In this document: one piece after another, positions 1 to 64,000 of the stretch
Position numbering within the stretch: position 1 is the stretch's first letter
Layout of the letters: the number at the start of each line of letters is the position of its first letter
From: Chryseobacterium oryctis
GTDB taxonomy: Bacteria > Bacteroidota > Bacteroidia > Flavobacteriales > Weeksellaceae
Assembly: GCF_025971925.1 (NCBI RefSeq)
Contig: NZ_JAPDHV010000001.1
Location: forward strand, 1 to 64,000
DNA length: 64,000 nt
Reading direction: 5' to 3'
Notes under the pieces: generated by a model
Database searches by the model: none
What the model saw: the letters and a program-made list of their open reading frames with translations, nothing else
What the model was told of the DNA's origin: nothing
Position numbers and translations under genes: made by a program

Positions 1-142
1 AAATAAATAACAATATAATAATCATAAAAAACAAAAAGATTTATATCATACATTAATATTAGTGTAAAAAAATTAATATATTTAACTTTATATAAACAAA
101 AAATCAATATAAAAATAATATAACTGATAAATATCTAAGGAA

Positions 143-679
143 ATGAAAAATTTAAAAATTTTATTAAACACAACTGTATTATGTGGAGCATTGTTTTTTT
201 CTCAATATACAAATGCTCAAAAAATCAATCAAAAAACAACAACAATCATAGTGACAGGAACTTCAAGTCTCCATGATTGGGAAATGAATGGTTCTGCCGC
301 TACTTTTTCAGGAACTGTAAACGGAAATACCATTTCTAATGCAACTTTTACAATGCCCGCAAAAAACCTGAAAAGCAAAAAAGGTAAAATGATGGACAAT
401 AAAGCTTATGATGCGTTAAAAGCAACACAAAGTCCAAATATCACATTTACAGCTTCTTCAATAAGCCTAGGAAAAAGCAACGTTGCAGGAAAGCTAACAA
501 TAGCTGGAGTTTCTAAAAACATCACATTTCCCGTTAATGTTACTAAAAAAGAAAAAACTTACGTGATTGATGGGACAGAAACCCTAAAACTTTCAGATTT
601 CGGAATGAGCAGACCAGGGTTCATGGGAGTGAAAACAGGTGATGAAGTAACCGTAAAAGTAAACATTACAGCAGAATAA
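143..679 (+). CDS. YceI-family periplasmic protein
   Basis: A 178-residue secreted protein of the YceI lipocalin-like beta-barrel family, which in other bacteria binds isoprenoid-like lipids in the periplasm. Residues 1-25 form a signal peptide ending at NAQ. The rest alternates short beta strands (TGTSSLHDWEMNG, GKLTIAGVSKNITFPV) as in YceI domains, and the length is normal for the family. The porin gene follows after 21 bp, so the two are probably cotranscribed. The upstream 140 bp is very AT-rich and shows no clear promoter box. The exact ligand is unknown. A second, diverged YceI-like gene lies at the other side of the element (49838). Confidence 0.85.
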   Translation: MKNLKILLNTTVLCGALFFSQYTNAQKINQKTTTIIVTGTSSLHDWEMNGSAATFSGTVNGNTISNATFTMPAKNLKSKKGKMMDNKAYDALKATQSPNITFTASSISLGKSNVAGKLTIAGVSKNITFPVNVTKKEKTYVIDGTETLKLSDFGMSRPGFMGVKTGDEVTVKVNITAE

Positions 680-700
680 AAACTATAAAAATTAAGCATT

Positions 701-1972
701 ATGAAATCAAACTATCTAAAAATAGGAATATTAGGAGCTATCATGTTGGCTAATTTTGCAAATGCCCAACAATTTCCTTTAGACAATCTAAAACCAAGAG
801 ACCAAAGAGGTATAAATACATTTGAAAACCCAAAAGATTCCGTAACTACTTTTGAAAAACTTAAAGTAAGAGTCGGAGGAGCTTTTGCTCTACAATTCCA
901 GGGAATCAAGCATGAAAGTGGCGCAGATCAATCTGTTCCTGCAACCCAACTATACAATATCGGGAACAATTTTAACCTTCCTACTGCTAATTTAGATATT
1001 GATGTGGCATTATATGATGGTATTAATTTACATTTAAGAACCTTCTTATCTTCTCGTCACCACAATGAAACTTATGTAAAAGGAGGTTATATCCAGATTG
1101 ATAAATTAGATTTCATTCAAAAGGACTTTTTAAGTGATTTCATGAAACATGCGACCATTAAATTTGGTCATGACGAAATCAACTACGGTGATGCGCACTT
1201 TAGAAGAAGTGACAATGCCTACACAACACAAAACCCATTTGTTGGAAATTATTTGATGGATGCTTATGCTACAATGATTTTTGCTGAGCTTTATTATAGA
1301 AAAAATGACTTTATCGGAATGGCGGGTGTTACAAACGGAAGACTTAATCAGAATGCAACCGGAGGAACAAGCCCTTCTGTATACGCTAAAGTTGGCTATG
1401 ACAAACAAGTCAACAATGATTTGAGAGTTCGTTTAACAGGTTCTGTTTACAATGCCGCTCATACACAACGATTAGATTTCTATGATGGAGATAGAGCTGG
1501 TTCTAGATATTATTATGTAATGGAAAATGCAGCAGCAACATCTTCTGCAAACTTCAGATCAGGACAAATTGTTCCGGATTTTAAAAACAAAGTAACATCT
1601 TTCATGATCAACCCATTTGTAAGATATAAAGGTCTTGAATTTTTCGGAACTTTTGAAACTGCTTCAGGAAGAAACTTTGCAGAAACAGACAGAAGAACAT
1701 GGAATCAGTATGCAGCAGAGCTTCTTTACAGATTCGGAAATAACGACAATCTTTATGTCGGAGGAAGATACAATATGGTAAAAGGAGAATTGGCAACAGG
1801 AAACAAAGTAGATATTTCAAGATTTAATATTGGCGGAGGCTGGTTTATGACAAAAAACATTCTTGCCAAAGCAGAATACGTTAATCAAAAATACGACGGA
1901 TATCCTACTTCAAACATTCTGTATGACGGAAAATTCAACGGATTTGTTTTAGAAGCCGCAATTTCTTTCTAA
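701..1972 (+). CDS. Outer-membrane porin-like beta-barrel protein
   Basis: A 423-residue protein with a signal peptide (residues 1-22, ending ANA), many alternating aromatic/glycine strands and a C-terminal phenylalanine (AISF), as expected of a trimeric-porin-like outer-membrane barrel assembled by BAM. It resembles phosphate-selective/DcaP-like porins of Bacteroidetes, but the substrate cannot be read from the sequence. It lies 21 bp behind the YceI-like gene and is followed by a perfect 14-bp hairpin (1987-2021), so the two-gene unit ends there. It is the last clearly chromosomal gene before the integrated element. Confidence 0.75.
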   Translation: MKSNYLKIGILGAIMLANFANAQQFPLDNLKPRDQRGINTFENPKDSVTTFEKLKVRVGGAFALQFQGIKHESGADQSVPATQLYNIGNNFNLPTANLDIDVALYDGINLHLRTFLSSRHHNETYVKGGYIQIDKLDFIQKDFLSDFMKHATIKFGHDEINYGDAHFRRSDNAYTTQNPFVGNYLMDAYATMIFAELYYRKNDFIGMAGVTNGRLNQNATGGTSPSVYAKVGYDKQVNNDLRVRLTGSVYNAAHTQRLDFYDGDRAGSRYYYVMENAAATSSANFRSGQIVPDFKNKVTSFMINPFVRYKGLEFFGTFETASGRNFAETDRRTWNQYAAELLYRFGNNDNLYVGGRYNMVKGELATGNKVDISRFNIGGGWFMTKNILAKAEYVNQKYDGYPTSNILYDGKFNGFVLEAAISF

Positions 1973-1986
1973 AATTTAGCCAACTC

Positions 1987-2021
1987 ATCGGGAAAATGTT
2001 TTAATAGAACATTTTCCCGAT
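1987..2021 (+). terminator. Hairpin terminator after porin
   Basis: Two perfect 14-nt arms (1987-2000 and 2008-2021) around a 7-nt loop, starting 15 bp after the porin stop codon. No T-tract follows, so it may act as an mRNA 3' end stabiliser as much as a terminator. Confidence 0.7.
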
Positions 2022-2143
2022 TATAAAACTCAGAGTTATGAATTCATTTAAGAGTGGTTCAAAATGCTCAATATTGCCCTAAAATGGGGAGTTTACGTAA
2101 TTTTTTAATTCCATAAGAAACCAATAAAAACCAACGAAAACCG

Positions 2144-2173
2144 CAAAATGTTGTACCTATGTTGTACCCAAAA
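2144..2173. repeat. Left 30-bp direct repeat of the element (candidate attL)
   Basis: A 30-bp sequence identical to 49708-49737. It contains two tandem copies of ATGTTGTACC, 12 bp apart, so it could be the attachment core or paired integrase arm sites. It lies about 220 bp upstream of the tyrosine recombinase gene, the usual place for an attachment site. Confidence 0.7.
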
Positions 2174-2390
2174 CATACACGTTTTTCCTTCACTTTCAGA
2201 TAATTATACTTGCGTGTGTCAAATTTCCTACGTAATTTAGCATTATAATAAAGCCACGGAATCCTGTGTATTTACTCATAATACCAACCGTATTCTTTAT
2301 TCAAAGATAAAACTTTTATGAAATTCTGTTTAATCATTTTATGATGATTAATGTATTTGAATTGATGTCCAACCTAAATAATTTCTATTT

Positions 2391-3599
2391 ATGCCTACTA
2401 TTTGTGCCATATTACGAAAGAAAGCGAACAAACAGGGACAATATCCTATTTACCTTCGCATTACTAACAACCGAAAATCTACGTTCATCAATCTCGAACA
2501 TTATATTGATAAGAAAGATTGGGACGAGAAAACAAAGCGAGTCAAGAAAAGTCATCCTAATTCCAAGCGGCTCAATCATCTCATCGACAAGAAAATTGCT
2601 GAAGCGGGAGCAAAGCTCATCGATATGGATATTGGAGGACAGACAAAAGATGTAAAAGCCATTCGGAAAAAACTCACCAATGCCGATAGCGATTTCTTTA
2701 GTCTTGCAAAAGATTACCTGAATAATTTAGAACAGCACGGAAAATTCAATCAACTGAATGCCGACAAACCGAGAATCAATTATTTCAAATCTTTTCTCAA
2801 TTGCGAGAAGTTTTCTTTGGAACAAATCACCGTTCCGCTTCTCAAATCCTTTCAAAACCATCTTCTTCTGGAAAAGAAGCTCTCCGAAAGAACTATCACT
2901 AATTATTTAATCATCATTCGAACCATTTACAATTCTGCTATCAGAGACGGAATTGTTGATGGTAAGCATTATCCTTTCGGAAGAAATAAAATTCAAATCA
3001 AGTTTCCTGAAACTCAAAAAGTGGGCTTAACTGAAGAGGAAGTGAAAAAAATCGAGGCGTTGGATTTGGAGATTGGTTCACAAGAATGGCACTCCCGAAA
3101 TGTGTGGTTGTTCAGTTTTTATTTGGCAGGAATTCGGGTTGCTGATGTTTTGAAAACGAAATGGTCTGAAATACAGGACGGAAGATTGGAGTACAGAATG
3201 AATAAAAACCAAAAATTGGTTTCGCTAAAAATTCCCGATAAAATTTTGATAATACTCGCTCACTACGAAAAAAATAAAACATCTAAGAACGATTATATAT
3301 TTCCGGAGTTAAAAGGGATTGATGAAAAGAACAAAAAAGCAATTACCAGTGCTACAAGCAATGCCGATAAAACGTTAAACAAATATTTAAAACGAATTGC
3401 CGAAAAAGCAAAAATCGACAAAAAAATAACGATGCACATTTCCCGCCACACTTTCGGAAATATTTCGGGGGATAAAATCTCAATCCAGATGCTGCAAAAA
3501 TTATATCGTCACTCCTCTATTACAACAACGGTAAATTACCAGTCCAACTTTATTCATAAAGATATGGACGAAGCTCTTGATAATGTGATTGGGTTCTGA
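2391..3599 (+). CDS. Tyrosine recombinase (site-specific integrase)
   Basis: A 402-residue integrase of the Bacteroidetes phage/ICE type that would cut and rejoin DNA at the element's attachment sites. Residues 1-85 are an arm-type DNA-binding domain, about 95-200 a SAM-like core-binding domain, and 205-402 the catalytic domain. The catalytic residues are visible: Arg in LAGIRVADV, HISRHTFG, the His of LYRHSSI (usually LGHSS) and the nucleophile Tyr in VNYQS. The chosen ATG gives the standard N-terminus (PTICAILRKKAN). It ends in TGA followed two codons later by TAA (TGA TTA TTC TAA). It sits directly inside the left repeat, as expected for the integrase of this element. Confidence 0.93.
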   Translation: MPTICAILRKKANKQGQYPIYLRITNNRKSTFINLEHYIDKKDWDEKTKRVKKSHPNSKRLNHLIDKKIAEAGAKLIDMDIGGQTKDVKAIRKKLTNADSDFFSLAKDYLNNLEQHGKFNQLNADKPRINYFKSFLNCEKFSLEQITVPLLKSFQNHLLLEKKLSERTITNYLIIIRTIYNSAIRDGIVDGKHYPFGRNKIQIKFPETQKVGLTEEEVKKIEALDLEIGSQEWHSRNVWLFSFYLAGIRVADVLKTKWSEIQDGRLEYRMNKNQKLVSLKIPDKILIILAHYEKNKTSKNDYIFPELKGIDEKNKKAITSATSNADKTLNKYLKRIAEKAKIDKKITMHISRHTFGNISGDKISIQMLQKLYRHSSITTTVNYQSNFIHKDMDEALDNVIGF

Positions 3600-3637
3600 T
3601 TATTCTAAGTCATAACACCTATGAGGTTTGGCAATAT

Positions 3638-3880
3638 CTAATTTATTTTTCCGGATGTTTTCAAAAATATTTTTTCATCAATTCCTGCTTCAGCCAGAAC
3701 CGCTCTCAACGTTCATTCTTTCATTGGCTTCCCTGCGTGGAAAGCAAGAACAAAAGTAGCATCTGTATCCGGATTATATCGCAGTTCATGTGAACCTTTC
3801 CCTTGCCTTACGAATACACAACCTAAAATTTTTAATGACTTTATTACTTCTTTTCTGGAAAATGAATTTCGGACTCCCAT
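3638..3880 (-). CDS. hicA: HicA-family toxin with one in-frame UGA at a glycine position
   Basis: An 80-codon reading frame on the minus strand from ATG 3880 to TAG 3638, interrupted only by TGA at 3713-3715 (codon 56). Around it the HicA double-stranded-RNA-binding fold is clear: FSRKEVIKSLKILGC, FVRQGKGSHEL with the catalytic His, and a GKPMKE-TGA-TLRAVLAEAGI stretch where family members have glycine before TLR. HicA is an mRNA interferase. It starts one base after the HicB stop codon, so the two form an operon with the antitoxin first. If UGA stops translation, the last 25 residues are lost and the toxin is probably inactive; if read as glycine it is full length. Confidence 0.75.
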
Positions 3881-3881
3881 A

Positions 3882-4112
3882 CTATGCCGTTTGAAGACTA
3901 AATTGTAATTTTTTTCTGAATTGATTCACTTTTTTCATTTCCTCAACTGCTTCCAAATAGTCTTTTAGTATAAACGGAGCCAATTCCTTAACCTTCTCAA
4001 TTGTTTCCCCTTCGACCAAAAATCCGGTTAGCCCATCTATAGACCCCAGATAGTAAATCTCTTTACCTTCCTGCATTTTACGAATTTTCAATTCATAATT
4101 TTTTGCAGCCAT
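3882..4112 (-). CDS. hicB: HicB-family antitoxin
   Basis: A 76-residue protein (from MAAKNYELKI; a longer start at 4151 is possible but adds an unlikely hydrophobic tail). The partial RNase-H-like fold of HicB is recognisable: YYLGSIDGLTGFLVEGET then a helix KVKELAPFILKDYLEAVEE, matching the family pattern of a strand pair, G-x-x-x-EG-T and a long helix. It would bind and neutralise the downstream HicA. It contains no TGA codon and stops at TAG, directly abutting hicA. The small size lacks a separate C-terminal DNA-binding domain. Confidence 0.7.
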   Translation of the reverse strand: MAAKNYELKIRKMQEGKEIYYLGSIDGLTGFLVEGETIEKVKELAPFILKDYLEAVEEMKKVNQFRKKLQFSLQTA

Positions 4113-4187
4113 TTGCTTTTGGTACAGAATAAATATTGATATTGTAAGCAAATTAAATTTTATTTCAACACCTGTTTTATCAGGAAA

Positions 4188-5027
4188 TTAAAACAGACTT
4201 GCTTCACTTCCGTCACAGTATTTCCAGTCAAAAAACATCTCAACGTCCAGCTCATCGGCTGCTTTAAATAAGATATGCTTTTGTGCCTGTTTGAAATCCA
4301 TATCTTTATAAAGTTTTCCCATAACTTTCTGCATCACATTTTTATGCTTAAAAATACAAAGCAGACGGCTTCCGTAGTCGATCTTATACTGCTCGGAAAA
4401 TTTTCCGCTTGCCAGCACATTCAGATGCTGTCTTATGCTTGACAAAACCCTTGCAACATCGCTGTCTAAAAACACCTCACAAGCATATAGATCTTCTCTG
4501 TAAGGCGTATTCATCATAAATACGGCATCAGCAATAAGATACTTTGTACGGTCTATCATAATGGCAGACGCTGCACGGTATCCTTTTTCTTTCTCCGTAG
4601 AAACTTTGTCAAAATAAGTGGTAAAAAACACAATACCCAAATCATTCTTCTCAGCAAATATTCTGAGTGAAATTTCAAAATCTATGACCGCAAGACGATG
4701 GAAATAATCAAAGCCAAATACAGGAGAGTTACTCTTCGGATATCTTACAGGAAAACGGTTTCCATAATATTCCCTGAGCTGCTCTGCTCCATAAGGTGTT
4801 AAAAAATGAATGTGTTCCAGCTTACCTTCCACAGGGTGGACGCTGAATGACAGGTTTTGTACCAAAGGTTTTGATAACTGCCTTAATTCCGCGAGCTTCC
4901 TGTTCAAATTTCTCCTGCCCTTCATAATATCAAGACGAAGCATCTGTGATACAGTTAAATATTTGAACTGCCCTAAATTCACCAAAATTTTCTCCATTGA
5001 CGGAGTTATAATGTTTTTTGTCTTCAT
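4188..5027 (-). CDS. Replication-relaxation-like protein
   Basis: A 279-residue protein whose first 70 residues look like a winged-helix (LTVSQMLRLDIMKGRRNLNRKLAELR), followed by a mixed alpha/beta region. This resembles Replic_Relax-type proteins, which are plasmid-encoded, poorly characterised and commonly sit beside a TraG/VirD4-like ATPase, exactly as here (71 bp downstream of the ATPase gene on the same strand). The role could be in conjugative relaxation or plasmid replication. The reading frame is intact with a TAA stop, in contrast to neighbouring genes of the same module that carry in-frame TGA codons. Confidence 0.55.
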   Translation of the reverse strand: MKTKNIITPSMEKILVNLGQFKYLTVSQMLRLDIMKGRRNLNRKLAELRQLSKPLVQNLSFSVHPVEGKLEHIHFLTPYGAEQLREYYGNRFPVRYPKSNSPVFGFDYFHRLAVIDFEISLRIFAEKNDLGIVFFTTYFDKVSTEKEKGYRAASAIMIDRTKYLIADAVFMMNTPYREDLYACEVFLDSDVARVLSSIRQHLNVLASGKFSEQYKIDYGSRLLCIFKHKNVMQKVMGKLYKDMDFKQAQKHILFKAADELDVEMFFDWKYCDGSEASLF

Positions 5028-5098
5028 ATTTTTTGTTTTTGTTTATGAAATAGAGATTTGATTTTAGAAGTGGGAAACCGAATTCTCTGCCTCTTTAA

Positions 5099-6931
5099 TT
5101 ATAATTTGTATTTCACAGGAATCCCCTCTTTTGGAGAAGATTCATTTTTCGTTGGGATTTTTTTTGTTTGAGATGGTGTACCTTCATAAGATGATGATGA
5201 AGGTTCAGGTTCTTTTTTTTCAGGTGCAGTCTGCTTTTCAGGAAGATTATTTTTTGATAATTCCGAAACGGTCGTATCTGCCGGACGATATGCTCCGCTT
5301 TGGTTCAGGCAATATTCTTTTAACGATTTAATTTCTTTTGGCAATAAGAAATAATGTTTCGGATGCTTCAGCAAAAAGTCCGGAGATTTTATTTTTAATG
5401 TTTTGTAATGATCTACTTTCAGATAAAAGTAATACGGCTCGAGTTCCTGCAGCTGACTGTATGACAACCCGAAATCCCCCGCCTGTGCTTTCAGGGCAGG
5501 CATTCCATTGATACCCAGTAATTTTACGGCAGTACAATTAAGAATCATATCCCTCAGTGAAACCGGAAACTGCGTCATCGCCTGACTTGCACAGACTAAA
5601 AAAAGACAATATTTTCTGCTTTCACTGAAGATAGTTTCAAAGGTTTCCGAAGCAAAATTGTGAAACTCGTCTACAAACAGGAAGGTTTTTTTCCTCTTAC
5701 TTTCCGGTTGGAACGCTCTCTTTAATGTAATGCTCAGTAAAGTTGCGGCAATCAGTTTCCCGAGTGCCTTACTGCTCTGCTCTCCGATTTTCCCTTTGCT
5801 TAAATTGATAAGAATGACCTTGCCTTCATTCAATGCTTTTTCCCAGTCAATCGTTGGTTTACCGTTAAGCATCTGGTAAAAAACATAATGGTTCAATAAG
5901 CTTTGCAATCTTGAATAGATGCTCAATTTAGTCAGTGCATACTTTTTATTGGAAAAGGCTGACTCAAAAAATACGCGGTAGGTGTGGTGCGAAGATTTTT
6001 TACCCAATTCGATTAATTCTTCATTTCTGTTATCATCAAAAAAATCCAGCAAATTTGAAAGTCCGAAATTACCATTGCTCATCAATACATACAGACAGGG
6101 TTTTAGCAATACTTCCATGTGTAAAGACAGCCCAGCATCCCCCATTAGTTCCATAAATGCTTTACAGAATTGCTGACACATCAGATCCGCTGTTACAGGA
6201 TCAGAAATTTTATGATAAAAGGGGTTGATGCTGGGAACTTTATCCCTGCTGAAGCTCGGTTCTATATAGATAAGGCGTTCCGGCTTTTGTTGGTTAAGAC
6301 GGAGGGTTAGCAAACTTTCAGTCACATCGCCATGAACATCCAAAAACACGAGTGATGCCTGCTGCTTCTCGTGGGTATGCTTTTGAATCTGCATAAACAG
6401 GGCTTTCATCAGTTCCGTTTTTCCCGAACCTGATTTTCCCGTAATAACAGCGTGTCTTTCTAAATCTTTAAGTTTCAGCGGAACCGGACGCCCTGAAAAG
6501 AAAAAGTCTTTGGCGTGCGGTAGAAATAGTTTAAAAAGCTCAAGGTAATTTTTTTCATGGTCGGCAGTATCAAAAAGTAAAGAAGAATATTTGCTTTTTT
6601 TCAATAGCTCAAAGTATTGTTTTGCATGGACGGATATTTTAGAATATGCTTTTCCTGAATTTGTTCCTGAAGTCGGTAGATGGGATTCCAAAAGCGAAAG
6701 ATATTCTGCAAAAGAAATAAAACGGGTTTTCAACCTTATAAGATACTGCGGAGAATCTATAGGGAGCTTCTCCAGCATTGTATCTGTTTTTATGATATGT
6801 TTTACCAAAAGTCCTTCTCTTATTTCGGGAAACTCTCCTAAAATATAGTTTCCAACTTCAATAGTTGAATAATCAGTAATCTTCCATAAGGAAGCATTGG
6901 TGTTCCAGTGTTGTACATCTTCAATATTCAT
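5099..6931 (-). CDS. T4SS-type DNA-transfer ATPase (TraG/VirD4/HerA-like)
   Basis: A 610-residue P-loop ATPase. Walker A is TGKSGSGKTEL at about residue 163 and Walker B is FLFVDEFHN at about 415, followed by SESRKYCLFLVCASQ, the sensor region of conjugation ATPases. INLSKGKIGEQSSKALGKL is also typical of the TraG/VirB4/HerA-like superfamily. The C-terminal 60 residues are low complexity, rich in Pro, Ser, Lys and Glu. There is no obvious N-terminal membrane segment, so it would act as a soluble coupling or DNA-pumping ATPase in mobilisation. It is the first gene of a leftward pair with the replication-relaxation-like gene. No in-frame TGA. Confidence 0.8.
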   Translation of the reverse strand: MNIEDVQHWNTNASLWKITDYSTIEVGNYILGEFPEIREGLLVKHIIKTDTMLEKLPIDSPQYLIRLKTRFISFAEYLSLLESHLPTSGTNSGKAYSKISVHAKQYFELLKKSKYSSLLFDTADHEKNYLELFKLFLPHAKDFFFSGRPVPLKLKDLERHAVITGKSGSGKTELMKALFMQIQKHTHEKQQASLVFLDVHGDVTESLLTLRLNQQKPERLIYIEPSFSRDKVPSINPFYHKISDPVTADLMCQQFCKAFMELMGDAGLSLHMEVLLKPCLYVLMSNGNFGLSNLLDFFDDNRNEELIELGKKSSHHTYRVFFESAFSNKKYALTKLSIYSRLQSLLNHYVFYQMLNGKPTIDWEKALNEGKVILINLSKGKIGEQSSKALGKLIAATLLSITLKRAFQPESKRKKTFLFVDEFHNFASETFETIFSESRKYCLFLVCASQAMTQFPVSLRDMILNCTAVKLLGINGMPALKAQAGDFGLSYSQLQELEPYYFYLKVDHYKTLKIKSPDFLLKHPKHYFLLPKEIKSLKEYCLNQSGAYRPADTTVSELSKNNLPEKQTAPEKKEPEPSSSSYEGTPSQTKKIPTKNESSPKEGIPVKYKL

Positions 6932-7564
6932 AATTTGGTTTTTTGGGTGTTGATATTATAGTTGCTGTAAGCAGTAATTCACAGCCTTTGATAAAAAAGA
7001 AAAACAATAAGAGTCTGATTATCTGCTGCCGGAACTGCTGCTCACAGCACAGGGACACATATGGATTGGCAAAGGCGAAGTCAAGTTGATGTCGTGATAA
7101 AGACTATTTTTTTGATATTCCTGTCAACAAGGTGTTTCGTCCGGCATTAAAAATGTAAAAAGTCAAGCAGTTGGAAATCGGGGTTTTGGAATACCCTTAT
7201 TATTACCCTATTGAACGTCCGTATGGATACGACTTAAAGGATGCTGATTTCCTTTTATCCATCAAAAATTACGCCAGTTTTTCCCCGATATAATATCGAT
7301 ATTTTCCCTGCTTAAAAAAATTCGCAGGAAAAATATCGATTATTAAAGTAGTCAAGCCAAAAATCACAAATCCCCTTGCATTAAAAAACCCACATCCTTA
7401 TATGACAGAACGTCGACACAATATCTCTTTTAAGAATTCTTATTAACAAAATCCAAAACAAAAAAACGAAGTCATGACTTCAAAAACTACAACTCAAAGT
7501 AAAACGAAAAATTAATTAACCAATGTAAAAAGTAAAAAACAACCAACTAACAACAATCAACCCA
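6932..7564. other. 633-bp non-coding divergent region
   Basis: This spacer separates the leftward ATPase operon from the rightward small-gene operon, so it must hold divergent promoters. It contains a long hairpin (7295-7340), short broken reading frames around 6990-7260 that may be gene remnants, and an A/C-rich leader before the gene at 7565 (including a 13-codon ORF at 7474). I see no tRNA here. Confidence 0.6.
7295..7340. repeat. Long inverted repeat, candidate oriT or single-strand origin
   Basis: Two 17-nt arms (7295-7311 and 7324-7340) match at 16 of 17 positions around a 12-nt A-rich loop and contain ATCGATAT. It lies next to the transfer-ATPase operon in a non-coding region, a usual place for oriT or a single-strand origin. 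No poly-T follows, so a simple terminator is less likely. Confidence 0.5.
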
Positions 7565-7810
7565 ATGAAAAAATTAGTCAACAAAACCGTCAATCTGGAT
7601 TTGTCCGGGACTGACGGTAACGCCTTTGTTTTATTAGGCAAATTTGGTCGGGAGGCCCGCAGGCAGGGCTGGACACATCAGGAAATCGACCTCGTCGTGG
7701 AGGAATGCAAAAAAGGAGACTACGATCATCTTCTGGCTACACTTCTTTTATACTGCGAACCTTCGGACGAGAACGACTCCGAATATTCTGAAATTGAAAA
7801 CCAGGAATAA
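7565..7810 (+). CDS. Small conserved plasmid/phage protein, unknown function
   Basis: An 81-residue acidic protein. The middle (NAFVLLGKFGREARRQGWTHQEIDLVVEECKKGDYDHLLATLLLYC) resembles small proteins seen in phage and plasmid early regions, with the pattern of a helix-rich regulatory or accessory factor; no function is known to me. It is the first gene of a rightward run of eight short genes and ends two bases before the next start, so it is cotranscribed with it. Confidence 0.65.
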   Translation: MKKLVNKTVNLDLSGTDGNAFVLLGKFGREARRQGWTHQEIDLVVEECKKGDYDHLLATLLLYCEPSDENDSEYSEIENQE

Positions 7811-7812
7811 CT

Positions 7813-8427
7813 ATGGGAACAAGAAACTTAACTATAGTAAAGTACGGGGGCGAAATAAAAATTGCCCAGTACGGTCAGTGGGACGGATACCCTGAAGGTC
7901 AGGGTTTGACCATTCTCAATTTCCTTTTGGAAGATGAGAACGTAGAGCAACTGAAGCAGGTGCTTCCCAAAGTACGATTTCAGAATGAAGAGGATATCAG
8001 GAAGGTTCAGGAATTTCTCAACTCAATCGGAGCCCAAGACGGCTGGATGAATAATGACCAATATAATAGGTTTACATATGAATATCCTTTACTCGTCCGT
8101 GATTTGGGAGGAGAAATTCTTGAAAAAATCCTGACACTCAAGGATCAGCCGGAAATTGTTCTTGCCAATTCTTATGAGTTTGCATCGGACAGCCTTTTCT
8201 GTGAATGGGCTTATGTGATAGACTTCGATAAAAACACCTTTGAAGTCTATACAGGTTTCAACAAAAAACGAATTACTCCTGAAGACCGCTTCTTTGATTT
8301 GTGCAAGGAAGATCGGGAAAATCCGGAATATTATCCGGTACTCCTGTTTCTGTCTTTCCCACTTAATAATCTGCCGTATGGTGATGAATTCATTATCAGG
8401 TGCAGGCTTAAATGGGAACAAAAATAG
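7813..8427 (+). CDS. Conserved plasmid/phage hypothetical protein
   Basis: A 204-residue soluble protein that begins GTRNLTIVKYGGEIKIAQYG, a start found in a family of phage and plasmid proteins of unknown function. It has no signal peptide or membrane segment and is rich in aromatic and acidic residues. It starts two bases after the preceding gene and is followed by a 100-bp gap. Function unknown; its company of DUF2958 and DUF6283-like genes points to a plasmid maintenance or host-takeover role. Confidence 0.65.
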   Translation: MGTRNLTIVKYGGEIKIAQYGQWDGYPEGQGLTILNFLLEDENVEQLKQVLPKVRFQNEEDIRKVQEFLNSIGAQDGWMNNDQYNRFTYEYPLLVRDLGGEILEKILTLKDQPEIVLANSYEFASDSLFCEWAYVIDFDKNTFEVYTGFNKKRITPEDRFFDLCKEDRENPEYYPVLLFLSFPLNNLPYGDEFIIRCRLKWEQK

Positions 8428-8529
8428 AAACGGAAAAGAAAACAGCAGACCGTAGACAGCAGGTGGAAACACTTGCTGTTTACCGCCTGATGTTTCTATA
8501 AAAAAACAACCAATAAAAATTTATCAAAA

Positions 8530-9108
8530 ATGAAAACAAATCCTACAAAAGACCGTTTGCAGGTCTTATGCTTTCTTACAATGCTTCGTCAAAATTTGGA
8601 GAAAGAGAAAACAGACGAATATTGCCCGATCCTGCCGGAACTCTTCATAAAAGCAGATCTGGTAGAAATTCTCAAATGGCTCTATATGAATAAAATCCCC
8701 TCTTCTCTTGGAGAAATAGAGGGAATGGACAGAGAGGAAGTTCTCAATGCCATCGGAGGCGATGTCTATATCCTGTCTTATATCATTGAACAATGGGAGG
8801 AAAAAACCGACTATCCGGTCACGGTAACAAAAGTTTACAACCTGTTATACCAGTTGGGAACCCAGACCCATTATCTGATGGAAAAAGAATTATCGGAATG
8901 GGATGAGTACGACCACAGCAATTACAAAGCTCTGTGCAGAAAGGCGGGAATTCCCCAAGCCATGTACGGAATTTACGATGTGGGAGTCACTGAACAGGAA
9001 AAATATATTACTATGCCGGTTACGGGTTTGTATGACCGTGAACCGGAAGCAAAGGCTGTCCTCGCATCTCTGAGATCTGATAATCAATATAAGCTCATGA
9101 AACTTTAA
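8530..9108 (+). CDS. Hypothetical protein sharing a domain with the gene at 10447
   Basis: A 192-residue soluble, acidic protein. Residues about 40-90 (an LVEIL helix, then REEVLNAIGGDVYILSYI) align with residues about 35-95 of the protein at 10447 (ELVEMV, then EGILNLIESDYQIITYM), so the two share a small helical domain. Nothing else is recognisable. It belongs to the rightward small-gene operon and ends nine bases before the next start. Confidence 0.6.
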   Translation: MKTNPTKDRLQVLCFLTMLRQNLEKEKTDEYCPILPELFIKADLVEILKWLYMNKIPSSLGEIEGMDREEVLNAIGGDVYILSYIIEQWEEKTDYPVTVTKVYNLLYQLGTQTHYLMEKELSEWDEYDHSNYKALCRKAGIPQAMYGIYDVGVTEQEKYITMPVTGLYDREPEAKAVLASLRSDNQYKLMKL

Positions 9109-9117
9109 ACCCGATGT

Positions 9118-9570
9118 ATGAATACAAAAAAGCAAGAACCCTTTATTGAACATTTCGATGACCTGACCAAAGCAATGGACTTCGCCGTATGGAAGAATTT
9201 TGAGAACCGTATGAAAAAAGAACAATTTGGTGTATTAGACGCACCGGAAGAAAATTATGCGGTAGTCAATCAGGCGATGCTTATGGATCTGGAAATGGAA
9301 TTTCAGTATCCGCTTCCTGAGGATTATGACTGGATTGATTATAACAAAATCAGAACTATTCGGATGGATTACGATCCTCTGTCTCATTGGGAAGAACTTA
9401 CGGGAGCATTTTCTGTAATGAATGGCGAACTATTACGGTTCATTTTAAAGTTTGATGTTCCGCTAAAGAAATTCATCCGCTACGAACTCGCCTCGCGGGG
9501 TTATGATGAAAACCACCAATGGGTGGGCTTTGACAAAGCAGAAGAAATATGGTTTAACTCCAAACGATGA
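9118..9570 (+). CDS. Hypothetical small plasmid protein
   Basis: A 150-residue acidic, soluble protein rich in Trp, Tyr and Asp. No domain recognised. Its TGA stop overlaps the ATG of the next gene (ATGA at 9567-9570), which shows translational coupling and shows that TGA works as a true stop in this part of the element: reading through would run the product across the following gene in another frame. Confidence 0.6.
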   Translation: MNTKKQEPFIEHFDDLTKAMDFAVWKNFENRMKKEQFGVLDAPEENYAVVNQAMLMDLEMEFQYPLPEDYDWIDYNKIRTIRMDYDPLSHWEELTGAFSVMNGELLRFILKFDVPLKKFIRYELASRGYDENHQWVGFDKAEEIWFNSKR

Positions 9571-9800
9571 ACAAAAATAAACCCAGTATGGCAGCACCGG
9601 ATATTAAACAGATTTTGTTTCTCAACAAAAAACTGCACAACGAGTATCTCGAAGTGTATGAAGAAGCTCCGCTGACCTTTGAAGAATTTGTGAACTTCAT
9701 GCTTGGAACATTGTACGACAACGATAATACTGTTGAAGAAATTATTCCTGTTGATGATGGCAATGCATTTATCATCATTTACAGGATTCCGATGAAGTAA
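9567..9800 (+). CDS. Hypothetical small plasmid protein
   Basis: A 77-residue acidic protein; a later start at 9588 (MAAPDIKQ) is also possible. The sequence shows a helical middle (FEEFVNFMLGTLYDN) and a C-terminal strand pair (AFIIIYRIPMK). No family recognised. Start and stop overlap with the upstream gene, so the pair is translated together. Confidence 0.55.
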   Translation: MNKNKPSMAAPDIKQILFLNKKLHNEYLEVYEEAPLTFEEFVNFMLGTLYDNDNTVEEIIPVDDGNAFIIIYRIPMK

Positions 9801-9830
9801 CCTTTCACATCAACCTTAATACAGTACAAA

Positions 9831-10085
9831 ATGGAAATCGATCCTGAAAAAGTTCCGGTTATGAAAAACTTTTGTGCGACCTGTCCATTCAAACCGGATA
9901 AAGATGGAAGATGGCAGGATCCCAAACTGGCTGATGCAGTTGTAAGCAGGACATTGTTCCAAGCCCACCAAATCTGCCACGGCACAGAAGGAGAAAACAG
10001 GGAGCCCAGATTCCGCTGTAAAGGAGCTTTTGAGCACAACCTCGAAATCTACCGCAGATTGGGACTGGATGAACATATAAAATAA
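9831..10085 (+). CDS. DUF6283-like cysteine-rich protein
   Basis: An 84-residue protein with the arrangement C-x2-C near residue 16 (CATCPFKPDKDG), then QICHGT and FRCKGA, i.e. four Cys and one or two His that could bind a metal. This matches the DUF6283 pattern of phage and plasmid proteins; function unknown. It is a member of the small-gene operon, 30 bp behind the previous gene. Confidence 0.6.
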   Translation: MEIDPEKVPVMKNFCATCPFKPDKDGRWQDPKLADAVVSRTLFQAHQICHGTEGENREPRFRCKGAFEHNLEIYRRLGLDEHIK

Positions 10086-10107
10086 ATATACCCAACCAAG
10101 AAATAAT

Positions 10108-10413
10108 ATGAAGTTAATTACAGAACATCTTCAAAAGCGGTTTGCCGAAATCGGCAGTCAGAGTGAAGATCTTAATCCGTTAATCATTGCCAAGTTTTTC
10201 AATCCGATAGGAGGACAAACTTGGTATGCTTCGGAATATAATTCTCAAACCCGTATCTGCTTCGGTTATGTTACGGGGATGATGCATGATGAGTGGGGTT
10301 ATTTTTCCATTGATGAGATGGAATCCATCGTATTACCTTTTGAATTAACCATCGAAAGGGATACCTACTTTGAGGAAATCCGGTTTAATGACCTGAAAAA
10401 ATCACTCCAATAG
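10108..10413 (+). CDS. DUF2958-family plasmid protein
   Basis: A 101-residue protein with the DUF2958 layout: KLITEHLQKRF, then IIAKFFNPIGGQTWYASEY, FGYVTGMMHDEWGYFSIDE and FELTIERDTYFEE. DUF2958 proteins are common on conjugative plasmids and integrative elements and have no assigned activity. Spacing of 22 bp from the previous gene supports one operon. Confidence 0.75.
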   Translation: MKLITEHLQKRFAEIGSQSEDLNPLIIAKFFNPIGGQTWYASEYNSQTRICFGYVTGMMHDEWGYFSIDEMESIVLPFELTIERDTYFEEIRFNDLKKSLQ

Positions 10414-10446
10414 TATAAATTAAAAAACAAGCAAAAATTAAATCAA

Positions 10447-11142
10447 ATGGATAACAACAAACAATCCCTACTGAAAATCTTTTCGGTGCTGCTTAAAAAG
10501 AAAGCATCAGAAAAGCAACCATTGGAATCTAAAACCATCAGTCCTGTATTAATTAAATACTTTACAAGAAAAGAGCTGGTGGAAATGGTTTCACAGACGT
10601 ATGGTCAGGAACTGCCTGACAACAAGAACTTACTGGAACTGGAGAACGAGGGAATTTTAAACCTCATAGAATCCGATTACCAGATTATCACCTATATGTG
10701 TGAAAAATGGCTGAAAGAAGAGAGAGAACAAAAACTCAATCCTCAGCCAATTCCTGAAAACACCCACTCCTCTGCTGAGGATAGTCATTCCGAAAAATTA
10801 CCGGAAACTCAAACGGAAAATGAAGTACTGTCTGAAATTGAACGTAATGCTGAGAATGAAACCGTTTCTCAGGAATTTTCTGAAAATATTTCCGAACAGG
10901 AAGCAGCTTCGGGAAATATAGATGAACCTGCTGCTGAAGAGGATATTCCGCAAACAGAAAATTCAGAAAACGAACCAGCCGAACCATTGTATGAAGAAGA
11001 AAATCAGGAACAAACTTCTGAATCCGATCCGGAAGAACAAGGATTGGAACATGAACCGGAGATTGAAGAAGAACACGCTTCTGAAGAATACTCCTCTTTT
11101 TCAGGCTCAAAAAACAAAAGTAAGAATAGAAAGCATCGCTAA
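10447..11142 (+). CDS. Acidic-tailed hypothetical protein
   Basis: A 231-residue protein with a small helical N-terminal domain (residues 1-100) shared with the product of 8530, followed by about 120 residues that are mostly Glu, Ser, Asn and Pro, and a short basic end (SKNKSKNRKHR). The acidic tail could be a DNA mimic or a charge-based binding region, but this is only inference from composition. A hairpin (11206-11231) follows, so it is the last gene of the intact small-gene operon. The next gene is the first with in-frame TGA codons. Confidence 0.55.
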   Translation: MDNNKQSLLKIFSVLLKKKASEKQPLESKTISPVLIKYFTRKELVEMVSQTYGQELPDNKNLLELENEGILNLIESDYQIITYMCEKWLKEEREQKLNPQPIPENTHSSAEDSHSEKLPETQTENEVLSEIERNAENETVSQEFSENISEQEAASGNIDEPAAEEDIPQTENSENEPAEPLYEEENQEQTSESDPEEQGLEHEPEIEEEHASEEYSSFSGSKNKSKNRKHR

Positions 11143-11205
11143 AGGTTTTTCCATACAGCACACTCTATTCTTAACCGAAAATTTTCGGTCAATTATTTAT
11201 TCCTT

Positions 11206-11235
11206 AACAGCTCGGATTTTTGCCGGGCTGTTTTC
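11206..11235 (+). terminator. Terminator ending the small-gene operon
   Basis: A GC-containing hairpin (CAGC-CGG paired with CCGG-GCTG) followed by TTTTCG, 65 bp after the operon's last stop codon. A shorter AT-rich palindrome sits just upstream (11174-11189). Confidence 0.6.
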
Positions 11236-11277
11236 GTTAAATCATAAACGCATTATTTCCTAAAAACAAAAATATAA

Positions 11278-12105
11278 ATGTTACAAAGCAGAATTACATT
11301 TAAGCCGCCAGTGTCATATTTTTGATGAAAACAGGTTATGGCAAAGGAAATTATTCCACTTATTCCTAAAAATATCAAAGTCTACTGTGAGCCTTATTTC
11401 GGATGATGAGCTATTTTTTGGATGAAACCGGAAACGGCTCCCTGTGAGATTATTAACGACATCAACGGAAACGTAATTAATTTTTATAAAACTCTGAAAA
11501 CAAGATTTCCCGAACTCAAAAAGAAAATTGAACTTACCCTGCATTCAAGGGAGGAATACAAAAAGGCGATGATTATCTATAATTCCCCACGATTATTCGA
11601 TGACCAGCCTGTAATCAGAGCCTGGGCATTTTATGTAAGCTGTAATATGGGCTATCTGCATCAGGCGTGAAGCCGGGGTTTTGACAAAGAAAAATCGGCA
11701 ATTTCTTTTAAAAATAAAGTAGAACGTTTTGGAGAGGAACTCTCCGAGCGTCTCCGCAATACGCAGATTGAATGTAACGAAGCTCATAAAATAATCCAAA
11801 GCAGGGACTCTGAAAATTCCTTCTTTTATTGTGATCCTCCATATACAAGCGATTTGGGCGTAAAAGTGCATCAGTGACATTACGAAGGTTATACACACCA
11901 GCATCTGGAGCGTGACCTTACTGTACTTTCACAGATTAAAGGAAATTTTTTGTTGTCCAACTACCCTTCACAACTTCTTATGGATTTCGCCAAAAAGCAC
12001 AACCGATATGTAAAAACTTTTGACAAATCACTTTCCGCAGCTCATAAGAGCAAAAGAGGAAACAGAAGAAAAACTGAGGTTTTGGTGGCGAATTATCCGA
12101 TATAA
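11278..12105 (+). CDS. Dam-like (D12 class) DNA N6-adenine methyltransferase with six in-frame UGA codons
   Basis: One continuous 275-codon frame from ATG 11278 to TAA 12103-12105, broken only by TGA at 11323, 11326, 11404, 11407, 11668 and 11875 (codons 16, 17, 43, 44, 131, 200). It is a D12-class N6-adenine methyltransferase: SYF-TGA-TGA-KQ stands for the invariant YFGGKQ; YCEPYFG-TGA-TGA-AIFW stands for the EPFFGGGA SAM-binding motif I; CDPPYTSD is the catalytic DPPY motif; and VHQ-TGA-HYEGYT fits the GHYxGYT stretch. At these five motif sites TGA lies on a conserved glycine. The C-terminal SNYP and KTEVLVANYPI segments are normal. No frameshift and no internal TAA or TAG. Under the standard code the product would stop after 15 residues. 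It would modify element or host DNA, perhaps for self-protection. Confidence 0.85.
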
Positions 12106-12168
12106 ATGTACCAATGCAACAATTTACCAGTGTGCCAATTGTAACTTTTTATCCTTAAATAAAAAATA

Positions 12169-12351
12169 ATGAATTCTATTACTCAAGAAAAAACCGCTCG
12201 CTTTATGAAAAACAGAACCCTCCGCAGAATCAGACAAAGAATCAGGCAGAAAGCATTTAAGAATGAGCACATTTCAATTGCTAAACTCAGAAAAGGCTAT
12301 GAAAAATACAAACTACCGCCGAAGTCTGGCAAAAGGCTATCCAAAAAATAA
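12169..12351 (+). CDS. Small basic hypothetical protein
   Basis: A 60-residue, strongly basic peptide with an Arg/Lys-rich helix (NRTLRRIRQRIRQKAF), possibly nucleic-acid binding. It overlaps the proposed start of the C5 methyltransferase (ATG 12299) by 53 bp in another frame. It may be a real small regulator or a chance frame; without relatives I cannot say. Confidence 0.4.
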   Translation: MNSITQEKTARFMKNRTLRRIRQRIRQKAFKNEHISIAKLRKGYEKYKLPPKSGKRLSKK

Positions 12352-13336
12352 CGGACTGAAAGTTTTTGGAACATTCGTTGGCGGCGGAGGCTCCACGATG
12401 GGATATAAGCTCGCCGGCTTTCGCCATCTTTGAGGTGTTGAGATTGACAAGAAAATGGTAAAAATGTACCTCCCCAATCACTCCCCTGATTATTTCTACC
12501 ACGAAGATATCAGGGAGTTCAACCAAAGAAATGACCTGCCCTGCGAACTATATGATCTGGATATTCTGGACGGCTCCCCTCCCTGCAGCACGTTTTCAAT
12601 GGCGTGAGCCCGTGAAAAAAACCGATGACAGGAAAAATCATTTAAGGAATGACAGAAGAAACAAATCCTTGATGAGCTGGTTTTTGTATTCTGTGATACG
12701 GTGCAAAAGCTCCTCCCGAAAGTAGTTGTTATGGAAAATGTTCCGGGACTGATTGCAGGGAGAGCTACGGGATACGCCATCGAAATTTATGAAAGATTAA
12801 ACCGTATGGGCTATGATGTTCAGATATTCAGAATCAATTCAGCAACAATGGGAGTTCCGCAGGCTCGTGAACGCATCTTCTTTATCGGAAGAAGAAGAGA
12901 CTTACAGTTTGATGAACTCGTTTTGGATTTCGATGAGCTGCCGATATACTTTGATTCGATTGCAGATAAAAATTCCACTACACATCCTCCACTCCGGCCA
13001 TCTGTAGTTGTGAGACGACCTTATGTAGAATACGGAGACCAATGCCTGAAATTTGCTGATGCCAAATACAGAAAACTGAATACTTACAATGCGTTTTTCA
13101 GTACCAGCATTGTTTACGACCACGTTGTGGCTCCCACATTGACCAGCAGCGGTGCTACCCTGTATTATGAGCAGGCCCGCAATCTAAATGATACCGAATA
13201 CATTCGTATGAGCAGTTTTCCTTTGGATTTTAACTTCTGCTGAATCTCTGTACGTTATGTTTGCTGAATGAGTGTGCCTCCCCTAATGACCGCAGGAATT
13301 GCCAATGAAATAAAAAAGCAATGGTTCGAGAAATAA
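12299..13336 (+). CDS. DNA C5-cytosine methyltransferase with six in-frame UGA codons
   Basis: A 345-codon frame from ATG 12299 to TAA 13334-13336, interrupted only by TGA at 12431, 12605, 12626, 12650, 13241 and 13265. It is a C5-cytosine methyltransferase: motif I FGTFVGGGGSTMGYKLAGF, SAM-contact VEID after a TGA at the glycine of L-G-GVEID, catalytic motif IV GSPPCSTFSMA-TGA (family FSMAG), FKE-TGA-QKKQILD (family FREGQ-K-Q), motif VI VVMENVPGL, motif VIII QARERIFFIG, and motif X YVC-TGA-MSVPPLM (family YVCGMSVPP). Each TGA is compatible with glycine. Ordinary GGA codons also occur. No other interruption. The product would methylate cytosine at an unknown target site, alongside the Dam-like enzyme upstream. 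Confidence 0.85.
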
Positions 13337-13837
13337 CGGATTAAAAAAGATTTACATTCCCCAATTTGGATTCCTTTTGTAAAAATTATTTTACCGTTAC
13401 TCCTCTGCTGTCTTTTTACCTTCTTCAAGGGGTATTACACCCTTATTGCGGGGTAAACCGTGGAGCTATAATGAATCTTCGCACTCCTCTGTCTTACTGC
13501 AAAATACCCTATAACAACCTTTGTATATCCTTATTCCGTGCATCTTCCGCACCTGTACAAAGGTTGATGCGGGTTGATGTACCCTTTGTTGAAGGTTTAC
13601 GAAGTGCGAAAACGAAAAATCTCTTGATTTATGGCTTTTTATCTTTATAATAAGGGAGACAGCAATGTATCTGTTGCGACCTTGTTCCGTGCCTTGAAGG
13701 AGGATGTTGCGAACACGGAATATACTCCTTACGGGTTCGCAATACCCTCGTAACAACCACGCAACGCCCTTGTAATATCATTTGAAAAGGGTTACTCAAA
13801 ACGGAAATATGATGGTGCAAACTGTTGTTTATATAGA
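13337..13837. other. 501-bp non-coding region rich in inverted repeats
   Basis: No convincing gene. It holds several paired arms: AACCTTTGTA at 13516-13525 with TACAAAGGTT at 13556-13565 (perfect 10 bp), and TTGCGAAC with GTTCGCAA around 13707-13748, plus repeated GTTGCG/CGCAAC and GGGTAT-like words. It could encode a structured RNA (for example a plasmid copy-number antisense RNA) or a protein-binding cluster beside the origin. A 94-codon open frame at 13366 has no protein-like features. Confidence 0.45.
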
Positions 13838-14401
13838 GTGATAACTAATGGTTATCAGGTATTTAATTCGTTATATCATAGTATGGATTATCCAAAAGCA
13901 GACGCAGAAAGAATGCTGGAAATCAGCCAGACCACTTTTTACAAACGGGTAAAAAATTTAGATATTCAGTTGGTCAGCAAAATCAATGAAAAGGGGAAAA
14001 GTGTCTATATCAGGGAAGAGGATATACAGAAAATGGCAGATGCTTTGTGAAAAGGCAGACTCAATTTTGGTCAGACACAATATCAAAATGATAAGGCGTT
14101 TGAAGCAGAGGAGTCAGAACCCCATCAGGAAGTGATACAGAAAAATTTTGATTTGCAAATCAAAATTAAAGAAAAAGAGGCAGAGCTTAAAGCCAGCCAA
14201 TGGGTAATATCAGTATTTAAAGAACAAAATCAGGAATTGAGATTACAGAGAGATAATGTCCAGACTAAACATATGGAATTGTCTGATAAATATGTAAAAA
14301 TATCAATTCGTGCCACCGCCTTTTGAATCGCTTCTATTACTTTGTTCCTGCTGTTAATCGGATTTGTATTATTGGTTATGTTTGGCAAATTGCAGTTTTA
14401 G
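13838..14401 (+). CDS. HTH/coiled-coil membrane-anchored plasmid protein with two in-frame UGA codons
   Basis: A 187-codon frame from GTG 13838 (or ATG at codon 16) to TAG 14399-14401, with TGA at 14048 and 14324. Residues about 18-68 form a helix-turn-helix (DAERMLEISQTTFYKRVKN, IREEDIQKMAD), 100-160 a coiled coil (IKIKEKEAELKASQWVI), and the last 25 residues a membrane helix (IASITLFLLLIGFVLLVMFG). The second TGA falls at the start of the membrane helix, the first in a loop after the HTH; glycine suits both. It sits directly upstream of the iteron region and Rep gene, as plasmid partition or regulatory genes often do. Function unassigned. Confidence 0.65.
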
Positions 14402-14700
14402 TTCAGCAGAAAGGGGAGTAATATCCTCGAAAGAAGGGTAAACGAAGTTCGGAAGAACCTGTCCCGAAAAAGTAGCCTTATATTATGATTTATACAGAGA
14501 TTCTTTAGTCGAAATCTACTGAAAAACAGTGTGTTCATTAGTATTTTAATACTTATTAAACAGGAAAAACAACAACAGCTTTATTCTCTCTATTAATAAA
14601 TGTTGTCTTATTATTTAAAATATTATAGTACTTACCGTACGGCAAAGTATTGGTACAGAGCCGGAAATAGAGGATTTCGGCAACTATGGCGGGACGAAAG

Positions 14701-14875
14701 GCTACCAAAACAGGGCGAAAAGAAACCTGTACGGGCTGTATCGGCTACCAAACTATACTGTATTATAACCAAAACAGACCTTACTTGCTACCAAATCGGG
14801 GAATTGCTACCAAAATGGGGTATAAATACGGCTACCTGCGAAAGATACCAGTAGCCCAACCGAGTAGCCGATAAA
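14701..14875. repeat. Iteron array, candidate plasmid replication origin
   Basis: Direct copies of GCTACCAAA start at 14701, 14744, 14787 and 14806, with degenerate copies between (for example near 14765), giving a period of about 21 bp. Just after them lies an inverted pair (CGGCTAC near 14829 and GTAGCCG near 14864). The whole block lies 60-240 bp upstream of the Rep gene start and matches the layout of an iteron-type origin with a Rep-dimer operator. The 14402-14700 stretch before it is AT-rich and otherwise featureless. Confidence 0.7.
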
Positions 14876-14937
14876 CGGTTGATTGTTAATATAGCTTGTT
14901 TACTCTAAAATTTATTTCCTAAACAAAATCGTTGCTA

Positions 14938-16155
14938 ATGAATCAACTTGTCAAGAAAAGTCATGAGCTGGTAATGGGAAAGTTTTCCTTCAGTTTATTG
15001 GAGCTTCGTCTTTTTTCACTTATTGTGAGTATGATTGATGACCGTGATGAAGATTTTAAAACATATAAGATTGCCGTAAAGGATATTATGGCAACTTTCA
15101 ATCTTAAATCCAAGACCATATATGCCGAAATTCAGCAGATTACAACCTCTATGCTCAAGAAAATTATTGTAATTCCTGTTCAGGAAGACTGAATACACAA
15201 GGAAATCAAAAGTACGCTGATGTCCAGTTTTAAGTATGAAGTTTCCGGCAGAGGAGTCATCGAAGCGACTTTTAATCCCATTCTTAAACCCTATCTTCTC
15301 CAGCTCAAATCAAAATTTCTGTTGTATAATATTTCCAATATTCTTCAAATTGGCTCTGCAACATCCATAAGAATTTTTGAACTTCTCAAAACTTTTGAAT
15401 GAGTTAAGCAAAAGACATTCTCTTTGCAGGAACTCAAAGAAATTTTAGGAGTTGAAAATAATTATAGCAAATATTCTAACTTCAAAACGAAAATTTTACT
15501 GAAAAGCCAGAAGGATTTGGAAATGTTCACGGATATTCGTTTTACATTTAAAGAAATTTCTGAAAATTCGAGACGTGTGGAGAAAATACAGTTCTTTATT
15601 CATCCCAATACACCTCAATGAAAAAAACTACCCCTAAACGATAAAGATACCGGAGAAGAGGACTACAATGAGGCTCCGGAGAAAATACGGCACGGTGAAA
15701 TGCTGGCTTTCGGGCTGTCTGAAGATGTTATAAATAATGAAATCCTGAAAAAGTACGATGAAGATTACATTTTTAATACATTGGAGCATTGTAAAACCTA
15801 TTTCAAAAAGAATAAGATCGATAATAAGGCAGGATTTTTTATAAAAGCATTGGATAAGTGATTCTACCAGCAGGAGATAGAAAATTCAAAATTGAAAAAT
15901 GAGAAAAAAGATGAAAGAGAAAAGACCAAAGAAGCAGAGGAGTCAGCAAAACAGAAAGAAACCCAGCTCCGTGAAGAAAAACTCCAAAAATTGAGAGATC
16001 AGTATATGACAGAGGAACTTATCCTTCAAGTTCTCGAATCGTATCAGGAAAATTTTCTTTATACCCTGATGAAAAAAGACCTTGAGAACGGAAAGATTAA
16101 TAAATTCCTTCAGGTATTTGTCGATAAGAAACTGCTTGAATTGTACGACCAATAA
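14938..16155 (+). CDS. Rep_3-type plasmid replication initiator with four in-frame UGA codons
   Basis: A 405-codon frame from ATG 14938 to TAA 16153-16155, with TGA at 15190, 15400, 15619 and 15859. It is a RepA/RepB (Rep_3 superfamily) initiator: tandem winged-helix domains with LVMGKFSFSLLELRLFSLI, SFKYEVSGRGVIEATFN, LKPYLLQLKSKFLLYN and SATSIRIFELL, then SLQELKEILGV. The last TGA falls in FIKALDK-TGA-FYQQ, where relatives have glycine (A-I-x-x-G-[FYW]). The C-terminal third is a charged coiled coil. It should bind the iterons just upstream and start replication of the excised or ancestral plasmid. Under the standard code the product would end at residue 84. Confidence 0.8.
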
Positions 16156-16193
16156 TTATTGGAAATGAAAATATTTATCTTTAAATAAAAAAC

Positions 16194-16502
16194 GTGCTGA
16201 AAAATCAAAACTGTATTTTCTGTACAATGCAGAGAAATGCTGCCAATCCGTTTCGATGCTTTGATATGTCCAAAGGTTCCGTATTTAAAGATTTTAAAGA
16301 AAGTGCATGAGGATATTATGTATATATTCCCTATAACCATTTTACAAGCAGGGAAAGTATTTCTACGGAGGATTGGGGTTTGTATCTGGAAGAAATCGGA
16401 GGATTTTTGCAATATCTTAAAACCATACAGACCGATATTAAAACAATCCGTACTGAATGTAGGGAATTTCCCCATGTTTATTGGAATATTATTCCGGAGT
16501 AG
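16194..16502 (+). CDS. Small hypothetical protein with one in-frame UGA
   Basis: A 102-codon frame from GTG 16194 (or ATG 16227) to TAG 16500-16502, with TGA at 16308-16310 in FKESA-TGA-GYYVYIPY, so it would read as a Gly-Gly pair. The sequence is protein-like (NHFTSRESISTEDWGLYLEE, then a helical C-terminus ending in YWNIIPE) but I do not recognise the family. It follows the Rep gene by 38 bp and may be in the same transcript. Confidence 0.55.
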
Positions 16503-16530
16503 GAGTAATGAAGAGAGAAGTGCTTATCTT

Positions 16531-16884
16531 TTATAATAAATCTAATTCCAGTTCTACATACAATTGTGAGGCGGTTTCCAAAAAAGCAAACCGTGCAAGG
16601 GAGTTTTTCAGGTCTCATTCTATGGGAACAGGCTCTCCGTTTTCTGCTTCATACAATTGCCTTAATGCCTCAATTTCATTATAATATTTGTCAAAGAAAG
16701 CGTGGGAGTTAATCATACAGTTGACCTTTAGCCCTCTGCCTTCATACTGGAGAAGGTTTCCAAAAAACTGGATGCAATTTGTTTGCTTGAGAATTTCTTT
16801 CGCTACTTCTTTTCTTATGCTGTCCTTCTCTTCATTACCAATCACGCGAAGAATCTTTTTTAATGCCTGTCCTTCCATTTTCAT
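16531..16884 (-). CDS. Small hypothetical protein with one in-frame UGA (minus strand)
   Basis: A 117-codon minus-strand frame from ATG 16884 to TAA 16533-16531, with TGA at 16617-16615. Up to the TGA it reads 89 residues ending EPVPIE. Beyond it the frame continues with protein-like sequence, DLKNSLARFAFLETASQLYV, which resembles the end of plasmid/phage proteins having a G-D-x-x-N-x-x-A-x-FAFEETA pattern, so the TGA sits at the expected glycine. It is transcribed against the neighbouring genes. Function unknown. Confidence 0.6.
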
Positions 16885-16926
16885 TAATAATGCTCATAAT
16901 GAGAATATAAAATACGGGTAGACTAT

Positions 16927-17028
16927 ATGAATAATGCTGATTTGGAAGAAAATATCAAGATAATACACGGGCTTGCAATTCTACACTCTATTAAATATAA
17001 GCATATTAAAATTGATAATGCTTTCTAA
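16927..17028 (+). CDS. Possible 33-residue peptide
   Basis: A short open frame (MNNADLEENIKIIHGLAILH..., TAA stop) with balanced composition and a position in line with the next gene, 33 bp away. It could be a small element protein or noise. Confidence 0.3.
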   Translation: MNNADLEENIKIIHGLAILHSIKYKHIKIDNAF

Positions 17029-17061
17029 AATAGAATAAAACATTTACTCTCTGCCGACCCA

Positions 17062-17295
17062 ATGCACAAAACAGAAATCCAGAAAAGATGGAGAAGAAAA
17101 AAAGGGATAAAACCTCAATTATCTGAATGAGAAAAGACAGAAATAAAAAGATTAAGATTTGGAGAAAAACTGACACTGTCCGAGATAGCAGAAAAATATA
17201 ATCGTTCCGTCGAATGAATACGCAAAATCGTATGACCGTCTTCTGTCTACAGTATGAGAGCAAAGTGAAAAAGAAAATCAAAAGCACTTGTATAA
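17062..17295 (+). CDS. Small HTH DNA-binding protein with four in-frame UGA codons
   Basis: A 77-codon frame from ATG 17062 to TAA 17293-17295 with TGA at 17128, 17209+5 (SVE-TGA-IRKIV at 17214-17216), 17233-17235 and 17272-17274. It encodes a short basic protein with a homeodomain-like helix-turn-helix: LTLSEIAEKYNRSVE then a TGA and IRKIV, the recognition helix, where glycine is common. Four UGA codons in 77 is the highest density in the window. It would regulate transcription of the element or act as an excisionase-like factor. The candidate guide RNA begins 27 bp downstream. Confidence 0.65.
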
Positions 17296-17321
17296 TCAGC
17301 CCCAATATGTATACAATACAT

Positions 17322-17383
17322 ATTTCTACTATTGTAGATAACATTTATAATAAAGCTAAATATCCCGCAATGGGATTTTTTTT
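17322..17383 (+). ncRNA. Solitary Cas12a-type (V-A) repeat with spacer-length tail and terminator
   Basis: Positions 17322-17339 read ATTTCTACTATTGTAGAT, which matches the 3' handle of type V-A crRNA repeats (known form AATTTCTAC-U-loop-GTAGAT) with the UCUAC/GUAGA stem intact. It is followed by 22-23 nt (17340-17361) and then a hairpin ATCCC/GGGAT (17362-17376) with eight T. That is one repeat, one spacer-sized segment and a terminator. There is no second repeat and no cas gene in the window. It may be an RNA anti-CRISPR that occupies a host Cas12a, a stand-alone guide, or an array remnant. Confidence 0.55.
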
Positions 17384-17471
17384 GTGGAAAAAAATATCTA
17401 AAAAGTAAATCTTCCACTTGTAAACCCTGTTCTGAAATATAAGATGGAAGTTCAATCAAAAAAATAGTATT

Positions 17472-17867
17472 ATGGACAACAAGAAATTTCATTTTGTAAA
17501 GTATGAGTACGGAACGGTAGAAGCGAAAGACGGACAGGAAGCCGGGAATATGGCAGCCCACCCTTTAGCACCGAAAAAAAGTGATGTATTGATTATGGTT
17601 TCTCAAAAACTCGGCACTCCTGTTTTTCCTAACCTGAAGCATCAGGAGATTATTGAAAGGCTCACTCATCTGGAAACTGTTATTATCTGGAAAGAGGAGC
17701 ATTTCGAGCAAAAAGCCAAAGAGTTAGAAAAATCATCGGACAAGACCTTTGACAGAAGCCTGTTCACAAAAGCACTTTACGAAATGATTAAAAATCACAA
17801 CCGTGATGAAGGTATATCCTGGTCTACGGTAGAGTATTATCTGAAAAAGTTTTGTTCCACTAATTAA
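17472..17867 (+). CDS. Hypothetical plasmid-module protein
   Basis: A 131-residue soluble protein with no TGA codon inside and a TAA stop. The N-terminus is charged and the C-terminal half helical (KTFDRSLFTKALYEMIKNH, WSTVEYYLKKFC), reminiscent of small element-encoded regulators, but I recognise no family. It is the last gene of the plasmid-like module and is closed by the terminator at 17874. Confidence 0.5.
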   Translation: MDNKKFHFVKYEYGTVEAKDGQEAGNMAAHPLAPKKSDVLIMVSQKLGTPVFPNLKHQEIIERLTHLETVIIWKEEHFEQKAKELEKSSDKTFDRSLFTKALYEMIKNHNRDEGISWSTVEYYLKKFCSTN

Positions 17868-17873
17868 ACGTAA

Positions 17874-17905
17874 ACTCCCACTGGTTTTTCCAATGGGAGT
17901 TTTTG
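17874..17905 (+). terminator. Rho-independent terminator
   Basis: Hairpin ACTCCCA-TGG / CCA-TGGGAGT (17874-17900) followed by five T, directly after the gene at 17472. It lies inside an over-long upstream extension of the next gene, which supports the later start (17951). Confidence 0.8.
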
Positions 17906-17950
17906 AAATATCTCGGATATTATGTACATTTATTACCTTGCAATATTATT

Positions 17951-19639
17951 ATGAGAGTAGATATACGTTTAGAATTTAATCATATTTATCCTGAATCCGA
18001 AAAGGAAGAGCTTATTGATTATCTAAAACGATTGTCAAAAAAGACTATTGAAAATATAATTGGCTTTTTCACTACGGATAATCTTCCCGATTATTATAAT
18101 TTTTTCTCAAATCCAACAACGCAACAAGTAATAAATAGACTTGTTGCCCGGTACATATATAATAAAAAGATTTTAGGAAATATAACTCTTGTTTCAAGAG
18201 AAGCCGCATTGTTTTTAAGTGAAGCAATTCTATCCAATAAGGAAATGCTAATTATCAATAATACGAATGAGGAGAATCCTGATGATGAAGAATTAAATTT
18301 GTTTAAAGCATTTTTGGTAATCAATGAAGATATTAACAGAAATGATAATCTGACACTTGATATAACCAAAGACAGTGTCGAAAAAATTGCAGAAATATCT
18401 GTAGCTTTGAAGTTCTCGACAGCTGATATTGGAGTATATGAAGATGTAAATATAGAGCTTTTAAAACTTGGATATGTTACCTCGTACAAATTTGAACAGC
18501 TTATAAATTTCCTAAAGTCAAAAGAAGAATACGAATATTTGATTGAAGACTTATGCAAATATTTTAATCAGGATACTGTAGAAAAGTTATCTGCCCACGT
18601 AGATTTTTTATTGGTGCAGGTACTGCATTTCAAAAATAATAATTCGTTTAAATTAAGAGTAGAGGATGAAGATTCAAATAATTTCTTACAATCTCTTACA
18701 TCAAATGAAATTATTGCGGAAACTGATTTTTTGCCACTACGGAATCATCCTTTATATCAGATAGATGAATTTACATATTCGATTGTAGATCCTTTCTTTG
18801 TACTTGATAAGTTTACAAAAAGTGTTAAATTTATTTTGAAGGAAAGTTTTAATAAAAAGAATAATCTAAATGAAAAGGACAGAACCTTTTTTAGTTTTTA
18901 CAATAAAGAATTTTCAGAAGAATATCTGATGAAAAAGTTATTGGATGATATTTTTTATAAAAAGTATTACATAAAGCAAAACGGTTCTTCAGGTAAAGAG
19001 AAAGAACCGGATTACTACTACAGATATAATAATGACATTTTTGTTTTTGAGTATAAAGATGTTTTAATTGCAAAGGAAGTTAAAACTTCAGGAGACATTG
19101 AGCAGATTACTGACGCTTTAAAAAAGAAATTTTTAGTCAATCCGGCAAACGAAAAACCAATAGGGATTGGTCAGTTAATTAATCATATTAAGGCTATTTC
19201 TGAAAATGAATTTGTTTATGATGCTGAAATCGATCTTAATAAAAAACATAGAATATATCCGATTCTTCTACTATCTGACAGGCTATTAGAAATTCCGGGA
19301 ATAAACTATATTATGAATAAATGGCTTCGTAATAATCTTCCTGAAATACATAAAAATTTGATTGTTAATGATCTTGTAATCATAGATATAGATACTCTGA
19401 TATTTTTTGCAGAATATTTGAAAACAAAAGATAAAAATTTTAAAGAACTTTTGGAAGATCATATTAAAAAAATGAATATGATTGCAAAAGGATATGGCAA
19501 TACCGAAAGAGAAGTATATCAAACCTTTAACAATAAAATCAGTAAAAAGTTAGCTCCTTTTAGCAGTAGGTTTTCTAATAGTATGTTTGACGAGAAACTC
19601 TTTATTAATAGGTTTTCTTATCTGGTAAACGATAAATAA
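17951..19639 (+). CDS. PD-(D/E)XK nuclease-like protein, candidate defence gene
   Basis: A 562-residue protein read from ATG 17951 (MRVDIRLEF); the frame could extend to 17903 but that would start within the terminator. The first 330 residues are helical and unrecognised. Residues 354-369 (PD-YYYRYNNDIFVF-EYK) match the PD-(D/E)XK nuclease core: Pro-Asp, a hydrophobic strand and Glu-x-Lys, followed by a conserved KTSGDIEQITDAL helix. The gene is more AT-rich than the plasmid module and stands alone between a terminator and an oppositely oriented gene, like a single-gene defence cargo. The biological role is inferred from the fold and the location only. Confidence 0.55.
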   Translation: MRVDIRLEFNHIYPESEKEELIDYLKRLSKKTIENIIGFFTTDNLPDYYNFFSNPTTQQVINRLVARYIYNKKILGNITLVSREAALFLSEAILSNKEMLIINNTNEENPDDEELNLFKAFLVINEDINRNDNLTLDITKDSVEKIAEISVALKFSTADIGVYEDVNIELLKLGYVTSYKFEQLINFLKSKEEYEYLIEDLCKYFNQDTVEKLSAHVDFLLVQVLHFKNNNSFKLRVEDEDSNNFLQSLTSNEIIAETDFLPLRNHPLYQIDEFTYSIVDPFFVLDKFTKSVKFILKESFNKKNNLNEKDRTFFSFYNKEFSEEYLMKKLLDDIFYKKYYIKQNGSSGKEKEPDYYYRYNNDIFVFEYKDVLIAKEVKTSGDIEQITDALKKKFLVNPANEKPIGIGQLINHIKAISENEFVYDAEIDLNKKHRIYPILLLSDRLLEIPGINYIMNKWLRNNLPEIHKNLIVNDLVIIDIDTLIFFAEYLKTKDKNFKELLEDHIKKMNMIAKGYGNTEREVYQTFNNKISKKLAPFSSRFSNSMFDEKLFINRFSYLVNDK

Positions 19640-19644
19640 TTTTT

Positions 19645-20709
19645 TTATTTGCTCAGCCTTGTATCCTCATATTTTGTCCTTTCGGTTTTCAAAGAAACCA
19701 ACCAGTCAAGATACATTTCTTGTGGCATACTGCGGTAACCTATTTTATGAATATGAGTGTACTCCTTGTTCATCAGATCAAATAATTCTTTAGCTTTGGG
19801 GTTGGATATCGTAGCCTGAATATCTTTTGCATTCTGCTCCTTCATCATTTTTTGAAACTGCTTGGTGTGAGTTTCTGCCTGTAATAATAAAGCATTGGCT
19901 AAATAAGGATGTACCTGAATGGCTCTTTCTGCACACTTTAAAGGAAAACTTCCATCATTATCAGGAAAATTCCTGTTGTAAGCGTTTGCTAAATCTACCA
20001 AAAGAAGAGCAAGACTTTCTTTGTTGGTAAGGGCTTTCATATATACGCCATTTTGGATGGCTTCTAAATGAATAAACCCCGAAGCCATTAACCATGCATC
20101 AATCGGGAAAATCCCACTTGTAAGCTCTGTATTGTACCAACCGACAGATTTGATATTATGCTTGATATAAACATGGTTCGGAGCAAGTGCCAAGTTTGCA
20201 TCAACACCCAATTCTTCTGCTAAAATTTTATACAGATATGGCATTGAATTACAGTTGCCTTTTTGAGTATCCAATAATTTTGATACAAAGAGATTGGATA
20301 ATTCTTTATGTCCAAACACATCTTCGAAATCGTAAGTAAAGGGTTTGTATTTTACAGTATCATTCTTTACGATAACTGGAGTTGTTTGACATAATACTGT
20401 AAAAATAGCAGCATATTTACTTACTTTTTCTTTGTCTCTATCAGGATATTTTAAATCCCTACTATCAATGATTTGTTTGCTGAACTTTCCTAAAAATTTA
20501 ACTTTTCTGTTTAAAGCTAACGTATCCAGACTTCCTTGATAATATGCATTCTCCACATTAAATACTGCTTCTTTGAAGCTATATTTTTGCCTATCATTCA
20601 ACATATTATCTATTGTTTGATAAGCATCGGTATAGAAGTGATTTTCTTGTTGTTGAGCATTTGCACCCAAACTAACCAACAAATAAAGCAAGAAAAAATA
20701 TCTTTTCAT
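19645..20709 (-). CDS. Secreted transglutaminase-fold protein (paralogue 1)
   Basis: A 354-residue protein with a signal peptide (residues 1-18, GANAQ). The central part has the papain/transglutaminase-like triad: Cys in GNCNSMPYLYKILAEELG, His in LALAPNHVYIKH, and an acidic or Asn partner in YNTELTSGIFPIDAW. The C-terminal part is helical with TPR-like character. It is a paralogue of the product of 22439, with which it shares the Cys and His blocks. The two genes flank a Rhs-type gene and two small membrane proteins on the same strand, suggesting one functional unit, maybe processing or handling the Rhs protein in the periplasm. Function is not established. Confidence 0.6.
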   Translation of the reverse strand: MKRYFFLLYLLVSLGANAQQQENHFYTDAYQTIDNMLNDRQKYSFKEAVFNVENAYYQGSLDTLALNRKVKFLGKFSKQIIDSRDLKYPDRDKEKVSKYAAIFTVLCQTTPVIVKNDTVKYKPFTYDFEDVFGHKELSNLFVSKLLDTQKGNCNSMPYLYKILAEELGVDANLALAPNHVYIKHNIKSVGWYNTELTSGIFPIDAWLMASGFIHLEAIQNGVYMKALTNKESLALLLVDLANAYNRNFPDNDGSFPLKCAERAIQVHPYLANALLLQAETHTKQFQKMMKEQNAKDIQATISNPKAKELFDLMNKEYTHIHKIGYRSMPQEMYLDWLVSLKTERTKYEDTRLSK

Positions 20710-20713
20710 CTTT

Positions 20714-21007
20714 CTAATTTTCTTTATTAGTAATAATTGTATCAGTTTTTGAGGACTCTTTTTTTGAATTTAATTTAGGATTATTATTTTCAAGTTTATC
20801 TTTATTATCTTTCCAAGATTCAAATTTAGTTTTTCCTTTCTCTTGCTTTTTATTATACTCTTCAACTCTCTTGTTCCAAGTATTTATTTGATTTCTTTCT
20901 TTGAATAAATAAAAATTCCAATAGATGAATGCCCAATACAAAGCATAAGCTGTTAGCAAAAGTGAGATACTTATTATAATCCACTTAATTATCCTTTTTG
21001 ATTTCAA
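20714..21007 (-). CDS. Small membrane protein, candidate immunity protein (copy 1)
   Basis: A 97-residue protein with one membrane helix (residues 8-30, IKWIIISISLLLTAYALYWAFIYW) and a charged tail. Its tail (NNNPKLNSKK) and the spacing W...NKDK/R repeat in the next gene, so the two are tandem paralogues. Position directly after a Rhs-toxin-like gene fits duplicated immunity proteins, but no family is recognised. It overlaps the upstream gene by 23 bp. Confidence 0.55.
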   Translation of the reverse strand: MKSKRIIKWIIISISLLLTAYALYWAFIYWNFYLFKERNQINTWNKRVEEYNKKQEKGKTKFESWKDNKDKLENNNPKLNSKKESSKTDTIITNKEN

Positions 21008-21215
21008 AAGTATCTTTTTTCTTTTTTGAATTTAACTTAGGATTATTGTTTTTAAATCTATCCTTATTCTTATACCAAGAGTCAACTTTTGTTTCGTCCC
21101 CATTAACAGTATATTTCCAATAGATATAACCTCTATAAATAAAATATAATCCTGCAAAAATTAATATAAATATAGTTATACTTTTTACAATTTTTTTATT
21201 TTTAGTCCCCTCCAT
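20985..21215 (-). CDS. Small membrane protein, candidate immunity protein (copy 2)
   Basis: A 76-residue protein with one membrane helix (about 10-30) and a charged C-terminus ending NNNPKLNSKKKKD, shared with the neighbouring paralogue. Its ATG overlaps the stop of the Rhs-like gene (14 bp overlap), so it is translationally coupled to it, the usual arrangement for toxin and immunity. Function is inferred from context. Confidence 0.55.
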   Translation of the reverse strand: MEGTKNKKIVKSITIFILIFAGLYFIYRGYIYWKYTVNGDETKVDSWYKNKDRFKNNNPKLNSKKKKDTFEIKKDN

Positions 21216-22377
21216 TTTTTATAGGTGTATTTTTAAATATTGGTTTGTATTTATTTAACATAAAGCCATTTTTAATAGCTCTTAAATCCGCTTTTGTATC
21301 ATTACTATTAAAGGTTTTTGCTCCTTTTACTGTATCAGTCAAGTCAAAACCAATATGATTCATAAAATGACCCCATATAAAATTGCCCGCATCTAAATGA
21401 TTATATACCTGATAACCGTCACCTTGAAATATAAACATTGGTCCTTTATCTTTTAAAACCTCTTTTTCTGGATCCCAGGTTTCTCCTTCTCCCTGTTGAT
21501 TTAAAAATGGACCTAAAAGACTAAATGAAGGATCCATATTCCCCCAAAGTGATTCGGTTATAGCAAAAATATTTCTATCGAGCCAAGATCTTTTATAAAT
21601 ACCGGCTTCCCCTCCAAAAATAGACATCCAATCATTGGTAATTGAAAATACAAATTGATGGTTTTTAAAATCATCACCAAACTTCTTCATATTATATTTA
21701 ATTGCCGCCACATCTGTTTTTGGATCATTAAATTGATAAACTGTTTGATTCTTTGTTTTTGAATTCTCAATTACTAATTGGTCAGGTTTGTCATTCTCAT
21801 CAACCCTTACAAATTTACCTTGCTCATCAAAAACATAATCATCTTCTAACAGTCCAGTTGGGTCTGCATATCTAAGAGGGTTGTTAAATCCATATCTATA
21901 AGGTGTCCAATCAGGGTGTTCCTCACTCAAAGGATCAGGAGAAATCCATCGCCCGTGAGTATCGCCAATCGGTTGTGCATCAGGATCGGATAAATCAACT
22001 TCTCTTACTTCAATAATGCTTCCTTTTTTTGTATTATATCGTACAGAGCCAATAACAACGATACTATCTGTATCGTGAAACTCTAAATATTTTCCTTTGC
22101 TTAAGGTCGCAATTTTAGGATAAACTCCATATTTGGCAAATGGGTTTCCTATAGCAATATTCTTTCTACGTCTCTCCGCTTCGGCAGGAGTAAGTGAATC
22201 TTTTGTTTTCAGAACCTCATCCATATAAGGACGGCTTCTTTCTTCTTTAGTTAGTTTTACAGGATTTACCCATTTCTTTTCTACTTTGGGTTTCTGTGTA
22301 GTTTGTGTCTTCTTTTTGACCTGTGCCTGTGTAAATCCTGATATTATTGCAAAAGCAATAAATAATATTTTTTTCAT
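21202..22377 (-). CDS. Short Rhs protein with C-terminal toxin-like domain
   Basis: A 391-residue protein read from MKKILFIAF (a start two codons earlier is possible). It has a signal peptide (residues 1-20), a Lys/Thr-rich linker, and at about residues 140-175 the closing Rhs core motif (RWISPDPLSEEHP, YRYGFNNPLRYADPTGLLE). After this motif comes about 215 residues of unique sequence, including YNHLDAGNFIWGHFMNHIGF, which faintly resembles the DAGNF-type motif of Ntox44-like toxins. Full Rhs proteins are over 1000 residues, so this is a minimal cassette with one repeat end and a variable tip. Two small membrane proteins follow directly and may give immunity. Confidence 0.65.
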   Translation of the reverse strand: MKKILFIAFAIISGFTQAQVKKKTQTTQKPKVEKKWVNPVKLTKEERSRPYMDEVLKTKDSLTPAEAERRRKNIAIGNPFAKYGVYPKIATLSKGKYLEFHDTDSIVVIGSVRYNTKKGSIIEVREVDLSDPDAQPIGDTHGRWISPDPLSEEHPDWTPYRYGFNNPLRYADPTGLLEDDYVFDEQGKFVRVDENDKPDQLVIENSKTKNQTVYQFNDPKTDVAAIKYNMKKFGDDFKNHQFVFSITNDWMSIFGGEAGIYKRSWLDRNIFAITESLWGNMDPSFSLLGPFLNQQGEGETWDPEKEVLKDKGPMFIFQGDGYQVYNHLDAGNFIWGHFMNHIGFDLTDTVKGAKTFNSNDTKADLRAIKNGFMLNKYKPIFKNTPIKNGGD

Positions 22378-22438
22378 AGTCATTTGGTTTTTATCTGCTA
22401 AAGTTATTTATAAAATCTTTATGCTCAATCATTTGTAT

Positions 22439-23911
22439 TTATAATTTACTTGGATCAATCGGGATATATCTCGGTTTCTGCTCCTGCTTTTTCTTTTCCT
22501 GTGCTTTTTTCACAGCATCCTGTTCCTGTTTTTCTTTCTGTTTTTGAAGTTGGTATAAACGTATTCTTTGTGCTAATGCTTCGCTTTCCTGTTTGCTGGT
22601 TTCAGTTTTCAAACTTGCCAACCAAGATTCATAAGCAGAGGCAGGCATTTCGGCATATCCTAAATTATCAATAGTATTAAACTGTTCGTTGAGTTGCTTA
22701 AACTGTTCAACCGCTTTTGGAAAATATCCTGTTCTCTGCAAATCATTTTTATCTTGAGGATTAATTCCTAATCGTTGTAATACAGACAGCAATCTCGCCC
22801 GACTGACATTTGCCTTTTCCATATTCGGAGAGATTCCGTTAGGATAAAGTTCCAATGCTTTGTCTATGACTTTATTTACAAATTCATCATATCCGAATTT
22901 ATGAACATATCCTCTCGCCAAATCAAAATAAGCCATTCCCAACAGTTCTTTTTTGGTAAGGTTATTCATATAGATTTTATTTTGCAGGGCTTCGGATTTT
23001 ATGTACCCAGATTCCAAAAGAGATGTATCAGTTGAAAACATTCCGTTGGTTAATTCTATATTCCTTAATTTTCCCTCATCATCTATAAAACGAATATAGG
23101 AATGATTGGGTGCTAAAGATAAATAGGCTTCTGTTCCCATTGCTTCTGCTAGCATCAAATAATATTGAGGCAGGGAATGGCATTGCCCTGATCCTGTTTT
23201 CAGCAGTTTGGAAACAAACATTTTGCTCCAGTCCTTTTCTCCGAGATAATCTTTGAAGTCATATTCAAATGCTTTGTGAGTTGTTCCTCCCAAATTCATA
23301 TCCTTAGAGAAATACTCAAAAATCATCAGGTTTTTGGAAACATCACTTTCGGTGTCCTGCTTCCTTTCTTTCATTTTCTGTAGCAGTTGTTTTGCCGTTT
23401 TTTGTATTCCTGATTTGAAACTTTTTAAATCTCTTTTATTATCATAAAAAGCATTCTCAACAGTAAAATTAACATCAGCCAATGAATAGTTTTCTGAGTC
23501 CATTGAAGAAAGTTTATCAAAAGCATCATAATAGGATTGGATTCCTGCTTTCCCTGCATACGTTGGCAAATCATAAGACATACTTCTACCATTTTCTACC
23601 CATCCACGAAATTTCATTTCTTCTGCATCCTTGTTCAATTCTGACTGCTGACGCTTTCTTTCTTTTTCCTCTGCTTCCACCCGTTTGAAATCTTCCATTA
23701 CCATTCTTCTGTTTTGCTCTTCGACTTTGGATAGATTACCGTTGAGATAATTATTAGGGACAGCTGGAACATTAGATCTCGGATTGCTAAAGGTCTGATT
23801 GGAATAATTGCCCAAGCTGGATGCTTCGGGGGTTTTCATATTCGGGAAGTTCGGAATCTGTGAGAATCCCCAAACAGAAACTGTTAAAAAAGTAAGGGTC
23901 ATTAATTTCAT
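22439..23911 (-). CDS. Secreted transglutaminase-fold protein (paralogue 2)
   Basis: A 490-residue protein with a signal peptide (1-18), a charged coiled coil (about 60-100, QNRRMVMEDFKRVEAEEKE), and the Cys/His blocks GQCHSLPQYYLMLAEAMG and LSLAPNHSYIRF with NIELTNGMFSTDTSL, aligned with paralogue 1. The C-terminus is a second charged coil (KQKEKQEQDAVKKAQEKKK). It is the first gene of the leftward run that includes the Rhs-like gene. A 360-bp spacer lies upstream. Enzyme activity is possible since Cys and His are kept, but the substrate is unknown. Confidence 0.6.
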   Translation of the reverse strand: MKLMTLTFLTVSVWGFSQIPNFPNMKTPEASSLGNYSNQTFSNPRSNVPAVPNNYLNGNLSKVEEQNRRMVMEDFKRVEAEEKERKRQQSELNKDAEEMKFRGWVENGRSMSYDLPTYAGKAGIQSYYDAFDKLSSMDSENYSLADVNFTVENAFYDNKRDLKSFKSGIQKTAKQLLQKMKERKQDTESDVSKNLMIFEYFSKDMNLGGTTHKAFEYDFKDYLGEKDWSKMFVSKLLKTGSGQCHSLPQYYLMLAEAMGTEAYLSLAPNHSYIRFIDDEGKLRNIELTNGMFSTDTSLLESGYIKSEALQNKIYMNNLTKKELLGMAYFDLARGYVHKFGYDEFVNKVIDKALELYPNGISPNMEKANVSRARLLSVLQRLGINPQDKNDLQRTGYFPKAVEQFKQLNEQFNTIDNLGYAEMPASAYESWLASLKTETSKQESEALAQRIRLYQLQKQKEKQEQDAVKKAQEKKKQEQKPRYIPIDPSKL

Positions 23912-24271
23912 ATCATTTGTGTGGTCTTGCTAAGTTATTAATTTTCAGGGAAAATAAAAAAGGTGTGAATTGACATTCACCCTTCGCTCAGGTTACTCGA
24001 ATAACCTTAAAAAGAAATGAAGCAAAACACACCCGAGCTGGTGCATCTTACAGTCATTATTCTTTTTAATTTAAATATTTCGAGTATTTGAGCGAAGAAA
24101 ATGAACTGCTTAACGCAATTATATTTTTAAAATGTATCCTTATTTATTATCCTTATAGTTTTCTGTTTTTTTGGTTGTCTTACAAATGTAGGAAGAAAAT
24201 TTTGCTTATCAAAAATCTTAATTTATAATGCCTGCAGCCAACCAGAAAAATAAGAAATCGAGATTGATTCA
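23912..24271. other. 360-bp intergenic region
   Basis: No gene. It should contain the promoter of the leftward transglutaminase/Rhs unit and the end of the STAND gene. Two small hairpins are visible near 23963-23985 (GGTGTGAAT/ATTCACC) and 23993-24010 (AGGTTA/TAACCT); they could be a terminator for the STAND gene. Confidence 0.5.
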
Positions 24272-27200
24272 TCAGGAATATAACAATTCCAGATAATCAT
24301 GTCCACGATCATCATATCCTGTGTGATTTATGATTCTACTTTTCATATCATTCCATAGGTTTTCACACCACGAACTTTCGTGGAAATTTTTGATTATAGA
24401 TTGTAAAGAAAGAGGCAGAAATTCTTCTTCAGTTTCTTTTTCTATTAGATCCAAGATTTCTTTTGCTTCCTCTCTCATATCAGGATGCAGCAGGCACAGC
24501 TCGAACAGATATCTTTTACAATATACCGTATAGTATGAGCATTCAGAACCAATTTCCCGGCTGTTATCCTCTTTTTTATCAATATAAGGAATATGAGAGA
24601 AATTGTAAAGCCTTATGTTTCTGTCTAAAATATTATGGCTTTTTATCTCTTCCTGCCATGCTGAAAAAATACTTCTGGCTATTTTGGCCTTATAGAAAAA
24701 TGATGTATAGTCTGAGCACAAAAACTTTGTTATAACGTGAAGATTATAGGTGTCGAAACTTTCTCTTTTTCTTTCCCATATACTGCAAATTTTTTCCTGT
24801 TCATTCTTGCATTCAACGGAATCACTGAAATCTAAAAGAAATAAATCTCCGTAGTGAAAAGGATAGTTTCCTGTCTGATGGTAATCCTGGATAACTTCCT
24901 GTATGTATTTTTTAATATTTGGCGGAAGAGGTTTGTCGCTGTAGCTTTTGAGAATTTCAAATATTTCGTGAACCTGAACTTTTTGCCAGTTTACCAACAA
25001 ACAGTTTTTAATATCCTGATGACCTGAAAACTGATAAAGAGGGAAAAGCCATTCGGGATTTTCATCCATCCATTTATTGTTGGTAAGGACTTTGTCACAA
25101 AAAGATCTTTTATCTTCATCAGATTTACTTTCCTCAAATGCGAACATTACAATTTCGGGAATCAGCTTATCCCAACTGTCGTGACAGATAATAGTTTGTA
25201 AGATACTTTCTCTTATCTCATCATCAAAATCGGATAAATCATAATCTATAAGACCGTCTTCATCTGAATAATCTTTGTTAAACAAAAACCTGTCAATAAA
25301 TAACTGAAGATATTTTTCGTTTTTTGTTTTATTGATAAGCTCCGCAAGAAGTCTCTCTTTTGCATCTTTAAGATTTGAGGTAAAAACAGTTTCTGCAAAT
25401 TTTTCTACAATTTCATTGTCTGCATATTCTACAGCAGGAATTACAAAATTGAGGTTCAGCAAATGTGCGTCGGATTGTATCAGAATGGTATTTGCAAGTT
25501 TGTTTACCAATTCCTGATTGGCTGATCCACGCATCACTGTTTTGACGATAGAACTGTTAAGCTCTATGACTCTTTCGTGGGACAGGATTTTATCATACAG
25601 AAGATCTAACAGCTGTTCACTCGGTATAAAACAGTGAAAAAAGCAGAAATGGTCAAACTCCTGATGCTGAAATGAGGATTTTTCCACGTGTTTTTCGAGA
25701 TATTCACTTATATAATGATGTATGAGTTCTTTACCTATTTGATTGTATTTCTCTTTATAATATTCTACAAATTGTAGCCACTCTTCTTCTTTATCTATCG
25801 TAAAATGGATATATTCCTCGTGGTAGCATTTCAGTATTTTCAGAGTATGCTCTTTTAGCTCATCACCTGATAATTCCGCATTCTTTAAAAGTTCCCGTAT
25901 AATATCATCCCATAAAAAGATATTCATGTCGTATAACGGTTCCAGATAGGGGAGAAATTCATTTTTATATTTTTGCACAAAACTTCTATCATTAATAATC
26001 TTATCCATTAACACCATCTCATCCAACCACAAGTTCTCCTTTATGATAAGTTTTACTAATTGAAGTCTGATAAATTCGCCGTAATTCTCCCATTGAGGGA
26101 ATTTTATTTTTGTCAGACCTTCTTCTATAAAAATATCATGGTTAAAGTGTACCCATTCTTCATCCGGAAGATATATATGTCCGGAACCACGATGATCCTT
26201 TACAGAAATATATTTCCATACTGTATCAAGTGCCTGATTTCCTGAAAGGGTACTGTTTGAAAAATTTTCGCTTATGGTTTTATCTCCCTGAAAATAATCT
26301 GCGAAATATAAAAGGGTTTTATAGTTAATGGGTTGCCTGTATTCATTGTAAATAAAGGCAGCATAATATAGTGCTTTGGCAAGCCCTTTATAATGCTCAT
26401 TTTCAGCCAATTTTTTTATGTCACTTTTGATAATGGCTCTGAAAACCGTTAAAGGTTCTTTCATATCCTGCTTGGACTCGTGTTCCGAATTCTGAATATT
26501 AGCAATAATGAATAATAATAAGAAAAGTGAAAATGTATGCTCTGTCTGATTTTCCAACAAACTATCGGCGGATGCTCTCCATTCAGGATAATTTTCAATA
26601 ATTTTTTCAATTATATGTTTGTTCTCTTCTGCTGTGAGATTAAAAACAGCATCCTGATCACTCATATAATCAAAATATACTTGTTCTGCGGTCTTTCTGT
26701 CGCCGATGCAGATTCTAATATTGGGAATGTCAGTAGTAATTTCTAAAAGAGTTCGAGCAAATTGAGTATCATCACCAACATTCCTGTACCAGTCCTCAAT
26801 AATTAAAAGATAATTTTCAGCTGAATTATTCTGAATGGTTTTAATGCCTTTTTCTACAAATTCCTTTAATGCACCCTTGTTCAGCCAAAGGACGTTGAAT
26901 GACTTATCTTTATATAAATCCAGAGCCAGTCTTCGCAGCAATGTGGACTTGCCACTTCCACCATTACCCAAGACTACCGCAGAAACTTTAAAATCCCGCT
27001 CGCTTTTAAAACTGCCTTCTATTGTTTCCTTTAAATCTTGATATACATTCCGTTCAACATCTAACTTTTTTAAAACTCCTGTCCACTGGCAATTTCCACT
27101 TTGACGGGCTGTGTAGAAGTCTAATTTGGAGAATGGTTTCTCAGGTTCCAACATGAGTACAAAATTATCATCAATGATTGTTGCTCCGGATATATCAGAA

Positions 27201-27664
27201 TTTAAAGATGTATGAGGCAAAGGAGTCGTTATTTCTTCTACAGATTGTGTAAATTCTTCAACTGTTGGATGTCCGTTCAAATTTATAGAAGACTCTCCCT
27301 TTTCAAAATTTCTCCACCCATAATATCCCAAACTTACACAGAGGAAATCCAAAGTTTTTGGATGTACATTTTTATCGGGATTTGCAATGAAGTCCTCAAT
27401 TGTTCTTTTATCCAGTACCAAAGCAAGTGGGTTGTTATTCTCTCCATCACTCTTTATTAATGATAAAAGTGGGGAGTCTTTTAGATAAAAATCCTCACAT
27501 TCTTCATTAAAAATTGCAATAAAATCCCCATAACTATCACTTATGCTTTGATGCAATGAATTTCTCTGTGAAAATCTATCTTCTAACTCTTTTGCAAGAT
27601 CACTCTTTGATTTGTATTGTAATGGAGGTTTCATGTCGTCATTCGGTTTACACAAATGTATCAT
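24272..27664 (-). CDS. STAND-type P-loop NTPase, candidate anti-phage gene
   Basis: An 1130-residue protein. Walker A is GNGGSGKSTLLRR near residue 232 and Walker B LLIIEDW near 285, followed by a sensor-like ICIGDRK, giving a STAND/NACHT-type NTPase. The N-terminal 200 residues contain no effector domain that I recognise. The C-terminal 700 residues are helical and repetitive, as in ligand-sensing arms of STAND proteins. Such proteins often sense phage proteins and trigger cell death, and this one sits among other defence candidates. It is transcribed away from the gene at 27749 across a short intergenic region. It ends with tandem TGA TGA. Confidence 0.65.
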   Translation of the reverse strand: MIHLCKPNDDMKPPLQYKSKSDLAKELEDRFSQRNSLHQSISDSYGDFIAIFNEECEDFYLKDSPLLSLIKSDGENNNPLALVLDKRTIEDFIANPDKNVHPKTLDFLCVSLGYYGWRNFEKGESSINLNGHPTVEEFTQSVEEITTPLPHTSLNSDISGATIIDDNFVLMLEPEKPFSKLDFYTARQSGNCQWTGVLKKLDVERNVYQDLKETIEGSFKSERDFKVSAVVLGNGGSGKSTLLRRLALDLYKDKSFNVLWLNKGALKEFVEKGIKTIQNNSAENYLLIIEDWYRNVGDDTQFARTLLEITTDIPNIRICIGDRKTAEQVYFDYMSDQDAVFNLTAEENKHIIEKIIENYPEWRASADSLLENQTEHTFSLFLLLFIIANIQNSEHESKQDMKEPLTVFRAIIKSDIKKLAENEHYKGLAKALYYAAFIYNEYRQPINYKTLLYFADYFQGDKTISENFSNSTLSGNQALDTVWKYISVKDHRGSGHIYLPDEEWVHFNHDIFIEEGLTKIKFPQWENYGEFIRLQLVKLIIKENLWLDEMVLMDKIINDRSFVQKYKNEFLPYLEPLYDMNIFLWDDIIRELLKNAELSGDELKEHTLKILKCYHEEYIHFTIDKEEEWLQFVEYYKEKYNQIGKELIHHYISEYLEKHVEKSSFQHQEFDHFCFFHCFIPSEQLLDLLYDKILSHERVIELNSSIVKTVMRGSANQELVNKLANTILIQSDAHLLNLNFVIPAVEYADNEIVEKFAETVFTSNLKDAKERLLAELINKTKNEKYLQLFIDRFLFNKDYSDEDGLIDYDLSDFDDEIRESILQTIICHDSWDKLIPEIVMFAFEESKSDEDKRSFCDKVLTNNKWMDENPEWLFPLYQFSGHQDIKNCLLVNWQKVQVHEIFEILKSYSDKPLPPNIKKYIQEVIQDYHQTGNYPFHYGDLFLLDFSDSVECKNEQEKICSIWERKRESFDTYNLHVITKFLCSDYTSFFYKAKIARSIFSAWQEEIKSHNILDRNIRLYNFSHIPYIDKKEDNSREIGSECSYYTVYCKRYLFELCLLHPDMREEAKEILDLIEKETEEEFLPLSLQSIIKNFHESSWCENLWNDMKSRIINHTGYDDRGHDYLELLYS

Positions 27665-27748
27665 TTTTTGTGGAAATATTGTGTCATAAAAAACATTGAC
27701 ATAACGTCATAAAATACTTATAGTCAATGAAATAAACAAAATTAAATT

Positions 27749-28612
27749 ATGAATACCAATTATGAATTAACTTCCGAGATGAAAAATGATCTACTTGCAA
27801 AGGATACTTACGCCTATGATGTAGAGCAAATTGACTGGAATCTTTTTATCTTCTATTACCCTAAAGGAAAAAGAAAAAAGGAGTTACGCAATGTATTGCT
27901 TTGGGATCGCACCTTCGAGATTGAGTCGTATAAAAAACTTCAGTACGGCTTATATCTGATCACTGACAGCTGTGGAGACCTGTTGATGGATACAAGAATT
28001 ATGTGCAATATAACCATTGGGAGTTTTGTATCCTATGAAGAAATCTCTCCTAATGTCTATTTATGCCAAATGGAAATGGACTACTCAGGAAAAAGAAGAT
28101 TTACGCTTTACCATACAGAATACACTGACAAAAAGAAGGAATATATTTTAGATGGTTTCGATCAAGAGATTCTACTTTTTGACAGGTATGAAAAACTATC
28201 AGAGACTTTTTACCTGCTGTATGATGAGGAAAATACATTGTTGTATAATATTGTTTATGACTGGAGAGTTTGTATCGAAAAACATACTGAAATAGCGAAA
28301 GATGTATATTGGATTGAAACGAATCATAAAGGGTGCGGATTGGTAACCGCAAAAGATATTGTCTGCTTCTCAAAAGAAGAATCTTTTGATTCTTATAAGT
28401 CTGCCGGACGTATCCTGATTATGAAAAAAAATTATTCTGGATTCTGTTTTTTAGATATCCATACCGGTAAAAAAAGTAATCTGTATTCCGGTGTTTTCGA
28501 TTTTGAATTGTATGAAGAAAAAGAAGACAGTGTCATATTCACGTCTTTCAATGGTTCTGTCTGCGAGGTCTTTTACGACACTCTTGCATTTAAAGGATGG
28601 CGGTTTGCCTGA
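27749..28612 (+). CDS. Hypothetical beta-rich protein divergent to the STAND gene
   Basis: A 287-residue soluble protein, rich in Tyr, Asp and Glu, with many short strands (for example GFCFLDIHTGKKSNLYSGVF) like a beta-propeller or WG-type repeat protein. No family recognised. It is divergently transcribed from the STAND NTPase and may be a partner or regulator. Its TGA stop is followed two codons later by TAA (TGA TTA TTT TAA), the same arrangement as in the integrase. Confidence 0.5.
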   Translation: MNTNYELTSEMKNDLLAKDTYAYDVEQIDWNLFIFYYPKGKRKKELRNVLLWDRTFEIESYKKLQYGLYLITDSCGDLLMDTRIMCNITIGSFVSYEEISPNVYLCQMEMDYSGKRRFTLYHTEYTDKKKEYILDGFDQEILLFDRYEKLSETFYLLYDEENTLLYNIVYDWRVCIEKHTEIAKDVYWIETNHKGCGLVTAKDIVCFSKEESFDSYKSAGRILIMKKNYSGFCFLDIHTGKKSNLYSGVFDFELYEEKEDSVIFTSFNGSVCEVFYDTLAFKGWRFA

Positions 28613-28620
28613 TTATTTTA

Positions 28621-28648
28621 ATCCTGATAGTTTATCAGGATTTTTTTA
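28621..28648 (+). terminator. Rho-independent terminator
   Basis: ATCCTGATA and TATCAGGAT arms around a short loop, followed by seven T, directly after the stop of the gene at 27749. Confidence 0.8.
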
Positions 28649-28847
28649 TATGTCTTTTATGAACGTTCACATTTTGTAAAGAAAATGTCCGGATAATGCT
28701 CAGATTTTGTATCAATTCCCCTGAAAGCCCCTTGTACCTTTGCTACGGAAAAACAAATGAAATTTCTGAAAAAAATCTATTCTGGCTGATAAATTCTCGG
28801 AAGTCGCCCCCTAATAATGAGCTATTCCAGACTTCCTGTCAGCTTTT

Positions 28848-28875
28848 ACCCGCCCCTTTTTTGGGGTGGGTTTCT
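28848..28875 (+). terminator. GC-rich hairpin before the membrane-protein module
   Basis: ACCCGCCCC paired with GGGGTGGGT around T-rich loop, followed by TTT, 30 bp before the gene at 28906. The rest of 28649-28847 shows no gene. It may be an attenuator-like element for the downstream operon. Confidence 0.5.
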
Positions 28876-28905
28876 AAAAAAAATTAATATTAAAAACACA
28901 CAAAA

Positions 28906-29646
28906 ATGGAAACAGCTTTTCAAAATCAAACCCACGAAAAAAAAGGTAACTTTTTATTTATCCTTGCCGGAAAGGAAAATACTTCAACCAGCATTAGCGA
29001 AAGGAGACGAATTACACTCATCGCTTATTTGAGTCTTTTCGCAACCATTTTCCACACTACAATTATAACTGCATTCATTCAGTTAACAATTGAGATACCC
29101 TTGGTTAGTGTAATTTCAGGATTTTTCACAGTATTTATAATACCTATGTTTAACCGATTCTCATTTTTATACGCAACCAGAAGCACACATAATAATTGGT
29201 TGGTGATATTATTATATGTCCTGATTTATGCCTCGTTAAGCTTTTTATTACCCGTTTTATTTGTTTCGCTCCAGCATGGGTATTTCCATTATGATATAGG
29301 CGAAATATTCTCTCCAATATCAGTTTTAGCTTTCTGTGCCGGATTTATTGTATCCCAGCTTCCCTTACTGGTCAATTATATGTTTGTGCGAAATTATATT
29401 AATGTTTTTGAGCTCGAAAATGACGAATTGCGTGAAGAGTTGAAGCAAAAAATCTTGGAAGTGAAACGAAGATATCTTGAATTATGCAGCCCTGTTTCCA
29501 ACACTGAATCCGAAACTGTGCAAGACGATCCATTCGCTCCATTAAATACTTTATCCCAAGATGAAAAGCTGATTCACGAGCAGAAACTACAAGCGGTAAA
29601 ACACGAATTAAATCTGTTGGAAACAGCTTTGGCAGAGCTTTTCTAA
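28906..29646 (+). CDS. Membrane protein with C-terminal coiled coil
   Basis: A 246-residue protein with about four membrane helices between residues 40 and 160 (LIAYLSLFATIFHTTIITAF, VSVISGFFTVFIIPMF, LLYVLIYASLSFLLPVLF, ISVLAFCAGFIVSQLPLL), then a charged coiled coil (ELENDELREELKQKILEVK) and a helical end. It is the first of a three- to five-gene rightward run and 43 bp precede the next start. No family recognised; the arrangement resembles an envelope-associated complex. Confidence 0.6.
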   Translation: METAFQNQTHEKKGNFLFILAGKENTSTSISERRRITLIAYLSLFATIFHTTIITAFIQLTIEIPLVSVISGFFTVFIIPMFNRFSFLYATRSTHNNWLVILLYVLIYASLSFLLPVLFVSLQHGYFHYDIGEIFSPISVLAFCAGFIVSQLPLLVNYMFVRNYINVFELENDELREELKQKILEVKRRYLELCSPVSNTESETVQDDPFAPLNTLSQDEKLIHEQKLQAVKHELNLLETALAELF

Positions 29647-29689
29647 ATCCATCTCTCAACATAATTTACAACTTATTAAAACATAAATA

Positions 29690-31168
29690 ATGAAAATGAA
29701 ACCACTTAATTACAACATAGAAACTACGCCTTTCAACACTGAAAAGCTAAAAAAACTTATCGAAAACATCGAAATTGAAATCAAACATCAATCCGAAGAT
29801 TATGCCAGATTATCGGGATTACCTATCAAGGATAAAAAATGGTTCGGGACAAAGGATATCGCCACATACTTTCAGTTTCAACAGTTTGAAGTAGAGGAAC
29901 AACTTTATCGGTTTTCGAGTCGGTTTTCAGCACGAATGCAAGAATATTTGCAGATTCAGGATAATCTCGTTGAGCTTATTAGTTGCTCGGACGACCCTGT
30001 TTTTCTGGAAATTCAAAAACGTAAATCCTGTGAGGAAATCGAACATCAAGAAGATAAAAATCCAGCAGATGCAACTTCTGATAAATACAATGAAATAGGA
30101 GAAGAAATTTTCCAACCTAACAATATTAGAATAACTCCTGTAGAAATTCCGCCTACACCTTCAAATCTTCCAGAGTATTTTAAAAACGAAACAGAATTGA
30201 TGGATTATGCCGAAGCTTATGGAGTTCGACAGGCAAATTGTTATTTTCCAAGAGATGCTTCTGAGAAAAAATTGTCACTTCCTTGCTTAACAAAAAATCT
30301 GTTCAAAAGGATTTCAACAAATGAAAATATGTTGTCCGGAACTGGGAAAATGAAAATATTTTTTCTGATGTTTATCATTGCAGGTTCAAGTTTTGGGGAA
30401 TATTTCATATACAAATCCATTCTTCAGAGTTTGTTTCATCTTCACAGTTGGGGAGCGGGGACTGCGTCATTATTTGTCCTGTCATTGTCAAAGCTGGTTT
30501 CGGTCATTTTGTATGGAACGGTAAAAAAGTTCATACAATCCGGCAACAGACTAAGCTGGAAAGAATTTAAAACATCAAGATTTTTTTATGCAATACTCAC
30601 AGGCATTTTCATTTACACTTCTTGTCTCGGAGTCTTGTTTCACTTCCAGAATGAGCGAAAATCTAAAATACAGCAGTATCAAGTTTTGCAAATACAGCAG
30701 TTCAATGCCCGACAGGAAGCCGAAGCAGAGCAGGAATATAGTGGAGAAACAGCTCCTGTAAATTCTAATAATGATAATCTAAAACTAACCTCAAAAATGG
30801 AGCAGCTTGAAAATGAAATTTTTACTCAGGACACGCGTGTAATTATTTTACTGAAAGCAGGGACTACGGCAATAAGCTCCGGATTCCTTTTGATAGTTAA
30901 CGCATTATTAATCAATGTTCTTTTACTGATGCTCAAAGAACGGTCGCTTCGGAAAAAACTTAAAGATGCCAAACAAAATATCATCTACCTCGAAAGCAGA
31001 TTTTCAGCATATAAAAACCGCTTGTCAGGACTTCGCCAAAAGGCTTATCGCATATATAAATTAAAAGCAAAAAAAGAATTTCTAACCTCCATCTTGATCG
31101 AAAGTCAAGTTAAAGAGAGTGGGTTCAAACCGCTATACGACAGAAAATTTATCCCAAAAATTAAATAA
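29690..31168 (+). CDS. Multi-pass membrane protein with coiled coils
   Basis: A 492-residue protein: a soluble, helical N-terminal region (1-210), then membrane helices at about 220-245, 255-275, 295-315 and 385-410, and a C-terminal coiled coil (LRKKLKDAKQNIIYLESRF). A Gln-rich periplasmic-looking segment lies between the third and fourth helix. It is probably a partner of the membrane protein just upstream and of the lipoprotein downstream. No known family, so the role in the element (transfer machinery or defence) is open. Confidence 0.55.
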   Translation: MKMKPLNYNIETTPFNTEKLKKLIENIEIEIKHQSEDYARLSGLPIKDKKWFGTKDIATYFQFQQFEVEEQLYRFSSRFSARMQEYLQIQDNLVELISCSDDPVFLEIQKRKSCEEIEHQEDKNPADATSDKYNEIGEEIFQPNNIRITPVEIPPTPSNLPEYFKNETELMDYAEAYGVRQANCYFPRDASEKKLSLPCLTKNLFKRISTNENMLSGTGKMKIFFLMFIIAGSSFGEYFIYKSILQSLFHLHSWGAGTASLFVLSLSKLVSVILYGTVKKFIQSGNRLSWKEFKTSRFFYAILTGIFIYTSCLGVLFHFQNERKSKIQQYQVLQIQQFNARQEAEAEQEYSGETAPVNSNNDNLKLTSKMEQLENEIFTQDTRVIILLKAGTTAISSGFLLIVNALLINVLLLMLKERSLRKKLKDAKQNIIYLESRFSAYKNRLSGLRQKAYRIYKLKAKKEFLTSILIESQVKESGFKPLYDRKFIPKIK

Positions 31169-31194
31169 TAACAACCCCTTAAATTTCAAATATT

Positions 31195-31971
31195 ATGAAA
31201 AAAACAATTTTAAATTTTATGACAACAATGATTGTTGCGATGATTGTATCTACTTGTTCCAAAGGAAAGGAGCAGGGCGGTGAACTCCGAAATGCATTGG
31301 TAGTTCTCCAAGACGAATCCAGCAGTGTTCAAAAAAATGATGACACACAAATTTCCACACAGAAATTATTTCTGAAAAAATACCTGAATCAGCATTTTAA
31401 AGCACAAACCGATATTTTAATTCTGAAAGTAAATTCATTCTCCGGTGCTTCTACAAATCACGAAGTAATCCCGTATAACCTCCCTATTACAGATAGCGAA
31501 ACATATTCTGAAAGCGAAGAATTATTACAGGAGTCGGCTCAGCAACAGGAAGAATTCCAACAGAAAATAAAGATGGAAAAAAAACTCTTCAAAATTCTGT
31601 TTTCTGATAAAGTCCAGCCTTCTTCCCAAACTGCAATATTGGAAGTTTTGACGCAATTCGAAAGGCTGACAAAGCCGTATAATTCAGTAGAGATTATCTT
31701 TCTAAGCGATATGATGCAGGAAAGTTCTATGAGAAATTTTAGTAAAAATCTGCCAGAAGGAAAGCAACAAGCTGAAAACTTTGCGAATGAAGATTCTAAA
31801 AAATTGCAGATACATTTTTCTTTACCAGACAAAACTTTCCAAAAAGTACAGCGTATAACCGTATTAGTACCCTCTGGAAATGATTCTAAAATGGTTAATC
31901 TTCCACATTATTGGGAAAAATTATTCCAAAACTTCGGATTTCGAGACACCGTCGAGTGGAATAATAAGTAA
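31195..31971 (+). CDS. vWA-like lipoprotein
   Basis: A 258-residue protein with a lipoprotein-like signal (MIVSTCSKGK, Cys about 21). The mature part begins with LVVLQDESSSVQ, a DxSxS-like MIDAS motif, and later has EIIFLSDMMQESSM, the second von Willebrand A strand with Asp. A Gln/Glu-rich helix lies between them. A vWA fold at the membrane would suit protein binding or assembly. It is 26 bp behind the multi-pass protein gene and clearly cotranscribed. Confidence 0.6.
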   Translation: MKKTILNFMTTMIVAMIVSTCSKGKEQGGELRNALVVLQDESSSVQKNDDTQISTQKLFLKKYLNQHFKAQTDILILKVNSFSGASTNHEVIPYNLPITDSETYSESEELLQESAQQQEEFQQKIKMEKKLFKILFSDKVQPSSQTAILEVLTQFERLTKPYNSVEIIFLSDMMQESSMRNFSKNLPEGKQQAENFANEDSKKLQIHFSLPDKTFQKVQRITVLVPSGNDSKMVNLPHYWEKLFQNFGFRDTVEWNNK

Positions 31972-32031
31972 AATTTTTTAGGGGAGGCAAAAATCCGACC
32001 TCCCTATTTCTTAATCATACAAAACAACAAA

Positions 32032-32334
32032 ATGATAAATTTTAATTTTGAAAAAACCGAAGAACCCATTCAGCTTATTCAGGTTGATTCTATCACATTC
32101 TATGAATTGTTGAAGCAGGTTTACGAAAAGCTTCTCAACCATAAGAAATCAGAAAAAAAAGAATGGCTGACCCCAAAAGAAGCCATGAGCTTTTTAAATA
32201 TAAAATCCAAAACCACACTGGCAAAGCTCCGGCAGACAGGAGCAATCTCGTATTCTCAGTTTGGTAAGAAGATTCTGTATCATTCGGAATCTATCCAAGA
32301 ATACCTAAATGAAAACACTTTTGACAGATTTTAA
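32032..32334 (+). CDS. Helix-turn-helix (excisionase-like) protein
   Basis: A 100-residue protein with a MerR/HTH_17-type helix-turn-helix in its C-terminal half: EWLTPKEAMSFLNIKSKTTL followed by AKLRQTGAISYSQFGKKILY. This matches Bacteroidetes element-encoded excisionase-like or regulatory proteins. It could regulate the preceding operon or excision. Confidence 0.75.
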   Translation: MINFNFEKTEEPIQLIQVDSITFYELLKQVYEKLLNHKKSEKKEWLTPKEAMSFLNIKSKTTLAKLRQTGAISYSQFGKKILYHSESIQEYLNENTFDRF

Positions 32335-32385
32335 GATTTTAACTTTTTCCAAAAAAAATTTACAAACTATTTAATATTTAATAAA

Positions 32386-32982
32386 ATGAAAAAAACAGTA
32401 AAAAGCCCGATAATACAAACATTATCATTAGTAGAAAGTTACAATTTTTATATTGAAAACAAGATAAGACGAGAAGAGCTGATATCTAATTTTTCGAGAT
32501 ATAAACCATCTGTCCCGTTTAGTTCTCGCCTTAACGATTGGATAAGCGAATGGTATGAGAAACATAAGTCAATTTTCGAATTCGTGGATGACGATGATTT
32601 CAATTCCAAAGATATAAAGGAAACCCTCGACAGGTATGTGAAACTGTATAATGAAACAGGTAGAATACGGATTTGGACGGGAGGTAGTGAGCTTACGATC
32701 TTCGGATCGGCACAAATGAATCACCTATTCCGAGCGTGGCATGAGTTCACTCATATTATTCATCAATCAGGATTTGATTTTGCAGGGGAGTCAATTGTCG
32801 CTTCAATTCAAATTTCAGAGCTGCCTTCGGATTGGATTCTGGAAAAAGAGCTGATTATCATTGAAATTTTGGGGCAAAACCAGTATTATTCAAAACACAA
32901 AAGATTTCTTATCAATCAAAGGAAATACTGCGTTGATTATTTGAAGAATCCTGCATCAGCAATTCTTACTAAGCAAAGTTAA
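32386..32982 (+). CDS. Hypothetical protein with an HExxH motif
   Basis: A 198-residue soluble protein. Residues about 120-140 read AWHEFTHIIHQSGFDFAGE: an HExxH pair and a downstream Glu, as in zinc metallopeptidases, within a family pattern of plasmid/phage proteins (H-[DE]-x-x-H ... F ... G-E) of unknown function. Whether it is a protease is inference. It follows the HTH gene by 51 bp. Confidence 0.5.
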   Translation: MKKTVKSPIIQTLSLVESYNFYIENKIRREELISNFSRYKPSVPFSSRLNDWISEWYEKHKSIFEFVDDDDFNSKDIKETLDRYVKLYNETGRIRIWTGGSELTIFGSAQMNHLFRAWHEFTHIIHQSGFDFAGESIVASIQISELPSDWILEKELIIIEILGQNQYYSKHKRFLINQRKYCVDYLKNPASAILTKQS

Positions 32983-33112
32983 GAGTTCTAAATATAATTT
33001 TCTGAACCTGACACCCTCTGTGGCAAGTCCATTTTTCGGATATACTTTCAAAACACAGGGTTTTCTTAAAAACATTCTAAGCACCAATTCCGGTGTGATT
33101 TTACCCAAAAAG

Positions 33113-33136
33113 AAATGCCACGTTTTGTGGCATTTT
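33113..33136. terminator. Bidirectional terminator between converging genes
   Basis: AAATGCCAC and GTGGCATTT arms around a four-base loop with T-tract to the right and A-run to the left, between the rightward gene ending at 32982 and the leftward gene ending at 33165. Confidence 0.8.
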
Positions 33137-33164
33137 TTATTAAATATTTCACAACATCAATTAT

Positions 33165-34721
33165 TTATTCTTTCACAAATTTTTCAGTTCTGGCTCCTTT
33201 ATCTGTGGTAATTTTTAAGATATACGTTCCTTTTACCAAATCTGAAACCCTGATATTTTTTTCTTTGCCCAATTTTAATTCCTGTCCGGACATATTATAT
33301 ATATGGACTGAGATTATTCTTTCATCCGTATTGATATTTAAAACATCTTTTACAGGATTCGGATAAATAGCCATCTTGTGATTACTTATTTGTTGTACAG
33401 CCAATGTTTCATCACTTAAAAGCTTCACTATCCAAGCATCAGCACCGCTACTTCCGTGATGTCCCACGATATCCCCATCGGTGGAATTGGATTCTCCGGC
33501 AATGATATAGCCTCCGTCTGCGGTTTGCTGAATAGAGTTCGCATAATCGTTTTTACTTCCACCCAGCGATTTCTGCCATTCTATATTTCCAGTATTGTTG
33601 AGTTTTACTATCCAGTAATCCCAATTGCTTTCAAAGCCGTGATGGCCGGTAATATCTCCGTCAGTAGAATTGGATCTTCCAGCTACGATATAACCACCGT
33701 CTGCTGTCTGCTGAATTGATTTGGCTTGATCGTCATAGCTTCCGCCAAGTGATTTTTGCCACTCGATATTTCCGGTACTGTTGAGCTTTACCACCCAATA
33801 GTCAGGATAAGTCGTAGTTCCGTGATGTCCGGTAACATCACCACTGTCTGTTGAAAAAGAATATCCTGCCACAATGTAACCTCCATCGGTTGTCTGCTGA
33901 ACGGAATAGGCAGATTCATCAATGCTTCCGCCCAATGCTTTCTGCCATTCTATATTGCCGTTGCCGTTAAGTTTTACAACCCAATAATCATAACCACCGT
34001 GATTTCCACTCACATCACCATTATTGGATGAAGACCATCCCGCAACAATATACCCGCCGTCTGTAGTTTGCTGAACGGATTGGGCATAATCATTACCACT
34101 TCCACCCATTGATTTCTGCCATAATATGTTGCCAGCGTTGTCGAGTTTGACAATCCAATAATCGGTTCCTCCCTGATTTCCGGTTACATCGCCATTGGAT
34201 GATTTGGAATATCCTGCAACGATATATCCGCCATCTGTAGTTTGACGAATGGCATTAGCTCTGTCGTCGGCAGTACCGCCGTACGATTTTTTCCATTCGA
34301 TATTTCCGGTACTATCCAGCTTTACAATCCAATAATCATTACCTCCGTGATTATCCGTAACATCTCCATTTGATGAAAAAGAGTAGCCCGCAATAATGTA
34401 ACCTCCATCTGTGGTCTGCTGAACGGAATACGCGATGTCAGTCGAACTTCCGCCAAGTGATTTCTGCCACTCAATAGTGCAGCTATTATTAAGTTTTACA
34501 ATCCAATAATCATTTGTTCCGTGATTCCCGCTGACATCTCCATCTGTTGAATTGGAATAGCCAATCACTATGTAACCTCCGTCTGTGGTTTGCTGTGCAG
34601 AGGATGCAACATCAAAACTGTTGCCTCCAAGTGAATTCTGAAACTGAATGGCAGGAGCGTTTTGTGCTGTTGCGAGAAAAGAGGGTATGAGTGCTGATAG
34701 TAGAAATAGTTTTGTTTTCAT
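33165..34721 (-). CDS. T9SS-secreted protein with seven GG...DYWIVKL repeats
   Basis: A 518-residue secreted protein: signal peptide (1-19), seven tandem repeats of about 60 residues each (pattern WQKSLGGS, QQTTDGGYI, GYSNS, DYWIVKL), probably a beta-propeller, and a C-terminal type IX secretion sorting domain (about 435-518; VHIYNMSGQELK, TYILKITTDKG). T9SS is confined to Bacteroidetes and places such proteins on or outside the outer membrane. The binding partner is unknown. It lies upstream of the terminator at 33113. Confidence 0.8.
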   Translation of the reverse strand: MKTKLFLLSALIPSFLATAQNAPAIQFQNSLGGNSFDVASSAQQTTDGGYIVIGYSNSTDGDVSGNHGTNDYWIVKLNNSCTIEWQKSLGGSSTDIAYSVQQTTDGGYIIAGYSFSSNGDVTDNHGGNDYWIVKLDSTGNIEWKKSYGGTADDRANAIRQTTDGGYIVAGYSKSSNGDVTGNQGGTDYWIVKLDNAGNILWQKSMGGSGNDYAQSVQQTTDGGYIVAGWSSSNNGDVSGNHGGYDYWVVKLNGNGNIEWQKALGGSIDESAYSVQQTTDGGYIVAGYSFSTDSGDVTGHHGTTTYPDYWVVKLNSTGNIEWQKSLGGSYDDQAKSIQQTADGGYIVAGRSNSTDGDITGHHGFESNWDYWIVKLNNTGNIEWQKSLGGSKNDYANSIQQTADGGYIIAGESNSTDGDIVGHHGSSGADAWIVKLLSDETLAVQQISNHKMAIYPNPVKDVLNINTDERIISVHIYNMSGQELKLGKEKNIRVSDLVKGTYILKITTDKGARTEKFVKE

Positions 34722-34752
34722 ATCTGAATATTTAATAAGGGTTTTAAGTTAT

Positions 34753-35283
34753 TTATTTGTCAAATTTTATATTGCTGAATAACTTATGCATAATGTCATA
34801 ATTTATTTTTTTGTAATCCAAAATGATATTTTCTTTTGGTTTCTCCTTTTTCAGTTGAATTTTATGTAACGCCAGTGGATGATAGAGCATTTGCTGATAC
34901 AGGTAATGTGGTGTTTTGGTAAGGCAGAATCCGATTATAAACTCGCCTTCAGAATCAAAAAACATCATATTCTTGCTTGTCTCTGTATCCAGAATCATTG
35001 GATTAAGGTCTTTGCTTATCTGTTCCTGCATCATTTTTTTTGTCCGCTCTGCCTGTTCGTTGATGTCGGTTTCGGCCGGATTAAGCATTAGCTGATGCGT
35101 ATAGGGTTTGTTTTCATATTTAAAACCATAAATGTAACCGGGTTCTCTTTGTAGCACAGTGAGGGTAACATTAGCGGTATCTACTACGGAAAAATGTTGT
35201 TCTTTGGTTTTGCTGAAAGGAATATTTTGCCCGAAAACCAATTGTAAACAGAACAGTATGCTGAAAAGGAATATTTTTTTCAT
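34753..35283 (-). CDS. Secreted hypothetical protein
   Basis: A 176-residue protein with a signal peptide (1-18, QLVFG). The mature part is a mix of strands and helices with a Met/Gln-rich segment and no recognised domain. It sits between the repeat protein and the WG/MORN protein, all leftward, with short gaps that permit an operon. Confidence 0.55.
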   Translation of the reverse strand: MKKIFLFSILFCLQLVFGQNIPFSKTKEQHFSVVDTANVTLTVLQREPGYIYGFKYENKPYTHQLMLNPAETDINEQAERTKKMMQEQISKDLNPMILDTETSKNMMFFDSEGEFIIGFCLTKTPHYLYQQMLYHPLALHKIQLKKEKPKENIILDYKKINYDIMHKLFSNIKFDK

Positions 35284-35294
35284 ATTTTTAATTT

Positions 35295-37016
35295 CTACCT
35301 TTCTCCATATTTTTTGTACTTATACAATGCTTCAATTGCTTCTTCTTTACCAGCATATTCATTAGCACCTACGCCCCAAGATACAGCCCATTTCCCACCA
35401 TCTTTATCATAGTATTTATATAAATTCCCTGAAACGCCATCTCCATATTCCACATAATATTTATACGTTGTTGTACCTAAAATAGCCCCGCCTTCTTTTA
35501 CGGTTTCAAATTTTACGACTTTAGGAATTGAGGTCGTGCTGCTTGATGAAGAACTGCTACCGGACGAAGAACTTCCCGAACCTCCGGACAAGAGTCTGTT
35601 GAAATCATCTTTTGTTATTTCTGACCTAATGAGTTTTCCGTTGTCATATTCCGCATACCATTCATTACTTACTAATCCACCCAAAGTCCAGTTCTTTACA
35701 GTAATTGCTCCGTGAGGTAACCCGTCTTTGAAATTTCCGTAATAGCGGAAACCTTTGGTATCCCGCATTTCGCCATTGCCATTAGGAGCCCCATTTTTAA
35801 ATTCTCCTTCGTACCAAGAACCGTCTGTTCTTGTATATTTTCCTTTTCCGTGTGCTCGTCCGTTCAGTGTTTGTCCCGTGTAAGTGGTGTCGCTGTTATA
35901 ACGCATATTGGTTACATTCTCAATCTTATCGCCGAGTAAGCAACTTGATACTTTTTCTCCTTTCGTATTGATGTAGGAAAACTCGTTTTCATTTCCTAAT
36001 TGTACGAGGGCAAGTCCGTTTATGAAACGGTTTGCTACAAACATATCTATAGGAATTACTTCTTCTCCTTTGGTATTGATGAAGCCCCATTTTTTATTTC
36101 TTTTAACAGCAGCATGCCCTTCTGTAAAATTTTCTGCCTGGTCGTAGATGCAGGGAACTGCTAATTTTCCTGTTTTGTCAATAAAGCCAGCTTTTCCATC
36201 GGAATATACCATTGCCAATCCGTTATGAAAAGAATAAAGATAGTCATACTGAAAAGGAATAACCACTTTTCCGGTTTTATCTATCGCTCCTTTTTTTCCA
36301 TTGGGACTTTCTCTCACGATAACCATTCCGTCAGAAAAATTGACATCAAACATATCGCCCGGATGATAATATTTCGGAGGAATTACAATATTGCCTTTTT
36401 TATCGATATAACCTGTCTTGCTATCTTTTTCTATACGAGCCATTCCGTTTGAAAATTCACCAACTTCATCAAATTTGCAAGGTATGACCAATTTGCCATT
36501 TGTGTCGATAAACCCATATTTACCATTAGTATCCTGAACTCTACACAAACCTTCCGAGAAAGAACCTTGAGTAGGATATGGGAGATTTTCAAATACTTTT
36601 TGCCCTTTTTTGTTGATGGTGTACGTTTTTCCGTCTGCTGCCTTTACGCGGGCAAAACCATTGTAGAAAGAGAAATAATCATACAAGAAATCAATGACAA
36701 CATCTCCTTTAGTATTGATTGCACCCCATTTTCCGTTATCATTCTGAACCGGACACATTCCTTCTTTGAATGCTCCAGTTTTTTTAAATACCATTGGAAT
36801 TACAAGAATACCCTTGCTGTTGATAAATCCTGTTTTTCCGGTGTTTCTGTCTTGTACGTCAAATAATGCGGTATTGTTTTCAGTATTTGTATTGGCAGCC
36901 GCAGTTTTTTTACCTGTAGTCGTTACAGTCTTTTTCATAGGTGCTTTTTTCTTTACCTGTCCGAAAGAAAATGCCGAAACTGTTATCAGCATTATTATAA
37001 ATAATTTTGTCTTCAT
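35295..37016 (-). CDS. Secreted WG- and MORN-repeat protein
   Basis: A 573-residue protein read from MKTKLFIIM (a longer start at 37061 would hide the signal peptide). After the signal and a Lys/Thr-rich linker come about ten WG repeats (patterns KWGAINTKGDVVIDFLYD, YGFIDTNGKLVIPCKFD), then three MORN-like repeats (GKYTRTDGSWYEGEF, FRYYGNFKDGLPHG), a Ser-rich linker and a small C-terminal domain. These repeats form protein-binding beta folds; the target is unknown. It ends with TAG 11 bp before the next gene, so the two are cotranscribed. Confidence 0.8.
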   Translation of the reverse strand: MKTKLFIIMLITVSAFSFGQVKKKAPMKKTVTTTGKKTAAANTNTENNTALFDVQDRNTGKTGFINSKGILVIPMVFKKTGAFKEGMCPVQNDNGKWGAINTKGDVVIDFLYDYFSFYNGFARVKAADGKTYTINKKGQKVFENLPYPTQGSFSEGLCRVQDTNGKYGFIDTNGKLVIPCKFDEVGEFSNGMARIEKDSKTGYIDKKGNIVIPPKYYHPGDMFDVNFSDGMVIVRESPNGKKGAIDKTGKVVIPFQYDYLYSFHNGLAMVYSDGKAGFIDKTGKLAVPCIYDQAENFTEGHAAVKRNKKWGFINTKGEEVIPIDMFVANRFINGLALVQLGNENEFSYINTKGEKVSSCLLGDKIENVTNMRYNSDTTYTGQTLNGRAHGKGKYTRTDGSWYEGEFKNGAPNGNGEMRDTKGFRYYGNFKDGLPHGAITVKNWTLGGLVSNEWYAEYDNGKLIRSEITKDDFNRLLSGGSGSSSSGSSSSSSSTTSIPKVVKFETVKEGGAILGTTTYKYYVEYGDGVSGNLYKYYDKDGGKWAVSWGVGANEYAGKEEAIEALYKYKKYGER

Positions 37017-37060
37017 AATTTTATTTTTAAATTTCTCGTCAAACTTAAAACAAAAAACCA

Positions 37061-37082
37061 CCTGAAAATCTGTGTTTTCAGG
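37061..37082 (-). terminator. Terminator of the leftward lipoprotein gene
   Basis: CCTGAAAA/TTTTCAGG hairpin with a T-run in the leftward reading direction, 131 bp downstream of the 37213 stop codon and before the start of the WG protein. Confidence 0.65.
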
Positions 37083-37212
37083 CAGTTTTGAGCGAGTTAA
37101 CTATTGAGTTCGTGAAAAGGATGTTTTAATGAGTAAATTAAATCTGTTTCTAAAAAAATCTTTTTTTATCAGGATTATTAAAGCCTGAGAGAATGTGATA
37201 ATTTAATATTGA

Positions 37213-39450
37213 TTAATTTTTAATAGGACGAATACTATACCCAAAATACTCATTATCATAGGGGTAGTATCTATAATTTACTGGAACAGTTACTATACTT
37301 ACTGTTTGATTAGAATTGTCAACTTTTAAAGCGTAGAAATATCCTTTTCTTATAGATCCATTATTTTCCTGATCTATTGAATGTAATGTTGAAGACAGAT
37401 ATATGGAATAGTTGTCTTTTCCACTATAAACTTTTGAAACAGAGTTTGTATAAGAACTATAATAGATATGACCGTTACCGGCATAAACATTCGAAAAGCC
37501 AGAGGTTTTGTTTATCTGTTCAAAGGCATTTGAACCGTAATAATTTATTAATTCTTCAAAATCCTGTTTTGTTGGTATTCTGTAGCCATCAGGAGCAATA
37601 GTTACATTAAGTACATTTTGAGGTGGATTAGTTTGTTCCAGAAAATATAATCCGCCTAATTGTTGAGCGTAGTTCTGATTATTATCATAATAGTTTAGAT
37701 ATCCAATAGAACCATATAGTGACTGCCCATTAATATCTCTCGTAACTCTTAAATTTTCTTTGAACCATTGCTGATTACCAATTACAACAGTATTATAAAT
37801 ATGACCGTCAATGTCAGTAACTGTTGGGTTATCCGGTAATGAAGAAATATTTTTCGTAAAAGTTACCATTGTTTTAGAACTGTATGCATCATTGATTGCT
37901 GCGGCAAGCGTAACAGAAGCTTCGGATATTTTAATTGTTTTCTCTGCGAGATCATACCAGTGCCAAAGACTGGCAAAACATTTTTTAAAACTTAACCTAA
38001 ATTGTTCTCGTGTTTTTGTAATTCCGGCAACATTTTTATACATATTGTAAACAAGGTTTAGATATTTAGGGCTATTTCCGGCAGTATTAAAATCAGTGTA
38101 AAATTCTCTAGCTATGAATACTCCCATATCTTGTATCAGTTCCAAATAATCTTTATTTGTATAATATCCATATAGTTTTTCTTTTATATTTGGCTGTGAC
38201 AAATAGGCTTGTGTTAGTTTCTTAATCAGCTCTTTAAATGGTTGTTTTTTGCTTCCATATCTAAAATCAAAAACGCCATCTATATTTTGTACTTCTGTCA
38301 CTTTCATTTTAATACCCTCGTTCAAGCTGATAATAGGGTTAATAAAATCATTGTAACCAGCTTCCATAGCAACCTGACAAAGACGAAAAGTTTCTGTGTC
38401 GGAAAAATCAGCAAACGGTTTGTGAGGTTGTCCTATTCCCCAGACTTCTACTTCCAGCCTTTGTGCATCTTTGACATCTGCAGTCATTTCTTTGGTCTCA
38501 CTCATCGTGATATAGTCAGGGTAGCTTCCCCCGAATAGATATGATTTAAGACTTTCTCCAAAAACCAATGTTTTATAACTGACAGGTTTAGATTTTAGCA
38601 TAACAGCTTCTGTTGATGGATCTTCTCCTTGTTCGGATAATTCTATTGATATCTTATTGTATGGAACATTATTATTCAAGTAAACTTTATTAGCATAAAT
38701 ATCCACCGTTCGCATTCCTTTGTTTATCATTTTAAATTTAAAAACACCATTTATTTCAGAAATATGACTGTATTCCATATTGCTTTTCATTATCATATAA
38801 TTTTCCATGACAGCCGAGTTTAAAAACTCTCCTATAACAAGTCTGTAAGATGGCAATTCTGTATAATTTACTGAAGGGCAGGCGGGAATTTTAGAAACCT
38901 CTGTAATTTTATCTATAACCTCATTTAAATAGGCATTATAAGAAGGCATTTTAATAATCTCCTTAGAAAGACCATCTTGCACATCTTTATAGGGGCTTGC
39001 AAACTGTGGGTAGCTTAATAGGGTTGCAATTGCTGTGGATTCTGCACTCAAATAAATTCCAGCAAATGTTTGCAGATATTCCATCGTCGGAAGAGTATTA
39101 TATCCATATAGAATGGGAACGCCTATTTCATTTGTTAAAAAAATTAATTGATTGCCTCCCGTTGTTTTTACTTCCGGTGTGCAAGAATAAACAGTGCTTC
39201 CCGGTGTAATACCTTTGGAGGCAATCTTATATTCAGGATTGATGCTAAAATCTCCATCTGAAGATGAAATTTTATATACTTCAGGATTGGTAAGTGTTAT
39301 TCCTTGTGGTAAGATTATATTAGCATTAACTTTTACAAGGTTCGATGATGAATTACCATTATCGTCTTCTGAACCCAGATCTTCTTTTCTGCAAGAGGTA
39401 AGAGATACCCCAATACATAGCAGAAAAAAAACAAATTTGAAATTTTTCAT
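37213..39450 (-). CDS. Large lipoprotein with Fib_succ_major domain
   Basis: A 745-residue protein read from MKNFKFVFF, whose signal ends SLTSC with a lipobox Cys at about 20. Most of the chain has no recognised domain. The last 190 residues are a Fibrobacter succinogenes major paralogous domain (DIDGHIYNTVVIGNQQW, ENLRVTRDINGQ, GYRIPTKQDFEELINYYG), seen on surface proteins of Bacteroidetes. It is probably an outer-membrane surface lipoprotein. No TGA inside. Upstream lies the response regulator gene on the same strand. Confidence 0.8.
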   Translation of the reverse strand: MKNFKFVFFLLCIGVSLTSCRKEDLGSEDDNGNSSSNLVKVNANIILPQGITLTNPEVYKISSSDGDFSINPEYKIASKGITPGSTVYSCTPEVKTTGGNQLIFLTNEIGVPILYGYNTLPTMEYLQTFAGIYLSAESTAIATLLSYPQFASPYKDVQDGLSKEIIKMPSYNAYLNEVIDKITEVSKIPACPSVNYTELPSYRLVIGEFLNSAVMENYMIMKSNMEYSHISEINGVFKFKMINKGMRTVDIYANKVYLNNNVPYNKISIELSEQGEDPSTEAVMLKSKPVSYKTLVFGESLKSYLFGGSYPDYITMSETKEMTADVKDAQRLEVEVWGIGQPHKPFADFSDTETFRLCQVAMEAGYNDFINPIISLNEGIKMKVTEVQNIDGVFDFRYGSKKQPFKELIKKLTQAYLSQPNIKEKLYGYYTNKDYLELIQDMGVFIAREFYTDFNTAGNSPKYLNLVYNMYKNVAGITKTREQFRLSFKKCFASLWHWYDLAEKTIKISEASVTLAAAINDAYSSKTMVTFTKNISSLPDNPTVTDIDGHIYNTVVIGNQQWFKENLRVTRDINGQSLYGSIGYLNYYDNNQNYAQQLGGLYFLEQTNPPQNVLNVTIAPDGYRIPTKQDFEELINYYGSNAFEQINKTSGFSNVYAGNGHIYYSSYTNSVSKVYSGKDNYSIYLSSTLHSIDQENNGSIRKGYFYALKVDNSNQTVSIVTVPVNYRYYPYDNEYFGYSIRPIKN

Positions 39451-39576
39451 ATCATTTTTTTCCTCAAATCTAAAAGTTAAATCAACCCGAAAATTGTATT
39501 TCTCAGGCAAACTTATACAATCATACTGTTCAATGAGTGAAATAAATGTTCTGATGAGTTAGTTGCAAAAATTATT

Positions 39577-40383
39577 TCAAATTTTATGATATATCAAAAG
39601 TGTACTTTTAATATTATCAAGATATAGGTTACTAATGGGAAGTTCAACTTTAGTGTTTTTCATTAAAAGGGACTCATCAAAACCAAATGTATTTCCAGAA
39701 TTAAGATTAATAAATTCCTGTTTGTTTTTATGTAGTTCTATGATACCGCTTTTTACGTTTAGAACGATGTTTCGCTGATTAGTATTAAGTTTTTCGACAA
39801 ATTTAGTATTTACAATATAGCATTTGTGGACTCTCAAAAAATCCGGAGGCAAGAGTTCTGCAAATTCTTTAAGACTTTTAGAAACTTCCGACTCAGACAT
39901 ATCTGTTTTTACAATGATGGTTTTATTGCTAACGGATTTCAAATAATAGATGTCATCCAAAGCGTAAAAATAATGCCCATCAATTTTCTTAATATCCAAT
40001 ATCCTATTTTCTGTAATATGCTGATTTTTAAATTTTTCAATTGCTAAAAAGAGTTCATCCGGATCAACAGGCTTTTCCAGAAAATAGAGATAATCATTGT
40101 TGGTAGATTCTTTTCCGTATTTGGTATGAGCGGTGGTCATAATGATTTTCGGAAGCCTGTGAAAAAATTGCCTGATGTCATTAATAAGGTCATAGCCTTT
40201 CTTTTCGCCAAGTTCCACGTCAAGAAAAATTAAAGCGGGTTTTTTCTCTGCAATCAGTTTTTTACCCTCGCTGTATGTTCCGGCTTCTCCAATATTGATA
40301 AGGAACGGATAGTTGGAAAGTTCGTTTTTCAGGGTCTGCTTTGCGGAAGGGTTGTCTTCAATAATAACGTAAGTAAAATTCAT
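39577..40383 (-). CDS. LytTR-family response regulator
   Basis: A 268-residue response regulator read from MNFTYVIIEDN, just after the kinase gene's end (a longer start overlaps the kinase gene and lacks domain support). The receiver domain has the acidic pocket IIED and phosphoacceptor Asp in ALIFLDVELG, Thr/Ala in KIIMTTAH and Lys in FLEKPVD. The LytTR DNA-binding domain (about 150-240) includes RVHKCYIVNTKFVEKLN. With the adjacent histidine kinase it forms a two-component pair that may control nearby secreted-protein genes. It ends with TGA. Confidence 0.88.
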   Translation of the reverse strand: MNFTYVIIEDNPSAKQTLKNELSNYPFLINIGEAGTYSEGKKLIAEKKPALIFLDVELGEKKGYDLINDIRQFFHRLPKIIMTTAHTKYGKESTNNDYLYFLEKPVDPDELFLAIEKFKNQHITENRILDIKKIDGHYFYALDDIYYLKSVSNKTIIVKTDMSESEVSKSLKEFAELLPPDFLRVHKCYIVNTKFVEKLNTNQRNIVLNVKSGIIELHKNKQEFINLNSGNTFGFDESLLMKNTKVELPISNLYLDNIKSTLLIYHKI

Positions 40384-40390
40384 CTCGTGT

Positions 40391-42379
40391 TTAGTTTTTG
40401 GATAAAGTGGTATTGTTGAGTTGATAGTCATAATGGATCGGAACGGAAACATTGACCGTAGTTCCGTCCGGTCTGTCGGAAATCTCAAAAAGGGCTTTGT
40501 TTTTATTTTTTTCATTCAGAAGTTTGAAGAGGTTAGCGTAGGTGCTGATTCCGATTCCGGTATCCTTTTCCGGAGAATTTTTTCGTCCGGTTCCGTTGTC
40601 TTCCACTGAAATGAATAGCTGATTTTCTTTTTCCAAAATTCTGATGTCAATTTTCCCTCCGCTTTCTTTCGGCTTGATTCCGTGCTTAATGGAATTTTCA
40701 ACCAGATTTTTCAAAAGCAGTCTCGGAATCTGAATGTTTTCGGTTGTTGCCTGATTGTCAATATGGTATTCCAAAGGGAAATGCAGCGTGTTTTTTTCGA
40801 GATTGAGGTAGATTTCTATTTGCTCCAGCTGATTTTCCAGACTTTCCGTAACAGAGGAGTTGGAAAGTGAGGATTTCAGCAGGTTGGCAAGCTTCGCCAT
40901 TTTGCGGTAGGTTTCAGGCGATGTTTCCTGAATTTCCGGAGCAAGGCTCAGCAGCAGATTTTTAAATTCGTGCGGGTCTAATTGCTTGTTGAGATTAGAA
41001 AGTTCCATTTGCTGAAGATTGTTCTGAAGTTCCAGAACGGTATTTTTCTGTTCGGCCTCTTTTCGCTTCTGGCGGTTTCTGTTCCAAAGAAATCCTCCTG
41101 CGGAAAGCAGTACCAAAAATCCGATTCCGCCGATAGCGAGGTTCCGGTTGGATCTTTCTTTTTCGAGTTCGAGCTGCTGGGTTTTGAGTTTAATATCTTT
41201 TTCCGCAGTGCGGTATTTTACATCAAGTTCCGTAAAATTTTTATTGTTCGCCTGATTGTTAATCGAATCGTTTAATTTTAAAAATGTTGTAAAATCATCT
41301 CCAAGTTCTTTATTATGCATCATAAGATAGGAGTGGATATAATCGCGGTACACGTTTCTTTTTGTGAGTACACCTTCTATATAATCCGACATTTCTCTTG
41401 CTTTTTTAAAATCTTCATACGCTTTCGGGTAGTTTTTTAAGGTCATATACAGTTGACCTCTGTTTTTTATATCGTCAGTCAGATAATAATTGTCGCCTAA
41501 TTTTTTATCAAGTTCAATAGATTTATTAATATGGAGAAGGGCTTCCTCATATTTTTTCATTCCCAGCAATGCAGAAGATTGAGTCAGATGATAATAAGAT
41601 AAGGCATCATCGGTAGTGGCGGTTAACTTTATGGAATCGGAATATTTTTTTGCAAGTTCGTATTTGTTAATTGAATAATAAAAATCTGAAATGTTCCCGT
41701 ATGTTGCCCAGATAAATCTCGGATTTTTCGTTTGTTTTAAATAATAAATGGTTTTTTTGTAATAAAATTCTGCTTTTTCTTTAACTCCCAGCTGGTCATA
41801 ATTAATGGCGATATTTCCGTGAACTGTTCCTTTTGTTTCAACATCCTTTATTTTGTTGATAATGGAAAACAATATTTTATTAGAGCCGAGAAAATCTCCT
41901 TTGAATTGAAGTTTGGACGCTTTTGAAACCAGATTGATGTACAGCTGTTTATCGTATTTTCCCTTTTTTGCCAGCTCTATCGCCTTATCTTCGAATATCA
42001 TAGAAGAATCTATTTTATTGGCACTCTGATAAACGAGGGATTTATTATGCATCGTAACACTTGCCGAAGCATATAGTTTTAGTTTTATGCGGAGGTCAAG
42101 GCTTTTATCCAGATTTTGCAATGCTTTATCATACTCTCTTTTTTTAAGATAATAATTTCCCCAACTGTGGAATACCATTGCTTTGAGAGTATCGTTTATT
42201 TTAAAATCATTTTTCTTTTCAATTGATTTTAAAACATCCGCAGCTTTGCCGTTTTCGGCATTGTTCAGAGAATCGAATTTATTGAAGTATGGTCTGTATA
42301 TATTCTCAATTTCGCTTTTTTGAGCTATTAAAGCATTAGAAAATGCAAACAAAAAGCAGGTAAGTAGATATTTTTTCAT
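40391..42379 (-). CDS. TPR-containing LytS-type histidine kinase
   Basis: A 662-residue sensor: signal peptide, about seven TPR repeats (residues 60-370), one membrane helix (about 412-430, NLAIGGIGFLVLLSAGGFLW), a coiled coil, then the LytS-type His_kinase domain with LDPHEFKNLL (phosphoacceptor His near 471) and an ATPase domain (LLKNLVENSIKHGIKPK, VEDNGTGRKN). It is cotranscribed with the LytTR regulator (8-bp gap). The periplasmic TPR domain would sense a ligand or protein. Very common architecture in Flavobacteriia. Confidence 0.88.
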   Translation of the reverse strand: MKKYLLTCFLFAFSNALIAQKSEIENIYRPYFNKFDSLNNAENGKAADVLKSIEKKNDFKINDTLKAMVFHSWGNYYLKKREYDKALQNLDKSLDLRIKLKLYASASVTMHNKSLVYQSANKIDSSMIFEDKAIELAKKGKYDKQLYINLVSKASKLQFKGDFLGSNKILFSIINKIKDVETKGTVHGNIAINYDQLGVKEKAEFYYKKTIYYLKQTKNPRFIWATYGNISDFYYSINKYELAKKYSDSIKLTATTDDALSYYHLTQSSALLGMKKYEEALLHINKSIELDKKLGDNYYLTDDIKNRGQLYMTLKNYPKAYEDFKKAREMSDYIEGVLTKRNVYRDYIHSYLMMHNKELGDDFTTFLKLNDSINNQANNKNFTELDVKYRTAEKDIKLKTQQLELEKERSNRNLAIGGIGFLVLLSAGGFLWNRNRQKRKEAEQKNTVLELQNNLQQMELSNLNKQLDPHEFKNLLLSLAPEIQETSPETYRKMAKLANLLKSSLSNSSVTESLENQLEQIEIYLNLEKNTLHFPLEYHIDNQATTENIQIPRLLLKNLVENSIKHGIKPKESGGKIDIRILEKENQLFISVEDNGTGRKNSPEKDTGIGISTYANLFKLLNEKNKNKALFEISDRPDGTTVNVSVPIHYDYQLNNTTLSKN

Positions 42380-42425
42380 ATATAAATTTTAAAAACTCTG
42401 CCCCGAAAAACTCTTAAAACTAAAA

Positions 42426-42531
42426 GCGTGGGACATTTGCCATAGCTTGCCGTTGAGGTGGTCGAATACCTTGCACACAAGTATGTAAAGCCCACGCAGG
42501 AGGTGAGCGTTATCCATACTTTCTTGTGTGC
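42426..42531. repeat. Structured palindromic element, possibly a dispersed repeat
   Basis: GCGTGGG (42426-42432) pairs with CCCACGC (42491-42497), and GCACACAAG (42473-42481) with CTTGTGTGC (42523-42531), so two alternative or interlocked stems. It is 65 bp between the first arms, similar to a tRNA, but there is no T-loop signature. The minus strand also has a 66-codon frame (VWITLTSCVGFTYLCARY) that I suspect is a translated repeat sequence rather than a gene. It may be an RNA or a genome-wide repeat. Confidence 0.4.
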
Positions 42532-42576
42532 CATTATGAATTTTCGACCTTTCAACCGGCAAGAAAATAGAAACAA

Positions 42577-42925
42577 CCGCTAATTAGTTATATTCTAAAA
42601 TCGTTAAAAATTTTTTGTCTTATAAAGACGGGATAAAAGTAATAAAAATGTAGCAGAGTAGGGTGTTTTTGGAATTAAATATTGTCTTAATTCCCTCTTA
42701 ATCTCAATTTTATCGTTTAAATCTAACATGTAAACATATTAGATGTATATAATCACTCATTGAAAGTGTACGATCACACATTATAACATTGATATCCATA
42801 GTATTATCAAAAAATCTTCAAATTTTCAGATATTGTTTTTCAAAATCAGATTGTTTTATTTTTTGCATTCTATTTTATTATAGTTATAATTAAAGCTGTT
42901 GATTTAGAAATAAACGATTTATACA
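42577..42925. other. 349-bp AT-rich intergenic region
   Basis: No gene seen. It is markedly AT-rich and holds the upstream region of the AT-rich gene at 42926. No clear promoter box or tRNA is visible. Confidence 0.5.
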
Positions 42926-43681
42926 ATGCTTCCAACTACTTTTCTTATTCTTCAAAGCCTTTTAAGTACTATTTTGTCTATTGCACTTATTATGCTGATA
43001 AACAATTTTTTCTTTAAAAAACATAAGTTGTCCGTCATTAAATTGCTGCGAATTTCGTTTGTGAGTTTTTTTATTGTCTTATTATTTTGATCGATAAATA
43101 TCATATTAGGCTGTATAGGTTTGTTGCTTATAACAATATTTATGTTTTGGAATATTCTAAAACCCGACTTCAAAAAAACAATATGTTTATCGCTAATCCG
43201 AATTATTACAATAGTGCTGATGAATGCCTGATTGTCATATCTTGCCAACTTTTTTTATTTTAATCATGTTATTTTAAAAGGTGCAGAAGCTGATTCAATC
43301 ATTGTTGATAATACAAATAGCAGCTATATAAGTGACATATTATCAGAGAAACAAAACGCTCTAATATTATCGGGGGTGATTCCCTCTTCAGAGGATTTGG
43401 AAGAAGAATCAGAATGCTACAAAAGTAAAGAACCTTATATTTGCCCTGATTGAACGAATGTATGGTATTATGAAAATATGTATGATAAATTAGAAGAAAT
43501 GACATATCAGTTTACCGGATGATCTGCAACCAACAGTTGTGAACAAATTAAAGGATATGATTTGGCACAATATTATGACTGTATAGATAAGCTGTCAAGA
43601 GCAATAAAAAATATTAACCTTTGCGACAATCATAAAAATCAGAAAAGAAAATCAGAATGTCAATTATCCATAAAGGAATAA
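42926..43681 (+). CDS. AT-rich membrane protein with four in-frame UGA codons
   Basis: A 251-codon frame from ATG 42926 to TAA 43679-43681, broken only by TGA at 43088, 43229, 43451 and 43520. The N-terminal 115 residues contain four hydrophobic helices (LSTILSIALIMLINNFFF, ISFVSFFIVLLF, IGLLLITIFMFWNIL, IRIITIVLM). The C-terminal 130 residues are soluble and Cys-rich. The TGA contexts (LLF-SINIIL, NA-LSYL, ICPD-TNVW, FTG-SATN) suit glycine, especially CPDGT and FTGGSA; tryptophan cannot be excluded for the first two. The gene is more AT-rich than its neighbours and separate from the main recoded block, so it may be of another origin, such as UGA-glycine Absconditabacteria/Gracilibacteria. 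Confidence 0.6.
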
Positions 43682-43849
43682 TTTCAATTTAACATATTGA
43701 CAATCAGTATTTAGAGTGCACAATAATACTTGTGGTTGGTTGGAGTTTTGGCTTACAAATTAGCATATCTCGGATTTTTATCTTTATTGTGGTTGGTAAA
43801 TTCAGAATATTGAAGGAAAAAATTCTACGGATAACTTGTCAGCAATTTT

Positions 43850-44995
43850 TTACATTTCCAGAATTATCCGTTCCCAATCTTTTTCAAGAATATAAGTTCT
43901 TGCTTTTTTGGACGGGTTTTCAATCTGAATAAAATTTTGTTCCAGCCATTTTTTGATGAGTCCGTTTGCACTCCTTGCATTGATGCCCAAATGGTCGGCG
44001 ATTTCCTGCAAATTGACCTCCCTGCTCTTTTGAAATAAAGATAGTACCTGACGCTGTTGCGGACGAAGTTCACGGAGTTTCTCTGTTTGATAATGCGTGC
44101 TATTCACTTGTTCCAGTCCTGAACCTGTCGATTTTTGTTCTTCTTTATAATTGAACGCTTTTTCGCGTACTCTTTGAAATGCGATTGCCATCCCTTCCGT
44201 AAAATATTCCAAAAAGGGAGTCACATCCGCTTCCGGTCTTCCAAAATAATAATTGTGACTTTCCCCTATAGTTAAAGCATTATAATATCCCTGCAAATTT
44301 TTGGCATAATACTCTTCCAGCGAATAAATCCCTTTCATCCCGTAACCTGTTTTGTGAAGAATGAAAGTCGTTAACAGACGTGCAGTTCTTCCGTTTCCGT
44401 CGTAATAAGGATGAATGGTTGCAAACTGATAATGTGCCAGTGCTGCAATAATAGGTGCAGGAAGTTCCTGCATTTCAATCTGCTCATCAATCCACCCGGT
44501 TAAATCCTTCATTAATGATGCAACATCTTTTGCTTCAGGCGGCATATACACAATAGATCCTGAGCTTCCATCTTTTATGACGTTTTGACCTTCGCGATAC
44601 GGGCTTTGCTTTCTTGCTCCTTTATATACCATTGAATGAATAGTTCTGATTAACTTCTCTGATATAGGTGCATCTTGTCTGAGTTGTTCTTCTACATATT
44701 CCAAAGCAAGGAAATAATTTCGGACTTCTTTTTCGTCACGTTCTCTTCCGGGAAACCCACCTTCCTGCCCTTTTGCGATTTTTTCCACTTCTTCCGGAGT
44801 TAAAGAATTTCCTTCAATCTGTGTGGAATAATGCGTGGTCATCAGTCTTGCTGTTTCTCTCAGTGAGGCAATTACTTTGCCTGTGATAGGCAGAATGTTG
44901 ATTGCCTCCTTATGCCTTTCTATTTCCAGTAAGTTGCTGGCAATTGTCGGCGTAATTTGAAAATTAGGGTTGAATACCATTTTAGGAATTTGCAT
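43850..44995 (-). CDS. Fic-domain AMP transferase with N-terminal inhibitory motif
   Basis: A 381-residue class-II Fic protein. The catalytic loop is IHPYYDGNGRTARL near residue 194 with the required His and the phosphate-binding GNGR. An N-terminal inhibitory motif (S/T)xxxE(G/N) is present as STQIEGN near residue 56, and the C-terminal 60 residues form a winged helix (LQEIADHLGINARSANGLI). The family transfers AMP to a protein target; this class is self-inhibited until a signal relieves it. It stands alone between the UGA-containing gene and the ABC-3C operon. Could act in stress or defence; the target is unknown. Confidence 0.88.
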   Translation of the reverse strand: MQIPKMVFNPNFQITPTIASNLLEIERHKEAINILPITGKVIASLRETARLMTTHYSTQIEGNSLTPEEVEKIAKGQEGGFPGRERDEKEVRNYFLALEYVEEQLRQDAPISEKLIRTIHSMVYKGARKQSPYREGQNVIKDGSSGSIVYMPPEAKDVASLMKDLTGWIDEQIEMQELPAPIIAALAHYQFATIHPYYDGNGRTARLLTTFILHKTGYGMKGIYSLEEYYAKNLQGYYNALTIGESHNYYFGRPEADVTPFLEYFTEGMAIAFQRVREKAFNYKEEQKSTGSGLEQVNSTHYQTEKLRELRPQQRQVLSLFQKSREVNLQEIADHLGINARSANGLIKKWLEQNFIQIENPSKKARTYILEKDWERIILEM

Positions 44996-45132
44996 TTAAA
45001 TTATTATACAACTAATATAATAAATTGTTTTTAAATTGCAAATAAAATGTAATTAAACGTAAAATAAAATCATTTTCACTTATTTGAATGATTGAGGAAA
45101 TTGAATGGAAAAATAACTGTTTCAAAAATATA

Positions 45133-45882
45133 TTAACGTTGATCTTTTTTGTTTTTAAGATCAGCTATTTTCCATAATTCATAATTTAGTTTATACATAA
45201 TTTTGAATGTCTCGCAAAATTTTTTGACTACCAAGGTAAAATCCTCATCAAATTTCGCAACTACTTTAAATTCTCCCACACTATCAGAGGTATAACTTGA
45301 ATTTGTTTCTGTTTGATCGAATATGTATTTACGCATAATTCTATAAACCATACTTTTATTTGTTTTAAAGAGATCAGGAAACTCCCTTCTTCTTTCATCA
45401 CGGACAAACTCATATTCACTATATTCAAATCCTTCAAAATCTGATAATTTTAGTAACAGTTTCCAATAGTTATCGTCCATATACCGCAAGTTCTCATTAA
45501 ATCTCAAATCCGTTGACAGATATAGACCATTATAATCAAGCCCTAACTTATAATCACAGTTTGTTTTGATAGCTTTGATTATCAACTCCGGCCCACAGAC
45601 ATTCTGATAATAATTATCATAATCCCACCGATCTTTAAAATTTCCATAGGATAAACATTCTTCAAATATTTTAGAAAATGCATTAACACAATCTATAGTT
45701 GTTTGATACTGCTCTTCAAAATTATCAGATTTATTATCTGAGTATCGTAAATCCAAATAGTTATTGATTGAAGTAATTAATGAATTGTAATCCTTTTCTT
45801 TACTTTTCATATTTTGTTGTATGATGTTTAGATGGATAAAATAATGACTTAATATACTACTACGGTAATTTATTTTTTCCAA
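45133..45882 (-). CDS. Accessory protein at the end of the ABC-3C operon
   Basis: A 249-residue soluble, Asp/Tyr-rich protein with no recognised domain. It starts inside the 3' end of the DUF3732 ATPase gene (13-bp overlap), so it belongs to the same leftward operon. It may be an operon-specific effector or accessory protein. The long N-terminal part up to MKSKEKDYN may include a false extension of 24 residues. Confidence 0.55.
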   Translation of the reverse strand: MEKINYRSSILSHYFIHLNIIQQNMKSKEKDYNSLITSINNYLDLRYSDNKSDNFEEQYQTTIDCVNAFSKIFEECLSYGNFKDRWDYDNYYQNVCGPELIIKAIKTNCDYKLGLDYNGLYLSTDLRFNENLRYMDDNYWKLLLKLSDFEGFEYSEYEFVRDERRREFPDLFKTNKSMVYRIMRKYIFDQTETNSSYTSDSVGEFKVVAKFDEDFTLVVKKFCETFKIMYKLNYELWKIADLKNKKDQR

Positions 45883-47792
45883 TCATCGGGAATTAGTTTA
45901 AGCCCATCTCGCCATATTTCTGTAACAGCACCTTGAAATCTGTCGTTTTTTAAATATGCGTGGTCGGTAATTATTACCTGTAAATTTGGAGTTAACGATT
46001 CTACAACATCAAAAATAAAGTCAAACATTTTATTTACAGCAACTTCGTCTGAACTTATCTCTACTACATTATCTGTTTTTTCAGGTGGATAATATACTTG
46101 AGTAGGCTGATCAATAACTATAAAACGTGGAACAGGTCTATTGTTTTGTATAAAATGCTGATGTAAAGCAAATATAATCAGTAAATGATAGGCAACCCAA
46201 TTTGCACCACTCCCAATTTGTGGAAGAGCAATAGGTTTTGTATAGGTATCTATAAACATAGTAAGCCGGCCAAGATCGAAACGGATAGGAGTATCCTCAT
46301 ATTCCACATCTAAACTTTCAACCCATTTACTCATTTGCAGATTGATTTTATTTAGTATAGAAAGGAGTTTTTCTTTTTCATTTTGACTATCAATTGAATT
46401 TTCCAGTTCAGAAATATTGGATTTTAGATTTTCAATTTTTGAATCAATATCTTCTACTTCATTATCTAATTCAAGGCTTTCCAAAAATAAGCTGACTCTT
46501 CCAATAATTTTCCCTCTTCTTATATTTAAATCCCGAATTGTTCTTGCTTTTTCGTTTTCAATGTATAGTGCGGTTATACTTTTTTCAACTTTTTTTAATT
46601 CAGACTCTATTGAATGGAACTGAGTGTTGACAGAATCAATATAAGATTGTATTCTTGGACTTTCTGCTTTTGTAAATTTTAAATCATCTTGTATGTTCCG
46701 TAAGGATTTACTAATATTTTCTACAGAAGGAATAGGTATATCCAATACGTTATCACATAACGGACATTTTGTATAGTCTGCATTTATATTATCATAAAGC
46801 CCAATTGACTCAAGTCTTATTTCTTGCTGCTTTGCTTCAGTTGAGTATCCAAAAGAGTTCTTTAGGTAATCTGTAGCCGCTTTTTGGTTATCAGAAATTT
46901 TCCCTAATTCTATTTTTAGCTCATTTCTTTTATCTATAAGTTCTTTTAAAGCAGAATTTTCAGCTTTGACTTCCAAAGGCTGATATTCCCAATTTGATAT
47001 GATTTCTAAATACTTATATGCATCATCTTCGCTATTGGGATTTATATTCTTATCTAAAATTCCGATTTCTTTTGCTTCATTGATGAGAGAATATGCCTGG
47101 CTTACTCCTTCTGATTTTATTTTTTCAGACTCTCTTTTTTCTCTATTAAGCCTATTAAGTTGTTTTTTTAATTGAGTGATTTCACTCTCTATTAGTAAAG
47201 AATCCTCATTAATTGCCCCTAAAAAATAAGGCATAGTATCTTTTATGGATTGTGGAACGAATTCTTTATTTTGATTGTAAAAGAGCTGATATGGATCAGC
47301 AACGAGATATTGAGGTTGATAGCAATAAAATCTGGAATGTTTAAAATTTGCTTTTAAAGGTTCTCTGGTTAAGGAATCCGGGATATGTAGATTTTCAGAT
47401 ATTCCTATCTTTCTTGTTAAAAACTCTTTTAATGTATCGATATTAATATTGGAATTTATTTCCTCCATATCTGGAATGTTGTCTCCGATATTTCGTGTTA
47501 AGCAAACTGTTGTTGCTGCCAAGATTCCTTTTATGTTAGGGTTTTCCCGAGCAATGAACACTGTTTCCCCATCCTCGAAAGACACAATAATCGAAAAATA
47601 AGAAACTGTATCACGGATAATTCCTTCAGGGATATCACATCCCGTTGAAGCAAGACAATAGTTTATTATTTCAATTAATGCTGATTTTCCCGATTTTGAT
47701 TCTCCGGTAATTATATTTACTCTCCCCAAATTAAAAGGAAGAATTCTTTTTTCGCCTGTGCGACTGTAAAGTATAATTTTATTTATTTGCAT
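45870..47792 (-). CDS. DUF3732 SMC/Rad50-like ATPase of an ABC-3C defence system
   Basis: A 640-residue ATPase. Walker A is ITGESKSGKSALIEI near residue 30, the middle is coiled coil (about 200-260 and 350-470) with a CPLC zinc-hook-like motif near 342, and the C-terminus has an ABC Walker B block (PRFIVIDQPTQVYYP) and a His switch (VIITDHAY). This is the DUF3732 ABC/SMC-like ATPase of three-component (ABC-3C) systems. It starts 3 bp after the middle-component gene. It would couple ATP use to a nucleic-acid or phage signal. Confidence 0.85.
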   Translation of the reverse strand: MQINKIILYSRTGEKRILPFNLGRVNIITGESKSGKSALIEIINYCLASTGCDIPEGIIRDTVSYFSIIVSFEDGETVFIARENPNIKGILAATTVCLTRNIGDNIPDMEEINSNINIDTLKEFLTRKIGISENLHIPDSLTREPLKANFKHSRFYCYQPQYLVADPYQLFYNQNKEFVPQSIKDTMPYFLGAINEDSLLIESEITQLKKQLNRLNREKRESEKIKSEGVSQAYSLINEAKEIGILDKNINPNSEDDAYKYLEIISNWEYQPLEVKAENSALKELIDKRNELKIELGKISDNQKAATDYLKNSFGYSTEAKQQEIRLESIGLYDNINADYTKCPLCDNVLDIPIPSVENISKSLRNIQDDLKFTKAESPRIQSYIDSVNTQFHSIESELKKVEKSITALYIENEKARTIRDLNIRRGKIIGRVSLFLESLELDNEVEDIDSKIENLKSNISELENSIDSQNEKEKLLSILNKINLQMSKWVESLDVEYEDTPIRFDLGRLTMFIDTYTKPIALPQIGSGANWVAYHLLIIFALHQHFIQNNRPVPRFIVIDQPTQVYYPPEKTDNVVEISSDEVAVNKMFDFIFDVVESLTPNLQVIITDHAYLKNDRFQGAVTEIWRDGLKLIPDDWKK

Positions 47793-47795
47793 AGC

Positions 47796-48296
47796 TTATG
47801 GCGTTATTCTAAGGAAAGAATATATGGATTTAACATCATTGGTAAAAGATAACCATTTCCCCAACATTTCCGCTTTTTTCAAAATTTGATTGTACTCATC
47901 ATAATCATCATTTTGATAATATTTAACTCGATCCAAGCTGGGTTCTATTTCTCCATTTTCTAATAGTGTTAATTTTTGATGTGCCATAGAAAAGCTTATT
48001 GCCTCTTTTGTATATTTTACCATACTTTTAGCTCTGGCAGAAAAATCAAAAAATAAATCGTCATTCTGCTCCACCCAAACAAAAAAATAAGTTCTTACTG
48101 AGCGAGGGAGCCTTTCTCGCGTATTTTTATGTAATAATATTGGCAAGACGATAAATGCGAATGCAAAAGGAAATTTTGTATTTGTATGTTTATTATACTC
48201 CTTTGCTACAGCTCTAATTATTTCCCCACAAAATGCCGGGTTAAAGAGGTTTGCAACAATTGTATTTCTTTCTGCCCAAAGTATATTATTGTTCAT
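47796..48296 (-). CDS. ABC-3C middle component
   Basis: A 166-residue protein with the pattern of three-component ABC system middle components: NLFNPAFCGEIIRAVAKEY, FAFAFIVLPILLHKNTRERLP and SMVKYTKEAISFSMAHQ. This is a helical bridging subunit found between the sensor/effector gene and the DUF3732 ATPase gene, as here. Its ATG overlaps the TGA stop of the preceding gene (ATGA), so TGA is a true stop in this operon. Confidence 0.82.
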   Translation of the reverse strand: MNNNILWAERNTIVANLFNPAFCGEIIRAVAKEYNKHTNTKFPFAFAFIVLPILLHKNTRERLPRSVRTYFFVWVEQNDDLFFDFSARAKSMVKYTKEAISFSMAHQKLTLLENGEIEPSLDRVKYYQNDDYDEYNQILKKAEMLGKWLSFTNDVKSIYSFLRITP

Positions 48297-49483
48297 AATT
48301 CATTTTTAAAATTTGGATGCCAGCCTATTTTTTTGGAGTCTGCCAAAATCTGGTAACTTCCCCGGGTTAAAAAGTCTTCATTAAATTTTTCCCGGATTTT
48401 TATTTGTGGGCAAGTTTTGGCAAATTGCTCAATATAAAAATTTTTACCAAGATCTTTTAACTCGTCACTACCTTTACCATCGGCCTCATCACTCATTATA
48501 TCAAATATATTTTTCCAATAATCCTTTAGTCTCTTGTCGTACTCCTCTTCTTCATCAGGGTTAAGCAATTGTAATCTTAACCATTTTGATCTTTGTTCAA
48601 ATGCTCTCCTGAAATCACTAATAGCTCTTTTAACAGTTCTTGAATTTATGCTTATTGAGATTAATTCCAGTTGTTTTAAAAAGTTTTTTTCTTTAAGGTT
48701 TTCTACCTCATCATCGGTTATTTCCATTTGATCCGGAAAATGATTGGGCAGATTATCAGCTTTAAAAGAGTCTCCGATATTGACGATTTTCAGTTGTAAT
48801 TCCTCAGACGGAATAGATTCTATTCTCCCTACTAAATTTTCAATGGCTTTTTTGAACCACCAACCATCTAATATCTCCAAAAAAGCATCCAAATAATCTG
48901 GATAAGTAGAAAAAATAAGCTGCTTTTTTATTTTGGAATCAATTTCTGAAATATCAATAGAGTTGTCTATAATTCTTATATTTTGAACTAATTTTTTCTT
49001 GTTGTCAACACTTAATTGAGAATATGCTTCATAAGCCTTTCTGTTAGTATCATTTGTTGAGTTCAACGCAATAATATCCAATTTATCGATAATCTCTTGA
49101 GTTTCTGAATCTTTAAAATTATTGTCTTTTAACTTATATAAAATACTTGTGTCCGGAACCGCTTCTGTTGTAATTAAATTGAAAATAGTGTGGTCGACAT
49201 TTACTGTTCCGTTAGATATATGTTCACTCCAAATTCTTATTGTTTTCCAAAAATCAACACTTGAATCTGTTAGGTTTGCTTTATTCTTAATATGAAGTTT
49301 CGTTTGATATAGATTTACAGAGTTTATATCTTCTATATCAACATCATCAAGATGCTCAATGCGTATTTTGGGATTTTCTAAATTTTTTGCATTTGTCAGC
49401 AACAGTAATAATGCATATTTAACTTGATAAAAGTAACCTAAAGAGGGCTCCTTTGCGGAAAAATCAGTTTGGGAAACAGCCAT
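48293..49483 (-). CDS. ABC-3C system effector/sensor component
   Basis: A 396-residue protein, first gene of the leftward ABC-3C operon. The N-terminus (SLGYFYQVKYALLLLL, IEHLDDVDIEDINSVNLYQTKLH) resembles the dsDNA-nuclease/DUF4297-like or other N-terminal domains of ABC-3C systems, with an E-x-D...Q-x-K-like pattern. The C-terminal half (DKRLKDYWKNIFDIM, then a final LTRGSYQILADSKKIGWHPNF) matches ABC-3C C-terminal domains. It is probably the effector or sensor. Stop TGA overlaps the next start. Confidence 0.7.
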   Translation of the reverse strand: MAVSQTDFSAKEPSLGYFYQVKYALLLLLTNAKNLENPKIRIEHLDDVDIEDINSVNLYQTKLHIKNKANLTDSSVDFWKTIRIWSEHISNGTVNVDHTIFNLITTEAVPDTSILYKLKDNNFKDSETQEIIDKLDIIALNSTNDTNRKAYEAYSQLSVDNKKKLVQNIRIIDNSIDISEIDSKIKKQLIFSTYPDYLDAFLEILDGWWFKKAIENLVGRIESIPSEELQLKIVNIGDSFKADNLPNHFPDQMEITDDEVENLKEKNFLKQLELISISINSRTVKRAISDFRRAFEQRSKWLRLQLLNPDEEEEYDKRLKDYWKNIFDIMSDEADGKGSDELKDLGKNFYIEQFAKTCPQIKIREKFNEDFLTRGSYQILADSKKIGWHPNFKNEL

Positions 49484-49707
49484 ATCCTATTTTCATATTT
49501 ATGTTATAATGTGATTGGGGATAAAAATTTTCCTAATTTACAAAAAAAATAAACTATGTAAACGCATAACTATTTAGTAATCTGATTTTTTGGATGTCAT
49601 AATTTTCTAATAAAGCAAAATAGGTCTGCATTTAAAAAGCAATATTATCTCCCTTAAAAGAATTAATTATTAGAACAGGATAGACTTTTTTCTATCATTT
49701 TAAACCA

Positions 49708-49737
49708 CAAAATGTTGTACCTATGTTGTACCCAAAA
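49708..49737. repeat. Right 30-bp direct repeat of the element (candidate attR)
   Basis: Identical to 2144-2173. The 224-bp stretch before it (49484-49707) shows no gene and is AT-rich, the edge of the element. The backbone-like tRNA terminator starts 14 bp to the right. Confidence 0.7.
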
Positions 49738-49751
49738 TTTAAGCATAAAAA

Positions 49752-49773
49752 AACTCTCTTTTTCAAGAGAGTT
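49752..49773 (-). terminator. Terminator downstream of the tRNA-Met remnant
   Basis: AACTCTCTT/AAGAGAGTT hairpin with a T-run in the leftward direction, 28 bp past the 3' end of the tRNA-Met half. It is a normal terminator for a leftward tRNA transcript, which suggests this flank is the original tRNA locus. Confidence 0.75.
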
Positions 49774-49801
49774 AAATACTGATTATCAGCTTGTTATTCG
49801 T

Positions 49802-49842
49802 AGCGAAGACGGGAATTGAACCCGTGACCTCAGGGTCATGAA
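49802..49842 (-). pseudogene. 3' half of a tRNA-Met (CAT) gene
   Basis: Read on the minus strand this has the anticodon loop TTCATGA, stem CCCTG, variable AGGTC, T-arm ACGGG-TTCAATT-CCCGT and acceptor strand CTTCGCT: a tRNA-Met from the anticodon loop to the 3' end. The 5' half (acceptor, D-arm and anticodon 5' stem) is missing; the sequence breaks exactly after the anticodon loop. This is how the duplicated part of a tRNA attachment site looks after a tyrosine recombinase crosses over in the anticodon loop. No intact tRNA-Met was found in the window. Confidence 0.8.
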
Positions 49843-50341
49843 ACCTTTCTTAACTTATATCCTAGTTTTTTTAGGAATATTAGCTTCAGCTCAGGAAAAT
49901 TACATACAAATAAACGGAAGTACTAATGTTAATAATTTTAAATGCGTCAACAAAACCTTCAAATCTACTATAGGAACTCATATTATTGCCGAAAAACAAT
50001 TACCAAGTTTAGCATTGAAAGTTGAAGATTTCGACTGCAAAAACAAAATAATGACATCTGACTTTCAAAAAACATTATTAGCAGAAAAATATCCATACCT
50101 GAATATAAAATTTCTTTCTATCGATAAAAACGACACAGTTTACAATGCTAAAATAGAAGTAAAAATGATAGACAAAAGCAAAACATACAACGTTGCATTC
50201 TGTCTGGAAAACGGAAAACTTATAGGAAAAAGAACAGTAAAATTCAGTGATTTCAACATCAAAACCCCAAAGAAAATGGGCGGGATGATTGTTGTGAAAG
50301 ATGACCTCAACCTAGAATTTGCACTTTCTGCTAATTTGTAA
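49838..50341 (+). CDS. YceI-like secreted protein starting inside the tRNA remnant
   Basis: A 167-residue protein with a signal peptide (1-18, ILASAQ) and a YceI-like beta pattern (YIQINGSTNVNNFKC, FLSIDKNDTVYNAKIEVKM, GKRTVKFSDFNIKTP). Its ATG is the reverse complement of the tRNA-Met anticodon CAT in the overlapping tRNA half, so the start codon was contributed by the tRNA sequence at the recombination point. The next in-frame ATG is far inside, so there is no alternative start that keeps the signal peptide. Function and ligand unknown. Confidence 0.7.
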   Translation: MKPFLTYILVFLGILASAQENYIQINGSTNVNNFKCVNKTFKSTIGTHIIAEKQLPSLALKVEDFDCKNKIMTSDFQKTLLAEKYPYLNIKFLSIDKNDTVYNAKIEVKMIDKSKTYNVAFCLENGKLIGKRTVKFSDFNIKTPKKMGGMIVVKDDLNLEFALSANL

Positions 50342-50364
50342 AATTCAGGAAAAAAATATTGTTA

Positions 50365-50880
50365 TTATTGTTTAATTATTCTTTTCAAACTAAAAACAAG
50401 ATTATCAGGAAAAACTTCATCAGCTCTACCCCCTTCCAAAACAAAATGATTTTTTAGAAGAAGACTTTTTGAATTTTCATTAAACTTATTGGTAAAGGCA
50501 AAAACTTCCTGTAGATACAATATATTAAACCCATAATTTAAAACAGCTTTCAGAGCTTCAGACATAATCCCCTTTCTATGATAATCAGGTAATAATTCAT
50601 AACCTACCTCTGCGGTTTTTCTATCTTGTGAAAAATTCCAAAGGCAGATTGTCCCTATTATATTAGTTTGATTTTTATGAGAAATTCCCCAGAAAACAAT
50701 TTCGTTATTTTGCGTCCGTCTTTTTATATTTAAAATAAATTCAAGCGCATCGTAATTGGTTTTTGGTGAATTTCTTTTTACATATTGATTGACGATTTCA
50801 TTACTTCTAATCCGTAAAATATCATCAACATGACTTTCGTTGATTTCCTTCAATACTAATCGTTCAGTTTCCAATTTCAT
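50365..50880 (-). CDS. GNAT-family N-acetyltransferase (RimJ-like)
   Basis: A 171-residue protein of the RimJ/RimL type: TERLVLKEINESHVDDILRI at the start, IIGTICLWNFS then AEVGYELLPDYHRKGIMSEAL (acetyl-CoA binding motif A) and FAFTNKFNENSKSLLLKNHF (motif B). It would acetylate a protein N-terminus or a small amine; the substrate is not predictable. Convergent with the YceI-like gene. Confidence 0.85.
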   Translation of the reverse strand: MKLETERLVLKEINESHVDDILRIRSNEIVNQYVKRNSPKTNYDALEFILNIKRRTQNNEIVFWGISHKNQTNIIGTICLWNFSQDRKTAEVGYELLPDYHRKGIMSEALKAVLNYGFNILYLQEVFAFTNKFNENSKSLLLKNHFVLEGGRADEVFPDNLVFSLKRIIKQ

Positions 50881-51000
50881 ATTTCAAATCTAATAAAACT
50901 GAACTACAAAATTTCCAATAGTTTTATTTTCTTTTTAGGCTTTTGTAGTAAAATAAAATGTAAACAAATGCATTTTCAAATGACATTCACATTTTCTCAC

Positions 51001-51008
51001 TAAATTTG
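51001..51008 (+). promoter_or_regulatory. Bacteroidetes -7 box (TAAATTTG) before mutS2
   Basis: Matches TANNTTTG and lies only 4 bp upstream of the GTG start at 51013, so the transcript would be nearly leaderless. No clear -33 box is seen. Confidence 0.55.
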
Positions 51009-51012
51009 CAAT

Positions 51013-53160
51013 GTGTATATAAATAAAGAAGATTTAAACGAATTAGAATTTCCGCAATTGCTCGCGGAAATTTCTCCTTTTGCTTATTCTCCGAAAACGA
51101 GAGAAAAAATCCTTCAACTTCGTCCTATGGAAATTGACGAGGCAGAACTTTCTTTGAAAAAAACTTCAGAATATTTATCGAGTTTTGAAAGTTCAAATGC
51201 AATTCCTTTTGATGAATATGAAGATATTGAAAGTGAATTAAAATTAATGCTGATTGAAAATTATCGCCTTGAAAACACAGCATTCATTAAAATAAAAACC
51301 TTAACAGAACAAATAGGAAAACTTCAAAAGTTCTTCCCAACCATGCCGGAAACCTTCCCGACTTTATTGGAAGATACTTCTGTTTTGGAATTCAAAAAAG
51401 AAATTATTGATAAAGTAGACAAGGTTTTCAATCGTTTTGGCGAAGTAAAAAGTGAAGCCTCCCCTATTTTAAAAGATTTGAGGGCTGAAATTCAGGTTGC
51501 GAAAAAAGCAATTCAAGAAAATTTCAACCGGGCTTTATTCAATTACGGACAAAGTGATTTCTTAGATGATATCCGTGAAACGATAATTGATGACCAAAGA
51601 GTTTTAGCCGTAAAATCAGGTTTCAAAAAGAGAGTTCCGGGAAGAGTTTTAGGACTTTCAAAAACAGGTTCTATCACCTATATTCAGCCGGATAGTGTTA
51701 TTAAACATTATTTTAAACTCAAAGAAAGCGAAGAAGAAGAGAAAAAGGAAATTGATAAAATCCTGAGAAAACTAACTGCTGAATTAGCAGAATTCCAACC
51801 TCAGCTTTGGAGATATCAGAAGTACATTTTCGACCTTGATTTAACAAGAGCAAAAGCCAAATTTGCTGAATTAATAAATGGAGTTTTACCGAAAATCAAC
51901 CGTCATAAAACATTAAGACTAAAAGATGCTTTTCACCCTTTACTTTTTTTAAGAAATAAAGCTGAAAACAAAACTATTTTTCCTCAAACCCTGACTTTAA
52001 CAGATCACAACAGAATTATCTGTATTTCAGGTCCGAATGCAGGAGGAAAATCTATCACGCTGAAAACTGTCGGATTACTTCAATTGATGATTCAAAGCGG
52101 AATCTTAGTTCCAGTTCATCCAAAATCTGAAATGTTTTTCTTCGATAAAATCATGACAGATATTGGCGACAATCAATCCATCGAAAATCACCTTTCAACC
52201 TATTCATCAAGGTTAAAGAAAATGTCCGGAATCATTCGTGAGGCAGATTCAGAAACATTATTGCTTATTGATGAATTCGGAACGGGTTCTGACCCTGAAT
52301 TGGGAGGAGCTTTAGCTGAAAGTTTTTTGGAGTTTTTCTACGATAAAAAGAGTTTTGCCATTATTACTACGCATTATACTAACATCAAATTAGTGGTTGA
52401 ACAACTTCCCAATGCGCAAAATGCAGCAATGCTTTTCAATGAAGAGACGCTAGAACCAATGTATAAATTGGAAGTCGGACAAGCGGGAAGTTCATTTACT
52501 TTTGAGGTTGCGGAAAAGAATAAAATCCCAAGATTTATCATTCATTCTGCAAAGAAAAAAGTGGAGCATGACATTGTAAATCTTGACAAAACCATTGTAA
52601 AACTTCAACAGGAAAAATACGAAGTTGAAAAGCTAAAATCCGACCTTGTTGAAAGAAAAGAATCGGTTGAGGACAAGCGCGACAACCTTCAGAAACTAAA
52701 TGAGCAACTTCAGCAAAAATTATTCAATTTCCAAAAATTATATGAAGAAGAACACCGAAAATTGCAATTCGGGAATAAGATTGAAGCCTTTATTGACAGT
52801 TATGTAAAAGGAAAATCCAGAAAAGATGTGGTAAGAGATTTTGTGAAAATTTTGGAGCAGGAAAAGTTCAGAAAAATTGGAGCAGATAAAGATGAAAGCA
52901 AACGTTTGCAGGTTATCAAAAGAAAAATCACTCAACAGCTGAAAAAGGAAGAAGTAATTGAAAAAATTACAGAAACCAACGAAAAACTGGAAGAAAAACG
53001 TAAAGAAGAACGCTCTCTTTGGATGAAAGTTGGGCAACGGGTTCGTATTTCAGGAAGTACAAGTGTTGGAACAATTGAAAAAATCTCCAAAAACAAAGTT
53101 ATCGTGAACTACGGAACATTTAAAACGACCATTAACGCTGATGAGTTGGAAAGAATCTAA
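51013..53160 (+). CDS. MutS2-like protein without Smr nuclease domain
   Basis: A 715-residue MutS family protein. The MutS ATPase core shows Walker A GPNAGGKSITLKTVG (about 340), Walker B LLLIDEFGTGSDPELGG (about 418) and the His switch TTHY. The clamp and coiled-coil segments (VEKLKSDLVERKESVEDKR) are present, and the C-terminus ends in a small beta domain (VGQRVRISGSTSVGTIEKI). There is no Smr endonuclease domain, which full MutS2 proteins (about 780 aa) carry. The likely role is in recombination control or ribosome rescue. The start is GTG at 51013; an upstream ATG is closed by a TAA. Confidence 0.88.
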   Translation: MYINKEDLNELEFPQLLAEISPFAYSPKTREKILQLRPMEIDEAELSLKKTSEYLSSFESSNAIPFDEYEDIESELKLMLIENYRLENTAFIKIKTLTEQIGKLQKFFPTMPETFPTLLEDTSVLEFKKEIIDKVDKVFNRFGEVKSEASPILKDLRAEIQVAKKAIQENFNRALFNYGQSDFLDDIRETIIDDQRVLAVKSGFKKRVPGRVLGLSKTGSITYIQPDSVIKHYFKLKESEEEEKKEIDKILRKLTAELAEFQPQLWRYQKYIFDLDLTRAKAKFAELINGVLPKINRHKTLRLKDAFHPLLFLRNKAENKTIFPQTLTLTDHNRIICISGPNAGGKSITLKTVGLLQLMIQSGILVPVHPKSEMFFFDKIMTDIGDNQSIENHLSTYSSRLKKMSGIIREADSETLLLIDEFGTGSDPELGGALAESFLEFFYDKKSFAIITTHYTNIKLVVEQLPNAQNAAMLFNEETLEPMYKLEVGQAGSSFTFEVAEKNKIPRFIIHSAKKKVEHDIVNLDKTIVKLQQEKYEVEKLKSDLVERKESVEDKRDNLQKLNEQLQQKLFNFQKLYEEEHRKLQFGNKIEAFIDSYVKGKSRKDVVRDFVKILEQEKFRKIGADKDESKRLQVIKRKITQQLKKEEVIEKITETNEKLEEKRKEERSLWMKVGQRVRISGSTSVGTIEKISKNKVIVNYGTFKTTINADELERI

Positions 53161-53162
53161 AA

Positions 53163-53441
53163 ATGATTAAAAGCATTAAAATATTATTCATTTTCTATAT
53201 AAAACTGCTTATTCCGGCAGTTTTATTTTCTTTAATCATAGCAGCAATGTCAGGATTAACACTGAAAAGTTTTGGTTTGTGTTTTCTTTTACTATTTCCT
53301 TTGCTCCATTATTTCATCTATGAATTGAGATTAAAAAATGAATATATTTTTTATGCAAACTTTGGATTTTCGAGGTTATTTCTTTGGATTTTAACCTTTT
53401 CCATCAGTCTAATTGTAAACTTCATCACAAGATTTTTATGA
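53163..53441 (+). CDS. Small membrane protein upstream of ABC ATPase
   Basis: A 92-residue protein with two to three hydrophobic helices (ILFIFYIKLLIPAVLFSLII, FGLCFLLLFPLLHYFIY, LFLWILTFSISLIVNF). It begins 2 bp after mutS2 and its TGA stop overlaps the ATG of the ABC ATPase gene (ATGA at 53438), so it is a coupled partner, possibly a membrane subunit. Function unknown. Confidence 0.65.
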   Translation: MIKSIKILFIFYIKLLIPAVLFSLIIAAMSGLTLKSFGLCFLLLFPLLHYFIYELRLKNEYIFYANFGFSRLFLWILTFSISLIVNFITRFL

Positions 53442-54100
53442 GCAAATTACATATTGATAGCATCACAAAATCTTACGGTTCAAAGAAAGTTTTGCAAGAT
53501 ATTTATTTATCATGTGAAACAGGAAAAATTACAGGCATATTGGGAAGAAATGGTGAAGGAAAGTCAACTTTAATGCAAATCATTTTCGGAACAATAAAAG
53601 CAGATTTTCAATTCATTAAAATTGACCAAAAAATTCTAAAAAATCAGTTTGACAGAAAAGGGAACATCACTTATTTACCTCAACATTCTTTTTTACCCAA
53701 AAATACTAAGATTAAAAACTTAATCGAACTGTTTTGCAACAAAGAAAATAGTAAAGAACTTTTTAACTCAGATTTGATTAAACCATTCTTAAATCAAACA
53801 TCGAGAAGTCTTTCCGAAGGGGAGAAACGTTTTTTAGAAGTGTTGCTTTTGAGTTATTCTGATTCTAAATTTGTTTTATTAGATGAGCCTTTCCATAGCC
53901 TTTCTCCAAAATTGATTGAAAAAACGAAGGCAATAATTTTAGAAAAATCAAAAGAAAAAGGATTTATCATTTCAGACCATAATTATCAAGATATTTTGGA
54001 CATTTCAACGGATATTTATCTTCTTTCCAACACCCATATCAGAAAAATTAAAGATTTAAAAGAATTGCAGCAATTTAACTATCTTCCGAAAAGCATTTAA
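53438..54100 (+). CDS. ABC transporter ATP-binding protein
   Basis: A 220-residue ATPase read from MSKLHIDSITKSYG; a longer frame from 53384 would overlap the upstream gene and adds nothing. Walker A is GRNGEGKSTLM, the signature motif is RSLSEGEKRFLE, Walker B is FVLLDEP, and the His switch is SDHNYQD. It would power an ABC exporter or a non-transport ABC function with the small membrane protein upstream. The substrate is not predictable. Confidence 0.88.
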   Translation: MSKLHIDSITKSYGSKKVLQDIYLSCETGKITGILGRNGEGKSTLMQIIFGTIKADFQFIKIDQKILKNQFDRKGNITYLPQHSFLPKNTKIKNLIELFCNKENSKELFNSDLIKPFLNQTSRSLSEGEKRFLEVLLLSYSDSKFVLLDEPFHSLSPKLIEKTKAIILEKSKEKGFIISDHNYQDILDISTDIYLLSNTHIRKIKDLKELQQFNYLPKSI

Positions 54101-54130
54101 TTTATATATTTGAGCTATCAAAATAATTTC

Positions 54131-54931
54131 ATGATGATTTCCGTAAACAAGGCATTTTATATCTCAGTTTTCAGTGTATTTTCTTTAGCTTTTGCAAAAG
54201 GGCAAAGTAAAGTTCCTTTTGGAGTAGTAAAAGCTGAGGAAGGCTATGCAATGGTACGTGTTCATAAAGATGATTATAGAAAAATCGTTGATAAAATCCG
54301 TATGAAAACGGGGGATGTTTTCGTTTATGTAAAACCCGCTCCTGGAGAAACAGAATGGATTTGGATTAAATACCCTGAAAAACCAGAAATCGAAAAACCT
54401 TTCATAAGATATGACAGTCTGAATAAGGAAGGAATGGTAAACAAAGGACGTGTTGCTTTTATAGACCAATTACCTCAATTTACCCCTTCAAAATCTAAAA
54501 ACGGAAAATCTTTAATTTTTACAGACAACACCAATCCTAAAACACCTACCAACCAAAGAACTAAAGTTATCATTGATGTCTATCCATCATACGCTCATCT
54601 AAAAAAACAGGAAAAAGATGAAAATGGGAACATTACAAAAATCGATAAAGTAAAATCTTGGGGTGTTGGCAAAGAATTACCTGAAGGTTTAACTGAGATT
54701 AAATCTATCAGAATTCAGCAACCCGGAAGAGGTTCTGTTTTTGTGAGAGATGCTATTAAAAATATGTTCCAGCCAACCATGGATTTTGAAAACATTGGTG
54801 TTACTTCTCTTGATGCAGACCATATTTTCCTATACATGACTAATGGTTCGGGTGAAAATAGATATACAACACTTTGGAGCATCAACAAAGGAAAAGTTAT
54901 CAGTCAAATTATTTACAACAATCCTCAATAG
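54131..54931 (+). CDS. Secreted hypothetical protein
   Basis: A 267-residue protein with a signal peptide (to about residue 25, FAKGQ); the ATG pair 54131/54134 is preferred over a TTG at 54110. It lies just downstream of a TATATTTG -7 box at 54105-54112, so it has its own promoter. The mature part is basic and beta-rich (GDVFVYVKPAPGETEWIWIK) without a recognised domain. Confidence 0.65.
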   Translation: MMISVNKAFYISVFSVFSLAFAKGQSKVPFGVVKAEEGYAMVRVHKDDYRKIVDKIRMKTGDVFVYVKPAPGETEWIWIKYPEKPEIEKPFIRYDSLNKEGMVNKGRVAFIDQLPQFTPSKSKNGKSLIFTDNTNPKTPTNQRTKVIIDVYPSYAHLKKQEKDENGNITKIDKVKSWGVGKELPEGLTEIKSIRIQQPGRGSVFVRDAIKNMFQPTMDFENIGVTSLDADHIFLYMTNGSGENRYTTLWSINKGKVISQIIYNNPQ

Positions 54932-54983
54932 TTAATTTTTTATTCTTATTTTTGTCACCAGAAAAGCAAATAGCTTTTTTTGA

Positions 54984-55135
54984 AATTGGTTCTGTTTAGT
55001 TACAGATTAAAAGGGAATCGTGTGAAAATCACGAACTGTCGCGCAACTGTAAGTAACCAAAGTCTTTATCATAAATCCACTGTGCAAGGCATGGGAAGGA
55101 GATAAAAGATGTTACAAGTCAGGAGACCTACCTTT
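54984..55135 (+). promoter_or_regulatory. Cobalamin (B12) riboswitch
   Basis: The conserved segments of an adenosylcobalamin-type riboswitch are in order: GTTACAGATTAAAAGGGAAT, then a GTGAAAATCAC hairpin, AACTGTCGCGCAACTGTAA, CCACTGTGCAAGGC..GGGAAGG, and the B12 box AAGTCAGGAGACCTACC at 55116-55132. It faces right. The next gene starts 130 bp later and is an acyl-CoA thioesterase, not a B12 uptake gene, so control of that gene by B12 is possible but unusual. Confidence 0.85.
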
Positions 55136-55265
55136 TTCTAAAACAAAAAACTTTCGCGATTTGAAGTTGGTTGACCTCATGAATATTTTCAGAAATTTTC
55201 AAGACTTTCTGCTTTTATTCTGCTGTTTTGATACTATTTCATTTCGCTTTAATTAATAATGAAAT

Positions 55266-55649
55266 ATGACTACAGAAGAAAGAATTGAAGCATCTCAAAC
55301 TAAAATTTTTAAAGCGGTTTTTCCTAATACAACCAATCATTACGACACCCTTTTCGGAGGTACAGCTATGCAATTAATGGATGAAGTAGCATTCATTACC
55401 GCAACCCGATTTTCAAGAAAAAGAGTCGTAACTGTAAGTAGTGACAAAATTGATTTTAAAAAACCCATTGCTGCAGGAACTATCGTAGAACTTATCGGAA
55501 AAGTCACTTATGTAGGAAAGACAAGTATGAAAGTGAATGTAGAAATCTATACCGAGCAAATGTATTCTTATGAACGAGAAAGAGCAATTGTGGGTGATTT
55601 CACTTTTGTAGCAATTGATGAATCTAAAAAACCAATTCAAATATTATAA
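55266..55649 (+). CDS. Acyl-CoA thioesterase, YciA-like hotdog protein
   Basis: A 127-residue single hotdog-domain protein. FPNTTNHYDTLFGGTAMQLMDEVAFITATRFS contains the family's N-x-x-G-T-x-F-G-G-x-x-x-x-x-M-D active-site block, and SSDKIDFKKPI is the conserved strand. It hydrolyses medium/long acyl-CoA to free fatty acid and CoA in the cytoplasm. It is the first gene after the cobalamin riboswitch and is followed by a strong terminator, so it is transcribed alone. Confidence 0.88.
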   Translation: MTTEERIEASQTKIFKAVFPNTTNHYDTLFGGTAMQLMDEVAFITATRFSRKRVVTVSSDKIDFKKPIAAGTIVELIGKVTYVGKTSMKVNVEIYTEQMYSYERERAIVGDFTFVAIDESKKPIQIL

Positions 55650-55659
55650 ATCTCAAAAA

Positions 55660-55686
55660 GTTTCGGCGGGCCTGGCCCGCCGAAAC
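55660..55686. terminator. Strong bidirectional terminator
   Basis: GTTTCGGCGGG and CCCGCCGAAAC arms with a five-base loop, an A-run to the left and a T-run to the right, between converging genes 55266 and 55693. Confidence 0.9.
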
Positions 55687-55692
55687 CTCTTT

Positions 55693-56283
55693 TTATTTCA
55701 AAACTTTTTCAGTTTCCAAACTTTTATTCAATAACAATTCAAAAGCTTCTCCCATTTCATCAGATGCTCTACCGATAGCATTTTCGAGCATATTTCTGAT
55801 TTGCTTTTCAGTAACTCCTGCTTCCGTCCAACTCTTTGCAGAAGTATGAGAGTTCAAAATAAAAGGCATGATTCTATCTATTGCACAGGCAAAAATTGCA
55901 TCAGGCGTTTTTTCCTCTTCAAATTCAATCCAAAGATTAAAAAATTCTGAACGTAAAGGTTCTTCTAATATTCCAAAAATATTTTGAGCTGATATTTTTT
56001 CCCTTTCAAACTTCCCTACCATTGCCTTTTCATCAAACAAGAAGGTGTCTCCTGCTTCAATTTCAACCAAATCATGTATAGAAAGCATTCTAATTACTCT
56101 CAACAAATCGATTTCATCTCTATTTTTTGCATATGGAAAAAGTATCTGTGCTAAAATAATAATCTGCCAAGAATGTTCGGCAGTATTTTCTCTTCGTGAA
56201 TCATCTGCATTATAATTTCTCCTTTGTACATTTTTCAGAGCATCAACTGCCAAAATGAAATCAATTTCCTTTTGTATCTTCAT
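55693..56283 (-). CDS. HD-domain phosphohydrolase (YfbR-like)
   Basis: A 196-residue protein read from MKIQKEIDFI; a start 21 bp upstream would overlap the preceding gene. The HD metal site is visible as ENTAEHSW and MLSIHDLVEIEAGD, and the family length and IDRIMPFILN helix fit YfbR/YGK1-type 5'-deoxynucleotidases. It would dephosphorylate nucleotides. It starts 4 bp after the upstream gene's stop codon, so they form one transcript. Confidence 0.85.
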   Translation of the reverse strand: MKIQKEIDFILAVDALKNVQRRNYNADDSRRENTAEHSWQIIILAQILFPYAKNRDEIDLLRVIRMLSIHDLVEIEAGDTFLFDEKAMVGKFEREKISAQNIFGILEEPLRSEFFNLWIEFEEEKTPDAIFACAIDRIMPFILNSHTSAKSWTEAGVTEKQIRNMLENAIGRASDEMGEAFELLLNKSLETEKVLK

Positions 56284-56287
56284 TTTA

Positions 56288-56968
56288 CTACTTATAATAT
56301 TCATTAATAGGATAATCTTTGATTCTTGTTATCCATTTATCATCTATAAATTCTTTTGTAGTCACTTTCACCCTTTCTCCACCTGTCGCATCCTCTTCTT
56401 CTTCATACACCTTCACCAATCCCTTATTCGGAATCACAGTATATTCTGTCGTAAGATGCCAGCAACAACCAGATTTTGAAAAAGTCGTCAATCTTTTACG
56501 CTCGGCATCTGTATGAAACATTCCTAAATTTTCATAAGCAAGATTGGTTAGCTCTTCACTCAAAACCAATTGTTTCTTAGTAATATTATAAACATACACA
56601 TCATAAGAAGGACCAGCATAACTGCTTTGATTACCGTTTCTCACAGCGACATCTTCTGTTCCGTCAAAATTGAAATCCTCAAAAATTAACGGACTTTGCT
56701 CATTATACAATTGTATGATATTGGCAGTTGGCATTTGATTTTTATCTAAATAAAAATTCAAATCATCAGAAATCAAAGTCTGAAATTTTTTATGGGTGCG
56801 TTTATCAAAAAGTTCAATTTTTCCTTTCCCCCTACATTCTTCTTTATCACAGTTCTGAACATCAATTTTAACATTATAATTTTTTGAAGCTTCATTCAAT
56901 TCAAAGTGATTTTGCCCCAACACAAAACCTCCAAAAAGAAAGAATGGTAGTAAAAACTTAGAATTCAT
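56288..56968 (-). CDS. XAC2610-type secreted protein
   Basis: A 226-residue protein with a signal peptide (1-18, FVLG). The blocks FEDFNFDGTEDVAVRNG, SYAGPSYDVYVYN, NLAYENLGMFHTD and SKSGCCWH match the XAC2610 family, beta-structured periplasmic proteins often found in Bacteroidetes and Proteobacteria. Function is unknown. It is the first gene of a two-gene leftward unit with the HD protein. Confidence 0.72.
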   Translation of the reverse strand: MNSKFLLPFFLFGGFVLGQNHFELNEASKNYNVKIDVQNCDKEECRGKGKIELFDKRTHKKFQTLISDDLNFYLDKNQMPTANIIQLYNEQSPLIFEDFNFDGTEDVAVRNGNQSSYAGPSYDVYVYNITKKQLVLSEELTNLAYENLGMFHTDAERKRLTTFSKSGCCWHLTTEYTVIPNKGLVKVYEEEEDATGGERVKVTTKEFIDDKWITRIKDYPINEYYK

Positions 56969-57230
56969 CAGATATGTATTTTTTAAGTGAAAATATATTT
57001 AATTAAAAATTCAATTAAATAATACTACAAAAATAAGGCTTTGATTTCAAACCTATTCTATCCCAAATGATAAAAAACTGGGGTTAAAAAACTTTTCTCT
57101 TGTTAATTTTCATTTTATCAAGACAAACATAAAAAAATAATTAAACTGATTATCAATTAGTTAAATAAACAGTTATAAAATATCCACTACTTTGTATTGC
57201 ATAATACCATTTTAATTACATATCTTTGTA

Positions 57231-57238
57231 ATGTAAAA
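57231..57238 (+). promoter_or_regulatory. -7 box (TATCTTTG) of padR-pspC operon
   Basis: Matches TANNTTTG about 73 bp before the padR ATG. The rest of 56969-57310 (342 bp) is AT-rich and contains no gene, only this box and a possible 5' leader. Confidence 0.6.
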
Positions 57239-57310
57239 TTGAAATAGGTTCAACTAGCTAGGAAGCAAAATCAATTTTACAGCGTAACTAATTAACAAAA
57301 CTTATTAAAG

Positions 57311-57640
57311 ATGAATACTGAAAATACCAAAGCGCAAATGCGAAAAGGAATTCTGGAATTCTGTATTTTAAGTCTCATCAATCATCGTGAAATGTATGTT
57401 TCCGACCTTATAGATGAACTAAAAAAAGGAAAACTGGATGTAGTAGAAGGAACACTCTACCCTCTTTTAACAAGGTTAAAAAATGGTGAATTTCTTTCTT
57501 ACAGATGGGAAGAATCTACAGGAGGACCACCAAGAAAGTACTACCAAATCACAGAAAAAGGTAAGCTGTTTTTAGATGAACTTCAAAATACCTGGAATGA
57601 ATTAACAAATTCAGTAAACCAAATCACTCAAAAAAATTAA
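57311..57640 (+). CDS. PadR-family transcriptional regulator
   Basis: A 109-residue winged-helix regulator: MRKGILEFCILSLI, VVEGTLYPLLTRLKNGE and GGPPRKYYQITEKGKLFLD are the PadR signature segments. It is short (subfamily 2 with a brief C-terminal helix). It begins 11 bp before the PspC gene and likely regulates this operon in response to a ligand or membrane stress. Confidence 0.9.
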   Translation: MNTENTKAQMRKGILEFCILSLINHREMYVSDLIDELKKGKLDVVEGTLYPLLTRLKNGEFLSYRWEESTGGPPRKYYQITEKGKLFLDELQNTWNELTNSVNQITQKN

Positions 57641-57651
57641 AAAACAAAGCT

Positions 57652-59373
57652 ATGAACAAGACACTCTCAATAGGACTCGCAGGTTTTTCTTTTACAATAG
57701 AAGAACACGCATACATAAAGCTAAGCGATTACCTGAATGCCTTGAGAAGCTCTCTAGACGCTTCTGAAGCAGATGAGGTAATGCATGACATAGAAATCAG
57801 AATGGTTGAAATTTTCAAAGATTCTTTAGGAAAACGTGAGGTAATCAATGATTCGGATGTAGAAAAAGTAATTGCCCAAATCGGAACTCCTGAAAAAATT
57901 GAGGAGCAGGAAGAAGCTTACTATTCTGAAAAAAATAATGCAAGAAGTAATAACTCAGGAACAGCCTATACAGATAAAAAACAACTGTTCCGTGACCCTG
58001 AAAGACAAAAAATCGCAGGTGTTTGTGCTGGTTTAGCTCATTATATCGGGATGGATATTACCGCAATGAGAGCTATCTGGTTAGGAATTTTCATCTTAGG
58101 AATTTTCACAGCAGCTGTTTCATCAACGTTAGTTTTCCTGCTTTACATCATCCTTTGGGCTGTATTACCAAAAGCAGAAACTGCAGCAGATTTCCTGAAA
58201 ATGAAGGGAAAGCCTATGAACTTCGACAATCTTAAGAATGAGTCTAACAAATTGGTACAGTTCGCCAATGAATCTACTCAGAGGGTCGGAGAAATGTATA
58301 ACGAAAGTAAACCATACATCAATAACGCAAGCAGCGGAGTTTGGAATGTTTTCAAATACATTATTGGTGCAATCTTCGTAATGATGGCAGTAGGAAGTAT
58401 TACGGGTATTTTTGCTATCATCGGTATTTTCGGCACGGGTGAAAACTTTCCCGGAGCTTCTGAAATGAGATTTTATATGGATGAAAATGGTTTAGATAAA
58501 GTATTAATAGCTATGATGGTGGTTGGAGCTCTTATTCCGGCAATTATTTTCAGCTTATTAAGCATTAAGGTCTTTTCTCCTAAAACAAAATTGAGAAATA
58601 TCGGATGGGTAATTGGTGGTTTATTCCTTTTATTAATCGGGTTAGGTACTTATTTCGGAATCAGTATGGCTAAAAAAGAAATGTTCCTTAAAGGTCATAA
58701 AGAAGATACTGAAGAAATTGCCATCAATACCAAATCAGACAGTATTTATGTTGATTTCAAACAAGTTTCTATTCCTCAAAACTTTAAAGGATATGATGAT
58801 GACCTTTATTCTGATAAAGTTTCAGTTTATGAAAGAGATTGGATTCATGTAGATGTTACGAGAAAAGCAGATATCAAAACTCCATACTTAATCATTAAAA
58901 AAGAAGCTAAAGGATATAACTTGCCATTAAACGTAAATGTTCCGGTAGAAATTGTTGACAACAAAATTATTCTTCCAAACTACATAAAGTATCCTTACGA
59001 GCACAGATTCAGAAACTATAATATAGACTATGAATTGGTAGTACCTCAAAATACAGTAATAATCCCTGCAAAAAAAGACGGAATTGATTTCGATGGAGAT
59101 TTAAACGGAGACGGAATCGATGATGATGAGCAGGACAGAGATGAGCAGGGAAACATCAAAATCGAAAAAGATAAAATTACTGTAAACGGTTCTTCAATAG
59201 AATACAACTCTGATGATAAAGACAGTATTATCATTAATGGTAAAAAAGTTCCAACTAATCAGGCAGACCAAGTAATTGACTCTATGAAATCAAGCATAAA
59301 GAAAATGAAAGGAAGCAATATTGACATCAAAGTTAATGAAGGAAAAAACGAAATTTCCATAAAAACTAAATAA
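57652..59373 (+). CDS. PspC-domain multi-pass membrane protein
   Basis: A 573-residue protein: an N-terminal helical domain (1-100), a PspC domain (about 108-170, RQKIAGVCAGLAHYIG, RAIWLGIFILGIF), three or more further membrane helices, and a long, beta-rich and acidic periplasmic tail (DGDLNGDGIDDDEQDRDEQG is Asp-rich). PspC proteins sense envelope stress. In Flavobacteriia this protein is usually encoded directly after PadR, as here, so the pair probably forms a stress module. Confidence 0.85.
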   Translation: MNKTLSIGLAGFSFTIEEHAYIKLSDYLNALRSSLDASEADEVMHDIEIRMVEIFKDSLGKREVINDSDVEKVIAQIGTPEKIEEQEEAYYSEKNNARSNNSGTAYTDKKQLFRDPERQKIAGVCAGLAHYIGMDITAMRAIWLGIFILGIFTAAVSSTLVFLLYIILWAVLPKAETAADFLKMKGKPMNFDNLKNESNKLVQFANESTQRVGEMYNESKPYINNASSGVWNVFKYIIGAIFVMMAVGSITGIFAIIGIFGTGENFPGASEMRFYMDENGLDKVLIAMMVVGALIPAIIFSLLSIKVFSPKTKLRNIGWVIGGLFLLLIGLGTYFGISMAKKEMFLKGHKEDTEEIAINTKSDSIYVDFKQVSIPQNFKGYDDDLYSDKVSVYERDWIHVDVTRKADIKTPYLIIKKEAKGYNLPLNVNVPVEIVDNKIILPNYIKYPYEHRFRNYNIDYELVVPQNTVIIPAKKDGIDFDGDLNGDGIDDDEQDRDEQGNIKIEKDKITVNGSSIEYNSDDKDSIIINGKKVPTNQADQVIDSMKSSIKKMKGSNIDIKVNEGKNEISIKTK

Positions 59374-59496
59374 TAAACTGCAGAGAGTGGCAGAAGGTGT
59401 GAATGGAGAGCCAACCGTTTGAAATTCACACCCTTCTTCTCTCAAAATAAAGTGAAAAATAATTATTTTTTTAGTTTATATGTAAAAATAATATTA

Positions 59497-59504
59497 TACT
59501 TTTG
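59497..59504 (+). promoter_or_regulatory. -7 box (TACTTTTG) of the small-peptide unit
   Basis: Matches TANNTTTG, 45 bp before the start codon of the 20-residue peptide at 59549. No clear -33 box. Confidence 0.5.
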
Positions 59505-59548
59505 TATAGAAATTTAATAACCAAAATCTCAAAAATAATAATTAAGTC

Positions 59549-59611
59549 ATGGTACAACTAGCACTAGAATTTGTAATGAAAATCGTAGATTTAATCAGCG
59601 GTTTGTTTTAA
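59549..59611 (+). CDS. 20-residue amphipathic peptide gene
   Basis: A 21-codon frame (ATG to TAA) coding for MVQLALEFVMKIVDLISGLF, which would form an amphipathic helix with Gln, Glu, Lys, Asp and Ser on one face. It resembles phenol-soluble-modulin or delta-haemolysin-like peptides and short hydrophobic toxins. It has its own -7 box and its own terminator, so it is a complete one-gene unit in a 312-bp space between larger genes. No Shine-Dalgarno, as is normal here. Chance is possible for so short a frame. Confidence 0.5.
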   Translation: MVQLALEFVMKIVDLISGLF

Positions 59612-59639
59612 GAGCGATAATATTTCAATATATTTGTAA

Positions 59640-59668
59640 AGTATAACCAAATTGGCTATACTTTTTTT
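59640..59668 (+). terminator. Terminator of the small-peptide unit
   Basis: AGTATA-CCAA/TTGG-TATACT hairpin (one mismatch) and seven T, 29 bp after the peptide stop and 18 bp before the next gene. Confidence 0.85.
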
Positions 59669-59685
59669 GTTTTAATACGAAATTT

Positions 59686-60282
59686 ATGAAAAAACTTATC
59701 GGCAAACTAATGTTAAAGTTATTAGGTTGGAAAATCGTTCTTCACGGCGATGCAGACAATCTGAACAGATGCATTCTTGTTGTTGCACCACACACACACA
59801 ATCTCGAATATATTTTAGGAAATTTCTCTTATTGGGCTTTAGAAAAACCTCTTAAAATCATTATTAAAGATGCGCACACAAAAGCCTGGTACGGAAGTGT
59901 GGTAAAAGGTTTAGGCGGAATAGGTATAGACAGAAGCCAAAAAAATGATTTAGTAAATTTTGTTGCCAATCAGTTTACCAAAGAAGATTTCAGCTTGGTT
60001 ATCACACCTGAAGGAACAAGAAGCTGGGTTCCGAAATGGAGAAAAGGGTTTTATCACATGGCTTTAGCAGCAAAAGTTCCTATTGTTTTAGCAGCCGGAG
60101 ATTTTAAAAGAAAAATAATTTATTTAGGATATAAAATTCCCTACGAAAGAATTGCCACTGTCCCTTTTGCTGAAATTATGAAAGAGATTCAGGATTATTA
60201 TATCAAAAATGATATTCAGCCTAAAATTCCTGAAAACTGGAATCCTGATATTCTTGGAACTGATTCAGAAATTAGAAATTAA
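59686..60282 (+). CDS. PlsC-like 1-acyl-glycerol-3-phosphate acyltransferase
   Basis: A 198-residue acyltransferase. PHTHNLEYIL holds the catalytic His followed by Glu (H-x4-E; the usual form is H-x4-D), VITPEGTRS is the substrate-binding motif, and MALAAKVPIVLAAGDF the hydrophobic Pro motif. It would transfer acyl chains to lysophosphatidate or a lipid acceptor at the inner membrane. The thioesterase follows after 23 bp in the same direction. Confidence 0.85.
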   Translation: MKKLIGKLMLKLLGWKIVLHGDADNLNRCILVVAPHTHNLEYILGNFSYWALEKPLKIIIKDAHTKAWYGSVVKGLGGIGIDRSQKNDLVNFVANQFTKEDFSLVITPEGTRSWVPKWRKGFYHMALAAKVPIVLAAGDFKRKIIYLGYKIPYERIATVPFAEIMKEIQDYYIKNDIQPKIPENWNPDILGTDSEIRN

Positions 60283-60305
60283 AAATCACACATTACCATT
60301 TAAAA

Positions 60306-60743
60306 ATGTATATACAAGGTAAAACAAAAGAAGAAATTCTAGTTTTTTTAAACAGTTGGGGTGGTGAAATCACTTTAGCAAAAAATTTAGAAATAAAATT
60401 CGTTGATATAGATTTAGATAACGAAACTTTGACTGCAACAATGCCTGTTCAGCCAAAAGTACATCAACCATTCGGAATTTTACACGGTGGTGCAAGTTGT
60501 GTTTTGGCAGAAACTATGGGCTCTAGCCTGTCTAATATTTTCATTGATGGCGAAAAATATTATGGAGTTGGAACGAATATCAATTCAAACCATTTAAGAA
60601 GTAAAAAAGACGGAATTGTAACTGCTGTTGCAAGATTCATCAGGAAAGGCAAAACAATGCATGTTTCTGAAATTGAAATCCGTGATGAAAAAAGTCAATT
60701 AATCAATCACACCACAATGACAAACAATATACTTTTAAAGTAA
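60306..60743 (+). CDS. PaaI-family hotdog thioesterase
   Basis: A 145-residue hotdog protein. FGILHGGASCVLAETMGSSLS is the PaaI/MenI-type block and GTNINSNHLRSKKDG the conserved strand. It would hydrolyse acyl- or aryl-CoA, for example DHNA-CoA in menaquinone synthesis, but the substrate is not certain. Cotranscribed with the acyltransferase upstream and closed by a terminator. Confidence 0.87.
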   Translation: MYIQGKTKEEILVFLNSWGGEITLAKNLEIKFVDIDLDNETLTATMPVQPKVHQPFGILHGGASCVLAETMGSSLSNIFIDGEKYYGVGTNINSNHLRSKKDGIVTAVARFIRKGKTMHVSEIEIRDEKSQLINHTTMTNNILLK

Positions 60744-60759
60744 ATTTCATAAAATATAA

Positions 60760-60787
60760 AAGACTCAAGTTTTTGAGTCTTTTTTTA
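60760..60787 (+). terminator. Rho-independent terminator
   Basis: AAGACTCAA/TTGAGTCTT hairpin followed by six to seven T, 17 bp after the thioesterase stop codon. Confidence 0.88.
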
Positions 60788-60795
60788 CATTCTAC

Positions 60796-60824
60796 TGCAA
60801 CCTTTTTATTTTTTTTCATCTTAT
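60796..60824 (+). promoter_or_regulatory. Shared promoter motif, copy 1
   Basis: TGCAACCTTTTTA followed at a fixed 23-bp offset by TCTTA (60819), 28 bp before the lipoprotein gene at 60852. The same two parts and the same offset occur before three more genes, so this is probably an alternative (ECF-type) sigma promoter. Confidence 0.7.
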
Positions 60825-60851
60825 ATAAAGAAACTCTTAAATTTATATATT

Positions 60852-61307
60852 ATGAAAAAATATTTACTTCTTTTACTATGGTCTATCTTATTCATTACAC
60901 TTTCCTGTCGTGATAATGATGAAAGCCTTGAGGAAAAAAATCAAATTAATTTTCAGTTAATAGGAAAAGGTAATTTAATGGGAAATTATCTAGCACAGCA
61001 AAATACAGTCATTACAAACTCAGCACAATGGACCAATCTCCTGAACCAATTAGACAGTTCGAATAATATTTCTGACAGTTTTACAGAAACGAATATTAAT
61101 TTCAATCTGTTCATGGTAGTTGTAGTAATTGATGAGGTTTATCCAAACGGAGGACATTCTATTGATATCATGACGGTTGATGAAAATTCTCAAAACATTG
61201 AAGTTGATGTAGAAAAACTGCTTCAGGGTAACGTAACAACAGTTGTCACACAACCCTATCATATAGTAAAAATTCCTAAACTCTTAAAACCTGTACTATT
61301 TAATTAA
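60852..61307 (+). CDS. Small lipoprotein
   Basis: A 151-residue protein with a lipoprotein signal (LFITLSCRDND; Cys about 19) followed by an acidic tether. The mature domain has alternating strands (FNLFMVVVVIDEVYPNGGHS) and resembles protease-complex/PrcB-like small domains, though weakly. It is the first member of a four-gene set under the same promoter motif; the other three are paralogues of each other, this one is not. Confidence 0.65.
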   Translation: MKKYLLLLLWSILFITLSCRDNDESLEEKNQINFQLIGKGNLMGNYLAQQNTVITNSAQWTNLLNQLDSSNNISDSFTETNINFNLFMVVVVIDEVYPNGGHSIDIMTVDENSQNIEVDVEKLLQGNVTTVVTQPYHIVKIPKLLKPVLFN

Positions 61308-61314
61308 AATCCAC

Positions 61315-61343
61315 TGCAACCTTTTTACATTTCCAAATCTTAT
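61315..61343 (+). promoter_or_regulatory. Shared promoter motif, copy 2
   Basis: TGCAACCTTTTTA with TCTTA 23 bp downstream (61338), 14 bp before the gene at 61357. Confidence 0.7.
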
Positions 61344-61356
61344 AAGAAAAAGAACC

Positions 61357-62400
61357 ATGAGAAATTTAATTTTACCTTTTATCTTGTTACTAACATTTGT
61401 ATTTTCTTGTAGAGAAAATAGTAACGATGATGTACTTGAGAAGAAAAACCCATCGTATGATGTGTATATAGCAGGAACAGAAAATAACAAAGCTTGCTAT
61501 TGGAAAAACACTATTAAAACTGAGCTTACTAATGGTGACAATATAAACACAATGGACATTAAAGTAGAGAATAATGATGTATACGTTACCGGAGTTTTAA
61601 TAACAAATACAACAGATAATGGAATACAATATTTTTGGAAAAACAATATAAGAACTGATGTCAAACAATACCTTAGTATTCCAAATAATGTTCAGTATGA
61701 TATCAATTCTTTCACAATTAATAATGGAGATGTATATTTTGCCGGTTATGTTGAAAATCCTGCTGCAACAAATACTTTGGATAGATTTGAACTTTGTTAT
61801 TGGAAAAATGGTGTAAAAACTATACTTTATAAGAGTCAATATATTTCTACAGTAAAAAGTATCCTTGTAGATGGTTCGGATGTATATGTTTCCGTAACAA
61901 AAGTCGACAACAATCAGAATGCTGAGAAAGGCTATTATAAGAATACAGTCTTCAATTCAATCTCAACAACACATCTTGTATTTAATTTTATTAAAAATAA
62001 CAATGGAATACATTTGCTTATTTTTAAAAACAACGCATACTACTCTTTTAATATAAATTCAAATACAGAAACAATACTTGGAGGTTATATTCTTCCTGTA
62101 ATAAGTGGAAAATTGATAAGTGATAAATTAACTAATGATCTATATATGATATATAACGATGGTGGAGAATATTATAAAAATACAACATTAGTCACTCCAA
62201 ACTCTTATCAATTGCCTTATATTAAGGACTTGTTTGTCTTAGGTAATAATATTTACATGATAAAATACAAATTTGAGTTAGGATATAATGCAAAAGTACT
62301 TATCAATGGTGTAGCCTCTCAAGACATAAGTGGTACATTTCAGAATGGAAACCCATATTATACTGGAACATTCAATTCAATTTATGTAGTAGAAAACTAA
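61357..62400 (+). CDS. Repeat lipoprotein paralogue A
   Basis: A 347-residue lipoprotein (lipobox FVFSCREN, Cys 19). The mature part is built from a repeated unit: DVYIAGTENNKACYWKN, NNDVYVTGV, DVYFAGYVEN, CYWKNGVKT, i.e. strands of a beta-propeller. The same layout occurs in the next two genes. It is surface or periplasmic; no known function. It ends 15 bp before the next promoter motif. Confidence 0.7.
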   Translation: MRNLILPFILLLTFVFSCRENSNDDVLEKKNPSYDVYIAGTENNKACYWKNTIKTELTNGDNINTMDIKVENNDVYVTGVLITNTTDNGIQYFWKNNIRTDVKQYLSIPNNVQYDINSFTINNGDVYFAGYVENPAATNTLDRFELCYWKNGVKTILYKSQYISTVKSILVDGSDVYVSVTKVDNNQNAEKGYYKNTVFNSISTTHLVFNFIKNNNGIHLLIFKNNAYYSFNINSNTETILGGYILPVISGKLISDKLTNDLYMIYNDGGEYYKNTTLVTPNSYQLPYIKDLFVLGNNIYMIKYKFELGYNAKVLINGVASQDISGTFQNGNPYYTGTFNSIYVVEN

Positions 62401-62415
62401 AAAACATCAAAAATC

Positions 62416-62443
62416 TGCAACCTTTTTATTTACTTGCATCTTA
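62416..62443 (+). promoter_or_regulatory. Shared promoter motif, copy 3
   Basis: TGCAACCTTTTTA with TCTTA 23 bp downstream (62439), 20 bp before the gene at 62463. Confidence 0.7.
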
Positions 62444-62462
62444 CTATTATAATTAATCTTCT

Positions 62463-63497
62463 ATGAAAAAAAAATTACCTTTTTTATTTATATTTATAAT
62501 CTTAATTTCCTGTAGACAAAACAATGAAGAAAATTTAGAAAAAAACACCAATGCAATAGATTTATATGTTGCAGGAGCTGAGAATAATAAAGCATGCTAC
62601 TGGAAAAACAATCAACAAAACTATCTTTCAGGAGGTGATGATATAATTTCGGCAAATATCACTTTTGAAAACAATAATATTTATCTTACAGGATATAATC
62701 AGTTTACAGATGATTTAAAGTTTTTTTGGAAAAACAATGTAAAATATGATATAAGACAATATTTAAATATTTCTTCTAATTTATATTTAAAAATCAGCAA
62801 TTTTACTGTAAAAAACAATGATATCTACTTTACTGGTGTTGTGGAAAATCCATCTCCAGCAACATCAAATGATAAATACGAGCATTCTTATTGGAAAAAT
62901 GGGGTAAAAACAGTTTTAAACAAATCAGCGAACAAAAATGACGAAGATTTCAGAGTAGGTTCTATTTGCATATACAATTCTAAAGTATATACAATTGGAA
63001 GAAAAACAATAAACAATGTTTTGTATGACGGATATTATGAAGGAATTATTTTCCACGAAATTATACCTGTCTTAAACTCTTCACTGGATAGAATTTGTAA
63101 TTTAGCAACAAACGATAACAATCTTTATGTTTCAGGTCAAAAAAATGGGTTAGCTTTTTATAAAAATCTCTTAACTGGTATTGAAACTCAGCCTAGTCAA
63201 ACTTCACAATTATTTTCTTTTCCTACTATAATTCTTAACGGGAATGATGTTTACACAGTACAATACCAGGGATATTATAAAAACAATGGCACTTATACTC
63301 CCATCACCATCGATCCTGATTACCAATTATGTTCAAAGATGATTATTCTCAATCAAAACTTCTATACAATCAGAATATTTGATTCTAATTACACAGGTGG
63401 AAAAGTTTATATAAACAACGTTCAAGTCATGCATCTTCCTGCTGCACAATTAGGAGTCAAACAAGTATTAACAGATCTTTTTGTAAAAAATAATTAA
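62463..63497 (+). CDS. Repeat lipoprotein paralogue B
   Basis: A 344-residue lipoprotein (lipobox LISCRQN, Cys 17), paralogous to the genes at 61357 and 63554 (LYVAGAENNKACYWKNN, NNIYLTGYNQF, DIYFTGVVENPSPATS, YWKNGVKT). Repeated Trp/Gly/Asn-containing strands suggest a beta-propeller. The tandem copies with separate promoters imply recent duplication, perhaps for antigenic or dosage variation. Confidence 0.7.
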   Translation: MKKKLPFLFIFIILISCRQNNEENLEKNTNAIDLYVAGAENNKACYWKNNQQNYLSGGDDIISANITFENNNIYLTGYNQFTDDLKFFWKNNVKYDIRQYLNISSNLYLKISNFTVKNNDIYFTGVVENPSPATSNDKYEHSYWKNGVKTVLNKSANKNDEDFRVGSICIYNSKVYTIGRKTINNVLYDGYYEGIIFHEIIPVLNSSLDRICNLATNDNNLYVSGQKNGLAFYKNLLTGIETQPSQTSQLFSFPTIILNGNDVYTVQYQGYYKNNGTYTPITIDPDYQLCSKMIILNQNFYTIRIFDSNYTGGKVYINNVQVMHLPAAQLGVKQVLTDLFVKNN

Positions 63498-63509
63498 ACC
63501 TCAAAAATC

Positions 63510-63538
63510 TGCAACCTTTTTATTTATTTGAATCTTAT
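63510..63538 (+). promoter_or_regulatory. Shared promoter motif, copy 4
   Basis: TGCAACCTTTTTA with TCTTA 23 bp downstream (63533), 16 bp before the gene at 63554. Confidence 0.7.
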
Positions 63539-63553
63539 AAGAAAATAATAATT

Positions 63554-64000
63554 ATGAAAAATCTTATTTTACCATTTATCTTATTACTCACATTTATGTT
63601 TTCTTGCAGGGAAAATAATATTGATGAAATACTTGAACAAAAATTGAATTCAGTAGATGTATATATTGCAGGAAAAGAAAATAATACTGCTTGCTATTGG
63701 AAAAATAATATTAAAACAAACTTAACTAATGGAACAGGAATAACCGCAAGAAAAATTATTGTTGAGAATAATGATGTTTACGTTTTTGGTACAAGTGATG
63801 TAACTCCATCTAATTTTTATCTTTGGAAAAATAATGTAAAAATAAACATTAACCAGTATATAGGAACGAATTTAAATACAACAAATCCAGCAGATGATTT
63901 TCACAACATTGATGATTTTCTAATAAATCAAGGGAATATTTATCTTTTGGGATATGTACGAAGTCCTATTATCTCAGTACCACCAAGCGGAACTCAATCG
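63554..64000 (+). CDS. Repeat lipoprotein paralogue C (partial)
   Basis: The first 149 codons of a third paralogue, cut by the window end. Its signal peptide is nearly identical to that of paralogue A (KNLILPFILLLTF, lipobox FSCREN) and it has the same start to the mature chain (DVYIAGKENNTACYWKNN). The near identity of the first 20 residues suggests recent duplication or gene conversion. Confidence 0.8.
   Translation, partial: MKNLILPFILLLTFMFSCRENNIDEILEQKLNSVDVYIAGKENNTACYWKNNIKTNLTNGTGITARKIIVENNDVYVFGTSDVTPSNFYLWKNNVKININQYIGTNLNTTNPADDFHNIDDFLINQGNIYLLGYVRSPIISVPPSGTQS

Follow-up and report, generated by a model that had tools for sequence, protein, structure and literature searches.

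An element of Bacteroidota whose genes are split between the standard code and that of Absconditabacteria

Ten copies of one element, found in eight Bacteroidota genomes or MAGs, combine two genetic codes. Some of its genes follow the standard code, and a second set is written in the code known from Absconditabacteria, which are tiny bacteria from a different phylum. Since two gene sets in two codes are present, the element likely shuttles between both kinds of cell. We regard it as probable that this element, which is predicted to be mobile, moves between Bacteroidota and an Absconditabacteria-like host, and that each host translates its own set only. What we observe directly are the two codes, a common gene order, purifying selection on both sets, main groups on which the A+B and Dam trees agree, and the absence of matching tRNAs from two host genomes. 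One copy lies in the window, i.e., the whole stretch of 64,000 nt from Chryseobacterium oryctis that was analysed. Its parts are as follows.

2391–3599, plus strand: tyrosine recombinase (integrase), standard code; Pfam Arm-DNA-bind_5, Phage_int_SAM_5 and Phage_integrase
3638–3880, minus strand: HicA-like toxin, recoded; HicA_toxin 2.5e-13; 1 TGA
3882–4151, minus strand: putative HicB-type antitoxin, named by position; no Pfam match
4188–5027, minus strand: gene A, Replic_Relax-like; PF13814 3.9e-05, just under the cut-off
5099–6931, minus strand: gene B, coupling-type ATPase (TrwB/HerA-like); PF01935 7.5e-10, PF10412 4.3e-09
7565–11142, plus strand: standard-code block C–I, kept in other copies, with C (7565–7810), D (7813–8427), E (8530–9108), F (9118–9570, stop codon TGA), G (9567–9800), H (9831–10085), a DUF2958 gene (10108–10413; 3.5e-15) and I (10447–11142)
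11278–12105, plus strand: Dam-like D12 DNA methyltransferase, recoded; 6 TGA, 2 CGA, 1 CGG
12263–13336, plus strand: C5 cytosine DNA methyltransferase, recoded; 6 TGA, 3 CGA, 1 CGG
13838–14401, plus strand: HTH/membrane protein, recoded; no Pfam family; 2 TGA, 1 CGG
14700–14814, plus strand: four iteron-like 10-nt repeats, GGCTACCAAA / TGCTACCAAA, 5' of Rep
14938–16155, plus strand: Rep3-family replication initiator (Rep), recoded; Rep3_N 5.6e-31, Rep3_C 2.6e-10; 4 TGA, 1 CGG
16194–16502, plus strand: HIT-like small protein; PF11969 7e-04, below the cut-off; 1 TGA, 1 CGA
16531–16968, minus strand: DUF7222-like protein; 1 TGA past the likely ATG
17062–17295, plus strand: small protein with a sigma-70 region 4-like HTH; PF04545 1.6e-07; 4 TGA
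17472–17867, plus strand: gene K, standard code, shared with other copies
42926–43681, plus strand: lone frame of an AT-rich membrane protein, outside the core; 4 TGA, 2 CGA

The link between the integrase and the element is unsure, since the gene adjoins the core in the window copy alone; G026b and G129b show weak, core-distant matches. The HicB-type gene has no TGA, CGA or CGG and thus reads identically under both codes. Genes A and B of the window are also free of these three codons and are assigned to the standard code. Genes of the block 7565–11142 match PHROGs that are themselves of unknown function, and the iteron-like repeats are likely the origin. The conserved core (about 4.2–17.9 kb) lies a long way from the frame at 42926–43681, which is perhaps another piece of recoded DNA; a homologue search with its protein found none.

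A frame and codon check of the window found TGA as the only internal stop in all nine TGA-containing frames. This agrees with the first-pass annotation of the window, as does the number of 29 TGA after the likely starts (given per gene above); the HicA-like and DUF7222-like genes have extra TGA solely 5' of the likely ATG. The Pfam matches MethyltransfD12 (1.8e-22), DNA_methylase (1.5e-38), Rep3_N and HicA_toxin span TGA sites. Under the standard code, Rep would stop at 15190. Five relatives of the C5 gene (72–75% identity, from three further genomes of the genus) have 4–8 in-frame TGA each, and TGA and glycine interchange at identical columns; two of the five also show one TAA in the match, outside the continuous frame. 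The TGA pattern in these frames is far beyond chance. The module is not recoded in its entirety, since the genes at 7565–11142, within the span given by the earlier annotation, use the ordinary code. That annotation had also stated that the host stops at TGA; gene F of the same element indeed terminates at TGA.

Random decay, sequencing error or a chimeric assembly has practically no chance of explaining these frames. The partial G094 copy, which contains one TAA, would fit such a reading, but the copies come from several assemblies (one sits on a 3.46 Mb contig), the frames are free of TAA and TAG, and the codon meanings fit a published code. Decay, error and chimera are thus already refuted by copy and codon counts.

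The meaning of the codons was judged via relatives, which were available for all of the nine frames except the HIT-like, sigma-like and 42926–43681 ones. For C5, TGA is opposite glycine in 39/41 alignment cells, while CGA and CGG are opposite tryptophan throughout (15/15 and 12/12, i.e., 27/27 together). The other codons of the arginine family keep their meaning: CGT (25/25), CGC (8/8) and AGG (14/14) are always opposite arginine, and CGU, CGC, AGA and AGG jointly in 76/78 cells. For Dam, where identical standard rows were removed before counting (14 to 11), 43/55 TGA cells pair with glycine and the other 12 do not in standard relatives; the 37 CGA/CGG cells are opposite Trp (27) or His (10) and never opposite Arg. 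Glycine makes up 25/42 partner residues at the TGA of Rep and only 12/32 for HTH. The single TGA of the HicA-like gene lies within the conserved KEGTLR, and a CGA follows GSHEL at a Trp/Tyr-like place; compared with 1whz, they are opposite G and Y, respectively. The DUF7222-like TGA site is Gly in G026a. As a control, CGA/CGG of C5 homologues without TGA are opposite Arg in 220 cells and Trp in 3. Among the 120 C5 proteins listed of 7,511 database matches, 17 show recoding marks and the other 103 none.

Judged from these alignments, UGA is glycine and CGA/CGG are tryptophan in the recoded genes, with CGU, CGC, AGA and AGG remaining arginine. The glycine reading proposed in the first-pass annotation is right, and so is its pointer to Absconditabacteria/Gracilibacteria. 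The other half of the code, i.e., CGA and CGG as tryptophan, had been missed. The Absconditabacteria (SR1) code is NCBI table 37. According to PMC8629427, it assigns UGA to glycine and CGA/CGG to tryptophan; the element matches these meanings and keeps the remaining four arginine codons too. In contrast to Absconditabacteria, the code is limited here to part of an element's genes, within standard-code genomes.

All copies follow a common layout, i.e., the small standard genes C–I and then the recoded Dam gene, with C5, HTH and Rep3 recoded where found. Dam is recoded and open in 10/10 copies, C5 is recoded in all eight copies that have it, and HTH is kept with TGA in seven; some copies lack C5, HTH or Rep. 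Gene K, searched in the long flanks of the copies or the window, is present in eight (window, G026a, G026b, G129a, G129b, G142, G072 and the C24 fragment) and was not found in G149 and G163. The C24 fragment, which belongs to the same genome as the window, is partial. Isolates with the element include Chryseobacterium limigenitum SUR2 and Chryseobacterium sp. PS-8. Seven copies have genes A and B in the standard code; in the other three (G129b, G072, G163), both are recoded. The A+B and Dam trees show the same main groups, and there is one recoded clade for A/B and likewise for C5. The C5 tree includes 52 of the 103 non-recoded database matches (every second id); the 17 recoded-looking ones were excluded since their TGA had been called W. 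As far as the trees and codons indicate, genes can switch language, as A and B did in one three-copy clade.

Since A and B of the window are free of TGA, CGA and CGG, we suspected that the standard set might be readable in both codes. For the whole set, this was rejected. TGA terminates 13/80 standard genes (two of them artefacts), and CGA/CGG are used as in host genes. In the standard block of the other copies, the conserved stretches of most genes contain no TGA, and CGA/CGG are never opposite Trp. The recoded set is dense in TGA, CGA and CGG and does not avoid codons that differ between the codes.

With regard to selection, sister copies show strong purifying selection on nearly all genes, standard and recoded, along with TGA/GGN switching. 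For the recoded genes of G129a and G142, dN/dS is 0.05–0.10. A neutral simulation of the recoded block, in which all base changes are equally likely at the dS found and which gives a rough benchmark, yields about 33 TAA/TAG on average (minimum 15), compared to 0 observed in the G142 block. Dead genes are rejected by both results. They also bear on the idea that the plasmid of an Absconditabacteria-like host once joined Bacteroidota elements as passenger DNA, with genes now unread and idle. This is unlikely. It would account for the predicted truncation of the recoded genes in every known carrier, for the lack of a second-host copy among the C5 relatives examined and for the partial G094 copy and C24 fragment; against it stand the low dN/dS with its TGA/GGN switches, the 33 (at least 15) expected stops, the Dam gene that is open and recoded in every copy, and the main tree groups common to recoded and standard genes.

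To assess decoding by the carrier cell, we typed tRNAs in the genome of the window and in G142, a 99% complete element-carrying genome of the genus. For the former, 61 tRNA matches over the Rfam cut-off were typed by ARAGORN, two by eye, and 6/9 sub-threshold matches were examined by either means; for G142, all 55 matches over the cut-off were typed. Among the typed tRNAs of both genomes, there is no UCA anticodon and no Trp tRNA for CGA/CGG, while Arg tRNAs for CGA/CGG are present. The tRNA-Sec model gave nothing over its cut-off, no tRNA was found within the elements, hence no element-borne suppressor, and RF2 is present in two host genomes. With tRNA-Gly(UCA) and the Trp tRNA for CGA/CGG absent from the typed tRNAs of both genomes, this is not the code by which the carrier cell translates. 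The suppressor tRNA suggested earlier thus finds no support in the host; a stop suppressor alone would not serve a reassigned sense codon either. We consider it very unlikely that missed or incoming tRNAs let the Bacteroidota host sometimes insert Gly at UGA and Trp at CGA/CGG. Copies are so far known in Bacteroidota alone, as this would predict, but neither the 61 + 55 typed matches nor the elements hold such tRNAs, RF2 is in place, and tryptophan at CGA/CGG would damage host proteins.

We return to shuttling between two hosts. In the Bacteroidota stage, the element would be chromosomal. Its working genes would be C–I and K, joined in seven copies by A and B, while translation of Rep and the methyltransferases would break off at UGA and misread CGA/CGG. 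Once transferred to an Absconditabacteria-like cell, the element would become a plasmid by means of Rep and the iteron-like repeats; the two methyltransferases would shield this plasmid against restriction, and in the window copy the HicA-like toxin would keep it maintained. As each set is readable in one host only, the genetic code may act as a host sensor. The earlier suggestion that UGA is a lock on toxic genes survives in altered form, i.e., the code probably sets the host of activity. In its full extent, we lean towards a true two-host replicon that senses its host by the code difference, running a standard programme in the chromosome and a plasmid programme in an attached table-37 epibiont reached via cell contact, with genes swapping language as they swap workplace. 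There is only a slim chance that the element is instead a weapon or leash, which aids its Bacteroidota host by toxin and methylation genes expressed only inside the attached epibionts that it enters. The recoded toxin next to a presumed antitoxin without affected codons suits this; still, HicA is known from the window copy only, and an addiction pair equally suits plasmid upkeep.

We also searched for copies outside the known carriers. A scan of 84,980 species gave 115 C5 relatives, and 80 of them included no Absconditabacteria copy by title; we thus infer the second host from the code alone. Among viral contigs, 80 C5 relatives were examined without any recoding, and Rep gave 11 weak matches. 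Plasmid records queried with C5 and Rep gave matches below 60% identity only. For C5 at E 1e-100, order and phylum samples (395 genomes each) returned the window's own genome only. An association of Absconditabacteria with Bacteroidetes, for which PMC8406219 reports moderate support from read-coverage correlation, hints at a possible partner.

Unlike genetic codes are usually seen as a barrier to gene exchange. If our reading is true, an element with one set per code shows that this barrier can serve as a switch. Phages that recode stops and have a suppressor tRNA include crAss-like and other phages. The element resembles them in that reassigned stops are confined to part of the genes, but we found no suppressor tRNA in it and its sense codons are reassigned as well. 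Such phages with their own suppressor tRNA are covered in PMC10746230, which also proposes phages whose interactions extend to Gracilibacteria/Absconditabacteria as well as to bacteria of the standard code and reports five putative Gracilibacteria phages matching Bacteroidetes spacers. Common to these dual-target phages and the element are two hosts with unlike codes, although the element's second one is a proposed host; according to the same paper, the phages are mostly readable in both codes (two are clearly code 25), whereas the element has two single-code sets. With Bacteroidota Rep3 iteron plasmids and mobilisable elements it shares the Rep3 initiator, iteron-like repeats and coupling ATPase, but its initiator is unreadable to the carrying cell. 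Compared to an integrative mobilisable element, the coupling ATPase is found, Replic_Relax is just under the cut-off and an integrase lies beside the window core only.

If true, the element would be a natural vehicle that may reach Absconditabacteria, and sequence alone would point to hosts of these uncultured bacteria, here Chryseobacterium, Flavobacterium and their kin; which hosts they have is a question of long standing. Standard annotation fragments such recoded genes in public genomes; the protein database, for instance, lists a Rep fragment from Chryseobacterium sp. PS-8 that stops where the recoded frame continues.

The window lies at the beginning of a 797 kb contig, in a genome of 3.5 Mb. 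Nine frames with TGA but without TAA or TAG, as read by the first-pass annotation, were borne out, and we count 29 TGA codons downstream of their likely starts. Pfam matches span the TGA sites for the D12 and C5 DNA methyltransferases (Dam and C5 in the following), the Rep3 initiator (Rep) and HicA. Distant from the element core, an isolated membrane-protein frame (42926-43681) contains 4 TGA and 2 CGA codons. Our homologue search found no homologue of it; it is possibly a further piece of recoded DNA.

To assign codon meanings, we compared the eight recoded C5 copies with ten standard relatives in columns of at least 70% agreement. Here, TGA stands opposite Gly in 39/41 cells. Conserved Trp seemed to be changed to Arg in recoded C5, but the codons behind those Arg are CGA or CGG, which are found opposite Trp in 15/15 and 12/12 cells, respectively. 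The other Arg codons stand opposite Arg (CGT 25/25, CGC 8/8, AGG 14/14, AGA 29/31). As a control, among 160 C5 homologues examined, those without TGA place CGA/CGG opposite Arg 220 times and opposite Trp 3 times. For Dam (ten copies vs. 11 distinct standard relatives), TGA is opposite Gly in 43/55 cells (remainder: Ser 8, Pro 3, Phe 1), while the 37 CGA/CGG cells show Trp 27 times, His 10 times and never Arg. All His cells come from a single column, where each of the ten copies has CGA or CGG. HTH (the HTH/membrane protein) and Rep show a lower share of Gly among the residues opposite TGA (12/32 and 25/42, respectively). The code of Absconditabacteria has table number 37. The element's recoded genes agree with the codon changes reported for Absconditabacteria, with UGA read as Gly and both CGA and CGG as Trp; some Gracilibacteria have only the CGG change in common with them (PMC8629427).

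The TGA genes form a living family. With the C5 protein as query against 148 genomes of the genus, three genomes yielded five close relatives (two each in G026 and G129, one in G142) with 72-75% identity and 4-8 TGA apiece, as well as a fragment with 2 TGA on contig C24 of the window's own genome; a more distant relative in G076 (45%) has no TGA. G129 is Chryseobacterium limigenitum, from the window's own genus-level group, and its first element is locus L063. The Dam search identified recoded copies in 8/320 genomes of the family, i.e., 10 loci with 3-8 TGA each, among them a partial one in G094 that has a TAA. Among 16 more distant Dam loci (at most 49% identity), 15 are without internal stop and one has a single TAG. 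TGA and Gly codons exchange between relatives within the same alignment columns. Among the 120 database C5 matches listed, 17 proteins look recoded and 103 carry neither mark; the 17 have W called at a conserved Gly (15/17) and R in at least one of three Trp columns (17/17). W at conserved Gly marks many metagenomic Rep relatives too. Database entries P0005-P0020 are metagenomic Rep proteins in which gene callers read TGA as Trp; the family extends beyond the genome set searched here. On C24 (L057, 643-6078) lies a broken second element copy with gene K, the recoded-codon C5 fragment, DUF2958 and gene D.

Judging from substitution patterns, both gene sets of the element are in use. Between G129a and G142 (a and b denote two copies in one genome), dN/dS is 0.05-0.10 for recoded genes (dS 0.25-0.59) and 0.10-0.15 for standard genes (dS 0.33-0.69) except the short gene H (0.33, dS 0.08). 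Their proteins are 91-98% identical, with four TGA/GGN and one TGG/CGG codon switches. Loci L061 and L063 give 0.06-0.12 (recoded) and 0.09-0.25 (standard). For the window vs. G026b, dN/dS is 0.08-0.18 in five of ten genes, while dS is saturated in the other five. Neutral simulation of a 1205-codon block (500 runs) produced on average 33 TAA/TAG with a minimum of 15; the recoded block of G142 has none.

L061, L062, L063 and eight loci from fetched genomes share the gene order A (Replic_Relax-like), B (coupling-type ATPase), C to I, Dam, C5, HTH, Rep, where present. L061 and L063 correspond to G149 and G129a, respectively, and the distinct copies are the window, G026a, G026b, G129a, G129b, G142, G149, G072, G163 and L062, i.e., ten copies from eight genomes or MAGs, with the C24 fragment in addition. 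Dam is recoded in 10/10 copies, C5 in all 8 where present, and HTH and Rep in all 7. Within the fetched stretches, C5 was not found in G072 and G163, and HTH and Rep were not found in G129b, G072 and G163. These same three copies have recoded A and B, which use the standard code in the other seven. In genes C to I, Arg is the commonest residue opposite CGA/CGG (genes D, F, I) and Trp never occurs. Of 80 standard-set genes, 13 stop at TGA (in two cases an artefact of the start chosen), compared to 5/60 and 7/61 host frames. The CGA/CGG fraction among Arg codons is 0.13 for C-I plus K and 0.09 for A and B, compared to 0.085 and 0.17 in host frames. The standard set thus truly uses the standard code, because both its TGA stops and its CGA/CGG share are comparable to host frames. 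G129 (C17, C34) and G026 (twice on C2) each hold two differing copies; A/B are standard in one G129 copy and recoded in the other. Window positions 24272-32982 hold a large nSTAND NTPase-like protein together with several genes of unassigned function; counterparts of this block occur close to the element in G026b and in G129a as well, all free of TGA.

The A+B and Dam trees have their main groups in common (window with G026b; G129a, G142 and G149; G129b, G072 and G163), while G026a and L062 are placed differently. Recoded C5 forms one clade (100/100) amid standard genes in a tree of 67 rows, as does recoded A/B in the A+B tree (100/100). These single clades suggest, in trees that are midpoint-rooted only, that genes passed from the standard to the altered code.

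The Bacteroidota host itself does not read the recoded genes. RF2 is present without internal stop in G000, G142, G026 and G129. None of the tRNA matches above the Rfam cut-off (61 in the window's own genome, 55 in G142, which is 99% complete in two contigs) has a UCA anticodon, and the Trp tRNA anticodon is CCA only in both genomes. Recoded phages that bear a tRNA include crAss-like ones. In and around the elements, ARAGORN found no UCA tRNA, and cmscan found no tRNA at all in L053, L054, L056 and window positions 1-46000.

From its gene content, the recoded set is predicted to be a small replicon. It comprises the Rep3 initiator, four iteron-like repeats, the HTH protein and two methyltransferases, in the window copy also a HicA-like toxin, whose presumed antitoxin is without affected codons. 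The standard set holds the coupling-type ATPase, the Replic_Relax-like protein and small genes of unassigned function. In the simplest account, the element would reside in a Bacteroidota chromosome and, after entering an altered-code cell, replicate as a plasmid. Copies with standard A and B would be moved by their standard-code genes, and for copies with recoded A and B the altered-code cell would perform the movement. The second host and the transfer between hosts are what we infer. No element copy turned up in an Absconditabacteria genome: such a title is absent from the 80 kept of 115 C5 relatives (84,980 species scanned). An Absconditabacteria-Bacteroidetes association is reported to have moderate read-coverage support (PMC8406219), which fits the two-host account, and a parasitic lifestyle of Absconditabacteria is supported (PMC8080830). 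Liu et al. (PMC10746230) describe phages possibly infecting code-25 and standard-code bacteria alike; in the nine Gracilibacteria cases, the genes can be read under either code. In the literature searched, which leaves most subscription papers and preprints outside, no prior description of such an element was found, judging by titles and the openings of abstracts.

Two tRNA loci of the window's own genome are also of note. On the minus strand of contig C11 (351716-357330; L001 6716-12330), about 14 tRNA genes are arrayed next to a frame that we take to be RNA-ligase-like. The array's Gln and Phe tRNAs seemingly share a T-loop insertion of about 50 bases, and others appear worn. In the window (49801-49855, minus strand), a tRNA 3' half without 5' half may be the remnant of an attachment site.
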